A DNA stretch of 64,000 nucleotides, from positions 50,654,805-50,718,804 of the forward strand of contig NC_134847.1 of NCBI RefSeq assembly GCF_965363235.1. The letters run 5' to 3'. The position numbers were made by a program, and so were the translations under genes. This document shows positions 1-64,000 of this stretch, piece by piece. Position 1 is the first letter of the stretch. Each line of letters opens with the position of its first letter. Origin of the DNA: Mytilus galloprovincialis (taxonomy: Eukaryota; Mollusca; Bivalvia; Mytilida; Mytilidae). The notes under the pieces are model-generated. The model did no database searches, was not told where the DNA came from, and was given only the letters and a program-made list of their open reading frames with translations.

Positions 1-310
1 AAATTAAAATAAATATATCGATGAATATCTAACTTAAACCTGACATTTGGAAGTTATCGTGTAGATAGTGTCCAATTTGTCCATGAATATTGAACAAAAT
101 GATTTAAGAATATTAATAGTATTATAGTAACTAGTGCATTTTAAAATTATTATTTTATTCAACAAATATGTCAAGCCTCCAACACATTAATGAATCAGCA
201 ATCTTTTAAAAACATATCTGTATGAACGAAGTATCCGAACAATGTGTAAAAATGGTGTTAGTCTAATCTAAGAGCATCGAGCTTATAATTCTATACTTTT
301 TTTAAACGAA
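1..310. other. AT-rich non-coding stretch
   Basis: I see no open frame, splice pattern or recognisable repeat here. It is plain AT-rich intergenic or intronic sequence up to the dispersed repeat that starts near 311. Confidence 0.6.
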
Positions 311-600
311 ATGCAAACACCTGTCCTAAGTCAGGGATCTCATGTACAGTGATTGTCGTCTGCTAATGAGGTTCATAAGTGTTTCTCGTTTTTCGTTTTT
401 ATATAGATTAGACCGTTGGTTTCCCCGTTTGAATGGTTTTACACTATTAATTTGATGGGCCCTTTATAGCTTTCTGTTCGGTGTGAGCCAAATCTCCGTG
501 TTGAAGGCCGTACCTTGACCTAAAATGGTTTACTTTAATAAATTGTTACTTTGATGGAGATTTGTGTCATTGGCACTCATACCACATCTTTCTATACCTA
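311..600 (+). repeat. Dispersed repeat family R1, copy 1
   Basis: About 290 bp that reappears, strongly similar throughout, at 6376-6668 and partly at 40444-40615. Shared landmarks in order are CACCTGTCCTAAGTCAGG, GACCGTTGGTTT, GGGCCCTTTATAGC, CGTGTTGAAGGCCGTAC and the tail CATTGGCACTCATACCACAT. I recall this tail as very common in mussel DNA and transcripts. No coding frame spans the copies. The class is unknown; a non-autonomous transposon or the 3' part of a retroposon would both fit. Confidence 0.75.
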
Positions 601-739
601 TATATGACGGTATTAAAAGAGTTGTGCTACAACTAATACAGTCTAGCATTTGTTTTCATTTAAGTTATGGTCTGAAACCTGTCTGAAATCTGAATGACTT
701 ATAAGGTTAATTGTGATATTACAACAAATCATTACTAAC

Positions 740-997
740 CATTGTTAATCACATAATACTCTGCATTTTCCGTCGCAATGGAATGTGTTGCATCAGCGAA
801 TTCCTCAGTATATCCTTTACAAGTCTTTACTTTGCTTTCATACGTAAAACTGGTACAAAGTGGCATACCCCAACAAGATCGTGCGCAATCAGTTCTATAA
901 GGCGTTGTTATTGTGAAAGATTCGTTTTTATTAAAGGAATAACCATTTAAGTTTGCTTTGTTTCCCCATAATACTTCAGTGGCATCTATAAAGGTCA
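740..997 (-). CDS. PAN/apple-domain-like internal exon
   Basis: This is an isolated minus-strand exon of 258 bp (86 codons). It has an acceptor TTTTTAG just above 997 and a donor G|GTTAGT just below 740, and it is phase 1 at both ends, which is typical of shuffled extracellular modules. The translated block carries four cysteines in the order DCARSCWGMPLC...TCKGY, with SFTYES between them. This fits the core of a PAN/apple module (protein or carbohydrate binding, extracellular, disulfide-bonded). It is short and I did not find the signal-peptide or neighbouring exons in this window, so the parent gene cannot be named. Downstream exons would lie to the left, outside the window. The domain call rests on the cysteine pattern alone; another small cysteine-rich module is possible. 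Confidence 0.6.
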
Positions 998-1340
998 CTA
1001 AAAATGTAAAAGCATACAATTGAAACCTTAAAGTTCCATTTAACGTTTTCTTATTCTAAATTCTAATTGATGTCTGCAATAACATTTCACAACGCTATAA
1101 ACCTATGTATATCAGCTGCAGTGTAAAAATGTCAAGTAATAAAATATAAAAGAATAAAAAAAAAATACTTCAATGAAGAGATAGCAATTAATTGTAAATA
1201 ACAAATTACTGTATTTAGCACAAACGCACAAACCTCCACTTAATGATGTATTTCGATATGCATAGCATTAGGTGACTAAAAAAAGATATTTTGATACATG
1301 TTTATAACGTTAATTGTAAATATCCGGCAGCGCATACATA
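998..1340. other. Non-coding, upstream intron of the PAN-like exon
   Basis: AT-rich sequence without recognisable genes or repeats. By position it would be the upstream intron of the minus-strand PAN-like exon. Confidence 0.5.
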
Positions 1341-2383
1341 TGAAGTATATATGTAGGACTCAAATCTATGGCGGGTTCCAAATCTAGGGTAGATTCCCAA
1401 TCTATGGCAAATGTGACGCTACAAACGTCAAACAAATCAAATATATGGCAGATTTTTGTTTTCTCCAAATCTATGACAGATTTAACACGTAACGTCACAA
1501 TTGAATAACGCCATATTACATCGTCGCCGCCGCTAACGATGGTGAAACCCATAGATTTTAGCACCATTCCAGATGAAGATATGTCCCTCGAAACAATTTG
1601 AGGAAGGTTTACAGGAAGATATGAACTATTATTAGGAAGAGGGATAGAATGTGCTGTACCGTCAGAACCCCGCGATGAACAATGACACCTCTTTTTCAGT
1701 ACATGATATTTTTAGAAAAGGAGTTATAGTTAATTGTCTACTGCTGGCAAAGTTTTTAAAGTGAAAGAAAAAATTACCGGTTACCAGTTTGATTTAAATA
1801 GTCTTCGAATAAAAAAAAGATATATCAACAATGAAATAGATATTATTTGAAAATTCAAACTGTTCATTTTTATCTAGCATTTTTGTTTTAGAAAAAAACT
1901 TCCTTTTTGTTTGTAAAGGGACCTACTAGTTTGATCAATGAATGGGTTTAACAGGTACAATGTACCATGCACAGATTAGAAAATGTTTATTTTTACGGGG
2001 CACACCATTTCAGTCTTGCAGTCTGTATTAAGGTAACTTTATGAATTCATCATTTACGAATTGTTCACGATTTTACCATTATGGAATGTTTATTTCACAA
2101 AGGTTTATAGACATGCTCCCCTTGTGGTACATGTCAACTTCTTTAGGACAAATCATTAGTCGTGTGTGTACTGCATTGTTTTCCATTTGCACAAGATCTG
2201 CCATAGATTTGGAAATAATAAAAATCCACCAAAGACTAGGAAACTACAAAACTTGAGATAGATTAGGATTGTGAAAAATCTGCCAGATATTTGGGATGGC
2301 ATGACTTCAAATTCGCCATTGATTAGGGATCTGCCATAGATTTGTAACCCACCATAGATTTGAGTCCTACATATATCTTCAAG
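1341..2383. mobile_element. Foldback-like element with imperfect long inverted ends
   Basis: Read outside-in, 1341-1482 and the reverse complement of about 2190-2383 follow the same sequence: TGAAG..ATATATGTAGGACT, then several copies of a roughly 20-bp motif CAAATCTATGGC(A/G)GAT. The motif therefore occurs as short direct repeats inside each arm and the two arms are inverted to each other. The roughly 700-bp centre has no matching structure and no transposase frame. No clear target duplication was seen. A foldback element or a MITE with subterminal repeats fits; the superfamily is unknown. Confidence 0.6.
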
Positions 2384-2424
2384 TTTATAAGATATCCCAT
2401 AGCACGTATTTACTTTCAGGCATG

Positions 2425-2885
2425 GTTTCCTATAATGAGGGCTGATGATCATAAGGAAGCTATTAAACCAAGAAAAAGAAAAAGTGAATTTAAAATAACC
2501 CCTCCGTAAAGTTTACGTACAACATCATGCCTTGGTTGACCGTTATGGGATATCCGTTTCATAGATCATAGCGGATATGTTCCAATCGTCGTAACTACAA
2601 TCAAGACCGCTTTTCTCCGAATGTGAGCGACCGAATTATACTTATTACAGTTTTTGTACTCACATGAGCAACATGAATGGTGACACATGTGAATCAGGAT
2701 CTTCATACCTTTCGGAACACCTAAGATCGACATCAATGTTTGGTGTGGTTTGTTTTCGTCAGTCTTTAAGGGTTTTATGTTATGTTTTGTGTACAGTTTT
2801 TATTATATTCGTCTTTTTACCCAAGGCATTGTCAGTTTATTTCCGACTTTGAGTTTGAATGTCCCATTGGTATTTTTCGACTATC
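2425..2885 (+). mobile_element. Penelope-like 3' fragment
   Basis: This matches, in the opposite orientation, the minus-strand element at 61985-62470. It opens with AAGGAAGCTATTAAACCAAG, the nucleotides that encode the RKLLNQ segment of the reverse transcriptase C-terminus there. It continues through GTTGACCGTTATGGGATATC and the untranslated tail with its GGTG..CACATGTG and CCGACTTTGAGTTTGA blocks. It is a dead 5'-truncated copy: only the last coding residues and the 3' tail remain. The short frame near 2664-2852 is part of this tail and is not a gene. Confidence 0.7.
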
Positions 2886-5440
2886 CTTTTCTTTCTTTTA
2901 AAAACTCTTAATCATTTGTGTTTTGGTGTTTGTTTTTTTTATCTTTTGATTCTGCTGTTTTCTAGGCTTTAGTGATCACCTGTAAAGTCCAACAGTTTTT
3001 GGTAATTAGTGTTATTTTTTTAAACGAATTATTGATTCATTTTGATTAGATATAAATCTGTAAATGGCATTTAAATTTAAGATGAATACAAGCATCTCAT
3101 TAATCATCTTCATGGCATGTTGAGCATAAACCAATTATTATCCTTATTTTCGAACATTATTTTAATTGATTCTGTTATGCAAAGACATTTTGTCGATTTT
3201 TAAAAGTTTTTAATCATTATTAACAAATGAAAATTGAAATATGATACATACTATCAATCAAATGACCACGGCTTCTTGACCCTTATTTGTGTTTTTTTTA
3301 TCTTTGTGTTTGGACAAAAATATCTAAAAGCCAACTTTTGTATGAAAAATATTTTATTAGATTTGATTAAAACAGAAGATATTTATCTGTTGGTTTGTAC
3401 TTTTCAATATGACATCAATGCTTAAAATATCAGTGCCTTGTTATTGGCAATTCAATTCAAAATGTCATTATGTAAATATATTGTATAATAATGGTAGTTC
3501 ACTTTTTTTCTATCGTGTTATGCTAATTGTTTGTGTCAGTAAATATTACAACGATTCAATATCTATTTCAGTTGTTATAGGACTTTCACGTTTCTTTCTT
3601 CATAATACTGTTCATTGCAAGATGGTTTCTGGCTTTAATATTAATTTCATCAATTGGTCTTTATTTAATTTTATTCGACGTATACTATTTTGTGTCATTA
3701 TATAAATGTAGTAATCTTTTCAGATTTCTCATTTAGTATACTTCGATACAAACCCATGAGATTATTTTGGGTAAAACACAGCTCAATGTATTTCTCATTG
3801 TAGCTTCTAAAACACATTTGTAATGCGTTACCATATTTTTTAGCACTGTTGATTTTTATATTCAAAATATGGCTAACAAGACTTTAATGAACCGTTGTCA
3901 CTTAATGTTGATTTGATTAGAAATACAAATTGTAAAATATATTGTCTTTCGTTTATTTTCATGTCTTTGGACGGGTATGTATTTCAAAATGTTATGAGTA
4001 CAGAAACATATTCAGTTTTGTTTCAAAGAAACAAGGCTGATAATTGTATTCGCCAGCTGATGTGAGTTTTTTGTCTGCAAAAGACACAGTAACGAATAAA
4101 AAAGTAAAAAGGTCAAAAAGAGTCTTAAGTTGAAGAGCATTATGGGTCAACAATTTCTAAAGGTCTTACCGAATACAGTTAAGGTAATATATCCCTGGGG
4201 TATATAATCTTTAGTGTTTTCGAACAATTAAAAGGTTTGTATTTCTCTCCACTTATTGCAAAAGCTATTGCATACATAAGACTAAGATGAATGCATTAAG
4301 AACACACATTATACTTTATTTTTTTTTCGTCACCTATAATTAATTGTTGTATGGAGGAAGTGTTAGAATGTACCAAATATTCCATGACATTAGATATAAG
4401 ATGATGTGGTATGAGTGCCAATGGGACAACTCTTCAACCAACTTTATTTTTTATCTAAATATGCAAAGCTATCATTTCAAACAAATATTCACAATACTTG
4501 AAAATATCTTATTAAATATCGAATACAAAACTCTTTGATTAAAATCCCATGAAAATGGAACAAACAATATGAATGATTTAGTGGCTATTTTAGACGTACT
4601 TTATTGTAAACGGATAAACACATATATAGTTCCGCTTTGTAGAACATGTATTTTTAATTCAGAATGGTCGTAAAATATCAATAAATTAGAGACCTGACTG
4701 CAGTCTATACAAACACTTCAATAATATTAAACATTCTTTAAAAAACGAAAAATATGAATTCATTCAGTCTATTCCTTAAGTAAATTAATAAAGAATTCAT
4801 ATAAATGAATATCAATATTATGTTTGAATTTATTGTGTATCGGAGCCAAAAAATCAACAATGCACCTATCAACCATTCAATTAAATTGTATTGTTGATCT
4901 CCAACTAATTTTCAGTAAGTGCGAATACTCTTAGATAGGTACTTTGGGCTGTGAATGGTGTTGTGGGATTTATGTCGGATATCGATTTATGATTCCTAAA
5001 TTATTTCTTGTCCTAAGTCTCAATGTCCTTCTAAGTAACCATTTGACGACCGAATCAGAAACAGTTGAGTTGTGTAAGACCAGTGTCGCAAAGGTTCATA
5101 AAATTAAACAATGCATTTTTTTATTGTTTAATTTAATGCTCACCATTTGAAATTTTTTCTAAAAAACACTATGATTAAAACAACAAACATTCTCTGAAAC
5201 GGTCATCGTTTAAACGTTATCTGAAACGGTTGCCGTTACTTTTATTGTTGTTGTTGGCAACAGTTGTTTGACGTTTGGAGTACGTGTTTTGTAACATATT
5301 ATTGGCATATCCATATGACTACAGTGAGGTTCTTCTTCTTTACAGATAATTTTTTATTGGTACGAGGCAAGCTCTACCTAGTAGCTTTAGATCTATGGAC
5401 AATTAGAAAGAAACTAGTATGATTTGATTTAGTTTTTTAC
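2886..5440. other. Non-coding, with two small repeat tails
   Basis: Mostly featureless AT-rich DNA. Two scraps are recognisable: about 4120-4200 resembles the body of repeat family R2 (GTTGAAGAGCATT...AGTTAAGGTAAT), and about 4385-4430 is the R1 tail in reverse (GATGTGGTATGAGTGCCAAT). No frame with splice sites stood out. Confidence 0.5.
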
Positions 5441-5530
5441 TTTTGTTGTTATTGTGGCCCGGATTGATTTTCTCTCAGTCGATTTATGACCTTTGAACAG
5501 CGGTTTTATACTGTTGCGTTTATTTATACA
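5441..5530 (+). repeat. Dispersed repeat family R3, 3' fragment
   Basis: Contains CCCGGATTGATTTTCTCTC, CGATTTATGACC and TTGAACAGCGGTTTTATACT, the closing section of the R3 family that is seen at full length at 28113-28400 and 47430-47690. The 5' part is missing here. Confidence 0.6.
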
Positions 5531-6375
5531 AACGATGTTTTTCAATAATTTGAATAATTATATGTTGCCATGACTTCAAGTTTTCAATATTTTGTTGGTC
5601 TAAAACGTTTGATTTTGACTGTATTAAAAAGTCAAAGTCCGAGGTGAAACTCACAAAGGAAATTTCTAAAAAAAATTCTTGATAATGGTAAATCAAGAAA
5701 ACGCTTCTGATGCGCCGTATTTATCAAACTCAATGTAATTTTAATTATGTGACATTATCGCTATTTTGTGCGTTTTTTCTTTGATTTGTTTTGTGATAAT
5801 TTTTCATATAATGCTACTCGCCTGAGATGGAAAATTATCGCTAGAAACTAAGCAGGCACGTGGCGTTGCTAACGAAATTGACATGAAGTTGACAACGTCG
5901 TCATGGGTAAAATAGCGATAAACAGATTATCATTGGTCAACTCAACTTGATTGCCTTTCTCGCTTTCGACGTCCCGGCTCAAGCGAAAAAATCCATTTCG
6001 TTGAGATGATCAACGATAATCTATAAATATTGATCTTATCTAATGCATAAAGGATGTCACAGATATTGTTCAGCTTTCGTCATATCTTGACTTACATCTA
6101 TTAATATATAATATTAGATCAATGTCAGAAAAATATAAAAAAAAAATTGTATGAGGCTGAGAAACTTTTTTTCGCCGAGTACAAAAAAAGTTATATTTTT
6201 ATGACATTGACCAATTATTGTTTTTATACTTCAACTTAAATTAATACATTTTTTGATCGAGTTAAGTCTGCCAATTGATATTTTATCGTATGTTTTTCTT
6301 TGTTGTGATGTTATGCTATTGTTTCAGAAAAAGGGAGAAGGTTTGGATCCATTAAAACGTTCAATCCCGCTGCAA
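5531..6375. other. Non-coding with a less AT-rich block
   Basis: Nothing coding recognised. Around 5810-6030 the composition is less AT-rich, with several CG dinucleotides and repeated ATCG-type words. It may be an old unclassified repeat. Confidence 0.4.
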
Positions 6376-6668
6376 ATGTTTGCACCTGTCCTAAGTCAGG
6401 AATCTGATGTACAGTAGTTGTCGTTTGTTTATGTAATATATACGTGTTTCTCGTTTCTCGTTTTGTTTATATAGATTAGACCGTTGGTTTTCCCGTTTGA
6501 ATGGTTTTACACTAGTAATTATGGGGCCCTTTATAGCTTGTTGTTCGGTGTGAGCCAAGGCTCCGTGTTGAAGGCCGTACTTTAACCTATAATGGTTTAC
6601 TTTTTAAATTGTTATTTGTATGGAGAGTTGTCTCATTGGCACTCACACCACATCTTCCTATATCTATA
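6376..6668 (+). repeat. Dispersed repeat family R1, copy 2
   Basis: A close match to 311-600 in the same orientation, from TGCACCTGTCCTAAGTCAGG to the CACTCACACCACATCTTCC tail. Small indels and substitutions separate the copies, so the two insertions are independent and not recent. Confidence 0.75.
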
Positions 6669-8775
6669 GCTTTTTAAATCGTAACACAAATGTCAAACTA
6701 GTTTTTATCCCTTAATGGACTCTTTATTGTGGAGAAAGTGTTCCATGATGAAATTGACATTATACAAAATATAGCTATGTTACTATATTTAGGAAAAAAA
6801 CACAGCTAGTTGCAGTATAAATAAGAATAATGTGTGTTGGTTGGGATCAAAACTGAGCTATAAAAGAGATGAAATTGATTTTCCTGCAAACACTTTTCAT
6901 ATTCTCAAAGTAGTATTGCGGCCTAGCCTGTTTGTTTAAATATTGTTTGAGACACGGTTTTGAAAATGTTCGATTGTTAATTTCTTAAAAATCATATTTT
7001 GTTTCCATTGAAAGGTATACACGAAAACTATTTCAAAACTACATTGATATTGAAAATATAATCATTGTTTCTTTATGTTTTGACAAAAATATGTTTGTAT
7101 CTTAATATACTTGGAAGATATGTTTGTCATAAGCAACAAACCCTTGCCCTCTTAAAAGATCAATGGTCAATGGTAATCTTCTGTAAGAGATATCTAGAAG
7201 CATTTTTTTTTTCACTTACTATATAAATAGGAAAATGTGGTATCATTACCAATAAGGCAACTCCCAGTTGTGCCCATAAATGGTCTCAGTTGTCTTTAAC
7301 TTTCTCTTGAAATCGATTTTTTTTGTCAGACAGAGATGTTTTATAGTCGGACCTAATTGGATTTCGTTTTAAGGTTTGAAAGGATTTCCAGCAAAGCGTG
7401 ACTAGTGGCAATATACATGAATTTAGCAGCTTAAATTGTTACGAAAAATCATAACATTTTGCGGTTTTTTTTCAAGTGCATTAGCAAATAGTCCCTATAT
7501 AATTTGATATAAATTTCATAATCATATTTACTTAACAGCGAAACAAGCATTTATATAGATAACTCAGACGCTCTTTGTGTTTGAGCAATTGTTCTGAATA
7601 TCAATTAGTAATATTAATATTTAAAAATTTTGTTCGATACTAACTATAAGTTTTATTATCCCTCTTCTTATTTTTTTAATATTTCGTTGTTTTTCATGCA
7701 GTCGTTGTCTCTAAATATAAACATGTTCAGAAATCAACCACTATGCTACTTTATGAACATACAATTCATTATCCATTATTTAATGTGCAATTTTGCCATG
7801 AAATCTTGAAAAACCTGGAAGTTAAGAGATCCATTTAGTCATCATTAATTATATCTCAAATATCAAATGAAGCCTTATTGTTTTCGTTTTAGTAAATTCG
7901 ATAGACATATGATTTGCTCCAATTAGGGAGGTAAATAAAATCAAAAAGCAATGTATTTAATGATAAGTATTTAAAGGTTGCTTTTAATAAATAGTTGTTT
8001 ATCAATATGAAATCGAACGAACTCTATTGTTTATTATTTGATGTCATTGAATATGTTTTAAACATTAATGTATGTTTTCAAAATAACAACTTTAATTTTA
8101 TATTTGACCTGAATTTGTCATTGAAAGTTACATTTTAAAGTACAAACTTGAATTATATTCGCAAAAAACGGCAGTTCCATCAATACACTCTAAAGACCGA
8201 GAGAAAAAAATAGTTGATGTCTTGCATTGACTCAACTGTTGCTGACCTATTCTGTTTCCCCTCTGCTAATATTTTATGTCAACAGCAAGTTTCTTTATCA
8301 ACCAACTTTCTTAAACATCTGTGTGCATCAAATTATGTTGAAAATAGAAATAAATCAAAATGGTTCGTTGTAGTTGGATCGCCTTCATATTAGCATCCAG
8401 AGAAGATATTTTTATCTATAATATAACTATCGAAAAGTGAAATTCTTTAGTCTCTTAAGTTCTTGAGAAGGTTAATTTCGTGTATTCTTTTTAAATTTGT
8501 GTGATAGCTGTTGTACAAAAGCTGACGTTATAAGTAATTGTGTTTGTCGAATTAAAAAAAAACATAAAGATATGACATACGACACAATAAAATAAATAGA
8601 AGATAAGTAATGACACTTATAAATACAAAGGAGACGTTTAAATTCATAATATAACATAATTTTACATTGCTTTTGAATAAAATGCTAAATCACTTACAAA
8701 ATTGTTACTACATTTAACAGGTACCATAATAGACCTATCACGAGAGCAGATTTATCTAATTGACGTAACATTATA
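6669..8775. other. Non-coding AT-rich stretch
   Basis: No gene or long repeat recognised. About 7217-7275 carries a reverse-oriented R1-type tail (ATGTGGTATCATTACCAATA). The rest is AT-rich with scattered stop codons in all frames. Confidence 0.5.
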
Positions 8776-8917
8776 TAAATAACACATAGCTGAGAGGGTG
8801 ATAGAGCAGATTGGTACCCCGAGAAAACATTGTCAACCGCGGCAAAGTCAATGTTGACAATGTTTTTTCAAGGGAAACCAATCTGTTCTATTACCCTCTC
8901 AACTATGTGTTATTTAA
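8776..8917. repeat. Short palindromic element
   Basis: TAAATAACACATAGCTGAGA at the left and its near-perfect reverse complement at the right enclose about 140 bp. The arms are roughly 60 nt each, reading ..GAGGGTGATAGAGCAGATTGG and onward to ACATTGTCAAC, with a very small loop. The word CACCCTCGCAGCCATGTGAT near 9215 is a third, single-arm relative. It is probably a miniature inverted-repeat element or a folded remnant of a larger one. Confidence 0.65.
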
Positions 8918-9425
8918 TTTATCGTACTGAATGTCCTATTATTATTGTCTTTTACAAATGAATTTTATTTAAAAGTGTTTTCTATGACGTCACGTACATA
9001 ACAACGTTACAGGTATTAGAAAAATCAACAGAAGTGAAACAAGATGTATTATATTTTTTTTTTATTTTGACAGTCAAATAATAGAATCTGAGTCTAAACG
9101 TAGAACTTAAGCAGTCATTGTCTTTAATAACTTGATGTAAATTCCTTACATTGTCCCTTAAATTATCGATTTTTGATTGGTCTGGACGAAAGAGTGACAT
9201 TCAAATAAATTATCACCCTCGCAGCCATGTGATAGAGTAAATTAACACCCTCGTATTAACCAATCAAAATATTGCATTTTAACGTGAAGTATAATAAAAA
9301 TATTTATCATGCGACAACAACTGGCATATGCACATGAACATGCGATGGGGTTAAAATTAAATCTTAACAACTTAACCCCATCTTGTTGAAAAAAAAATGA
9401 GTATATATATATATATATATATAAA
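8918..9425. other. Non-coding with TA microsatellite
   Basis: No gene seen. About 9401-9422 is a (TA)n run directly beside the inverted-repeat element that starts at 9426. A relative of the 8776 palindrome arm lies near 9212-9250. Confidence 0.5.
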
Positions 9426-9608
9426 TACAACATCACCATTAAATAACTATAAAATATACAAATATTAGATATTTCGGATAACAGATATCCTTCTTCAATA
9501 ATAGCACGATGTCAAATGAATCATGTCAATATATTCAAACTGAGATACTTTTTCTAAATCTTGAATTTATACAATTTAAGCGAACACCACAGACGCTGAT
9601 ACAATTTT
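9426..9608 (+). repeat. Left 183-bp inverted repeat arm
   Basis: Runs from TACAACATCACC to GACGCTGATACAATTTT; its mate is 9989-10171. Confidence 0.8.
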
Positions 9609-9988
9609 TGTATATACAAAATTTCGACCTCATTTAACTCAAAAAGTAGCACATGAAGGTATATATGTTTTATTACATATTTGATTTAATCAGGTAAAAA
9701 ATAGCCTATATGCAAATTTTCATCAACTTGTAAATACAGGATCAAAACTGTATCGTATGCCTTTAAATATGTAGTTTCTGTTGTAATTGCCCTACCGTTG
9801 TCTAATTTATACCATCCTGGATCGGTTAGGACATTTTTGATCTTTTTGTTTGAGGACTGCCCTCAATGCAGTTATAACATCTCAACTGTCACAACCTTTG
9901 GAAATCTAGAGTTGTGCCAGTTCACAACGAAAATAACTACTTTCATTTGGCATATCTTAGTAATCTTTGCGCCGTGTTTGGAAATTTT

Positions 9989-10171
9989 AAAATTGTATCA
10001 GCGTCTGTGGTGTTCGCTTAAATTGTATAAATTCAAGATTTAGAAAAAGTATCTCAGTTTGAATATATTGACATGATTCATTTGACATCGTGCTATTATT
10101 GAAGAAGGATATCTGTTATCCGAAATATCTAATATTTGTATATTTTATAGTTATTTAATGGTGATGTTGTA
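9989..10171 (-). repeat. Right 183-bp inverted repeat arm
   Basis: Runs from AAAATTGTATCAGCGTC to GGTGATGTTGTA, the reverse complement of 9426-9608. Confidence 0.8.
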
Positions 10172-10274
10172 CCCTTTTTGACTTGTTATATATTATATTT
10201 TGTAGTGTACAGAATCATATTACATGATCCATCGCCCTGTAAGATTGATCGTTGACTATTTATTCAGTCATTTT

Positions 10275-10298
10275 ATATATATATATATATATATATAT
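10275..10298. repeat. TA microsatellite
   Basis: A plain run of alternating TA of about 24 bp, the second such tract within 900 bp. Confidence 0.9.
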
Positions 10299-10429
10299 GT
10301 CATAAGAAGCTGGCGTATGATTTTCATTACGACAACTATCAAATGAGTCCAAATGATTTTGATTCAAGTATCTATAGGTCACCAACATGTTTGTCAACAA
10401 CTTAATACTCCTATAATTGATAGGCATTG

Positions 10430-10740
10430 TAATTCCACCAAAAACATAGTCCGTCACGTCCGGTTTCATAATGTATCGACAGTTGTATGAAATTATCCTG
10501 CATTTAATTGTCTAAGAATAATATCTCGTTTGTTCTAAAGCAGTATTCAGTCAGGTTTTTTTTTGGTGTTTATATAAATATTTTGGACATTGAAGTTGAC
10601 AGCACTATTAAAGCTTGTAAACAGGGGAAAACAATGAGAACATTAGATTGGTTTACTTCCAGTGATGGTTATTATCTTATATGCAATAAATGTAATGTGA
10701 AATATGTTTTAAACAAACATCAATTCGGTAAAATATTTTG
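10430..10740 (+). repeat. Dispersed repeat R6, copy 1
   Basis: Shares scattered but ordered blocks with 38840-39180 on the same strand: CACGTCCGGTT versus CACATCCGGTT, GACAGTTGTA, AAATATTTTGGA, AACAGGGGAAAACAATG versus CACAGGAACAAAGGGAAAAT, and GTGATGGTTATTAT versus TGGTGGTTATTTTATTATG. One copy holds a 77-codon frame and the other does not, so it is treated as a non-coding repeat. Confidence 0.5.
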
Positions 10741-13719
10741 AAAAATTAAAATTCAACAAAGATTAATAGGTTAAAAATACTGGTAGTCTTACAACTATAA
10801 GTAAAAATGATGAAGGTGGTTGCAGCGGTAGACGTAGATTTATTGTATATGGTTTCATTTTAGCTAAGTGGCATGTAGTAGAAATCGTAACATAAAGCAT
10901 TGTTCTCTCTGAGTTTGGTAATAAATAATAGAACCACGCGTACGTTGAAGTTTGATCAAAAAGATGATAATAATACTCATAAAACAATAATAAAAATAAT
11001 TAAAATGACAATAAAAAACATCATTATTCTAATATTGTTCTTGTTACTTACCTTCTAGAATCAGCACAAAAATGATATCCGTCAAAGTCGACATCATTCG
11101 ATAAACTGATGGATTGAACGCAAACTTATTATTGAAATCATTGAAGAAAGAATTGAAATTTAATTTGATTGAGTAATACAAACTATTTGTTCGGGAACCG
11201 TATAGTCTTTCGCTTATAAAATAACATTTAACATGACTATTGATTTGTTCTTAACAACTATTGAGTAATCAGTTTAGTCAATTGAGTATTAATTATTGAT
11301 ATTGGTTGAATCGCTTATTTAATTGAAAGATGACTTTTTATGAGTATAAACAACACTTAAAAATGTCATGCTTCTGAAGCGCTTTCTTGATTAACCTTCA
11401 TCAGTAACGCTCAAATATGAGTATGTGTAAGCAAACTCAAGGATATATAAATAAAGTTTTCATAAAGATAACATTTGAGAGCATGGTGAAAAGTAAAACA
11501 AAGTACAACATCGTTGAAGACAACCACAACAAAGAAAGAAAACCCATAAAAATATGATCATTTATAAGATAACATAAATTATTGACAAAAAATGCATTAG
11601 GGGAATAATGTTGCAAGCTCTTCTTACATGTAAACATCTAACATCTTATATACCTACGATTGAAGAAATAGCAATGTCTATGACGTTTAAGTTTGATAAC
11701 GTCTTCGTTTTGGGTACAATTCCAGGACGGGTTTAACTTGTTACTAGAACTTTCTAATAAAACCCATAATTAATATTCAAACAAACTATTGTTGATTTTG
11801 GACACGGCTTACATTTGAACTTTGGTTTTACCTTTTAACATATTACTAGTACTTCGGTTTGATAAACAAAAAATACTTCATCAGCTTGTATGAAAATCAA
11901 AAAAAAAAAATCATTTCTATATATTTCACAACTTTTTTTTAAAGTTATTAGAAAAACTGTTAAGCTTTGATAATATGCAACATGTTTTGAATTTGTTCTC
12001 ACGTCGTACCATTGCTTTTGTGGATTTTAGTGTTTATTATAGAAACACATTGTGCAATCTCAAGGATTGTAGATATAAACGAAGGGAACGATGAATTATA
12101 CTCCATAGGTATTTACCAGGAGTGAGTATACCCGTTTTAAGAATAGTTAAAATGAGATGCAGTGCATTAATCAATTAAACGACAAACGGGAAAAATAACT
12201 TAAAGACATCTACGTTCGATTTGCAGGCTACAATAAATAACGATACTCTTTTTGCTCGAAATAGGAATTTATTTTTACTTCTATATAATGCATACAAAGA
12301 GAATAATACATTTTAAAAGGTGGTTGATGATGATTAAAGTTTTTAAGGACCTTCAACGGCTATACAGCCCTTGCACGGTCGGCGTAAGGTGACTAGGGTG
12401 TCTTTTTCCAACTTGGATATAACAATCAACAGATAACTATTGGTCTAGATCATAAATGAAATGTGCAAATGTTGAGAGTATTATGTAATTCACGTGTAAG
12501 ACTACAAATGTTAACATAGAAAATTATGTGTTTTTATCTTATTTACGACTGTATATTCTAAAAAACACAAGGTTTTTGTTTGATTCATTTTTACCACACT
12601 TGGCCAAATAAGGTGAGATAGTATGGGAGATAACTCAGATAAAGTAAATTTACAATAGAAAGTGTTGTGAATTTACTTATTTTAATATGTGGCAAGAAAA
12701 ATAGTCCGGTGACCCTAATTTTTCTTTATCTTATCTGAATTCGAAGTCAGGTTATGAGAGCTATCTTCTCATATGTTATCTTAAATTCTATGCTGTGGTT
12801 TTCTCATTATCACATTATTATTATCTGACAATTTTACGCAACCTATAGCGTGAAAGAATATCTGATAACACATCCTTTTTATTGTATTTTTAAAAAAGCA
12901 TGATAAAACTCCATTTTGACAAATTATTAAAAAAATCTATGGATTTTAATTAAGACGCAAACGCCACATTAAAGGTCCAATCCATTCGTAAAGGACCGAT
13001 ATCATGGCTTAAAGAATAAAAACAAATAATACTCTGCAACACAATTCACAGATAACTTCAATTAAAGCACCAAACGTATCATTTGTGCAATTAAAATTTA
13101 TTACAGTAAAAATGAAGAGAAAAGACATTAAGATAAATTGACAAAGTATATCAAAGTAGTTTATTTGTGTCCGAGGTAACATTTAAGAAGCTTTAAGTAA
13201 CAACACAGACTTTTTATCAAAGGCTATTGATATATAAATAATGAATGCAATGAAATGTATGGTATTTTTTCACATATATAGCAAGGCTGTATTCTGATTC
13301 ATGGAAATACGATCATAAACACTTTCGTTCTTTGTGTTTATAGATACTATATTGCTTTCAATTTAAATGTGTAAAGCTTTGGACTACATTAACACAATAA
13401 TGCAATGCAAATTCAATTAATTGACAGCAATCAAGCTCTATTTTCGATATTATTAGATCGTATCGGGCACTTCTAATGTGTTAAACATCAAAGCCCGTGA
13501 AATAGAGAGATATGAACTATATAATGTCCTCATTGACGATACATCTAATTTATGAGTAACATGCATGTGATAGGTCACACTTATTTAGAGAAATACGAAT
13601 GCAGACATTTCCATTATCATTACATTTTTTTTTTGTATTACTTAAAAGGTTTGAAGTCTGTTGTGCGTTTAATTCAAATTGATCACATTCTGTTTCTTCA
13701 TCAGTTGCATGTACCAGGA
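10741..13719. other. Non-coding AT-rich stretch
   Basis: No gene is supported. About 11365-11420 contains CTTCTGAAGCGCTTTCTTGATT and CATCAGTAACGCTCAAA, a fragment of a repeat that recurs in the C-cassette introns (for example 50690). About 12340-12400 holds a less AT-rich segment (CCCTTGCACGGTCGGCGTAA) of unknown nature. Confidence 0.5.
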
Positions 13720-13724
13720 TGTAT

Positions 13725-15352
13725 TGTAACACTGCCTCTCGGGTGCTAGAGTCGGACACCAGAGAACACAATGAACATAAAGTAAAGGGATCTTTTTATT
13801 GTGTGTATGTATTTTAGGATAAAATATTAGGGTCGACGTCTAGTTGGTTTACCGTCGACCAAAACACTCTACCGATATTGATTTTATATTTGTTTTGTTA
13901 TTACTGTATATTTACTAAATATTCGTGAAATAAAATACATGAAATAGAACAGTTTAGATGCTTTATTATTATTTATAAAAATGCTGGACTGGTAGTGGTA
14001 CAGCTCTGTTCCTGGCCTAGTCCGGTTCCTAGTATGGTTGGTCTTATCTATAACTAACCTAAACAGAGACTTTACTCTGTCACTATCTAAATATTATTAA
14101 ACTACCAATGTGTAGCGCTAAACTCGATCACATTAAAGTAAATCAACCAGATTCACTAATCCACAGTTTATAATAAGTCTCAATTCCTTAAGACATAATA
14201 AATACAATCAACAATCAACAATTCTTTAAAGGTAATCACAAAATCGTTCCTACCATAAAGCTTCCGTAATAAATATTAAATACTTGACTTTCTTAAAGTT
14301 TGTCACCTAGGAATTTCACCTAACAAAACAAGTTGCATAAAACTATATATTTATTTGCACCAAGCAATATTTACACCAAGGATTTTCACCTAAAACATTA
14401 TTTGCTCCAAGCAATATATTTACACCCAGGAATTACACCTAAACCATCAATTTCACCAATAAATATTTGCACCAAGGATTTGCTCCCATTTGGCACCTAA
14501 AGTTTGCACCAATAAATATTTGCACCAAGGATTTGCTCCCGATTTGGCACCTAAAGTTTGCACCAATAAATATTTGGCACCAAGGATTTGCTCCCGATTT
14601 GGCACCTAAAGTTTGCACCAATAAATATTTGCACCAAGGATTTACTCCCATTTGGCACCTAAAGTTTGCACCAAGGATTTGCTCCCGATTTGGCACCTAA
14701 AGTTTGCACCAATAAATATTTGCACCAAGGATTTACTCCCATTTGGCACCTAAAGTTTGCACCAAGGATTTGCTCCCGATTTGGCACCTAAAGTTTGCAC
14801 CAGCACCGACAACCTTAAATTAAGGTAACGTTCAATAAGCTACATATTCCAGCATTTATTAAAGTTTGTCACTACCCATTCTTGTCAACCAAACACTCCG
14901 TCGTGTCTGTTGTTGTTTTGGTATTTATACTTTCGACTGACCAATGACAGAGCTTGTTACATATTGTTTACCAATCGGCAACCATGGATCATATTAGGGA
15001 AACTCCCGTAATGTTGATACTGTTTGTAAACAATGATTGATCTTCATCAATAAAGATGGGTTTCGACTTTAAATTTATAAGTAGATCATTAGAACAGTTT
15101 TATTTGAGTTTATAGTATAATAAGGTAACTACCGCGAAAATACGGAATCAGTACGTAAACTAAAACTTATTTACAAACTAACATACACAAATATGTCGTA
15201 TCATGAAAACAACAGCCAAAATAACAAATGACAAGTCTTGCACTACTTGTAACATTAGACATCTCACTAACATCTATCGTTTATCCTCAATAATTTCGAG
15301 AAACTATACAGACATAGGTTTACTATAAAAAGGGGGGAATGTCGGCATTACA
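13725..15352 (-). repeat. 3' LTR (left copy)
   Basis: 1,628 bp. It matches 18243-19871 throughout on side-by-side reading; the lengths differ by one base. It carries an internal minisatellite at about 14467-14806. The long overlapping frames here in both strands are by-products of that minisatellite. Confidence 0.92.
14467..14806. repeat. Minisatellite inside the 3' LTR
   Basis: Tandem units of about 54 bp built from CACCAAGGATTTGCTCCCGA, TTTGGCACCTAAAGTTTG and CACCAATAAATATTT. Some units lack the last 16 bp and are 38 bp long. Looser relatives of the unit lead into it from about 14280. Confidence 0.9.
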
Positions 15353-15366
15353 TTGCCCCCACCTTT
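15353..15366 (-). promoter_or_regulatory. Polypurine tract of the LTR element
   Basis: On the minus strand AAAGGTGGGGGCAA sits directly before the 3' LTR start, the expected position and composition for the plus-strand primer. Confidence 0.7.
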
Positions 15367-15573
15367 AAGGATTTGGTCCCCAAATACATTCGTTTGTAAG
15401 ATTTAATTAAAGTACAACCAATTCATTATTATTATTTTTCTTAAGCTGACGAAAATACAAAAAGAATTACACGAATAAACTCATTCATGTCAACAACCTA
15501 CACTTAAAGAACTTTTGTACTTTGATTTCTGTCCACTCTGGTTTCAGTTTTTTTTCTTTTACTTCTGATACTT

Positions 15574-16130
15574 AGGCTTGCAAACATTGTAAAATGTTTC
15601 ACCAGCAAAACCATTTGATCATTCATTGCTCCATAAACACTGACCAGAAGTTAGGTCACTCATGTGTCTATCTCTATTGAACAAATCTGTCGTTTCTATC
15701 TCTCCCTAAATAATTATTACTTTCTTTTTCTCTTAGTTTCCTATACAGCCCTATTTTGTATTACATATACCTATTTCAATTTAAATTATACATTCTGGCT
15801 TACAAATATTGTAAAGATATTTAAGCAAACCCGCTTTTACTAAGCTTTACTCCATAAACATCGACCAATAATCTGGTCACTGGTGTTTATCTCTATTGGG
15901 CAAATTTCTCTTTCTATCAATTTATTATTCTTTACTATTTATTTTTCCAGTTTTTGACAACATTATTTTACATTGCCTAGACTATTTCTCTCTTTTATAC
16001 ATGTACTAATATTCAGGCTTGCAAACATTGTAAAGATATTTAAGCAAACCCGTTTTTGTCAAGCTTTGCTCCATAGACACTGACCAGAAATTAGGTCAAA
16101 CCTGTGTCTATCTCTTTTGAGCAATCAATT
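15574..16130. repeat. Three imperfect ~220-bp tandem repeats in the LTR-element interior
   Basis: Copies begin near 15574, 15796 and 16014. Each reads GCTTGCAAACATTGTAAA, then AGCAAACCCG-type text, CTCCATAAACACTGACCAGA, TTAGGTCA and TGTCTATCTCTATTGAGCAA. They lie between the gag frame and the 3' LTR, where pol would stand in a complete element. Confidence 0.7.
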
Positions 16131-17070
16131 ACAACTTTACTATCTGATCTGGAAAATATGACATGTACACGCAGCCTTTCTTTCGGAAGGTGCCTCGTTG
16201 TGTACCTCTCGTTATCTTCAGATCAAATGTCTACTAAATTCTTATTGCTCAATTCTCAAGAATCATACCTTCAAGGTATATATTTGACTGGCCAAGCCAA
16301 AATATCTACATATCAGTATTTAACTGAGACATTCTTGTCATGTATTGAGCTTTTATCATCTAGCTCAACTCTACATACTCTTTTATTATTATTATTTTTC
16401 ACATTTTACTCATAATACGAGTTTTGAGAACATTCTCTTGATAGGGCTACCGACTAAGATCGTAATAATATTTTGCATCATGCTAGTGTGCTCAACAATT
16501 GTATAAAGCACTACTTACAACCAGAGTTTCTAACCAAATTATCAGTTGACCTTCTATTTTGTTTTAATTTCTGCCTCAGAAATGACCAGTACAGATCAGT
16601 ATATTCACTTAACGTGTTCATAAGTTCTAAACAAATTATAAAAATATAGTGTTTAGCGCCACTGCAGTTTTTGCCTTTATTAATCATTTATATCTAGAGC
16701 GGAACTTCTACAATCTCTGCTACGGAGATTCTACAGCAAGAGGCATTACCTCTGATTTTTAGACAAAGGACAACATCATCTTTAATTATTAAACAATCCT
16801 TTGTGAAAGGAAATCAACATGACATCTATACATAAAACATCTGTTTTGGTATAATAATTGTCCAAAACAATTCGGTATTCACAATAAAAATTTAAATAAA
16901 CTAGCTCCAACTAAAAAGAGCGTGCGAACTTTTAATGCATATATACATGTACATCTATATAGTAGCCAAAACAAAACAACTGTTTTGATGGCACAACACA
17001 ATATTAAAATAATAGTATTCACAGTGTCGAGAAATCATTCTCGCTCCTGACTGGACATTTGTCCGTTTTC

Positions 17071-18168
17071 CTAACGACGAAATGCTCCTCTATTGTTAAA
17101 ATTTCTATTGAAATTATTTTTATTTCCTCTATAATTATTATCTCCTCGGAATTGCTGATCATTTTGATTTTTGATAATAAGTACTTCATTCGTCAAAGAT
17201 TCAATACTTTGTTTGATTTCATTTATTTCCCGTTTCAGATCAGGCTCTTGAACCGTTTCAATATCGACAATGCGAACATTTCGGCCTTTCCGTATATCAG
17301 CAACTCGTAATGCTTCGAGTCTGACAGCAATATGTTCTGCCTCATTTATTGATTTGGGTCCAACCTCCCTTAATCTGAGACGTACTTCTGTCTCAGGTAT
17401 TGCATCAATAAAAGAATCTAAAGCTAATGTGTCCCTAACCAGTGGAGAGGTACCAGGATAAGCTCTACGTGTCAGTTTCTTAATAGACTGAGCTAATTCA
17501 GGCAGACTTTCATTTTTAAATCGTACTCGTGTTTGCAACTCTGCTCTGAACACTTCAGCTCTATTGACTGAACCAAACCTATTCTTAAGAGAGGTGACCA
17601 AACTGTCAAAATCATGTCTTTCCCCATTTGTAATTTCATTAAGTATTGCCCTGGCGTTCCCTGATAAACTGCTTGCCAAAAGCAGTGCTTTTGTTTTTGA
17701 GTCCCAAACATTAAGTTCGGCCAACAAATCAAATTGAGTCAAATACTCTTCCAAATCATCAGAGCCGTCATAGATTTGTGGCTTAATCTTACAAGAAATT
17801 TCAGATTTTGACCGTCGGACCTCAGAAAAATGACTATTATTCTGATCATCCTTATCATGTCTAACATCGGGTCCCATATTATTATTTATGGAACTTTCAT
17901 TGCCCCGTCCTAAAATTGGGGTAGACCTAGTGTCAACAGTGTGCTTTTCAAACTTTTCAAACATCTTACTCATATCACTTGAAAAGTCGGAAAAACATCT
18001 GTCCATCCGAAGCCTAATTTCTGCCCTAGCTTCGGCCATCATTCTCTCTGTCCTTCTAAAAATTTCAGTACCTTGAGCGTCTATTTCATTTTCATGAATA
18101 GTTGCTTCAGCATCACCATGTGTCTCATTCAAGTGTGGGCCAAACGTAACTACGTTTGAATCGTCCAT
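17071..18168 (-). CDS. Gag-like polyprotein of the LTR element
   Basis: A 365-residue frame that starts about 75 bp inside the 5' LTR. The first 130 residues are acidic and polar. Residues about 130-290 read YDGSDDLEEYLTQFDLLAEL, then ALLLASSLSGNARAIL, FDSLVTSLKNRFG and ELAQSIKKLTRRAYP, the order of conserved segments in Ty3/gypsy-type Gag (capsid-like) proteins. A short coiled-coil-prone segment (EINEIKQSIESLTNEV) and an Asn/Arg-rich tail follow. In the family, Gag assembles the particle that carries the element RNA. It is a fossil mobile-element gene, not a host gene. Confidence 0.88.
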   Translation of the reverse strand: MDDSNVVTFGPHLNETHGDAEATIHENEIDAQGTEIFRRTERMMAEARAEIRLRMDRCFSDFSSDMSKMFEKFEKHTVDTRSTPILGRGNESSINNNMGPDVRHDKDDQNNSHFSEVRRSKSEISCKIKPQIYDGSDDLEEYLTQFDLLAELNVWDSKTKALLLASSLSGNARAILNEITNGERHDFDSLVTSLKNRFGSVNRAEVFRAELQTRVRFKNESLPELAQSIKKLTRRAYPGTSPLVRDTLALDSFIDAIPETEVRLRLREVGPKSINEAEHIAVRLEALRVADIRKGRNVRIVDIETVQEPDLKREINEIKQSIESLTNEVLIIKNQNDQQFRGDNNYRGNKNNFNRNFNNRGAFRR

Positions 18169-18223
18169 TATTTTCTATCTATGATCTTATATATATTCAA
18201 CTTAATCTGACTCTATAAATTTA

Positions 18224-18240
18224 TCCCACCGCTGCCACCA
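18224..18240 (-). promoter_or_regulatory. Primer-binding-type site
   Basis: Two bases after the 5' LTR end the minus strand reads TGGTGGCAGCGGTGGGA, the usual position and TGG start of a tRNA primer site. A leucine tRNA 3' end is my best guess, from memory only. Confidence 0.6.
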
Positions 18241-18242
18241 AT

Positions 18243-19871
18243 TGTAACACTGCCTCTCGGGTGCTAGAGTCGGACACCAGAGAACACAATGAACATAAAG
18301 TAAAGGGATCTTTTTATTGTGTGTATGTATTTTAGGATAAAATATTAGGGTCGACGTCTAGTTGGTTTACCGTCGACCAAAACACTCTACCGATATTGAT
18401 TTTATATTTGTTTTGTTATTACTGTATATTTACTAAATATTCGTGAAATAAAATACATGAAATAGAACAGTTTAGATGCTTTATTATTATTTATAAAAAT
18501 GCTGGACTGGTAGTGGTACAGCTCTGTTCCTGGCCTAGTCCGGTTCCTAGTATGGTTGGTCTTATCTATAACTAACCTAAACAGAGACTTTACTCTGTCA
18601 CTATCTAAATATTATTAAACTACCAATGTGTAGCGCTAAACTCGATCACATTAAAGTAAATCAACCAGATTCACTAATCCACAGTTTATAATAAGTCTCA
18701 ATTCCTTAAGACATAATAAATACAATCAACAATCAACAATTCTTTAAAGGTAATCACAAAATCGTTCCTACCATAAAGCTTCCGTAATAAATATTAAATA
18801 CTTGACTTTCTTAAAGTTTGTCACCTAGGAATTTCACCTAACAAAACAAGTTGCATAAAACTATATATTTATTTGCACCAAGCAATATTTACACCAAGGA
18901 TTTTCACCTAAAACATTATTTGCTCCAAGCAATATATTTACACCCAGGAATTACACCTAAACCATCAATTTCACCAATAAATATTTGCACCAAGGATTTG
19001 CTCCCGATTTGGCACCTAAAGTTTGCACCAATAAATATTTGCACCAAGGATTTGCTCCCGATTTGGCACCTAAAGTTTGCACCAATAAATATTTGGCACC
19101 AAGGATTTGCTCCCGATTTGGCACCTAAAGTTTGCACCAATAAATATTTGCACCAAGGATTTACTCCCATTTGGCACCTAAAGTTTGCACCAAGGATTTG
19201 CTCCCGATTTGGCACCTAAAGTTTGCACCAATAAATATTTGCACCAAGGATTTACTCCCATTTGGCACCTAAAGTTTGCACCAAGGATTTGCTCCCGATT
19301 TGGCACCTAAAGTTTGCACCAGCACCGACAACCTTAAATTAAGGTAACGTTCAATAAGCTACATATTCCAGCATTTATTAAAGTTTGTCACTACCCATTC
19401 TTGTCAACCAAACACTCCGTCGTGTCTGTTGTTGTTTTGGTATTTATACTTTCGACTGACCAATGACAGAGCTTGTTACATATTGTTTACCAATCGGCAA
19501 CCATGGATCATATTAGGGAAACTCCCGTAATGTTGATACTGTTTGTAAACAATGATTGATCTTCATCAATAAAGATGGGTTTCGACTTTAAATTTATAAG
19601 TAGATCATTAGAACAGTTTTATTTGAGTTTATAGTATAATAAGGTAACTACCGCGAAAATACGGAATCAGTACGTAAACTAAAACTTATTTACAAACTAA
19701 CATACACAAATATGTCGTATCATGAAAACAACAGCCAAAATAACAAATGACAAGTCTTGCACTACTTGTAACATTAGACATCTCACTAACATCTATCGTT
19801 TATCCTCAATAATTTCGAGAAACTATACAGACATAGGTTTACTATAAAAAGGGGGGAATGTCGGCATTACA
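18243..19871 (-). repeat. 5' LTR (right copy)
   Basis: 1,629 bp, the near-identical partner of 13725-15352 at a constant offset of about 4,518 bp. In element orientation this is the upstream LTR and should contain the promoter. Confidence 0.92.
18985..19325. repeat. Minisatellite inside the 5' LTR
   Basis: The same 54/38-bp unit array as in the other LTR, with the same number and order of units. Confidence 0.9.
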
Positions 19872-20179
19872 TTATTGTATGTGCATAACCATAAAAAAGA
19901 ACAGTTTAGTACTCATATTGTACAATTTGGAAACGTATTGAATTCCAATAAAATTATTTAAAAAAACAGCAGAAATTATCTGGTAAAATGCAACGGTGCT
20001 TTAACTATAGATTAGTCGATTTTTTTATGATTTCAACTGTTTTAGTTTATCGAAGCGATAATTTATGACTTGTATCTTAATATTTTGAAAGAAATATATT
20101 TTGATGTAATTCTGGCTGCTTTTCTTACTATATATGAAACACGATTCATTTCAAATAAAGAACTGCTGACATCTCAATG
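19872..20179. other. Non-coding flank of the LTR element
   Basis: Nothing recognised. Confidence 0.5.
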
Positions 20180-20320
20180 CTCTTCAAATTCGTTCTTTAT
20201 TTGACTTTTTTTTACGTTTTTGGATTCGAGCGTCACTAATTAGATTTTGTAGACGAAACGCACGTCTGGCGTATATATAAAATTTAGTCCTGGTATCTAT
20301 GATGAGTTTATTTTGAAACA
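20180..20320 (-). repeat. Dispersed repeat family R2, fragment
   Basis: On the minus strand this reads AAACTCATCATAGATACCAG, GACTAAATTT, CGCCAGACGTGCGTTTCGTC and GTGACGCTCG, the head of the R2 family present in fuller form at 39370-39775. Confidence 0.65.
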
Positions 20321-21545
20321 CAACATTTACTTTGTCAACACAATTCAGATCACACAAATTGATATGCATAAATCAGAAGAACAACATTACACATAAAGTT
20401 CTGACTGTGTTTTGGCAGAAAGTAAAGCTGGTGAATAAATAAAGGTTTTGCTTGTATGCTAATGATTTTCATTTTTTTCTGTATATTCCCTATCAATTTC
20501 AATATAAAAATTAGATAATTTCGTTTTAGATCTATACCAATCACTTTGCAATCCATGATGGCAGCAATATATTTTTTTTCACTTCGAACTTTATATAAAT
20601 TTACCCAAAAACCATAACTTATACCTCGTCATTTGTGTATTGTATTTCTTGCAAATTTCCCCACTTCTTTAAAGAAATGTTCAAAGGCATTTAAAAAACA
20701 AAAAAGAAATTAAAAAATATTTCCTTGAGGGGCAGACGAAGTTGAAGACTAAGAACCCTAGATAACACACATAAAACATATTGTTTAGTTTCAAGTGTAA
20801 AGTCTGTCGTCGAGTACTTTTGATAAAAACTTATTGTCCAAACACATCTACTTTGTCATTGTGACACATTTGAAAGGTATTTCGCATGGCCAAATTTATT
20901 GATTTTTCATATTACTGAAAATTGTAAATGGTATAATGTCAACCATGAATATAATGGAACCTGAAGTGAGAATATGCATGAAACATTTTTGTGTTATACG
21001 TTTTAAGGACAAAATGGTCAACTCACACACGCCTAAGCATTCAAAGGTGTACAAGACTTTCTCATGTTAATGATATTATTTCCAATTTTTAGGATTCCCT
21101 CCTCCTCCAAAACTGTCACCGGGGGCAAATATGAAAATTAATGCACTTAATAAATAAATAAATCTTTTATCTTTCTTTGGATTTATTTCAGACAAATTAT
21201 GCTTATGCAAATAAAAAATCCGCACGTATTTGAAGCTACTGCAATCTGTTGTTTTGTGACAATTTGTCGTAATTTAAAAGTTTTCAAATATATCACAGCT
21301 CCATCTTATGATTTATGTGAACACGTGTATGAAATGTTGAAATTCTTGATTATGAACTTTCTTTAAAAGTTAATAGCCTATAGAAAAAGATGTAGATAAT
21401 TCTAATATAACAACTTTTCCTTTTTTACTTTTTCTTATAAAAGATTCCAATTGCTTTTAAACTGTACTTCCACCTTAATTCAGATTAAACTTGATATTCA
21501 TAATTTTTACCACTAGGACTAGGTTAGCAGATTATTTTTAGTTTT
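20321..21545. other. Non-coding AT-rich stretch
   Basis: No gene or repeat recognised; only short frames rich in Ile, Lys and Asn, as expected from AT-rich DNA. Confidence 0.5.
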
Positions 21546-21548
21546 ATT

Positions 21549-21660
21549 CATGCCAGACGCGCGTTTCGTCTACATAAGACTCATCAGTGACGCTCATATC
21601 AAAATATTTATAAAGCCAAACAAGTACAATTTGAGGATCCAAAATTCCAAAAAGACATTT
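21549..21660 (+). repeat. Dispersed repeat family R2, copy
   Basis: Starts TGCCAGACGCGCGTTTCGTC, then GACTCATCAGTGACGCTCAT, AAAGCCAAACAAGTACAA and GGATCCAAAATTCCAAAAAG, the same order as in the copies at 37438 and 39414. Confidence 0.7.
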
Positions 21661-21873
21661 GACATCAATATTTCTTTGTTTTCTAGCAATGTACAGTTTA
21701 ATATCCATATTCATATACTGAACAATCTTAAAAGAATATAATTCGTCAGTTCTAATAGGCTTTCACTCTTTGAATTAATATTTTAATGTCACTACATACT
21801 TTACAAAGGCACTCATGTTCTTTTTAAACGATTCTTTCAACACGTATTCTCCATTTTAACATCTGACTACTAT

Positions 21874-22236
21874 AAAACAACCCGACCAAAGAGCAGAAAA
21901 AAGCAAAAAAGCCACCGATGGGTCTTCGACTGGGTGAAAAAATCCGGCACCTGAAGGCAGACTTTAGCTGCCCCTAAAACGATGTGTAATAGTTCAGTGA
22001 ACATGGACGGCATACTAAGCTATTAAACATATATTTACAGTAAATATTTAGAAAGAACATTCAGACTAACAAAGGTCAAATGATACTGACTTGGGACTCG
22101 AGATTGTACATGTTTTGTGAGAACTCAACCTCCTCCCCAAACCAGCATATACCTTATAATATAGAATAAACACACACATAACAATACGCACAATATAACT
22201 CAGTTTAAAAGAATTCCGAGTCCGATGTCAGAAAAA
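21874..22236 (+). repeat. Dispersed repeat family R4, copy 1
   Basis: Ordered matches to 35803-36202: ACAACCCGACCAAAGAGCAG, CCGATGGGTCTTC, CACCTGAAGG, AGTTCAGTGA, CTGACTTGGGAC, TCTCAACC-type text, AATACGCAC and GAGTCCGATGT. I recall this as a frequent mussel repeat. No frame is shared between the copies. Confidence 0.7.
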
Positions 22237-22787
22237 TTATGTTAATAGATTTTGTCATTCCCAAAAAAACAAATATAATATATTATTCAATTCTAATTTT
22301 CAGAGAGATTATGCATTTCTTAAACGGAATGAAAAAGGAACAAGCAGTGCCCAATACTTACATATATCAATATCTTTATAATATTATCAAAGAGTTTTAA
22401 GTACGGTAGTGATTATTCTGGCTTATACTGAATACAAAATAAGTAAACTATTATTAGACTGTCAGGATTCTACTGCGTCAAAACTATCTTCCCATTACGC
22501 CAGCCAATTTTTACAATCATAAAAACGTAAGCAATTGTAGGAATGACGCGCTAATATGTTGGCTTTTGATAACCGATAAGTTAAGCAATATATTACCATA
22601 AAGATCCTTACTTGCAATTTGTATTTTAAGACTAATGTTTTTACTAGTTATTAATCATCTAATGTACCTTTCTGAATTTAAACTTTTAAGAGATTAAAGA
22701 TTTATAACCCCAAAAAAACATACATAAAAAGAAGATTTTTTTTATTTATGCATTTTTAAGATCGAATTGAAAATACAAAAAGTAACA
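22237..22787. other. Non-coding stretch
   Basis: Nothing recognised. Confidence 0.5.
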
Positions 22788-22865
22788 TGATTGGCAACGA
22801 GACAACTTTCCACAAGAGCCAATTGACACCGAAATTAACAGCTTCTGGTCACTGGAAAATTTGTC
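22788..22865 (-). repeat. R1-related tail, reverse orientation
   Basis: Plus strand reads GATTGGCAACGAGACAACTT, CCACAAGAGCCAATTGACAC and AATTAACAGC, the reverse of the GTCTCATTGGCAATC tail class. It is a short relict. Confidence 0.6.
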
Positions 22866-23959
22866 GTCAAGACATTTTAATAAAACAATGTTTTTTGAAC
22901 TACTGTATTGGTATGACTCATCGAGAAGGTATTTCACTTGATATAAATGTTTCATTTTTTAGTTCTTTTAATTTCTAGTGTTCTTAAAACAACTTGTAGC
23001 CTAAATAAATAAAACTTAGATAACCTGAAGCGAAATTATGTATCACATATTTTTGATTTACACGTTTTCAACACAGGCACATGTCTCAAAATTTTCTTTT
23101 TATATGTACCTAATTAAGCACTTTTTTTTATTAAGGTATAAATGAAAAAACACGCCCGAACATTAAAAAGTGCAATCGACTTTTTCTTTTCGATGAAATT
23201 ATTCCTCACTTTAAAGATTTTTGCACGGTTGCCTGGGAACAGAAACACAATTTAGTTCTTTAAAAAGATCAATTTATTATCTTTCTGTGTAAATTTGTTT
23301 CGTTTTCGGCGGAATTTATGTTGATGTGTAAAAAGGATCCGTATTAGCACCTTTTACAATTCACTATGTTATTGACATTTGTCTTTAAGTTTAAAGTTTA
23401 CAAATATCTTCTCCATACTATAATTTAAGTTAACACACATATATATGATGCATAAAATTCTAAATTATGCACTTTATTAATTATTGAACTTTCAAACCCG
23501 ATAGAAAGAGATATCAACATTTCAAATATACCTTTTTACCTTCTCTAACAAATAGTTCCATATCTTTATTTAATTTTAACTGGGTATCCGCCTGTATATC
23601 AAATCAACAGGTAACAAAGTTATCATAAAGAAGAATGTTAAGTGCAGTTAATTTTGTCGCAATTTTGGCCAGTGGCTCATGACAACGTATAGTAAATCTG
23701 AATGACAACTCTAAACATTAGCAATTGAACGTATTGACATAGCTGTCTCATTGGCAATCATATCACCTTTCTTTTGTATATGGTTGAATTGAAATTTTCT
23801 TTGTAGACAGTGTGTTATCATGGATTGCCCACAATCATATAAGGTGTGTTTTTTTTATGTATAAGTAAAATAAATAATAAAATAAAGTTCGACTAGTAGA
23901 TCGAATACTTACACACTGAAGTTAAATGTAAAATCATGTTTGTCTTTATTTATTTACAT
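22866..23959. other. Non-coding stretch
   Basis: No gene seen. A 40-bp R1-type tail (GCTGTCTCATTGGCAATCAT) lies at about 23740-23780. Confidence 0.5.
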
Positions 23960-24210
23960 AAATAATGGGCATATATGCAGGTAAAAATTGCTCACATGAA
24001 TTTAAAGTCAATTGCACTTAAAATTTTTAAAAAAAGTTGTTATTTTTTATGATTTTGAATAGCCTAATTTAAATAATTCACTTGAATTTCACGTGAAAAA
24101 AAAATCATGTGAGTTTCACATGAGATTCTCATAAACTGAGTTTTACGTATAAGCTCGTTTGAGATAAAATTCATGCGAGTAAAATTTGCCTATGTACCCG
24201 TTATTGTAAA
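23960..24210. mobile_element. Small palindromic MITE-like element
   Basis: The left end AATAATGGGCATATATGCAG followed by CTCACATGAATTTA is mirrored at the right, where the reverse complement reads AATAACGGGTACATAGGCA and CTCGCATGAATTTTA. The arms are about 40 nt with mismatches. The centre holds further CACGTGA/TCACATGAG-type inverted words. There is no coding capacity. Confidence 0.5.
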
Positions 24211-25084
24211 TGGGTTGGCAGATATTATACAAATATCAATTATAAAGTCACAGCATTATAACTGTTTTAAATTCTAAAATTTGGATAATCAAGAAATAAG
24301 ATTTTTTTAAATAAATAAAGGCAGCTTTATTAAAAGCTAATATCATTAATCATAGTTTTTAATACATGACAATATATGTGAATATAATTGCAGGCTGTGC
24401 CAAAATACCTGAGTAAATAAATCTGGGTCACTGTAAAAAAAAATCAGCTGATCGCTGAACTCTACACTTTTCTCAAAACACTTGAATATCAAGTTAATCA
24501 ATGCCCAGCTAACACATAATATTTTCATGATATTATTGACTGGTTATATATATGTTTGTCAAACATATTTATCAAAAAATATTTTATAGACATTTATTTT
24601 ACATCAGATATTATGCATGAATGATATTTTAACAATAATATTTCATCCCCATGTTTGATTGCTAATATAAAAACATTTTTTGTAAATATTTTTTTATAAT
24701 AAATAAATAAATATTCTTTGCTGATGTTTTTTAAACGTTAAATAGACAGTTTTATAAAGAGAACATTTGTATGTCGAGGAGATATTTCTTTGCAATATTC
24801 AATCAATATCTGATGGAAATTTTTATATTACATTTAATATATATATTTTTTTGATGTGTAAAAGAAAAATTTATAAAACATTTTTGATTAATATCTATGT
24901 AAAGCATAGGTTTGATGTATAATAAAAAATCTTTTTGATGTAACATCAATATAATTTTCTTGTCCTAATTAAAAATATAAAAATGGTAATATCTAATGAA
25001 TATTTCAATATCATCATATCAATATATTTTTTCGATTTTATTTAGAAATATTAGTTAAAGACTGTTTCACAAACGTTTTAAGAT

Positions 25085-25300
25085 AATATGTTTAATAGAT
25101 ATTTGTAAGATGTATGATAGAAATGTTATCCAAATGTTGTTAGTGATATTTGAGTGAAGCACATGTTTGATATGAAAAAAGAAATAGTTTATAAACATTT
25201 TAACATAATATTTCTAATTGATATTTGTAAGATGTACGACACAAGTTTGTAAGTGATATTTGTGTGAAGCCCATGTTTGATATGAAAAAGGAAATATTTT
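25085..25300. repeat. Tandem pair, ~110-bp unit
   Basis: Two head-to-tail copies of TTGATATTTGTAAGATGTA, AGTGATATTTG, GTGAAGC and CATGTTTGATATGAAAAA, inside the AT-rich element. Confidence 0.6.
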
Positions 25301-25651
25301 TTATATAATTTATAATCAGATTAACATGAATGTCTCCTCATTCATTTTTGATAGAAAAGTTTTAACAATTCTAATCTAACTTAGATGAAAATTCCAATCA
25401 AGTCAAAAAGAAAAATTATCTAGCGAATAACGATTGTGTTTGAAGAGCATTGAGGACTCAGTAAAAAACTCAAATGATAAAGTCATACCAAATAGGACTA
25501 CGATAATCTGTGCCTAGAACTAGAAAATTCATTGTATATTGCCTAATTCAAAGTTTTTAAAACAGTGTTTATAAAAAATATATCGTTGATATTTCATGAC
25601 AATAAAGAATCATAAGCCAACAATGTGCCAACAATATGCCAACGTATTAGG

Positions 25652-26849
25652 CAGGGTTTCCGCTGTCGGTCGCCATTTTCGCAATTTGCGAAAAAATAAT
25701 AATTGTGGCGAAAAAAGATCGTCATTTGCGAAAGAATTTGGCGAAAGAAATATTTATAACGATTTATTTCCTCCATCTTGTTTATTTACTTTTTTTCGAG
25801 TTTCTTGGACTTTACCTGATCAGACAATACTCGGAATTCACCTTGACCTCATTAAGATTTGGACAGAAAATCAATAATTAGCTGATTGCATTTTATAGCT
25901 ATCGACAACAAAGGACTAATTAATAAAGGTGTTGATTGTATTGTTTGATAAAATTAAATGGTTAAATGGCTTCCGCTAAATGTCACATACATAATTGTTT
26001 TACCACTTTGCGACGCACGTGTCTGAAGCTAACTTTTGACGTCTCCTCTCCTTTTAAAGATAGTTAAGAAAAGAAAGCTGCTGTTGTGACGAAAAATGTT
26101 CAAAAGCAAGAAAAATCCCCGATTTAAAACTTTAATTATCCTTTGACTTTACTATAGGTAATTGCTTAGGGAGTTTACTGTAAAGTCGTTTGAGTGACAC
26201 ACGTGTTTCAAGCATAAAATTACGTTTCAACCTTTTTCATTTACGATGGTCAAGAAAAGAAAACTGTCCAAAAGGTTGGGAACAATCCCTCGAATGAGAA
26301 TAACCCTTCAATGTAATGACTACACATGAAATGAGGGATCAATTTCATGTGATAAAAGCTTTTGTTTTGTTGTAAAAACCACTTCTTAGCTAGTACAAAA
26401 GGGCACATCAGTATTTTTCTTTTAACGAAACTTGCCCAACGAACTATACTGGTATTATATGATCAAAACATGTCCATGAATTTTGTTAGATTCCAGGACT
26501 TATATCTTCTTTATTATTAAAAGTATAGTGGCCCCCTCATTCAGAAAAGTTGTTTAAAATACAATGAATATTTTTCCCTTTTAAGTTGAAAAAAAATCTG
26601 TTGTTTTAAAGTAAATGTTTAGTGTTTATACATTAAAATGTAGACTCTAAAATAAGAGCGAATAATCATAGACACAATGGCGCAAAATCTTATTTAAGGG
26701 AAGTAGGGGGGGGGGGTAGAAAAAAGGTAAATTTTAAACGAAAAATATATTTATATTACTTCGCGAAAAAAATAATCAAGTGGCGAAAAATATAATGTTT
26801 TGGCGAAAGAGGTGGCGAAAAAAAAAAAATTGACCCAGGGGAAACACTG
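25652..26849. mobile_element. Non-autonomous hAT-like element
   Basis: It starts CAGGGTTTCCGCTGTCGG and ends CCCAGGGGAAACACTG, so the ends are CAGxGTTTCC-type inverted repeats as in the hAT superfamily. It is flanked by 8-bp direct repeats, GTATTAGG at 25644-25651 and GTATTAGA at 26850-26857, with one mismatch, the target length expected for hAT. Near both ends the words GGCGAAA and TTGCGAAA recur as subterminal repeats. The 1.2 kb holds no transposase frame, so it depended on another element. A nine-base G run lies near 26706. Confidence 0.8.
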
Positions 26850-27601
26850 GTATTAGATACTTATCTCCCCCCTTTATACCACACCATTGAAAATTTATTT
26901 TTTATATTATTCCAACGTTCTAACAAAAAACATGTGCTCTTCATTCTCTTTATCTAACATTTTCAAATCTGTGTAGTCATTTAAATGTATTTACCTAAAT
27001 GATTGAATAATTTTATGCCTCATTTTATGCACAAACAAAAAATATTTAAAACCAGCCCAAAACTACAAATACAATTTGAATATACTTTCATATTTTTCGT
27101 TTCTTCTCAAATCCACAAATCATTGATAAGAGTAAATTTCCTAGCTCTCCAATTGATTTTTGTGAAACTACTGAATATATATAATATAATATGTGCCAGT
27201 AGATTTTATGAGTTGACCTATAATCATTCAATTCAATGCATCAACTTTTCATTAAATTGGGTATGTGAGTGACAAACTGTATTTAAAAAAAACATTTGGT
27301 AGACATCCATAAAACATATCCTAGACATGAGAAGAATATTTTGTCCAGATGTTTGAAATATGTTGTCTGGATATTTTTAATTGACACTGAATAATATCAT
27401 AATTATGTTATTTCAATATAAAATCAAGATATTTAAAAATAATGCTCTTAAAACATTCAGAACAAATATTTCCAGAAAATATGCTATTCACATGAGTAAA
27501 GCCAGACATATCACGTCAAAAACATGTTTTTGAATGATATTTTGGTGACATTTTGCAATATATTTAAAAAATATCAATAAAATGTTTTTGTGCTACCTGG
27601 G

Positions 27602-28112
27602 TGCATCTAAAAATAGTTCGTGTGTACACAATGTGAAAATAAAACAAAATGGCCTATTTTGACAAGTATGAATATTGATAATTCTAGCATTATTAAAGGA
27701 TGAATATGGATTAAATAAGATTCATTAAGAACTTTTTAATAAGGTAATTATGTTGTAACTATAGAAAATCATTCCGTATTACAAGCAAGTGTACAAAAGT
27801 GAAAATATGTATGACCTAGTTTCGCGGAAAATATACGCCGGGAAATACGAATGAAATGAAATGAATGAAGGTAATTATTAAAAGAATACTGAAAATAATC
27901 GTTGTATAACAGTCACACAGTCCGTTTATCTATTATGATGTTTATGTGTACTGTCCAAAATTAATTCGAGGTATAGTTGTTATTCTGTTGTTAACATGTC
28001 GAAATGTACTATTATTATAGTATTATATGTCCTGAGTGTTCATTTATTTGTACTGTATTCCTGTCATGATATATTGTCATTTTAGCGATATGTTTAACAT
28101 TTTTACAGAACG
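27602..28112. other. Non-coding stretch
   Basis: Nothing recognised. Confidence 0.5.
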
Positions 28113-28400
28113 CGAAGTTCGGCTAGCCACAAAACCGATTCAACCCACCATATTTTTTTTGAAAATGGCCTGTACCAAGTCAGGAATATTGCAGCTGTTA
28201 TCTTATAATTCGCTTCTATGTATGTTGCATTGTTGTTTGTTTTTGTTGCACTTCAGTGTTTCTGGGTTGTTTTCCTTTTATACATATGATGTGGTTCCCT
28301 AGGTTTTATTGCCTAACCCGGATTTGTTTTCCCTCAATCGATTTATAACAGCCATAAACTATTGTTGACTTTATTTTTCGTTAACTTTTTGTTTGATTTT
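28113..28400 (+). repeat. Dispersed repeat family R3, near full copy
   Basis: Ordered landmarks: AAAACCGATTCAACCCACCA, CTGTACCAAGTCAGGAATAT, GCAGCTGTTATCTTATAATTC, GTGTTTCTGGGTTGTT, CTAACCCGGATTTG and CGATTTATAACAGCC. The same order is found at 44435-44660 and 47430-47690 and, inverted, after every C cassette exon. Confidence 0.75.
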
Positions 28401-31365
28401 CACGAAATATTTGTAGCATTTGACAAAGCGTGCCAATCCAATGAGTTTATTTTATTGTCGAACGCAAGTATTACTAATGTAGAATAAAAAATGATGGTTA
28501 AAATGGCGAATTTTCTTTAAAAAGTTTTAGTACTCGTTTATAAAAAAACGCCGTTTCATCCATATTTCTATCATATAAATAGGTTTGAACAAGAAACATG
28601 ACCAGAACTTATGACGAACGATACTAATGTAAGCAAACACACTTTAAGGATATTGAGTCGTACTATACAGTGACGTGATTCTGAGGTCAATTTTTCAAGT
28701 CAACTTCTGGAAATGAAAAAATTAACGGGGATCTCATTAGCAATATGTATTTTAAATAACATTAAAACCACAAAATATATGGTATTATTTATTGAGAAAA
28801 CCGTGGTTAAGGCACACAACCTTTTATTTCCCAAAAGCGTGAACCGGAAAACATGATGAAAGTTTATGACGCACATGCGTCAGGTAACACACGTTGTCAC
28901 AGGTTCGTTTTTCTGGATGGCTTCCGGTCGAATAATGACTGATATCTAAATTTATGAAGGTGATATATTTAATGTTATGGAAAACCAATTTACAGATGAA
29001 AACAATATAAATGTACACCCAATGTGCATAACAGGAAATTAATTGTAAACATGTTTAGAGAACGCGACGTGTGTTATGAACCATGTGAACCAGATTAAAT
29101 TGATTTATAAATAGGTTTTCAGCTTTTCACATGTTTGTCTGAATTATGATTAATTCTGTAGTTCTGTAACAATGAAAAGGCTACTTTCAATAGATAATAC
29201 ATTTTGTACATATGATAAGACAAATTATTCCGATTTGCAATACTTGCATAAATCGTATCTTAAATGTTATATCATGAAACCAGATACATTGAAAGGGGGT
29301 TTCCCTCAGCCCATAATGAAAATCGAAACGAAAAGTAGATTTCCAATTTATTTTAATTTGTTTTGTTGTAACAAGTTTTTGAAACAGATCTAAATCTGCA
29401 GACATAATGTATTATAGCTTCCTAGTCCGACTATTCCGACGATTAAGACTTTTTGTAGGGTAAATATGTCATTCGTCGACTTTGTGACGTCACTAATCCA
29501 GCTATGAAAATATCAATTTAAATATTTGTTTCAATTAAATACACTTTGTAGTTGGAAGGTAAATATCTAAATATACACACCAACCTTACCTGGTTTGTTG
29601 ATATTGATGTTAAATGATATATTTAGTGTCTAATTAATCATGAGCAAGCAGCAACTAACAGAACTGAGAGACTGCATAAAGTAAACTTCATGTGAACATG
29701 ATAAAAGTTCAGTTGATTTTGAAATCGTACCAGTAAAATAAAGAAATTTATTATTACTAAAAAGGAAACAATCAAATTGATGCTTGTATTCAACAAATAA
29801 CGAAATTGTTATACCAGCAAAAATTGTAAAAAAAATAGGTTTTTAGATTTTCAAAGTTATATTATGACTGAATAATATTTAAAACGTAGTATTGTAATTT
29901 AGATTCTTTAAAATTGTATATGTTATTTAATTAGTTTCTCTTTTATTCGACCGTCAATTTGCTAATTTTATATAAAACCTTACCAAAACGGCAAAGCGTG
30001 GATTATATCTTCTTTTTTCTGTTTTAGAAATTATTTATAAGTGGCATAACCACTTTAAATGGAGCGTGTTTGTATTATCCATTTCAACCATTATTCAAAA
30101 AAGCCTTTTTAAATAGTTCTAAATTTGAATTCCCTGCGTGGAAAAATTTATATTCCAAATTCTTCATTGGTTACTTCTTCCAGCTTCTATGAGGGCAAAT
30201 AAATGCCTGTAAAATGAATCAATTCTTTTCACCCCTTCTGGACATAAAGACTTCTTAAAATACCATGTTATACAATGCTCAGGTATTGTGAAACTCATTG
30301 CTATAAGTTGCATGTTCCCAATGCTTATACACAAATGTACCAGGTACTAGTATCAATATCTCATGCAAAAAACTGATATCTTCACAATTTAAACTCTTGT
30401 GCTAATTTTAATACGTTTTTTTGTCTAAAATGGAAATGGCTACACTAGTGTTCATCTTTAATATTGAAATATTTGTGGCATTCAATAATAATACATAATT
30501 ACATATATATTTATAATATATATGTTGAGAGTGAACACTTCAATTGTAGACAAAAAGCATCTAACAAGTGATGTTCAATGTTATATTTGATAGATTTTTC
30601 ATATTTAAGCTAACATTTGAGTTTTTTTTAATGACCAAGTCAGTCAAAATATTTATCAAGAACCACTTGAATAGAATGATGCAGATACTTAAGTGTTCGA
30701 AAATTGTCAAACTTTTTCATCAGAAACCCTCCATACCCGATAATACTAACATTTCTAAATTTGCTACTTTTATAATGCATACCTGAGTAAAATACTGAGA
30801 CATTATCATTGGAACATTATCATTATGTTTTAGAAGCTGAGGTCAAGTGGTGGCATGACTATCTTTCAAAAAAACTTGTTGATAGTATCATTGGTAACCG
30901 TCATTTAAAGATTTTATGCCTTTTTTTAAGAACTTTCAAGACAATTTTCAAAATTATATAGTAAATATACACATAACACTAATTATATATAAATAAATAA
31001 CATTCTAACATTTAATCACAGCGCTCCAAAGTTGGCTGCCTTTACCTGCTCTAAGTACACCAAAGGCCAACTTGGTGCAGGATTAACAAATCTATGAATC
31101 TTCAGACATTAACAAATTATGTTGCTAAATCAGTTACTGATCGATATTTATCAAACTAACTTAATACTTTCTGATAGATTATGTTTTTTTTAAGACGAAT
31201 AAAAGCATGAAAAAATATAACAATTCTGCAACTCTATCTTTTTAAAAATACAAAAACAATGTTTTCCTCGGTGTATGTAACGAACTGTACATGCTGGTGT
31301 ACTGTCGTACTTTTATGGAAATGTCTGTTGTTATTCGGTGGTTTGTAATGTGCTTTATTGTGTAA
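28401..31365. other. Non-coding stretch
   Basis: About 3 kb without a supported gene. The frames here are short, AT-driven and without splice context. No inverted or tandem structure stood out. Confidence 0.5.
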
Positions 31366-31770
31366 CTATATGTATTTCTATATTCTGAGTGATACAGGGA
31401 GTTTTGAACAGCGGTATACTACTGTTGCCTTTATTCTTGCGAATATATGTACCCTATTCTTGTCATTTATGCGTTTTTTTAACATTACCATATAAACGGG
31501 AAGATTTCCTACATTGTATCTATATTACCAGGTTCAATACACTATTTATTTCTTCAAATGTCCTTAACAAGGAATATGCAGTTGTAATCAAATAGTCCTT
31601 TTCTTTGTATGCGTGCGTTTATTTTTGTTGCGGTTCAGTATTTCTGTTGTTCCGTTGTTATTATTTTATAGTTGATTGTTTTAGTTTTGTAACCTAGATT
31701 TGTTTTTCTCGCTTAATCGAGTTTATGACTATTAAAAAGCGGTACACTTCTGTGGCCTTTATAAGGCAGA
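31366..31770 (+). repeat. Two partial R3 repeats
   Basis: About 31390-31440 has TTTTGAACAGCGGTATACTACTG, and about 31610-31770 has the ATTTCTGTTGTTCCGTTGTT, GTAACCTAGATTTGTTTTTC and CGAGTTTATGAC blocks. These are two 3' portions of the R3 family arranged head to tail. Confidence 0.55.
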
Positions 31771-33618
31771 ATCAATAGTGTATTCCATCTATTTCATTGA
31801 AATTATAGTATATAGATGCCTGTTTTTCATCTTCCTACAAGTACATTACCGTGATATGTTATCATCGTACAAATTCGTGACTTATACATTTACATATGGA
31901 TTTTCTGCTTTCAAATTACTGAATGTATTCATTTCTAAAAGTTGAACATCTACGGTTGTCTATAGTGTAGAGGTTCTAGAATAGTCTGTCCTGACTCCCA
32001 ATATGTGATGGAAAGTTGTATTTACAGGCAAAAGGAGAAACACAGTTACTGGATACATTTGTAAAAAATGTCATAAAACCAGAGAAAATATATAGCAACC
32101 GTATGTTATAAACTTGACATGCTAAACTCATTACCAATTTTAACTCAACAGTTCATTTGTTTCTCAGTTCATGCAATAACAGCGAAATGGTGACTTTACT
32201 TGACAGGGATTACTAACGTACGTTTATATTTTAATCAGGGATTTGTTCTATTGAAATTATGGTTTTTTTAATCTACAAAAAAGTATTGAATTAACACACT
32301 TTATATAAATATACAGATACTACCTCGAAATTGATCATATCCGAGCCGATCTTTAAAAAGTTAAATATTATATTAAATATTTTATTTTTATTACTTTTTT
32401 AAAGCTTATTACTTGTCCTTGTACTTTGATGGAGTTCAGGTAATTTGCAAAATTAAAAAAGCGCCGGTATAACATTTTACCCGAAGAAATATAAACAAGG
32501 AAATTATTCTGTTACTGCATAAAAATATATTTTAAAAAAAATATTTTCTTCAATATTTATATAGAATTTCGCCAACATTTCTATAGAAAACAAATTGCAT
32601 ATTTTTTATTCACAAAATATATAGCTTAGATGTACCATGTTTTGTAGATCAAATGTTAAATATTTTACATTTTTATACACTGTAGATATACATAGTGTTC
32701 GAACAGTAATTTGTTTGTAAGGTCTCTTTTGAATATGCAGCTACTGTTTTATCAAATTTATCTTTCTTTTCTTCTGTGTTTAAAAAAACCATCATGTGGT
32801 TAGAAGGTCCGTGTGAATTATTGTCATCACTTGTTGTCCATGTTCGTCTGTTATCTTACACATTTAACAAACATCTAGACATAGAAATTTTTATTTGACC
32901 AAGCATGGGCTCTTGTGGAGTTTTTTTTTAAATTTCATACAATGATTATAATGCTTTTTAAAGAAATTAATAAAACACAACATTAAAAAACAACAAATAG
33001 TCAGTGCATGCACATGGAATTTTAATAGGGGAGACAATCAATTAATTTCATCGGAGTTTAGTATTTTTGTAATTTTACTTTTTAATACTGTAAGCATTAG
33101 CACCTGTACAATGTTGACTACAGTTTAACACATACATTAGACATTAACATATATATGAAGCTTAACCCATTTGTTTGATTATACTGTGAAGACTTAAAAT
33201 ATTTGAATACACTGTCTTCACCTTAACGATCAGCATGTCACAATACGCAGTTAACCATTTCCCCCAATGGTCCGAAATCGTCAATCGGCTTTTTATAGAA
33301 GTCATTGCCTTTAAAAATGAATTAATCTTCAGCTGATTCAATTCGTTAACCGGGCGAAATATACTGTAAACCTTTTTAAATATTCAAATGCTGTTTTATG
33401 GAAATATCTTCCTCAAAATATTTGCCTGTTAACCAATATTGTGAAGCCAAGGAACTAATAAATTGACAGTTTGTATATATCATTTTATTTTTATATTTGT
33501 TGTTATGTTTTACCAATTTATATACTATTCATCTTTATGGTCTTTATACCCTCCGTTTTCTTTCATTATATACAAATTGAGTTTTAAAAATGATTATATC
33601 TTTTTACTATCATTGCAG
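31771..33618. other. Non-coding; upstream of the cassette gene
   Basis: AT-rich, with no recognised exon. If the gene starting at 33619 has an untranslated leader exon and promoter, they should lie here, but I cannot point to them. Confidence 0.4.
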
Positions 33619-33752
33619 AAGAAGGTTTTGAAAGGAATTTGATCGTTTGAAAGTCATACCCGAAAGGATGGGAAAACTTAGAAGTTTTAGAAGTGTGTTA
33701 ACTCAATATGAAAATGAAGCAGATGTGGTCAACAAACTGTTATCAGTATCAG
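33619..33752 (+). CDS. First coding exon (5' UTR plus 28 codons)
   Basis: The exon opens after the acceptor CATTGCAG. It carries a short leader in which an in-frame TGA lies shortly before the ATG, which fixes the start at 33668. The peptide begins MGKLRSFRSVLTQYENEADV and ends NKLLSVS; it is amphipathic and helical by eye, not a signal peptide. The donor is TCAG|GTAAAA. The last base gives phase 1, as at every later junction. An untranslated exon upstream is implied by the acceptor but was not found. Confidence 0.68.
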
Positions 33753-36700
33753 GTAAAACCATTTGAATGTCTGGGTTTTTAAAAAAAAAATTCCTAATGT
33801 ATATACAATATATTCTTATCATTGTCGTTTTTATATATCTAAGTATTCCTACTCATGTCTAACTCACTGTGTACTGAAGAACCATGTCATCTATTGGCAT
33901 CACCTTGTGTCCATATTTAACTGTGGTCGTAAACATTTTTAAAGACCTTCTCACGGTACCTGAAACAAATAAGTAGCTGAGCCAAGAGCACATTATACGG
34001 CCGTATGCAAATTGATATTGTTGCAAGATTCAAATAGGATAGTTTGATTGCATTGAATCAGAAGCAAATGTATTGTCTCATCAGGAAAACACATGCCCTA
34101 GAAGACCATTAAGTGTATAAATATTATGTCAAATATAACTGTTAAAAATCCTACAACTCTGGAATAACAAACCAGAATTTGTTGCGTTATCTAAAGAAAA
34201 ATGAGCAAGTGCACATTCCCAAATCCAAACAAAAGTGTTTACTGTGTAGCAATTATATGTAGGCACATTGCCTTCTATCTATCTGACGGTCATAATTCAA
34301 ACCTTAGAATAACATCATTAATTGTTCTTTAAATTGAACATTGTGTTTTGTTCACCAGTTCCAAATTTAATGTAAAGTTCGTAGTAAAACATTCCAAGCA
34401 AACTTAAGCAATGCTACAACATTCTTTTCATCTATCTCAACAAGGAAATGCAAGTCTAAGGAATTAAATTCAAGCAAACATGTGTTAGAGAGTAATATTT
34501 GAAAAATTATCTTAGTTTAAATGATAAAAAGTCACATTCTTTAAGGGCATACGATACAGTTTTGATCCCATAATGAAATTTTTATGGAAAGCAAATTGGC
34601 GATTTTTTACCTGTTTAAATCAAATATGTTATAAAAAGGACCTTCATGAGCTACCTTTTGAGAAAATGAGGTAGGAATTTCTAATAATTGTTAAAAATTC
34701 AGATTTGTGGACGTATTTTGCCTTCCGTCAGAAATGCATAACTTATTGGTTTTAAAAGATAAGCACAGGCTGTTTTTGTTAAATTATTCATAATTTCTCT
34801 TTTATATACTTATCTTATTAATTTATGATTTTTTTGTTCAAAATAACTAAAATATATCAAATGTTCATTTATGTTGAAAAGAAACGTTATTTCTGTATAT
34901 TTATCAAATTAAAAAAAAAATGCATTATTGACTTTTTCAGGAAAATTGGTACAAATAATCTTCATACATAATCAAACCGAATGACATTTTAAAATAAGAG
35001 AGGTCTATGACCTCGTTTAAAAGTTAAATAGGTTTGAATGATAAAAATCAGTCGAAAAAATGCATTTTTGTCCCGATATGTTGCAGTCTGACGTCTCGAA
35101 AATAGAAAACAATTACGTTAGCAACGTCATTTCTTCCCCTGTAACTGTATCGAATGACCTTAAAAAGATCTAGCAAACAATTTCAAAATCGAAATCTGTT
35201 AAAAAAGCTTAATAATTGGTTTAGCAAATTCTGATTATCATATGAAGGGTTGCCGGTATTACGGGCGGTCGGACATTGGTATTCCATAATAAGTTTCGTC
35301 TTCAAATGGCATATAAAAATACCTGGCACATATGGCTGATGTGGTCAAAAATAAGCTCGAAGTGTAAAACATATAAACACAATCCAGTAATACTATCATC
35401 ATGTCACGATACGCATTTTAAATATAAAAAAAAAATTGAATGACAAAAATTGCCTTTGTACCACAGTATTGTAATTTTTATAATAAACAATGAACAGGTT
35501 CAGCGTTGTTAAAGGTTGAAATTCGCTTGTTCTTAAAGGGGGTCAGGGTGGATCAGGCGGTAGTTGTATTCCATCAGATACGAGTAACGCAGTAGAGCAA
35601 CCAAAGACATGTTTTGAAAGAGACCATTTGGAAGAGAGTGCTTTGCTAAAGAAACAGAAGAAAGGTAGTTAAATATAAACTAATGAATAAATGAAATTAC
35701 ATCACTGGTTCACCAGTGTAACTTATTGTATAACGTAGCCTTTGACGTTTGTTTTTAACTTCCGTTTTGATGTCTCGTTTTGAGATTTCTAACTAATAGA
35801 ATTGGGAATGGAAATGGGGATTGTGTCAAAAAGACAACAACCCGACCACAGAGCAGACAACAGCCAAAGGCTACCAATGGGTCTTCAATGAAGCGAGAAA
35901 CTCCCGCACCCGGAGGATTTCTTCAGCTGTTCACTAAACAAATAAGTATACTAGTTCAGTGATAATGAACGTCATACTAAAATCCGAATTATACACAAAA
36001 ACTAAAATGAAAAATCATATAAGATTAACAAAGGCCAGAGGCTCCTGACTTGGGACAGGAGCAAAAATGCAGCGGGGTTAAACATGTTTTTATAGATCTC
36101 AACCTTCCCCTATATCTATAGCTAATGTAGAAAAAACAAACATACAACAATACGCACAGTAAAACTCAGTTAAAGAGAAGTCCGAGTCCGATGTGAGAAT
36201 AGTTAACAAAAAAATATTAAACAAAATGACATTAATACATAACGTAAGAAAGGACTACTAGCAGTTATTGACATCCAAGCTTGAGACCTCAATTAAACTG
36301 ATTGAAAAATTATGTCTTCATTATATGAATATCAAGCACAATCCTTCCCGTAAGAAGATTAGTATTATATCATCATAAAATATATGAACACATAACCCGT
36401 GACATGTCAACAACTGGTTTTAGAATAAATGTGTTTAATTCCAATGCAAAGACCCTATAAGTGAATTATTTTTTAGGCCAAAATATGCAATCTATGGTGA
36501 CCTGACAACAGTATCGTAACTTTATCCCTTCTTAATAAATCTGTTTAATTAGTATCATTGCATTGGCAATTTACTTCCAAATATAATTTATCTTCAAACC
36601 TTAAACTCCACAAAGAATTTAAGAATCACAAAACAACATTATCATTGATATAACAAAAGATTGAAGAACTTGGAAATTTATTTAAGAATGTGGTTATTAA

Positions 36701-39700
36701 GATTTCAAAGAAAGTAAAAAACAAACGTTAACAAGTTAAACAAATCCACTATAATTTTAAAATATGAGGTTGCATGGTTAACGCAATAATTGGGTCCATG
36801 AAGTTGCTTAATTCAAGCCTTTCTAATAATGTTTATAAACCCTCTTGCTGCAGATTTTTTTCTTGCTTTAAAAATTGTCTCTCCAAAAGCATCTTGAAGT
36901 TTCATATCTGTGACATTGCTAAACTTGTGCCTCTCTATAGAACAGCGCTTATCCGCAATCCATATTTTTCCCGCGTTAATCTAGCCGTAACTATGACAAT
37001 ATATATATAAGTAATTATATGAAAAGATGTTTTTAATACTTTTAACCTTGAAATATAGTTGGGGTCGGTTTTTTTTCTTGCTTTCAAAAACATGAAAATA
37101 ATATACCAATTGCTACTACTAGCTTTATAGACGATTTTGTTTTATCTTTGTCAAGTGAAATATCGATGATATATGGGATAGGAATAGAAATCATTGTTTC
37201 ACCTACTAATTCAACAATGTTCAACATCTCCATTTCGAATGAAAATAAATATTTTTAGATAAGCGCTTCCATGATGAAACGGGTTTAAAAAGTATTGAAA
37301 TATCGTATGGCAATACAAGTATATCGGTTAACATATGTGTACTTTTACAATAAAAAATCCTAACTGAGAATTCAATTGCGGCATTTGAACCCAAAAGAAA
37401 TTTACAAGTTCTCTTAAATAAAGCGTGGCTTATAATTTAATACGCCAGACGCACGTTTCGTCTACATTAGACTCATCAGTGACGTTCAGATCAAAATAGT
37501 AAAATAGAAAGCCAAACAAGTACAAAGTAGAAGAGCACAGATGATCCAAAATTCTAAAAAGTTGTGCCAAATACAGCTGAGGTTACATGTATCTATGCCT
37601 GGGATTAGAAATCCTTAGTTTTCATAATAACAATATTTAATAGATTCATGTGCACCAAATTTATCTAAGATTCAAATTAATATAATATATTGAATAATAA
37701 TAATTTCCTTTGTATCATATTAATGTTATTTTAATAATAAACAATGAACAGGTTCAGCGTTGTTAAAGGTTGAAATTCGCTTGTTCTTGAAGGGGGTCAG
37801 GCAGGAGCATGCGGTAGTTGGATTCTATCAGAGAAGACTAAAGTAGGAGATCAACCAAAGAAAATATTTGAAAGAGCCCATTTGGAAGAGAGAGATTTGC
37901 CTAAGAAACAAAATAAAGGTAGATAAATATAAAGTAATGAAACACTTAAATTGCATCACTGATTCGCCAGGGTAACTTATTGTATAACGTAGCGTTTGAC
38001 TTATGTTTTAAACCTTCTTTTTAATGTTTTGTTTTTGAAGATTGTCCACAACGCAGGATTGAGAGTATCATCGCAATAGCACTTAATTGCTCCTCTTTAA
38101 ATGATATTCACACCGTCAGCCGTCACTATGTTCTCGGGAAGGGGGGGTCTAAGCAGTCAGACTACATATAATGTACCACTACCGAGTCAACACTGAGGTT
38201 GAAAGTTCGAATCCCGCACGTGGCAGGCGTGCTCTACTCAATTAATTGACTAAGATTGTTAGTTTTTGTACCAAAGACAATTACAAAACGGAGTCAATCA
38301 GAAACGTCATTTACGTGAACATATTGACGTGTTTATATCATGCACAAAAAGAATTGGTTTACATTTGTTTAACCCCAAATGTACCCAGATTTAAAACAAT
38401 ACTATCGAATATATGGAATCAATAAATAGCCTTAACTTAAAATAAAATATGAATTTTTTTTCTAATTTCAGATTAAAAATCATGCATTACAAAAAATAGA
38501 TTCGATACTCCGTAAAAATAATAAGTGTAAAAGAGTTAAATATTTCCCTTAGCACATGCCACTCACCTTTTTACTTTTGACAAGAGAACTAAGAATTACG
38601 AAACAACATTATCAATGAAATGACAAAAGAAAAAAGAACTGGAACGTTTATCAAATAGTTTGATAATTAAGATACCCAAGAAAGATTATCATTTGGAATA
38701 TTTAGGAAGAAGAGTAAACAGGACTATACCTTTGCATTGTATGTGATTTTGTGTCGTATATGGATACAACATATCCTTTGCATTTTTTAACAAATTATTA
38801 TACAAAAGATAAATTGTGCAAGGTGTAATACCACTAAATCATAGTACATCACATCCGGTTGTATACGGAAAAGGGTCGCAAAAATACTCCCTTGAAATTG
38901 ACAGTTGTAGGAAATAAATACTACATATCATTGCTGTAAAACATTTCTGAGTCATCTAAACATTTATCTTGGGTGTTTCAAAGCACCATTATTTATTTTA
39001 CTATATTTTTTCAATAGAATATTTTGGAAACTTGAGTTTACATGGTTACTAAACTTTGTACACAGGAACAAAGGGAAAATAATTCGATTCGTTAACTTTT
39101 AGTGGTGGTTATTTTATTATGTGCCATGAAATGTCATGAGAAATTGTGTTTACTAAAATCGAAATTGTTTAGTATACGAGAAGCTTTTTAAAAAAAAATG
39201 TTTATAAACATATAAAACTAACACTTTATACAAATGATAACACATGGCGCGGCGTGTAAATATTTAGATAGAATATGATTATTTATGAGGAAGTTGTCTC
39301 GCGTTTGCACTTTCACTACAAATTCGAATTATCGATAAAGTGGGAAATCCATGACAATGTATGATTGTGTAAATAAACTCATCATAGACACCAGGACTAA
39401 ATTAAGAATACGCCAGACGCGCGTTTCGTCTACAAAAGACTCATCAGTGACGCTCGAATCTAAAAAGGTTAAAAAGGGAAAATACAGTACGAAGTTGAAG
39501 AGCATTGAGGACCAAAATTCCTAAAAGTTTTGCTAAATACAGCTAAGGTAATCTATGTCTGAGGTAGAAAAGCCTTAGTATTTCAAAAAATTCAAAAATT
39601 TGTAAACAGTAAATTTATAAATATAACCACATCAATGACAACTCATGTCAGCACAAAAAGTGCTGACTACTGGGCTTGTGATACCCTCGGGGAAATAAAT

Positions 39701-42700
39701 CTCCACCAGCAGTGGCATCGACCAAGTGGTTGTAAATAAACTCATCATAGACACCAGGACTAAATTTAGTATACGATGATATTTTTTTTTAATGTATTCA
39801 GAATTTTAAAAATTACAAATGCTCGTTTAACATACCAAACTGAAGCATTCGATTCAAGTCTATGAGGAGTTGAAATAAATCATCGTAAATTTGTCTTTTT
39901 CCTTTATATTTAGGTGAAGATGTAGTCTGTCGAAAAACGTCTGTATTTCATAGAAAATATTTAGCTCGTAAATGTAAGATAGAAACGCCTTTACGGCTAC
40001 AGAAAACTCAAACAGCTCGTCAGTCTGGTATGTAACGTTATTATTTTCGAACAAATGTAAATAACCGAAAGGTCATGTAAATGTAGAAACTTTTCATATA
40101 TAAAATGATTTGGAAGATAAAACAAAATGTAGACGTAACCTACATATGTGAAGGAGAAATATTTTTTTCTACTCTCTCTAATTACATTGACTGAAAGCCT
40201 TTAAAACCATAACAGAAAGCTGACAAATTTTCATCCGAAGCTCGTTTCGTTTTAAAAACGCCATCAGTAAAAAATGAATCAAAATACCAAATTAAAAAGC
40301 AATGTTACTATGTCATGAAATCTTTCCATACTAGAAAAAAAGGGTATTAATTTCAAGCTAGGGCATTGCAAAAATTTGTCAAAATCAAAATATAATACTT
40401 GTTTGTAAGTTTCACTTAAAAAACTTGATTTTGTTTTAAATTATACCGTTTGTTTTCCCGTTTGAATGGTTTTACACTAGTAATTTTTGGGGCCCTTTAT
40501 AGCTTGCTGGCTCCGTGTTGAAGACCGTACTTTGATCTACAATGATTTACTTATATCAATTGTTACAAGGAGAGTTGTCTCATTGGTACGCATACCATAG
40601 CTTCCTATATCTATTCTTAATAGATTAATACATCATCAATTAACGATGGAAAGAAATCTTTAAATTATTCAATAAAATTAAAACATTTAATTATATCTAT
40701 TGTTTTTTGTTTTGTTTTGGGGTAACTTTTACTTTGACCATTTTGACAGTTCTAAATTCATATTTCTATATCGAAGTGTAAATTGACAGAGCTGCGAAAA
40801 TTTAAACTTGGCCTTCTTATATCATATTAATACCCTATAAGTAATTATATCATAGATATCATAATGGGTAATTATATTATGGATACCATTGTTGGGTTTT
40901 TTTTCTCGTTTGCATTTTCCCCGACAAATTCATGCTATTTAAGTGAAATATTACAAAAATGTAACATTCTGAGTGGATATATGTTTCAAAAAACATATTT
41001 CATGAGAACATTGCCTTTAGTTTTGACTCTACCGTAATTACTAGTAGACAGAGGGAGCCATACTCAGTGTTTATGTAGCTTTTTCTCCTTATTTTATATT
41101 TTGCTATAATAGAAAACTTTTCCTAAGTTATACCCTAATGATCGTTTAATAATTATGAGATGGAATTATTTATTAAGCATAAACAACAAAGGATTCACTT
41201 AAAGCTTGTTATGTCCCTCTCTAGAACGCGGCGTGAATTTAAGGTTTACGAAAGGACTTATTGAAACCGATATTGAGTTATTAAACATTTATATGGATAG
41301 TTCTTCATCTTGAATACTGCAATAACTCATTTATTATTACATTTTGTTTTTCATACATAAGTGAAGGTTACCCCAAAAGTTGAATTTATTGGCCTAGAAA
41401 ATTAACATTTTGAGGGACTCAGAGGAAAATGGACCAAAATGGACCTTCTAATAAAGACAACGAGGTTCATTAGTTATATTTATCATCCTTGAGTCATATC
41501 TTGTATCATATCCAACGTTGCAGGTAGATGATATAGATATTGGATCATTTATTGTTCTACACTATATTCTAATGTGATGTGGCCTGACTTTTTCAAAACA
41601 GTTTTATTCGAATCGCTGTAGATGTCGTCTATAATCGTAAATATGTTTTTTTCCTTTATGTTTAGGTGAAGATGTAGTCTGTCCAAACACGTCTGTATTT
41701 CAAAGAAAATATTTAGCTCGTAAATGTAAGATAGAAATGCCTTTACGGCTACAGAAAACTCGAACAGCTCGTCATTCTGGTATGTAACATTATTACTTTT
41801 GAAAACATTTATTAACCGAAAGCTCATGTAAATGCAGAAATTATTCGGATGTAAAAATAGGTCGGAAGATGAAAAAATAGACAAAATGTACAGATTTGAA
41901 GGAGAAAATGGTTTTATTCTACACTCTCTATTGACATTGACTGAAAAGCCTTAAAATGATAACAGATAGCCGACTAATTTTCATCCGAAGCTTGTTTCGT
42001 TTTAAAAATCCCCTCTGTGAAAATTGAATCAAAACAACTCGAATATAAAAAAAAATACCAAATTAAAGAGCAATTTTTACTGTGTCGTTAAACATCTTTC
42101 CTTCCTAGAAAAAAATGCACGAATTTCAAACTAGCGCATTGCAAAAATTGTAGTATAATTTGTCCAAATCGAAATATAACACTCATTTGTAAGTTTCGCT
42201 TAAAAAAACTTGAAATATAGTCCCTTTTAATAGATTAATACACCACCAATTGACAATAGAATTAATTCATTAAATTTTTTCAATACAATTAACACGCTTA
42301 ATGATATTTATATTTATTTATTCTGTTTTGGGTTAATTTTTACTTTGACCATTTTAACAGTTCTAAATACATTCCTTTTACTCCAGAAATTGTGTAAATT
42401 CGCACATATGACATTGAACATAAAAACTTTTGTCTTTTAACTGTCTCCGATTTTCCATATCAAAGTGTAAATGAACAGAGCTGTGTAAATTAAAACATGG
42501 CCTTCTAATATATTATATGAATCCTCTACTAGTAATTATATCATAGATAACATAATGGGTAATTATATCATGGATACCATTGTGCATGGGTTTTTTTTTT
42601 TCTCGTTTGCATCTTCCCCGACAAATACGAATATATGAAAATGTGGGAAACCCGTGACAATATATGTTTATATATTATAACAGATGATTATTTATTACAC

Positions 42701-45700
42701 ATGTTTAAAATTAAACAAACTACAAAAGCTCGTGTCAAAATAACAAACTGTCTGATTAAGAAGGATATGAATCAAATCTGATAGAATTCCAAATTAATCT
42801 TCGTTAATTTATTTTTCCCCCTTTATCCTTAGTTGAAGATCTAATCAGTCCAAACACTAACTTCTGATTGGTCTCTAAGACATTGAATGTAGAATATAAA
42901 CGCATTTCGTAATTTCCTGATTTTTTACTATATGAAAAATTCAATTGAACTGAGCTGTTTAGATTGAAAATGTCCTTCTTATATTGTATTACTACTCTAT
43001 TGATAATTATAGTATATCATAGAGGTAAATAAAAAACAGAGACTTTCAAACTTATAAGTAAAAGTGACAAACTTTACACCTTCGATCGATCATTGATTGT
43101 TTTCTATTCAATTCTAACTACATATAGTGTTAACATAGCGATCAGGTCTAACCCCGCCACATTCTGTAGTGCCTGTCATGAGTCTGTATTCAGTGGTTGT
43201 CGTTGGTTGTCGTGTTACATATTTGTTTTTTGTTCATTATTTTTCACAAACATAAGGCCTTTAGTTTCTAGTTTGAAGGAGTACATTTATTTTGTCATTT
43301 TGAGGCCTTTAATAGCTGATTTTGCGGTAAGGGTTTTATTCATTTTTGTATAGTTCACAGTGGCCTATAGTTGTTAAAGTCATTTGGTCTTTTGTGGAGA
43401 TTTATCTCATTGGCAATTGTACCACATCATTTTTAAATATTTATGTCTTTAACATGTTCATCTTAAATCAATTTGTAACCAACAGACATAGTATTGAGCT
43501 ATTAAGGATGAAGAGTATACAAACACTGTTTCTAATGTGCATGTACTGATTTTGTGTCATGGAAGGATACCCATAATCTTTTGGGCGATGCATAAATTCA
43601 TTTTAAAATTCTAGATACGACTCAAAAATATCGCAAAATATGGAATTACTGTTGGAATCATTAAACTGTAATGGATGTGGTTTAGGTAGTCTCGCTTCAA
43701 AGTAGTATTTTATTAATCAAATGTTTAGTTTATGATTAATTTGATTTTAACATGGTAAAATATATAAAATAAGTAGCTTTATTAATTTAATTAACAAAGT
43801 CTTCTAATCTAATAACTGTTCAATATTCATTAATTCAAAACCATTTCATTACCTACAGTTTTGTAAGTGATCAGTTAATCCATAAATCATAAATAGGAGT
43901 TGGTCTGGTGAAGAGAATTTAGTTCTCCACTTGTACTTAAAGATAAAAACGAATTCTCTTCTTGTATATATGACCCAGCAGTGTTGCACTGCTTACCTTC
44001 CTTTAGACATTTAAAATTCAGTATAAATTAGCATAAAGCTCGTTGGAATTCTTAATGACTTTGAGTTAATACTCAGCAATTATTTTAGAATCATTTTGGT
44101 ACGATTAACTTAATTCCTAAACACAAAGTAAAGTATATATATTTATATCTATTTACTTTGGCATTAGTTTTTGAATAACTATTCTATTTGAATTCATTGA
44201 CTTGAAATACTTTCCTTTTCTATTTCGTTGCAAACTGACTCTAGTTATTTACATTTTGTTTTTGAACTTATCTTATGAATATCTATTCTTATTTTTTCTA
44301 TGTTTTATTTAAATGTTGTATATTTGAATATAAATAATTCTGTTTGATTTCTTTCTTTAACCATCCAAAATCAGATATCAGGTAACACAATGATCGCAAA
44401 TTATTTGCAAGCCAACAATATAGGTTCAACCCACCGATTTTTCCTTAAACTGTCCTGTACCAAATCAGGAATATGGCAGTTGTTATCTTCAGTCCGTTTC
44501 TTTGTATCTTGACATGTTCAGTGTTTTTGTTTCTATTGTTTTCTTTTTATACTTGATATATTTTCCGTTGTTTCAGTTTGTTACTTAATTTTGTTTTGCC
44601 TAATCGAATTGTGACTATTGAATAGAGGTATACTACTGTTACCTATATGTATAATGAATAACTTTGTAATCAAAAGTCCCTGTATAATTGTATTTGTCCC
44701 TTAATCTTTAGGTAAAGAGTTAACCTCTAAAGTTAATCGGAAATATTTTGCCAGTAAATATAGGAGGAAAATGTCTTTACGGTTACAGAAATCTCAAACA
44801 GCTCGTCATTCTGGTATGTATTTTTTTCTGAAACATTCGTATAACTGTTAACTCATTTAAATAAAGAAATTATTGAAATGCAAAATAGGTTGGAATATCT
44901 AAACACATGACGGAATATACATTTTTGACCAGAGTTTTCAATCAAAAGAGAACATGTGGAATTTGGTTCAAATCTTTTTTTATACGACCGCAAAAATCTT
45001 AATTTTTTGGTCGTATATTGCTATCACGTTGGCGTCGTCGTCGTCGTCGTCGTCGTCGTCCGAATACTTTTAGTTTTCGCACTCTTACTTTAGTAAAAGT
45101 GAATAGAAATCAATGAAATTTTAACACAAGGTTTATGACCACAAAAGGAAGGTTGGGATTGATTTTGGGAGTTTTGGTCCCAACATTTTAGAAATAAGGG
45201 GCCAAAAAGGCCCCAAATAAGCATTTTCTTGGTTTTCGCACTATAATTTTAGTTTAAGTGAATAGAAATCTATGAAATTTTGACACAAGGTTTATGACCA
45301 CAAAAGGAAGGTTGGGATTGATTTTTGGAGTTGAGGTCACAACAGTTTATGAATTAGGGGCCAAAAAGGGGCCCAAATAAGCATTATTTTTGGTTTTTAC
45401 ACCATAACTTTAGTATAAGTAAATAGAAATCTATGAAATTTAAACACAAGGTTTATGACCATAAAAGGAAGGTTGGGTTTGATTTTGGGAGTTTTGGTCC
45501 TAACAGTTTAGGAATAAGGGGCCCAAAGGGTCCAAAATTGAACTTTGTGTGATTACATCAAAAATTGAATAATTGGGGTTCTTTGATACGCCGAATCTAA
45601 CTATGTATGTAGATTCTTAATTTTTGGTCCCGTTTTCAAATTGGTCTACATTAAGGTCCAAAGGGTCCAAAATTAAACTTAGTTTGATTTTAACAAAAAT

Positions 45701-48700
45701 TGAATCCTTGGGGTTCTTTGATATGCTGAATTTAAAAATGTACTCAGATTTTTAATTATTGGCCTAGTTTTCAAGTTGGTCCAAATGGGGGTCCAAAATT
45801 AAACTTTGTTTGATTTCATCAAAAATTGAATAAATGGGTTCTTTGATATGCCAAATCTAACTGTGTATGTAGATTCTTAATTTTTGGTCCAGTTTTCAAA
45901 TTGGTCTACATTAAGGTCCAAAGGGTCCAAAATTAAACTAAGTTTGATTTTAACAAAAATGAAATTCTATGGCTTATTTGATATGCTTTATCTAAATATG
46001 TACTTTGATTTTTGATTATGGGCCCAGTTTTCAAGTTGGTCCAAATCAGGATTCCATATCAAGTATTGTGCAATAGCAAGAAATTTTAAATTGCACAGTA
46101 TTGCACAATAGCAAGAAATATCTAATTGCACAATATTGTGCAATAGCAATTAATTTTCAATTGGAGTTATCTTTCTTTGTATAGAATAGTAGTTGATAAT
46201 ATATGTTGGAAATTTGCCAGACATGACTATGATGTCATTTTCTATTTTTATTTGCCAATAACTTTATGTAAATAACTTCATTGGAAATTTGCCAATATAA
46301 AATGTTGCTGATGAAGCTTTTTTTCCTTATCTTATCTAAAATGTTTTTAGATAATGTATGTTGGACATTTGCCAGACATGACTATGATGTCATTTTCTAT
46401 TTTTATTTGCCAATAACTTTATGTAAATAACTTCATTGGAAATTTGCCAATATAAAATGTTGCTGATGAAGTTTTTTTTATTGTTTTATACAATAAACAA
46501 TGTATATTCACTTTTACTACCAACCAATCTTTACCATTCAGTGATAACAAGCACTTTATTTTACATTTTAATATTTTATGATGTATTTAAAAGAGTAGTT
46601 ATTGTTGCAAACTCCATTAGAAATTTGAATTGATATCAGTTTTGGAAAAAGGGAAACGGGGATGTGAAAAAAAAGGGGGGGGGTTTAAATTTTTCTCATT
46701 TCAGATTTCATAAATAAAAAGAAAATGTTTTCAAACATTTTTTTGAGAGGATTAATATTCAACAGCATAGTGAATTGCTTAAAGGCAAAAAAAACTTTTA
46801 AGTTCATTAGACCACATTCATTCTGTGTCAGAAACCTATGCTGTGTCAACTATTTAATTTTAGATTTAAAAAGTTTGAAGAAGAAATCTTTAATTGATTT
46901 GTAAAATCTTGACATTTGTTTTGTGTAAAAAAAAACCATGTAATGTCAAAAATTTGATCACAATCCAAATTCAGAGCTGTATCACGCTTGAATGTTTTGT
47001 CCATACTTGCCCCAACTGTTCAGGGTTCGACCTCTGTGGTCGTATAAAGCTGCGCCCTGCGGAGCACCTGGTTTTCATTTATGCTCGATATTACATGTTT
47101 CTTTCTTTTGGCTCAGATTTTTGGGGAATACAATCCCAGCTTCAGAATTTGGTCTATTCTGTCTCGTCATAGACGTTAAACTGGTTTTGTCTGTTGCCAT
47201 GCACTGTTTGGTTGACTTGAATCTCGAATTGAAGGATCAAAGCAATTGTATTTGTAATAATACTTACTTTTTTACTTTGTGTTTCTGTATCCTACCATGA
47301 ATTAAATATGTTTACAATAACTTTAATACATAAGAATGATTAAAGGAGACCATGAAGTTTAAGGGTTGTTATTAATTACTGTTACTGTTATAATTAACAT
47401 CGCCATTAAAGTGGGAGGTTTGGCATGCCACAAAACCAGGTTCAACCCACAATTTTTTTTCTTAAAATTCCCTGTACAAAGTCAGGAAAATGGCCATTGT
47501 AATATTAAAGTTCATTTCTATGGGTGTTACTTTTAAATGTTGTGTTTCTGTGGTAACGTAGTTCTCTTATATTTGATACGTTTCCCTCAGTTTTAGTTTG
47601 TAACCCGGTTTAGTTTTATCTCTATCGATTTATGAATTTCGAACAGCGGTATACCACTGTCGCCTTTATTTACGGGTTGGGTTAAACCATTAAATTGTGC
47701 ATTATCATGTGGTACAGTTGACCAGTTTAATCTTTTGCACTTGATGCATTATTCCAAATCAGATGTATTGTGAACATATCATTCATATCATGGATTAATA
47801 TTGAAACACATATACCGAACAAAAAAGAAGTGAGTACAAATTGTAATCGGGGTCACCATTCCTGGTTCAGTTAAGTTAACGGAGTTAATCAGCTTGAAAA
47901 ATAAGAAAATAAAAACTTGTGCAGAATAATCTCAAATGAGTTCGCTTCTCAGTTTCAAAATAATTAACTTTTCATAACACTAGTATATATTGATAAGGGA
48001 TTACTATAGGAACCAAAAGAGCCAAAAAAAAATATATCGGTCAATGTGCTTGTTTACGAGATATTAGCCATTAAAGTTTTGGCTGGAAAATGTTTTCTCT
48101 TGACTTTCATAGCCTTATCATTGACAAGTTTAAGTTCTCAAAAACTATTAAAGAATAATTAAAATTAAAGACTTTTACAGATGGTTTATAATTATACATG
48201 TAAGAGATTTATAAAAAAAAAATGGGGGTCAATTTTTTAAAGGCATTCAAATTGATAAAACCATAGGATTTCGAAAATCGGACAACAATTCCAAGACATG
48301 ACAAGCGAACTTCCTTAAATATGCGTTCTCACATAACAACAAATTAGTAGAGTAACACTATATTTATTGAAATTAGCCGCTTCATTTCTGTTTAAAGAAT
48401 ATAAATCCTATTAATTTTGTCATTTGTGTTAAAGTAAACACATAATCTAGAATAAAAATTAATTTTTCAACAAAAGTGACTCAAAATAACTTTTTTTATA
48501 ATAAAGCTGATTTTTCACAAAAGAAATGCTTAAGAACCTGTGTGCCTCAAGTTATATTTTGTTAGGATAAGTCAAAACACAAAAATACTGAACTCAGGGG
48601 AAAATTCAAAACCGAAAGTCCCTACTCAAATTATAAAACACATCAAACGAATGGACAACAACTGTCATATTCCTGACTTTTTACGATAATATAAATTTAA

Positions 48701-51700
48701 TCACGAGTCATCTATAGGAGTTCAAATTTGTTCCATGCAACGAATTATGGAGCCTAGTGGACTCTAAAATTTCAAATAAAAGTTCTGATTATCAACAAAA
48801 ATAAAATTTAATTCGAAAATTAATCGTAGTTTACTATACAACTAATTCTTATCAAAGTTGCATATTTTCTTTATAGAGCCACAGAACGTAAGTGCAAGAA
48901 AAAAACACAACTTATTTTCTCGATTAATTGGTGATATCACCTTTCAAAATGCAAACACGTTTATTCAATCTATTAAATGAATGAACCTGTGTAATGATAG
49001 TATCCCACCCCTTATTTGGAGGACACTGCCACCCATGAACTGCTATTGCATGATTGTTGTCGACATCTAATGACCAAAACGATATCTTTAAAATAGTAGG
49101 TCTCCTAGTCCACACTGTTATGAAATTAAATATAAATCTTAAAAGAAACACAGTGTTCAGCTAGTTTAACGTGTTTAATAGATTCACATTCTTCAAGTTC
49201 CATGTGGGACCATTTTTATATAATAGATTCAAAACAATTAGTCCCTTTTGGATCATATTTATTGCATTGTGTTATTTAAATTATGACATTCATCTGATTC
49301 AGCATTGTATGCGATTTAAAGAAGTTTCTTATTAAAATTAAGGTACAAGTTTTGGAGGTCAGCCAGATGGTAGTATCACTAAATTAACATCTAGCCCAGG
49401 AGAAGATAAACCAAAGAAACGTTTTCGAAGGAACCCGTTAGAAGGGAATACCGTGTCAAAGAAACAGAAGAAAGGTACTATAAAGTAAAATAATAAAATA
49501 CTGAACTCCGAGGAAATTTCAAAACGGAAAGTCCCTTATCAAATGGCAAAATAAAAACCTCAAACACATCAAACGAATGGATAACAACTACCATATTCCT
49601 GACTTGGCACAGGCATTTTCTTATGTAGAACATGGTGGATTGAACCTGGTTTTATAGCTAGCTAAATCTCTCACATGTATGTGTTATTTTAAAGAAAATG
49701 GTATATACTATTCTTTTTTTAGTGTTTTGTGGGTGTTTGATGAATACAAACAATTTTTTAAATCGCCTATCTTGTTAAAATATCTTCACATTTCGTCGCA
49801 AATCACTCTCCATATATCTGCCAACTAGAACCTCTAAACGGGACTTGGCCTATAAATATCGATTGTCGCGACTTCTTGAAAACGAATTGATGGAATTCAA
49901 ATAAACTTGCAATGTTACATGGGACATGAAGTTGTGGACCTGCTTATTTACCTTTAATCTTATTCATAACGGGTAGGGGTTATACATACATGCACCAGAA
50001 CAAAATAATTGACTTTGCCATTTTAAAATATATATTTATTTGAAAGGATACATGAAGTTGACATAGGTGTCCCATGAAAAACTCACACATTTACTCCACA
50101 AAAAATGACAAACGGATCTCTAGTTTGATAAAATACTCATTACTTAATTATTTTAAAACAGGGGCGAAAGATACCAAGGGAACAATCAAACTCATAAACG
50201 CAAACTAATAAATTGAAAATAAACTGACAACGCCATTGCTATAAATGAAAATGACAAACAGACAAATAATAATAATATTAGAAAGTAGACCTTTATGCTT
50301 CAACGTAGCGTGCTAGTTAGTCTCGTAAATCTGAACACATTCATACAATATAAAAATATAACATCAACATCATTTTCCACCTGTATATGCATGTATTTGT
50401 TGCCGCTGTACATAAAATTCTACCTTGTAACATTATCCTGGCTGCAAGCTAATTATATTTGAGCTTACTCCTAAATTTAGCGTGTATATATAGCAGTGTA
50501 AAATATATATCAACAACATTGTACTTTGAGGCTAACACAACATTCATTGTGACACCATGGATTCAGTATTCCTTCTGTACTAATACTTAGAACTAATATC
50601 AATGATGAAACGCAATATATGTAATCGATAAAAAAAAACAACAAAAAAACAAGTTAAAAACTACATAACTCTGAAGCGCATTTCTAGATTGACCTTCAGC
50701 AGGAACGATCAAAAGCATAATATATTTGAAGGCCAATAACTTATAACAGCTGCAATAGTTGATTAAAGATAAAGATGATTGTTCAAAAGTGTACGTTAAT
50801 AATTTCATCTGCCGACATGATTGCAGATAATATAAAGTCGTTAATAAAAAAAAAATATCTTAAAACAAATATGAGCGAATACATGTTTATTGAACAATGG
50901 TATGCCTTAACGTACAGTAAATACTATATTAATACTGAAACCTAACATATTAGCTTACTGCGAGTTGATCAGTTTTCACTGTTACTCCTAAATGATGGGC
51001 GTTTGAAATATATCAGGGGTGGTGTTCTCGAAGCTATCTTAGGATTAGAACGTGTCCTAAGTCTATCTTATGACAAGTCTTTACCCTAAGTCGTGTTCTC
51101 GAAGCTCTCTTAACTTATGATATATCTTATTTATCGTCCTAACTGTAGGACACCCAATAGGGTGTCTTATGAGCATCCTATCTTCATCCTAGTGTAATAA
51201 AGTTTGGATTTCGCTTTTTGCTCATTATTTTACGTGAAAATGAACATGAAATGAAACGCACCATCGGTTATCAACTCGTATATAAAGAAATTGTGCATGA
51301 TTTTAAACTTTGAACTTCGTGTTTCACGATACGATTACACTACAAATTTAATTCTCATTTCAAAACAAATTGTTTTCCAGTTTAAATAACAATCTTTTTT
51401 TTATATAATTACATTGGTAATTATGCATTTAATTCTGTACATGTTATTATACAATTCGTAAACAATTTTATTAAATAATTTCGTAATTAATAAATGTTTA
51501 ATCAAAAAATATCTTTAACGATTTAAAATTTCGACTTAGGATATGTTTAGGACGCCCTAACATAAGATTTGTCTGAGATAGCTTCGAGACACAACTTAAG
51601 AGTGTCCTAAGTTGATCTTAAGTTCATCCTAAAATTGGTCTAAGATGTGTCTTAGGGCGAATCTTAGGATACTTTCGAGAACACCACACCAGAACTGTCC

Positions 51701-54700
51701 ATGTTTTATAATTCTTCAACTAAATTTTTGCAAACCATTATCAGAGTTACATATAATATTTTTTGTAGTAATCTATTATATGACATCTGAGTTTTTTTAA
51801 CATGGTTATATGTGCACAGTTCTTTTAAAATTCTTTAATAAAAGTCGTCTAAATACTTAAGTTACGATCATTTTTCAAAAGTTACGACCATCTTGTTTCG
51901 GTTACAACCATTATCCAAAACACTGACTAGATCAATTTTATCATCGGAATGTAATTCGGGGTCCCCTTACGAATCTATGTGTCTGACTGTCCCTCTGGTA
52001 TCTTTCGTCCCTCTTTTGCGTTCGTTTGTATCTTTTTTGGAAAAATGTAAGAAAGCTCTATGATGACGAACAATTAGCATACAATGGCGACCTCTTAGCA
52101 AAAAATAACAGATTATCAGCATTAAATGACAAAGTATCAGATTCAGCGTTATATGCATTTAAAAGAAGTTTCTTATTAAAAAGAAGGTACAAGTTTTGGA
52201 GGACAGGCAGATGGTAGCAGCATTAAATTACCATCTAGTCCAGAAGGAGACAAACCAAAGAAGCGTTTTCGAAGGAACCAATTAGACGGGAAAACAGTGT
52301 CAAAGAAACATAAGAAAGGTACTATAAAGTAAAATCATAAAATACTGAACTCCGAGGAAATTTCAAAATGGAAAATTCCTCATCAAATGGCAAAATAAAA
52401 ACCTCAAACAAATCAAACGAATGGATAACAACACCATATTCCTAACTTGGCACAGGCATTTTCTTATATAGAAAATGGTGGATTGAACCTGGTTTTATAG
52501 CTAGCTAAATCTCTCACGTGTATGTGTTATTTTAAAGAAAATGGTATATACTATTCTTTTTTTAGTGTTTTGTGGGTGTTTGATGAATACAAACAATTTT
52601 TTAAATCGCCTATCTTGTTGAAATATCTTCACATTTCGTCGCAAATCACTCTCCATAGATCTGTCAACTAGACCCTCTAAACGGGACTTGGCCTATGAAT
52701 ATCGATTGTCGCGACTTCTTGAAAACGAATTGATGGAATTCAGATAAACTTACAATGTTACATGGGACATGAAGTTGTAGCCTTGCTTATTTACCTTTAA
52801 TCTTATTCATAACCGGTAGGGGTTATACATACATGCACTAGAACAAAATAATTGACTTTGCCATTTTTAAATATATATATTTATTTGAAAGGATACATGA
52901 AGTTGCCATAGGTGTCCCATGGAAAACTTACACATTTACTCCACAAAAAAGACAAACGGATCTCTAGTTTGATAAAATAATCATAACTTGATTATTTTAA
53001 ATAGGGGCGAAAGATACCAATGGAACAATCAAACTCATAAACGCAAACTCATAAATTGAAAATCAACTGACAACGCCGTTGCTATAAATGAAAATGACAA
53101 ACAGACAAATAATAATAATATTAAAAAGTAGACCTTTATGCTTCAACGTAGCGTGCTAGTTAGACTCGTAAATCTGAACACATTCATACAATATAAAAAT
53201 ATAACATCAAAAATATTTTCAACCTGTATATGCATGTGTTTGTTGCCGCTGTACATTAAATTCTACCTTGTGACATTATCCTGGCTGCAAGCTAATTATA
53301 TTTGATCTTACTCCTAAATTCAAAGTGTATATAGCAGTGTAAAATATGTATCAACAACATTGTACTTTGAGGCTAACACAACATTCATTGTGACACCATG
53401 GATTCAGTATTCCTTCTGTACTAATACTTAGAACTAATATCAATGATGAAACGCAATATATGATCGTCATGTAATCGATAAAAAATAAAAACAACTCGTT
53501 AACAACTACATAACTCTGAAGCGCATTTCTAGATTGACCTTCAGCAGGAACGATCAAAAGCATAATATATTTGAAGGCCAATAACTTATAACAACTGCAC
53601 TAGTTGATTAAAGATAAAGATGATTGTTCAAAATTGTACGTTAATAATTTATCTGCTGACATGATTGCAGTAGTATAAAGTCGTTAATAAAAAAATATTA
53701 ACTAAAAACAAATATGAGGGAATACATGTTTATTGAACAATTGTATGCCTTAACGTACAGTAAATACTATATTAATACTCAAACCTAACATATTAGCTTA
53801 CTGCGAGTTGATCAGTTTTCACTGTTACTCCTAAATGATGGGCGTTTGAAATATATCAGGACCGTCCATGTTTTATAATTCTTTAACTCAATTTTAGCAA
53901 ACCATTATCAGAGTTACATATACTATTTTTTGTAGTAATCTATAATATGACATCTGAGTTTATTAACATGGTTATATGTGCACAGTTCTTTTAAAATTCT
54001 TTAATAAAAGTTCGTCTAAATACTTGAGTTACGATCATCTTTAAAAGTTACGACCATCTTGTTTCGGTTACAACTATTATCCAAAACACTGACTAGGTCA
54101 ATTTTATCATCGGAATGTAATTCAGGGTCCCCTTACGAATTTATGTGTTTGACTGACCCTCTGGTATCTTTCGTCCTTCTTTTACTTTCGTTTGTATCTT
54201 TTTTGGCAAAATGTAAGAAAGTTCTATGATGACGAACATTTAGCATAAAATGGCGACCTCTTAGCAAAGAATAACAGATTATCAGCATTCAATGACAAAG
54301 TATCAGATTCAGCATTATATGCATTTTAAAGAAGTTTATTATTAAAATGAAGGTACAAGTTTTGGAGGACAGGGAGATGGTAGCATCATTAAATTACCAT
54401 CTAGTCCAGCAGGAGACAAACCAAAGAAGCGTTTTCGAAGGAACCAATTACAAAGGAATACAGTGTCAAAGAAACATAAGAAAGGTACTATAAAGTAAAA
54501 TAATAAAATACTGAACTCCGGGGAAATTTCAAAACGGAAAGTCTCTCATTAAATGGCAAAATAAAAACCTCAAACACATCAAACGAATGGATAACAACAC
54601 CATATTCCTGACTTAGCACAGGCATTTTCTTATATAGAAAATGGTGGATTGAACCTGGTTTTATAGCTAGCTAAATCTCTCACGTGTATGTGTTATTTTA

Positions 54701-57700
54701 AAGAAAATGGTATATACTATTCTTTTTTTAGTGTTTTGTGGGTGTTTGATGAATACAAACAATTTTTTAAATCGCCTATCTTGTTGAAATATCTTCACAT
54801 TTCGTCGCAAATCACTCTCCATAGATCTGTCAACTAGACCCTCTAAACGGGACTTGGCCTATGAATATCGATTGTCTCGACTTCTTGAAAACGAATTGAT
54901 GGAATTCCAATAAACTTGCAATGATACATGGGATATGTAGTTCTGCACCTGCTTATTTACTTTTAATCTGAATACATTCATACAATATAATATATAACAT
55001 CAACATTATGTACATTATTTTCAACATGTCAATTGTATGTGTTTGTTGCCGCTGTACATAAAATTCTACCTTGTAACATTATCCTGGCTGCAAGCTAATT
55101 ATATTTGAGCTTACTCCTAAATTTAGCGTGTATATATAGCAGTGTAAAATATATGTATCAACAACATTGTACTTTGAGGCTAACACAACATTCATTGTGA
55201 CACCATGGATTCAGTATTCCTTCTGTACTAATACTTAGAACTAATATCAATGATGAAACGCAATATATGATCGTCATGTAATCGATAAAAAATAAAAACA
55301 ACTCGTTAACAACTACATAACTCTGAAGCGCATTTCTAGATTGACCTTCAGCAGGAACGATCAAAAGCAATATATATTTGAAGGCCAATAACTTATAACA
55401 ACTGCACTAGTTGATTAAAGATAAAGATGATTGTTCAAAAATGTACGTTAATAATTTCATCTGCCGACATGATTGCAGATAATATAAAGTCGTTAATAAA
55501 AAAAAATATCTTAAAACAAATATGAGCGAATACATGTTTATTGAACAATGGTATGCCTTAACGTACAGTAAATACTATATTAATACTCAAACCTAACATA
55601 TTAGCTTACTGCGAGTTGATCAGTTTTCACTGTTACTCCTAAATGATGGGCGTTTGAAATATATCAGGGGTGGTGTTCTCGAAGCTATCTTAGGATTAGG
55701 ACGTGTCCTAAGTCTATCTTATGACAAGTCTTTACCCTAAGTCGTGTTCTCGAAGCTCTCTTAACTTATGATATATCTCATTTATCGTCCTAACTGTAGG
55801 ACACCCAATAGGGTTTCTTATGAGCATCCTATCTTCATCCTAGTGTAATAAAGTTTGGATTTCGCTTTTTGCTCATTATTTTACGTGAAAATGAACATGA
55901 AATGAAACGCACCATCGGTTATCAACTCGTATATAAAGAAATTGTGCATGATTTTAAACTTTGAACTTCGTGTTTCACGATACGATTACACTACAAATTT
56001 AATTCTCATTTCAAAACAAATTGTTTTCCAGTTTAAATAACAATCTTTTTTTTTTATATAATTACATTGGTAATTATGCATTTAATTCTGTACATGTTAT
56101 TATACAATTCGTAAACAATTTTATTAAATAATTTCGTAATTAATAAATGTTTTATCAAAAAATATCTTTAACGATTTAAAATTTCGACTTAGGATATCTT
56201 TAGGACGCCCTAACATAAGATTCGTCTGAGATAGCTTCGAGACACAACTTAAGAGTGTCCTAAGTTGATCTTAAGTTCATCCTAAAATTGGTCTAAGATG
56301 TGTCTTAGGGCGAATCTTAGGATACTTTCGAGAACACCCCCCCCCCCAGAACTGTCCATGTTTTATAATTCTTCAACTAAATTTTTGCAAACCATTATCA
56401 GAGTTACATATAATATTTTTTGTAGTAATCTATTATATGACATCTGAGTTTTTTTAACATGGTTATATGTGCACAGTTCTTTTAAAATTCTTTAATAAAA
56501 GTTCGTCTAAATACTTAAGTTACGATCAATTTTCAAAAGTTACGACCATCTTGTTTCGGTTACAACCATTATGCAAAACACTGACTAGGTCAATTTTATC
56601 ATCGGAATGTAATTCAGGGTCCCCTTACGAATTTATGTGTCTGACTGTCCCTCTGGTATCTTTCGTCCCTCTTTTGCGTTCGTTTGTATCTTTTTTGGAA
56701 AAATGTAAGAAAGCTCTATGATGACGAACAATTAGCATAAAATGGCGACCTCTTAGCATAGAATAACAGATTATCAGCATTAAATGACAAAGTATCAGAT
56801 TCAGCGTTATATGCATTTAAAAGAAGTTTCTTATTAAAAAGAAGGTACAAGTTTTGGAGGACAGGCAGATGGTAGCAGCATTAAATTACCATCTAGTCCA
56901 GAAGGAGACAAACCAAAGAAGCGTTTTCGAAGGAACCAATTAGAAGGGAAAACAGTGTCAAAGAAACATAAGAAAGGTACTATAAAGTAAAATAATAAAA
57001 TACTGAACTCCGAGGAAATTTCAAAATGGAAAATTCCTCATCAAATGGCAAAATAAAAACCTCAAACAAATCAAACGAATGGATAACAACACCATATTCC
57101 TAACTTGGCACAGGCATTTTCTTATATAGAAAATGGTGGATTGAACCTGGTTTTATAGCTAGCTAAATATCTCACGTGTATGTGTTATTTTAAAGAAAAT
57201 GGTATATACTATTCTTTTTTTAGTGTTTTGTGGGTGTTTGATGAATACAAACAATTTTTTAAATCGCCTATCTTGTTGAAATATCTTCACATTTCGTCGC
57301 AAATCACTCTCCATAGATCTGTCAACTAGACCCTCTAAACGGGACTTGGCCTATGAATATCGATTGTCTCGACTTCTTGAAAACGAATTGATGGAATTCC
57401 AATAAACTTGCAATGATACATGGGATATGTAGTTCTGCACCTGCTTATTTACTTTTAATCTGAATACATTCATACAATATAATATATAACATCAACATTA
57501 TGTACATTATTTTCAACATGTCAATTGTATGTGTTTGTTGCCGCTGTACATTAAATTCTACCTTGTAACATTATCCTGGCTGCAAGCTAATTATATTTGA
57601 GCTTACTCCTAAATTTAGCGTGTATATATAGCAGTGTAAAATATATGTATCAACAACATTGTACTTTGAGGCTAACACAACATTCATTGTGACACCATGG

Positions 57701-60700
57701 ATTCAGTATTCCTTCTGTACTAATACTTAGAACTAATATCAATGATGAAACGCAATATATGATCGTCATGTAATCGATAAAAAATAAAAACAACTCGTTA
57801 ACAACTACATAACTCTGAAGCGCATTTCTAGATTGACCTTCAGCAGGAACGATCAAAAGCCAAATATTTGAAGGCCAATAATTTATAAGAACTGCAATAG
57901 TAGATCAAAAAATAAAGATGATTGTTCAAAATTGTACGTTAATCATTTCATCTGCCGACATGATTGCAGATAATATAAAGTCGTTAATAAAACAAAAAAT
58001 ATCTAAAAACAAATATGAGGGAATACACGTGTATTCAACAATTGTATGCATTAACATACAATAAGTACTATATTAATACTCAAACCTAACATATTTGGCC
58101 TACTGCGAGTTGATCAGTTTTCAATGTTACTCCTAAATGATGGGCGTTTTGAATACATCAGAATTGTCTATGTTTTATAATTGTTTAAATTAATTTCTGC
58201 AAACCATTATCAGAGTAACATATACTATTTTTTGTAGTAAACTATAATATGGCATCTAAGTTTATTAACATGGTTATATGTGCACAGTACTTTAAAAGTT
58301 CGTCTAAATACTTGAGTTACGATCATCGTTAACAAAAAAACGACCATCTTGTGTCGGTTACAACCATTATCCAAAACACTGACTTGGTCAATTTTATCAT
58401 CGGAATGTAATGCAGGGTCCCATTACGTTCCTTTGTATCTATTTTGGCAAAATGTAAGAAAGCTCTATGATGAAGAACAATTAGCATAAAATGACGACCT
58501 CTTAGCATAGAATAACAGAGTATCAGCATTAAATGACAAAGTATTATCGTAAATAACAAAGTACCATCATATTACAACAAAATATTAGCACTAAAAGAAG
58601 ACCAATCGACAAAGCATAAAATGCCACACCAAAAACATCTATGGCTTTCAATAGATCTCCATAACAACTGCATAGAACTCTTCATACATGTGAGCATAAT
58701 TTGTTTTTGGTTCTGTCTCAAACCAATATTCTAAAACATAACATTTTGAATTTTTAACCTTCATGCCTAAACCAATAATGTTTGGACATTTATAAGGAGA
58801 AAATTGAGAATATTTGTTTTATTTTGAAAATATTTATTAGCTATTAAATATTTCACTCCCTCGTGTCTTTGTCATGTCATTGCATAACTGAAATATTCAA
58901 AGTAATGAAAAAGATCATTCATCACGATTCCATTCATCAAATTGCTCTTGCAGGTACAAGTTACAAATGCCAAGACTTATCATTTAAAAACAAACTACTG
59001 CTGGCAATCCAAGATGAGAATGAAGATACGTGCAAAAATCTAATGGCCAATTCTCAGGTAGAAGAAGTTTTGAAAGTTCTTTTTGCAGCTTTCAAGAAAG
59101 CTTTGTCAACAAATAATGATGGAATTAAAAAAGAAGTTTTCTCTAAAATAGCAAAGTATTCGGCAGATATTATTAAGAAATTTCGAAAATCTACAAATAG
59201 CATTCCGGAAAATGCCATCATTTGGATGGGAACACACTGTACCTGCGATAAGACAAATATCAAGAGATATAAAGATTTACCATGTTTAAACACACTACCA
59301 GAAATAGTTGTTGAAATGAACGAAAGTGGAGCTAAATTTGATGCATCCGAAGAATTCTTTGGCTTTTCGGTTAGAGTTATAAATTTAACTACAGACAAAT
59401 CTGAAGATAATGAAGCGAAAACAGTACTCAAGGAGGCAGTAGGAAAATCAAATGGGTGTATTGTAAAACACGAAATACATGCAAGTATAGCCAAACATCT
59501 CTTTAACCGCCATAGTAATCTAACGATGGTCTGTCCGTCAAAATGGAAGTCTACAGGATTTAATCAGAAACAGAAACATAAAGTAGATAAAATTGACTGT
59601 ATAAATTTATTCTGTAAAACAAAAGGTATCGTTCCAATAGGGGAGCACCATTTCCCACAAAAAATTCAAGGTTTCCCGACAGATGTGTTAAATGGAACTT
59701 CTTACCTTACAGGTAAATTGAAAATAGGAGATACGATTAACAATAGTTATGGAACTGGAACACTGGGCGGATTCGTGAAATATTACGGTACGGATACTTT
59801 TCTAACTTGCGCTCATGTAATATTTGGGAAAGACAATTTACTCGATCTTGAGAAAGAGAAAATTCATTTTATGTGTCGAAAGATGAGAAACAATGGATCA
59901 GAGCCGGTCGAATGCATCCTAATACGCCATGCATTGAAATTCGATACAGTAAATGAGTATAATACATCGACAGAAATAGAGGAAATGGATATTGAAGAGC
60001 CAAACGAATTGCCACAATCTCAACAAACAAATGTCCCGGAAACAAGTGTTGACGCTGCGCTGCTTCTAATTCAAATCCCAACAGACATGTCAAATACGAT
60101 GGTTAATTTAAAACTTGTATTGAACGATACAGTGTCATCAACAAGACGAAATCTGAAACGTATGGGTTGGTACATTATTATTTCATCTCTTTCTTTTATT
60201 TAAGTGCCATCTCGCTACTTCATAGTATTGTTTCTATACTGCCGAAATGAATTACAGATAAACGAGAACATAACAAGGAAAAAAAAACCGAATCACCAAT
60301 AAAAGCTGCACAGTACAACACACCACACTGACCATGAGAATATTTGAGGTTTACGATAAAAAAAAAAATACTACATTTAAACAAGAACGAACAAGACATG
60401 GTCAACATTAAATAATTGAGATGTTGATAATATGTCAATCCGAAAGCAGGCAAAATACTTATAAAGTACGACATATATCAGTCAATGTTATGTCGAATAT
60501 ATAATTAAGACATAAACTTTTACATACAAACAATTCACTTTTTTATCTTTATGTCGTCTGAAAAACTAATATCAACCAAACATGATAGTTAAAATGTAAG
60601 GAATATTCTATTTCTAAATATGAATCCGCTACTATGAAAGACATGTTCAATTTACAAAAAATCCTGCCCTCTGAACCTACAGATTGAAAAACATCTATAC

Positions 60701-61908
60701 AAAATAAATCAAAAACCAGACACTGGGCACAACCGGTCTCCGATCGGCAGTTAACCCTTGTCAAAGCCGGACGTTCGTTTGGTTGTGCGGGATGTACAAG
60801 TACGCAGCCACGTCGATCAGAATGAGGACGTTAAATCCGATACATTGTTTTGAAAGAGTGCCATGCTCTTTGCACGTTAAGAAACCGTGTTACATATATT
60901 TGAGGGTGGGCGTATATATCCTATTGCAAGACTAATCTGACCCTTTCCAATATACTCGCAATTACCAGTGGCAGACCAAATAGCCGCAATCTTTAACCAG
61001 AACGACCTTAATCCAGAGACTTACCTAATGTGTATATTGTGAATTTGTTCTCGTCCTGAACACATATGAATTATTTGTCATTGGACGTGAGACAACCAAC
61101 AATGCATCAATCAATCGTAAACTGGGAGATCAAGATGACGGCATAAATGTCACACTATTCGTGTTTTTGTCATATGTTCAGCTAGTCTGATGTTAACACT
61201 TAGATTAGAGTTAAACATACTGTAAGATGGTTTTCATTTTAGAGATATTCTAATAATATTCAACTATTCTTCCTCTAAAATGAAAATCATCTTACAGTAT
61301 GTCTAACTCTATTGGTACACACATTTAGGATGACAAAAGTTACAAAAATTCGCATTTGAGTTCGTACCTTAGAACCATGACAGCATATAATATGTATCAT
61401 GATAAAAAAAAAAGGATCAACATATTTAACATCAAAAAGAAATATCATAAAAGTACCTCATTAAAAAACGTTTTGTTTCATGGAGGTCAATGATTTTGTG
61501 TTTAACAGTACATTATTAAATCTTAATCCTTTTCATTTACTTTCAGGAATAAAATCAATTTATTTGAATGAAAACGCGCTGCCCAATCCTGATGTTGTAC
61601 AAAGTAAAGCTCTTTCTCTATCAGCAATTACCGGGGAACAAAGGGGAAATATTCAAACGAAAAAGGTCAAAGAGCTTGTGATACGCTATTCAACGCATGT
61701 TAGATTGCCGAACAACATACAAATGTATAACCAACTAACCATTGAGAATATGGACTTTCAACCTGGCGATTCTGGCACATGCATATATGCAATATGCCCC
61801 CGACATAAGGATTCGGGTTGCATAGGTATGTTTATCGGAAAAGCAACATCCGGTCAATTAGTGGTGACGCCAATGGATGAGATACTCAAAACTTTAGGAG
61901 TGGATTAA
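33668..61908 (+). CDS. Multi-exon cassette gene with C-terminal serine protease-like domain (gene span)
   Basis: Twelve exons, each described below, join into one frame of 920 residues: start exon, A1, A2, B1, B2, B3, C1-C4, a 402-codon exon and the last exon. Every intron interrupts after the first base of a codon, and every cassette has an AG acceptor and GT donor. Residues about 29-398 are repeated Lys/Arg-rich cassettes (PKKRFRR, KKQKK). Residues 399-920 hold an uncharacterised region and a chymotrypsin-fold protease-like part with His686 (TCAHV), Asp765 (VDAALL) and Ser876 (QPGDSGTC). No signal peptide or membrane segment is visible, so a cytoplasmic or nuclear protein is inferred. The substrate and pathway are unknown. 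I do not recognise the family beyond the protease fold. Exon joins are predicted from sequence, not from transcripts, and separate genes or fewer cassettes per mRNA remain possible. Confidence 0.72.
33753..35538. other. Intron 1 of the cassette gene
   Basis: Non-coding, 1.8 kb. It contains the TTAA-flanked element at 34545-35159 and no other exon that I could support. Confidence 0.6.
34545..35159. mobile_element. TTAA-flanked MITE (piggyBac-type signature)
   Basis: It is bounded by TTAA at 34541-34544 and 35160-35163. The inner ends read GGGCATACGATACAGTT and, from the other side, GGTCATTCGATACAGTT, so there are inverted ends of about 17 bp with two mismatches. The 615-bp body has no transposase frame. 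TTAA targets are the hallmark of piggyBac elements; the short ends make this a likely, not certain, non-autonomous member. Confidence 0.55.
35539..35664 (+). CDS. Cassette exon A1
   Basis: 126 bp, phase 1-1. The acceptor is TTCTTAAAG and the donor AAAG|GTAGTT. It encodes a Gly-rich start (GGQGGSGGSC), then QPKTCFERDHLEES and ends LLKKQKK. It shares layout with A2 and with the C cassettes: glycine start, P-K-x-x-F-x-R, L-E and a KKxKK end. The flanking intron sequence on both sides is also shared with A2, which shows a tandem duplication of about 2.25 kb. Confidence 0.75.
35803..36202 (+). repeat. Dispersed repeat family R4, copy 2
   Basis: Runs from TTGGGAATGGAAATGGGGAT through GACAACAACCCGACCACAG and AATGGGTCTTCAATG to GTCCGAGTCCGATGTGAG. 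It is the longer of the two R4 copies and lies in the intron after A1; A2's intron lacks it. Confidence 0.75.
37438..37620 (+). repeat. Dispersed repeat family R2, copy
   Basis: ATACGCCAGACGCACGTTTC, GACTCATCAGTGACGTTCAG, AAAGCCAAACAAGTACAAAG, GATCCAAAATTCTAAAAAG and AATACAGCTGAGGTTA, in the standard R2 order. Confidence 0.75.
37793..37918 (+). CDS. Cassette exon A2
   Basis: 126 bp, phase 1-1, with acceptor TTCTTGAAG and donor AAAG|GTAGAT. It encodes GGQAGACGSW, then DQPKKIFERAHLEERDL and ends PKKQNK. It has the same length as A1 and similar flanks on both sides, but about a third of the residues differ while the reading frame and splice sites stay intact. Confidence 0.75.
38100..38290 (+). 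repeat. tRNA-derived SINE-like repeat
   Basis: About 190 bp with a good RNA polymerase III B box, GTTCGAATCCC at 38205-38215, in the context GAGGTTGAAAGTTCGAATCC followed by CGTGGCAGGCGTGCTCTACT. The upstream TCTAAGCAGTCAGACTAC is a poor A box. I recall the same text as a repeated short element in bivalves. It is not a functional tRNA: no acceptor stem was found. Confidence 0.55.
38840..39180 (+). repeat. Dispersed repeat R6, copy 2
   Basis: The partner of 10430-10740; see the shared words there. It lies in the intron between A2 and B1. Confidence 0.5.
39370..39775 (+). repeat. Dispersed repeat family R2, fullest copy with direct terminal repeats
   Basis: TAAATAAACTCATCATAGAC plus ACCAGGACTAAATT stands at both 39370-39403 and 39733-39768, so about 400 bp are bracketed by 40-bp direct repeats. 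Between them come the CGCCAGACGCGCGTTTCGTC head, GACTCATCAGTGACGCTCGA, GTTGAAGAGCATTGAGGACC, AATACAGCTAAGGTAATC and a stretch unique to this copy (GCACAAAAAGTGCTGACTAC). Other window copies have only the head. Confidence 0.7.
39914..40027 (+). CDS. Cassette exon B1
   Basis: 114 bp, phase 1-1. The acceptor is TTTATATTTAG and the donor TCTG|GTATGT. It encodes GEDVVCRKTSVFHRKYLARK, CKIETP and LRLQKTQTARQS. It is strongly basic and shares no obvious sequence with the A/C cassettes apart from charge. Its intron context is duplicated around B2. Confidence 0.75.
40444..40615 (+). repeat. Dispersed repeat family R1, partial copy
   Basis: ACCGTTTGTTTTCCCGTTTG through GGGGCCCTTTATAGCTTG and CGTGTTGAAGACCGTACTTT to CATACCATAGCTTCCTATA. 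The 5' half of the repeat is missing. The paralogous intron after B2 lacks it, so it inserted after that duplication. Confidence 0.75.
41666..41779 (+). CDS. Cassette exon B2
   Basis: 114 bp, phase 1-1, with acceptor TTATGTTTAG and donor TCTG|GTATGT. It encodes GEDVVCPNTSVFQRKYLARK, CKIEMP and LRLQKTRTARHS. It differs from B1 at a handful of residues. The distance B1 to B2 is 1,752 bp and the introns align over most of that length. Confidence 0.75.
42833..42905 (+). pseudogene. Dead B cassette
   Basis: After CCTTTATCCTTAG the text TTGAAGATCTAATCAGTCCA and AACACTAACTTCTGA follows the B cassette start (GTGAAGATGTAGTCTGTCCA). It hits a stop after about a dozen codons, and the LRLQK part and the donor are not recognisable. 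Flanking text (ACTGAGCTG...GTCCTTCTTATATTGTAT...GATAATTATA) still matches the B1/B2 introns. It is a decayed third B copy. Confidence 0.65.
43150..43436 (+). repeat. R1-related repeat, divergent copy
   Basis: TGCCTGTCATGAGTCTGTAT, TCAGTGGTTGTCG, AAGGCCTTTAGTTTC and the tail GGCAATTGTACCACATCATT. It has the same plan as R1 but is clearly diverged: a sister subfamily. Confidence 0.6.
44435..44660 (+). repeat. Dispersed repeat family R3, copy
   Basis: GGTTCAACCCACCGATTTTT, CTGTACCAAATCAGGAATAT, GCAGTTGTTATC, TTGCCTAATCGAATTGTGAC and GAGGTATACTACTG, in the R3 order, just before exon B3. Confidence 0.7.
44712..44813 (+). CDS. Cassette exon B3
   Basis: 102 bp, phase 1-1, with acceptor TTAATCTTTAG and donor TCTG|GTATGT. 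It encodes GKELTSKVNRKYFASKYRRK, MS and LRLQKSQTARHS. It is four codons shorter than B1/B2 near the start but keeps RKY, LRLQK and TARHS, so it is an older paralogue under constraint in its second half. Confidence 0.75.
45033..45060. repeat. GTC microsatellite
   Basis: An uninterrupted CGT/GTC trinucleotide run of about 28 bp, inside the TATACGACC element. Confidence 0.92.
45079..46060. repeat. Two tandem arrays inside the TATACGACC element
   Basis: The first array has three units of about 165 bp, each with GTGAATAGAAATC, ACAAGGTTTATGACCA, AAAAGGAAGGTTGGG and GGGGCCAAAAAGG. The second has units of about 125 bp, each with GGTTCTTTGATA, TGTATGTAGATTCTTAATTT, GTTTTCAA(A/G)TTGGTC and GTCCAAAATTAAACT. 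They are imperfect but clear. Confidence 0.8.
46195..46475. repeat. Tandem duplication, ~150-bp unit
   Basis: GACATGACTATGATGTCATT, TATTTGCCAATAACTTTATG and AATTTGCCAATATAAAATG occur twice in the same order, about 152 bp apart. Confidence 0.8.
47430..47690 (+). repeat. Dispersed repeat family R3, copy
   Basis: AACCAGGTTCAACCCACAAT, CCCTGTACAAAGTCAGGAAA, GTTTGTAACCCGGTTTAG and TCGAACAGCGGTATACCACT, in the full family order. Confidence 0.75.
47691..49342. other. Intron between B3 and C1, remainder
   Basis: AT-rich and non-coding apart from the R3 fragment. From about 49170 the sequence is the first version of the C repeat unit. Confidence 0.5.
48580..48695 (-). repeat. R3 fragment, reverse orientation
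   Basis: AAAAATACTGAACTCAGGGG, CAAAACCGAAAGTCCC, CATCAAACGAATGGACAACA and ATATTCCTGAC: the same text as in the introns after the C exons. Confidence 0.65.
49343..49474 (+). CDS. Cassette exon C1
   Basis: 132 bp, phase 1-1, with acceptor TTAAAATTAAG and donor AAAG|GTACTA. It encodes GTSFGGQPDGSITKLTSS, PGEDKPKKRFRRNPLEGNTV and SKKQKK. PKKRFRR plus KKQKK about 13 residues later looks like a bipartite nuclear-localisation signal. The first residues GTSFGG echo the GTSY start of the protease exon. It is the most divergent of the four C copies. Confidence 0.75.
49495..49680 (-). repeat. R3 repeat, reverse orientation, after C1
   Basis: AAAATACTGAACTCCGAGGA, TTTCAAAACGGAAAGTCCC, CAAACGAATGGATAACAAC, ATATTCCTGACTTGGCACAG and GGTGGATTGAACCTGGTTTT. 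The same repeat lies about 20 bp after each C donor, so it was present before the C unit multiplied. Confidence 0.8.
50158..50290 (-). repeat. Penelope-type 3' tail fragment
   Basis: GGGGCGAAAGATACCAAGGG, AACAATCAAACTCATAAACG and AACTGACAACGCCATTGCT match the tail of the reverse-transcriptase element at 62015-62090. A second copy is at 53004-53120 in the next unit. Confidence 0.6.
51017..51689. mobile_element. 673-bp MITE with CAG target duplication, copy 1
   Basis: It starts GGGTGGTGTTCTCGAAGC and ends GAGAACACCACAC. The ends are inverted over about 29 bp (GGTGTTCTCGAA..ATC.TA.GAT). CAG flanks both sides (51014-51016 and 51690-51692). The matching sites at 53857-53859 and 58159-58161 are empty and carry a single CAG. 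A 3-bp target suggests the PIF/Harbinger group. Further GTCCTAAG/CTTAGGAC words form subterminal repeats. There is no transposase frame. Confidence 0.75.
52187..52318 (+). CDS. Cassette exon C2
   Basis: 132 bp, phase 1-1. It encodes GTSFGGQADGSSIKLPSS, PEGDKPKKRFRRNQLDGKTV and SKKHKK. The acceptor region reads AAAAAGAAG|GT, giving two AGs three bases apart; use of the first would add one residue. The polypyrimidine tract is short. It is nearly identical to C4 over the exon and the sequence before it. Confidence 0.75.
52335..52510 (-). repeat. R3 repeat, reverse orientation, after C2
   Basis: The same element as after C1. It shares with the C4 copy the variants AAAATGGAAAATTCCTCATC and CCTAACTTGGCAC. 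Confidence 0.8.
54353..54484 (+). CDS. Cassette exon C3
   Basis: 132 bp, phase 1-1, with acceptor TTAAAATGAAG and donor AAAG|GTACTA. It encodes GTSFGGQGDGSIIKLPSS, PAGDKPKKRFRRNQLQRNTV and SKKHKK. It keeps both basic clusters. The intron after it carries a deletion of about 400 bp relative to C1 and C2 that is shared with C4. Confidence 0.75.
54500..54680 (-). repeat. R3 repeat, reverse orientation, after C3
   Basis: Same placement as in the other units. Its variants (ACGGAAAGTCTCTCATTAAA, CCTGACTTAGCAC) differ from the C2/C4 type. Confidence 0.8.
55668..56346. mobile_element. MITE with CAG target duplication, copy 2
   Basis: It matches 51017-51689 almost base for base, including position relative to the following exon (about 4,655 bp offset). 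It is a copy made by segmental duplication, not by a second transposition. Its right tip has become a run of C (about 14 bases) before the CAG. Confidence 0.75.
56845..56976 (+). CDS. Cassette exon C4
   Basis: 132 bp, phase 1-1. It encodes the C2 peptide with one change (QLEGKTV for QLDGKTV). It has the same AAGAAG double acceptor as C2. Upstream and exon sequence follow C2; from about 57350 on, the intron follows C3. It is the last cassette before the protease exon. Confidence 0.75.
56995..57170 (-). repeat. R3 repeat, reverse orientation, after C4
   Basis: Same element with C2-type variants. Confidence 0.8.
57171..58953. other. Intron between C4 and the protease exon
   Basis: It starts as C-unit sequence and loses similarity to the other units after about 58560. 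The rest is non-coding. The polypyrimidine/acceptor CATCAAATTGCTCTTGCAG ends it. Confidence 0.6.
58954..60159 (+). CDS. Large exon: unknown region plus first half of serine protease-like domain
   Basis: 1,206 bp, 402 codons, phase 1-1, with acceptor CTCTTGCAG and donor AAAC|GTATGG. Codons 1-230 of the exon are an uncharacterised, largely helical region with Lys-rich helices (KVLFAAFKKAL, EVFSKIAKYSADIIKKF) and a CTCD cysteine pair. From about codon 250 a beta-rich segment reads GTGTLGGFVKYYGTDTFLTC followed by AHV: the His is at exon codon 288 (59814-59816). The candidate catalytic Asp, in SVDAALLLIQIP, is at codon 367 (60051-60053). The TCAHV and DAALL patterns fit the trypsin-like fold of cytosolic or HtrA-like type rather than a secreted digestive enzyme. 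The frame stays open upstream of the acceptor for 30 codons, but homology of the GTSY start to the cassettes supports the splice. Confidence 0.82.
60160..61546. other. Intron inside the protease domain
   Basis: 1,387 bp between the Asp and Ser halves. It holds a perfect-looking hairpin at 61206-61311 and, at about 60715-60850, a less AT-rich block (GGTTGTGCGGGATGTACAAG, CACGTCGATCAGAATGAGG) of unknown origin. Confidence 0.7.
61206..61311. repeat. 39-bp inverted repeat (hairpin) in the intron
   Basis: TAGAGTTAAACATACTGTAA and the following GATGGTTTTCATTTTAGAG at 61206-61244 return as the reverse complement at 61273-61311 with about two mismatches and a 28-base loop. It could be a tiny MITE, and in RNA it would fold into a strong stem. 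Confidence 0.85.
61547..61908 (+). CDS. Last exon: serine half of the protease-like domain
   Basis: 362 bp, with acceptor TTTACTTTCAG, ending in TAA at 61906-61908. It encodes 120 residues after the split Arg codon. The segment FQPGDSGTCIYAI contains the nucleophile motif GDSG, with Ser at 61771-61773, followed by GCIGMFIGKATSGQLVVTP, the usual strand and turn after the active site. It ends EILKTLGVD. Together with the previous exon the order His-Asp-Ser and the beta-rich spacing match a PA-clan serine protease-like fold. The third residue after Ser is Cys, not Pro/Gly as in trypsins. Confidence 0.82.
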
Positions 61909-62313
61909 TTGCAATACTGTCGGAAAGAAATGAAGGTTTTTTTTTTTGTTCTTATTGAGGACAATAGAACACTATGAAAGTTGTATGATTGGTTTGTTTT
62001 TCAAATATTCTTAAAAGAGGGACGAAAGATACCAAAGGGACAGTCAAACTCATAAATCTAAAACAAACTGACAACGCCATGGCTAAAAATGAAAAAGACA
62101 AACAGAAAAACAATAGTACACATGACACAACATAGAAAACTAAAGAATAAACAACACGAACCCCACAAAAAACTAGGGGTGATCTCAGGTGCTCCGGAAG
62201 GGTAAGCAGATCCTGCTCCACATGTGGCACCCGTCGTGTTACTTATGTGATTACAAATCCGGTAAATAGTCTAATTCGGTAGGTCACATTCATGAAAGGG
62301 AAGGGGATTGTAG

Positions 62314-62739
62314 TTACGACGTAAGGAACATATCCGATATCATTTGTGAAACGGTTATTCCATAACGGTCAACCAACTCGTGATGGCGTCCGTAAAATTT
62401 ACGAAGGGATGATTTCAACTTCACCATTTGGAACTCTTGGTTTAATAGCTTCCTTGTGAGCAGTAACCCTCTATCAAGAAAATCATGATAGGAAACGCAA
62501 GCACGGGAATATCGTATCAATTGGGAGATATATACCCCGTATGCAGGTGCTGCTGGAATGTTGCTACTTAGAAATGGAAAGTTCACAATTGGAAAGCTGA
62601 AATCATCTCTTTTGTCGTAAAGTTTTGTTTTCAACCGACCCTCATTGTCAATTTCTAGATGTAAGTCAAGATATGAAGCCGACTTAACTGTATCTGTAGT
62701 ATCCTTTATCTCCAATTCGATGGGATAGATGCGTTCCAC
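62314..62739 (-). pseudogene. C-terminal part of Penelope-like reverse transcriptase
   Basis: A 141-residue open segment: ERIYPIELEIKDTTDT, YLDLHLEID, DFSFPIVNFPFLSSNIPAAP, RYSRACVSYHDFLDRG and ends VSQMISDMFLTS. It belongs to the element above. Confidence 0.7.
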
Positions 62740-63040
62740 ATAGTCACCAAATTTTTAATTGTTTAGTGAAAGAACGTCATCTATATAGCGGAAAGTAGAG
62801 TTAAAGTATGTTGCTAACTTCTTATCTTTCTTCCTAAGAAGTTCCTGCATGAAGTCAGCCTCATAATAATAAAGACGTCCTCCGAACGTTACAAATATGT
62901 TGTCAATCAAGAAATCAAGCATCTTGATAATATCGGTTTCAGAGAATTTTTTGTTTGAATCAGAGTGAATCAGAGTGAGTATCTACGTTTGCCATTCTTT
63001 TTTATGAAGCAAAGTAATACCAACTCTTTCAATTTGTCTT

Positions 63041-63838
63041 TTAGTTTGGAATGTGGAATACTTGTATAAAGAGTAGAAAGTCAAATGTTTTAATACTGTT
63101 ACAAGATGAAAGAGAGTTAGATTGTATGTACTCTAAAAGATTTTTGGAATTTTTAAGTATCCACATCTGATTCACGCCACCTCTAGAATAGGCAGTTTCA
63201 CAATAACTTTGAAGCCCGTCTTTGATTGCTGATAAAATAGATGTTAATAATTTAGAAAGAGATTTCGTGGAGCACTTGGAAGACCCAGCAATATACCGTT
63301 GTTTGTAAGGACACTTATGTAGTTTAGGTATCCAATACAGTGATGGAAGATCCAGTTCTTCATCTTTGGTTGAAATACCAAAGGAACAAAGAACAGACCT
63401 ATGATTATCCAGGATTTCCTCTTTGGTAAGTGTCGTGAGGGTATATGTTGAGTTTCCAAGTGAATTGTCTATACCTAATTCGTTTATCAAGCACAAGCAA
63501 TTAATGTAGTGACTTTTACAGATAAAAACGATGTTATTTGGGGCTTTGTCTGCGGGGACAACAACATATTTATCATGGAGGTCGGATAAGTGTTTAGCAA
63601 CATTTGGGTCTTTAAAGATTGACGTAGCATGGGCATTGATGGACCCATTCAGTTTCTTGATTCTGATTTGTATTAACGACCTCACTGCCTTAATCCATTC
63701 GGATAGAGTGTCTACGTCTTCCTTTTTACGTTTAGCCCATTGCCTGGCATAATCCTCGACTGAGTCCATCAAAATTTTAAAGTTGTATTTCCAATTGATG
63801 GATTTAGGCTCACGATATTTCGGACCTTTCGATAACAC
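63041..63838 (-). pseudogene. N-terminal part of Penelope-like reverse transcriptase
   Basis: A 265-residue open segment. The frame is open further upstream through 64000, so its apparent start is not the true one. It holds the YWIPKLHK motif and ends abnormally after IKTFDF. It belongs to the same element. Confidence 0.7.
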
Positions 63839-64000
63839 ATTTCGTAGAGAAGTGTTATTAACAATGTTAAGGTCACCGGTAATAACGTGGCCAGCAGGAT
63901 TATATATGAATTGGGAACTTAAACTGACAGAGAACTTCGAAGTTGATGCAAATTGTTTGTACTTTCTATATGTATTCTATCTGTTTACTATTTTTATATT

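Follow-up and report, generated by a model that had tools for sequence, protein, structure and literature searches.

The locus described here raises the question of whether a protease-like gene of the mussel Mytilus galloprovincialis can take up small exons in front of its core, or leave them out, and thereby make many protein forms with different numbers of modules, as the initial annotation had proposed. The window, that is, the whole stretch of 64,000 nucleotides that was analysed, corresponds to bases 50654805-50718804 of contig C10 in a genome of 1.38 Gb. In general terms, the following parts of the gene, all on the forward strand, can be differentiated: (i) a start exon, E1 (33619..33752 in the rebuilt exon model), with its ATG at 33669 and an in-frame TGA (read by eye) 5' of it, which exits in phase 1; (ii) nine small cassette exons; and (iii) two exons that encode the core, namely P1 (58954..60159), with a helical front followed by the first half of a trypsin-like domain, and P2 (61547..61908), with the second half followed by the stop codon.

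The cassettes lie in three groups between E1 and P1. Group A consists of A1 (35539..35664) and A2 (37793..37918), of 126 nt each. Group B consists of B1 (39914..40027) and B2 (41666..41779), of 114 nt each, and B3 (44712..44813), which is shorter than B1/B2 by 12 nt and hence measures 102 nt. Group C consists of C1 (49343..49474), C2 (52187..52318), C3 (54353..54484) and C4 (56845..56976), of 132 nt each. A dead B-like copy, whose likeness to the start of B was judged by eye, is found at 42832..42950 (+) and has stops in all three frames.

When the model was rebuilt from the sequence, the nine cassettes, E1, P1 and P2 came out at the coordinates first assigned to them. Furthermore, every one of the nine has AG/GT borders, begins and ends in phase 1 and measures a multiple of three, and the twelve exons join into one stop-free frame of 920 residues, just as the initial annotation had stated. 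All nine cassettes thus have the symmetric phase (1-1) expected of skippable exons, which allows any subset of them to be included. The modular cassette array in a gene of a protease family is real. A choice of one cassette per group, mutually exclusive as in Dscam arrays, would suit the arrangement of homologous exons in tandem groups; but with symmetric phases and lengths divisible by three the frame forces no exclusivity, and such a choice is highly improbable.

The cassettes, of 34-44 amino acids, had been described as basic modules in three tandem groups. Groups A, B and C are indeed in place, but A and C, read in the same frame, share 40-47% amino acid identity and are diverged copies of one type; in consequence, the types number two (AC and B) instead of three. 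The DNA alignment of A with C has an 11-nt gap at the exon start, though, and the two differ in length by a net 6 nt. As for the charge, the description holds for B (net charge +6 to +10) and C (+7 to +10) but not for A (0 in A1 and +3 in A2). The start-to-start spacing is 2.3 kb in A, 1.8 and 3.0 kb in B, and 2.2-2.8 kb in C, whose units are near-identical through their introns also. The stretch 3' of each C donor is a repeat, which occurs at 48567 as well, there without a cassette.

Some other features of the surroundings can be recorded. The motif TTCAGC(A/G)TT is kept some 35-45 nt 5' of A1, A2 and C1-C4, though the intervening sequence has diverged. A longer A/C exon starting from this motif was considered and rejected: stops occur in its frames, and it does not measure a multiple of three nucleotides (arithmetic by eye). 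Similarly rejected was the use of the C cassettes as coding first exons, the sole upstream Met in frame 0 running into a stop. Inverted repeats, 72-73% complementary, link 47404-47467, upstream of the C group, with 52461-52524, 54627-54690 and 57119-57182, which follow C2, C3 and C4, respectively; to judge from their sequence, they could pair the introns together in RNA. Between B3 and C1, local tandem arrays occupy 45073-46163, with periods of ~160, 135/260 and 35 bases.

Protein searches of the genome, in which the best first-look candidates were scored, found neither C nor B elsewhere (E up to 1), nor A besides the C copies (E up to 10), and the idea that the cassettes are part of a mobile element was rejected, given that these searches place A, B and C at this locus only. 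The corresponding search with E1 gave one match, E1 itself. Convincing cassettes were absent as well from stretches near five paralogous loci of the protease: (i) 13.6 kb upstream of P1 at C5:64390236; (ii) 11.4 kb upstream of P1 at C12:30796381; (iii) and (iv) about 8-10 kb beside C11:47031487 and C5:97531323; and (v) 10 kb before C12:12636344. The best matches in them were B3 at E 0.035 (contig C12, 3' of P1) and B3 at E 0.049 (contig C5, with stops), and at the other loci E 0.059.

The strength of the splice signals, scored with a matrix of the general metazoan/human consensus, differs among the groups. By this matrix, the acceptors reach the following percentiles among the 2883 AGs of the window: E1, 98; B, 98-99.8; P1, 98.5; P2, 100; A, 88; and C, 34-53. 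The donors, among 3400 GTs, stand at 98 for E1, 99 for B, 97 for A, 93 for P1 and 91.5 for C. The nine cassettes had been treated as equals, but both sites are strong in B, the signals are middling in A, and those of C, with their weak acceptors, are poor; nine equal cassettes are therefore unlikely. The same unevenness speaks against constitutive use of all nine, which would place one fixed repeat arm before the protease. Such use would agree with nine intact cassettes in phase, and constant inclusion requires no regulation; given how uneven the sites are, we consider it improbable. In any case, their weak acceptors suggest that C1-C4 may be rarely spliced.

A scan of 33.75-58.95 kb of the forward strand for exons of 90-150 nt that are open and phase 1-1 gave a control for chance, with thresholds that were the cassettes' own scores and were fixed after the cassettes were known. 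At A-level thresholds, six candidates appeared, these being A1, A2, one alternative start of A2, and B1-B3, and there were none in the control stretches (1-33 kb of the forward strand and 63 kb of the reverse strand). At loose thresholds, which admit the worst cassette, all of the 18 candidates were the nine cassettes or their alternative in-frame acceptors; 63 kb of the reverse strand gave 25 matches at these thresholds, so that the splice signals of C1-C4 do not rise above chance. The splice signals of A and B, five of the nine cassettes, do stand out from chance, and C1-C4 are supported by their homology to A and their open frame, not by splice signal.

These results bear on a less generous reading of the gene, according to which the exons in use are E1, B (perhaps A), P1 and P2 only, and C1-C4 are recent, decaying copies of a poorly spliced exon that was duplicated in a unit of 2.2-2.8 kb. 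The weak C acceptors and the failure of the C exons to exceed the rate of the control strand fit it well, and so does the near-identity of the C units, introns included, which marks them as young copies with little independent sign of use. Against it stand the reading frames: frame 0 is open in 4/4 C copies and also in the diverged A (6/6 copies in all), while among the 12 other A/C frames, taken over the exons, the single one without a stop is frame 1 of C3. Against it stands, too, the dN/dS of 0.31-0.35 between C1 and C2-C4. We regard this reading as possible, though unlikely.

Starting from an open frame, neutral simulation leaves 6/6 A/C copies open in 0.1-0.35% of runs, and 3/3 B copies in 11% of runs. 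The dN/dS is about 0.5-0.85 for A vs C and about 0.9 for B1-B3, and it is undefined (dS 0) for C2-C3, C2-C4, C3-C4 and B1-B2. The open A/C frames, together with length changes in multiples of three and loose dN/dS, indicate that the frame is kept while the residues drift, as in a linker. The groups differ when exons are compared with their introns. The B exons are constrained: B1 and B2 differ at 6/114 exon sites vs 58/233 sites of the adjacent introns (Fisher P 3e-6), with the same direction in B1-B3 and B2-B3 (P 0.003 each), and the B exon is thus constrained as DNA also. Between A1 and A2 the exon is not better conserved than the introns (P 1.0), and dN/dS is 1.7. Between C1 and C2 the exon (17/132 differences) is less conserved than the downstream intron (10/299; P 4e-4), and upstream more sites differ (47/118) than in the exon; C1 may lie, upstream of its exon, outside the shared duplicated unit.

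With respect to the core, the description of a serine protease-like domain is borne out by the residues of a His/Asp/Ser triad, which are present in order: His (FLTCAHV) and Asp (SVDAAL) in P1, and serine within GDSG in P2. H288, D367 and the GDSG serine are here taken to be the triad on the basis of general knowledge of the PA clan. At 24 paralogous loci aligned with the protease exon of the window, the His (H288) and Asp (D367) columns are at least 90% conserved, and GDSG is present in the P2 of the window and of two close paralogues, those on contigs C5 and C12. Compared with the paralogue on contig C5, the core has a dN of 0.38-0.40 and a dS that is 2.9 or saturated; since dN is far below dS, the core is under purifying selection.

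The fold is less easily placed. A structure model of P1 (mean pLDDT 70), which lacks the second barrel, resembles PA-clan proteases, and a Foldseek search with it ranked plant NAL1 first but weakly, with a TM-score of only 0.17. Sequence similarity to NAL1 was absent among the 3 phmmer and 6 profile-search matches at E up to 10, and no protease was among the matches of the sequence searches (phmmer, profile) for solved relatives. With Pfam Trypsin_2 as profile, 3/25 family members gave matches at E<=0.1, the lowest E being 0.013; the gene in the window was not among them. An intracellular-type, trypsin-like (PA-clan) protease is predicted, with the even confidence given below to the explanation of which it forms part. 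Two family loci deserve a separate mention. At L030 (G000:C2:19716861) the same exon lacks the protease triad and has ankyrin-like repeats in front (Ank_2 E 0.00047, below the cut-off). At L049 (G000:C12:12626001-12636000), the 10 kb before the P2 match at C12:12636344 contain no P1 match, and that P2 match reflects either a long intron or an orphan exon.

The paralogues show what may precede the protease exon. Among the candidate acceptors 5' of this exon, the one richest in pyrimidines is phase 1 in 16/21 paralogues examined (24 aligned), a count that includes some ties, the near-copies L017 and L018, and L012, whose site precedes the opening of the frame; in the remaining five, the top three acceptor candidates include a phase-1 site. 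On contig C12, the P1 of the paralogue is preceded by two exons that match HEPN_DZIP3 (E 5e-16 and 1e-13); the first is symmetric in phase 1, and the second exits in phase 1. Their order, strand and phase suggest that these exons and the protease form the same gene. In the stretches examined at the contig C5 paralogue and three others, there was neither a HEPN nor a convincing cassette. The initial annotation knew the architecture as no described family. The genome searches found the cassettes here only, but the architecture stands less alone than supposed: the protease exon aligns with 24 paralogous loci, one of them with upstream HEPN_DZIP3 exons.

The HEPN exons lead to a further possibility, namely that the gene has a relic front: its ancestor would have carried a HEPN module that was lost except for the last helix, E1, and the locus would be drifting towards a pseudogene or be partly a product of assembly. 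It is true that a weak alignment of 26 amino acids connects E1 with the last part of the second HEPN exon on contig C12, which hints that E1 might be a remnant of a HEPN module; that the window contains no HEPN match with the contig C12 exon as query (best E 1.3); and that the A cassettes look unconstrained. But the likeness of E1 to HEPN is not significant (E 0.46), the splice sites of E1 are good, and both protease exons are intact, retain the triad and show purifying selection. A relic is accordingly very unlikely. HEPN_DZIP3 is abundant in the genome (150 scored matches of 711 candidates), which would suit a bivalve, and none of the 150 family matches listed, which have at least 71 bits, lies in the window; the contig C12 exons, at 52-59 bits, are likewise absent among them, so that a weak domain in the window would escape this list.

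Several known systems can be compared with this gene. Bivalve DZIP3/hRUL138-like HEPN proteins share with the family the HEPN_DZIP3 domain of the contig C12 paralogue, which is abundant in this genome and, as reported, in pearl oyster, but the window gene has no HEPN match with the contig C12 exon as query. For pearl oyster, expanded DZIP3-like HEPN and NACHT genes with haplotype copy-number differences and a putative RNase motif are reported, and the main text has no occurrence of "trypsin" or "serine protease" (PMC9646362). Among the NARROW LEAF1 (NAL1) trypsin-like serine proteases of plants, a maize protein is reported to be a trypsin-like protease that degrades a TOPLESS-like corepressor (PMC12915138). 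The likeness of plant NAL1 to the P1 model is structural and weak, and no NAL1 chain was among the matches of the sequence searches given above.

Regarding the cassettes themselves, titin PEVK exons vary without frame change. Titin and Dscam have tandem exon arrays which resemble the present one in being made of small homologous exons (PMC6469411, PMC4835542). Dscam arrays are described there as mutually exclusive or, in chelicerates, as tandem 5' cassettes, whereas here cassettes of 34-44 amino acids, unconstrained in such choice, stand before a protease. In the titles and abstract beginnings of the literature searched, neither this gene nor molluscan cassettes of this kind before a protease were described.

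Elsewhere in the window, four other features were observed. At 21550-21593 (-), the Type I hammerhead ribozyme of Rfam (RF00163) matches with 35 bits, its gathering score being 34. Two very similar tandem-repeat stretches, 14351-14802 and 18869-19321, lie ~4.5 kb apart and flank a frame of 367 amino acids (17074-18174, -) that we take to be a retroelement gag; repeats and gag-like frame possibly represent an LTR-type element. At 62317-63976 (-) there are three frames, presumably of a broken reverse-transcriptase element, with similar frames upstream of the protease exon of the contig C5 paralogue. Finally, a frame of 106 amino acids at 738-1055 (-) has a cysteine pattern that, in our estimation, resembles a PAN/apple domain.

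Taking the evidence together, we give an even chance to the explanation that this is a live PA-clan protease gene whose phase-1 intron is a slot for symmetric exons, with B included often and A and C seldom or conditionally. The phase-1 intron before the protease exon would have turned into a site where small symmetric exons can settle, and the AC and B types would have multiplied here by tandem duplication of kilobase units, introns included. The spliceosome would then add or drop pieces of an arm before the protease and leave the enzyme, predicted to be active, untouched: the strong B sites would lead to frequent inclusion, and those of A, above all those of C, to seldom or conditional inclusion. 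Many isoforms could arise in this manner from variation in cassette number. In the protein, the cassettes would make up an arm at the N-terminus that is probably disordered and varies in length and positive charge; this arm could serve nuclear targeting or act as a tether that binds nucleic acid or a partner. Basic clusters such as KPKKRFRR presumably resemble nuclear-targeting or nucleic-acid-binding stretches. A bolder version, which we hold to be distinctly doubtful, is that of an immune-type bivalve protease family with a conserved, exchangeable phase-1 slot, filled by RNase-like HEPN exons in one copy and by home-grown K/R-rich cassettes here, the latter being free to form up to 512 combinations and so to tune location and binding.

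If the cassettes are variably spliced, the gene would represent an uncommon case of splice-made diversity in an intracellular-type invertebrate protease. Even without variable splicing, the protease family looks under-annotated, with 24 aligned paralogous loci that Pfam barely sees, and the phase-1 slot would provide a simple, testable account of how front ends are exchanged within it.
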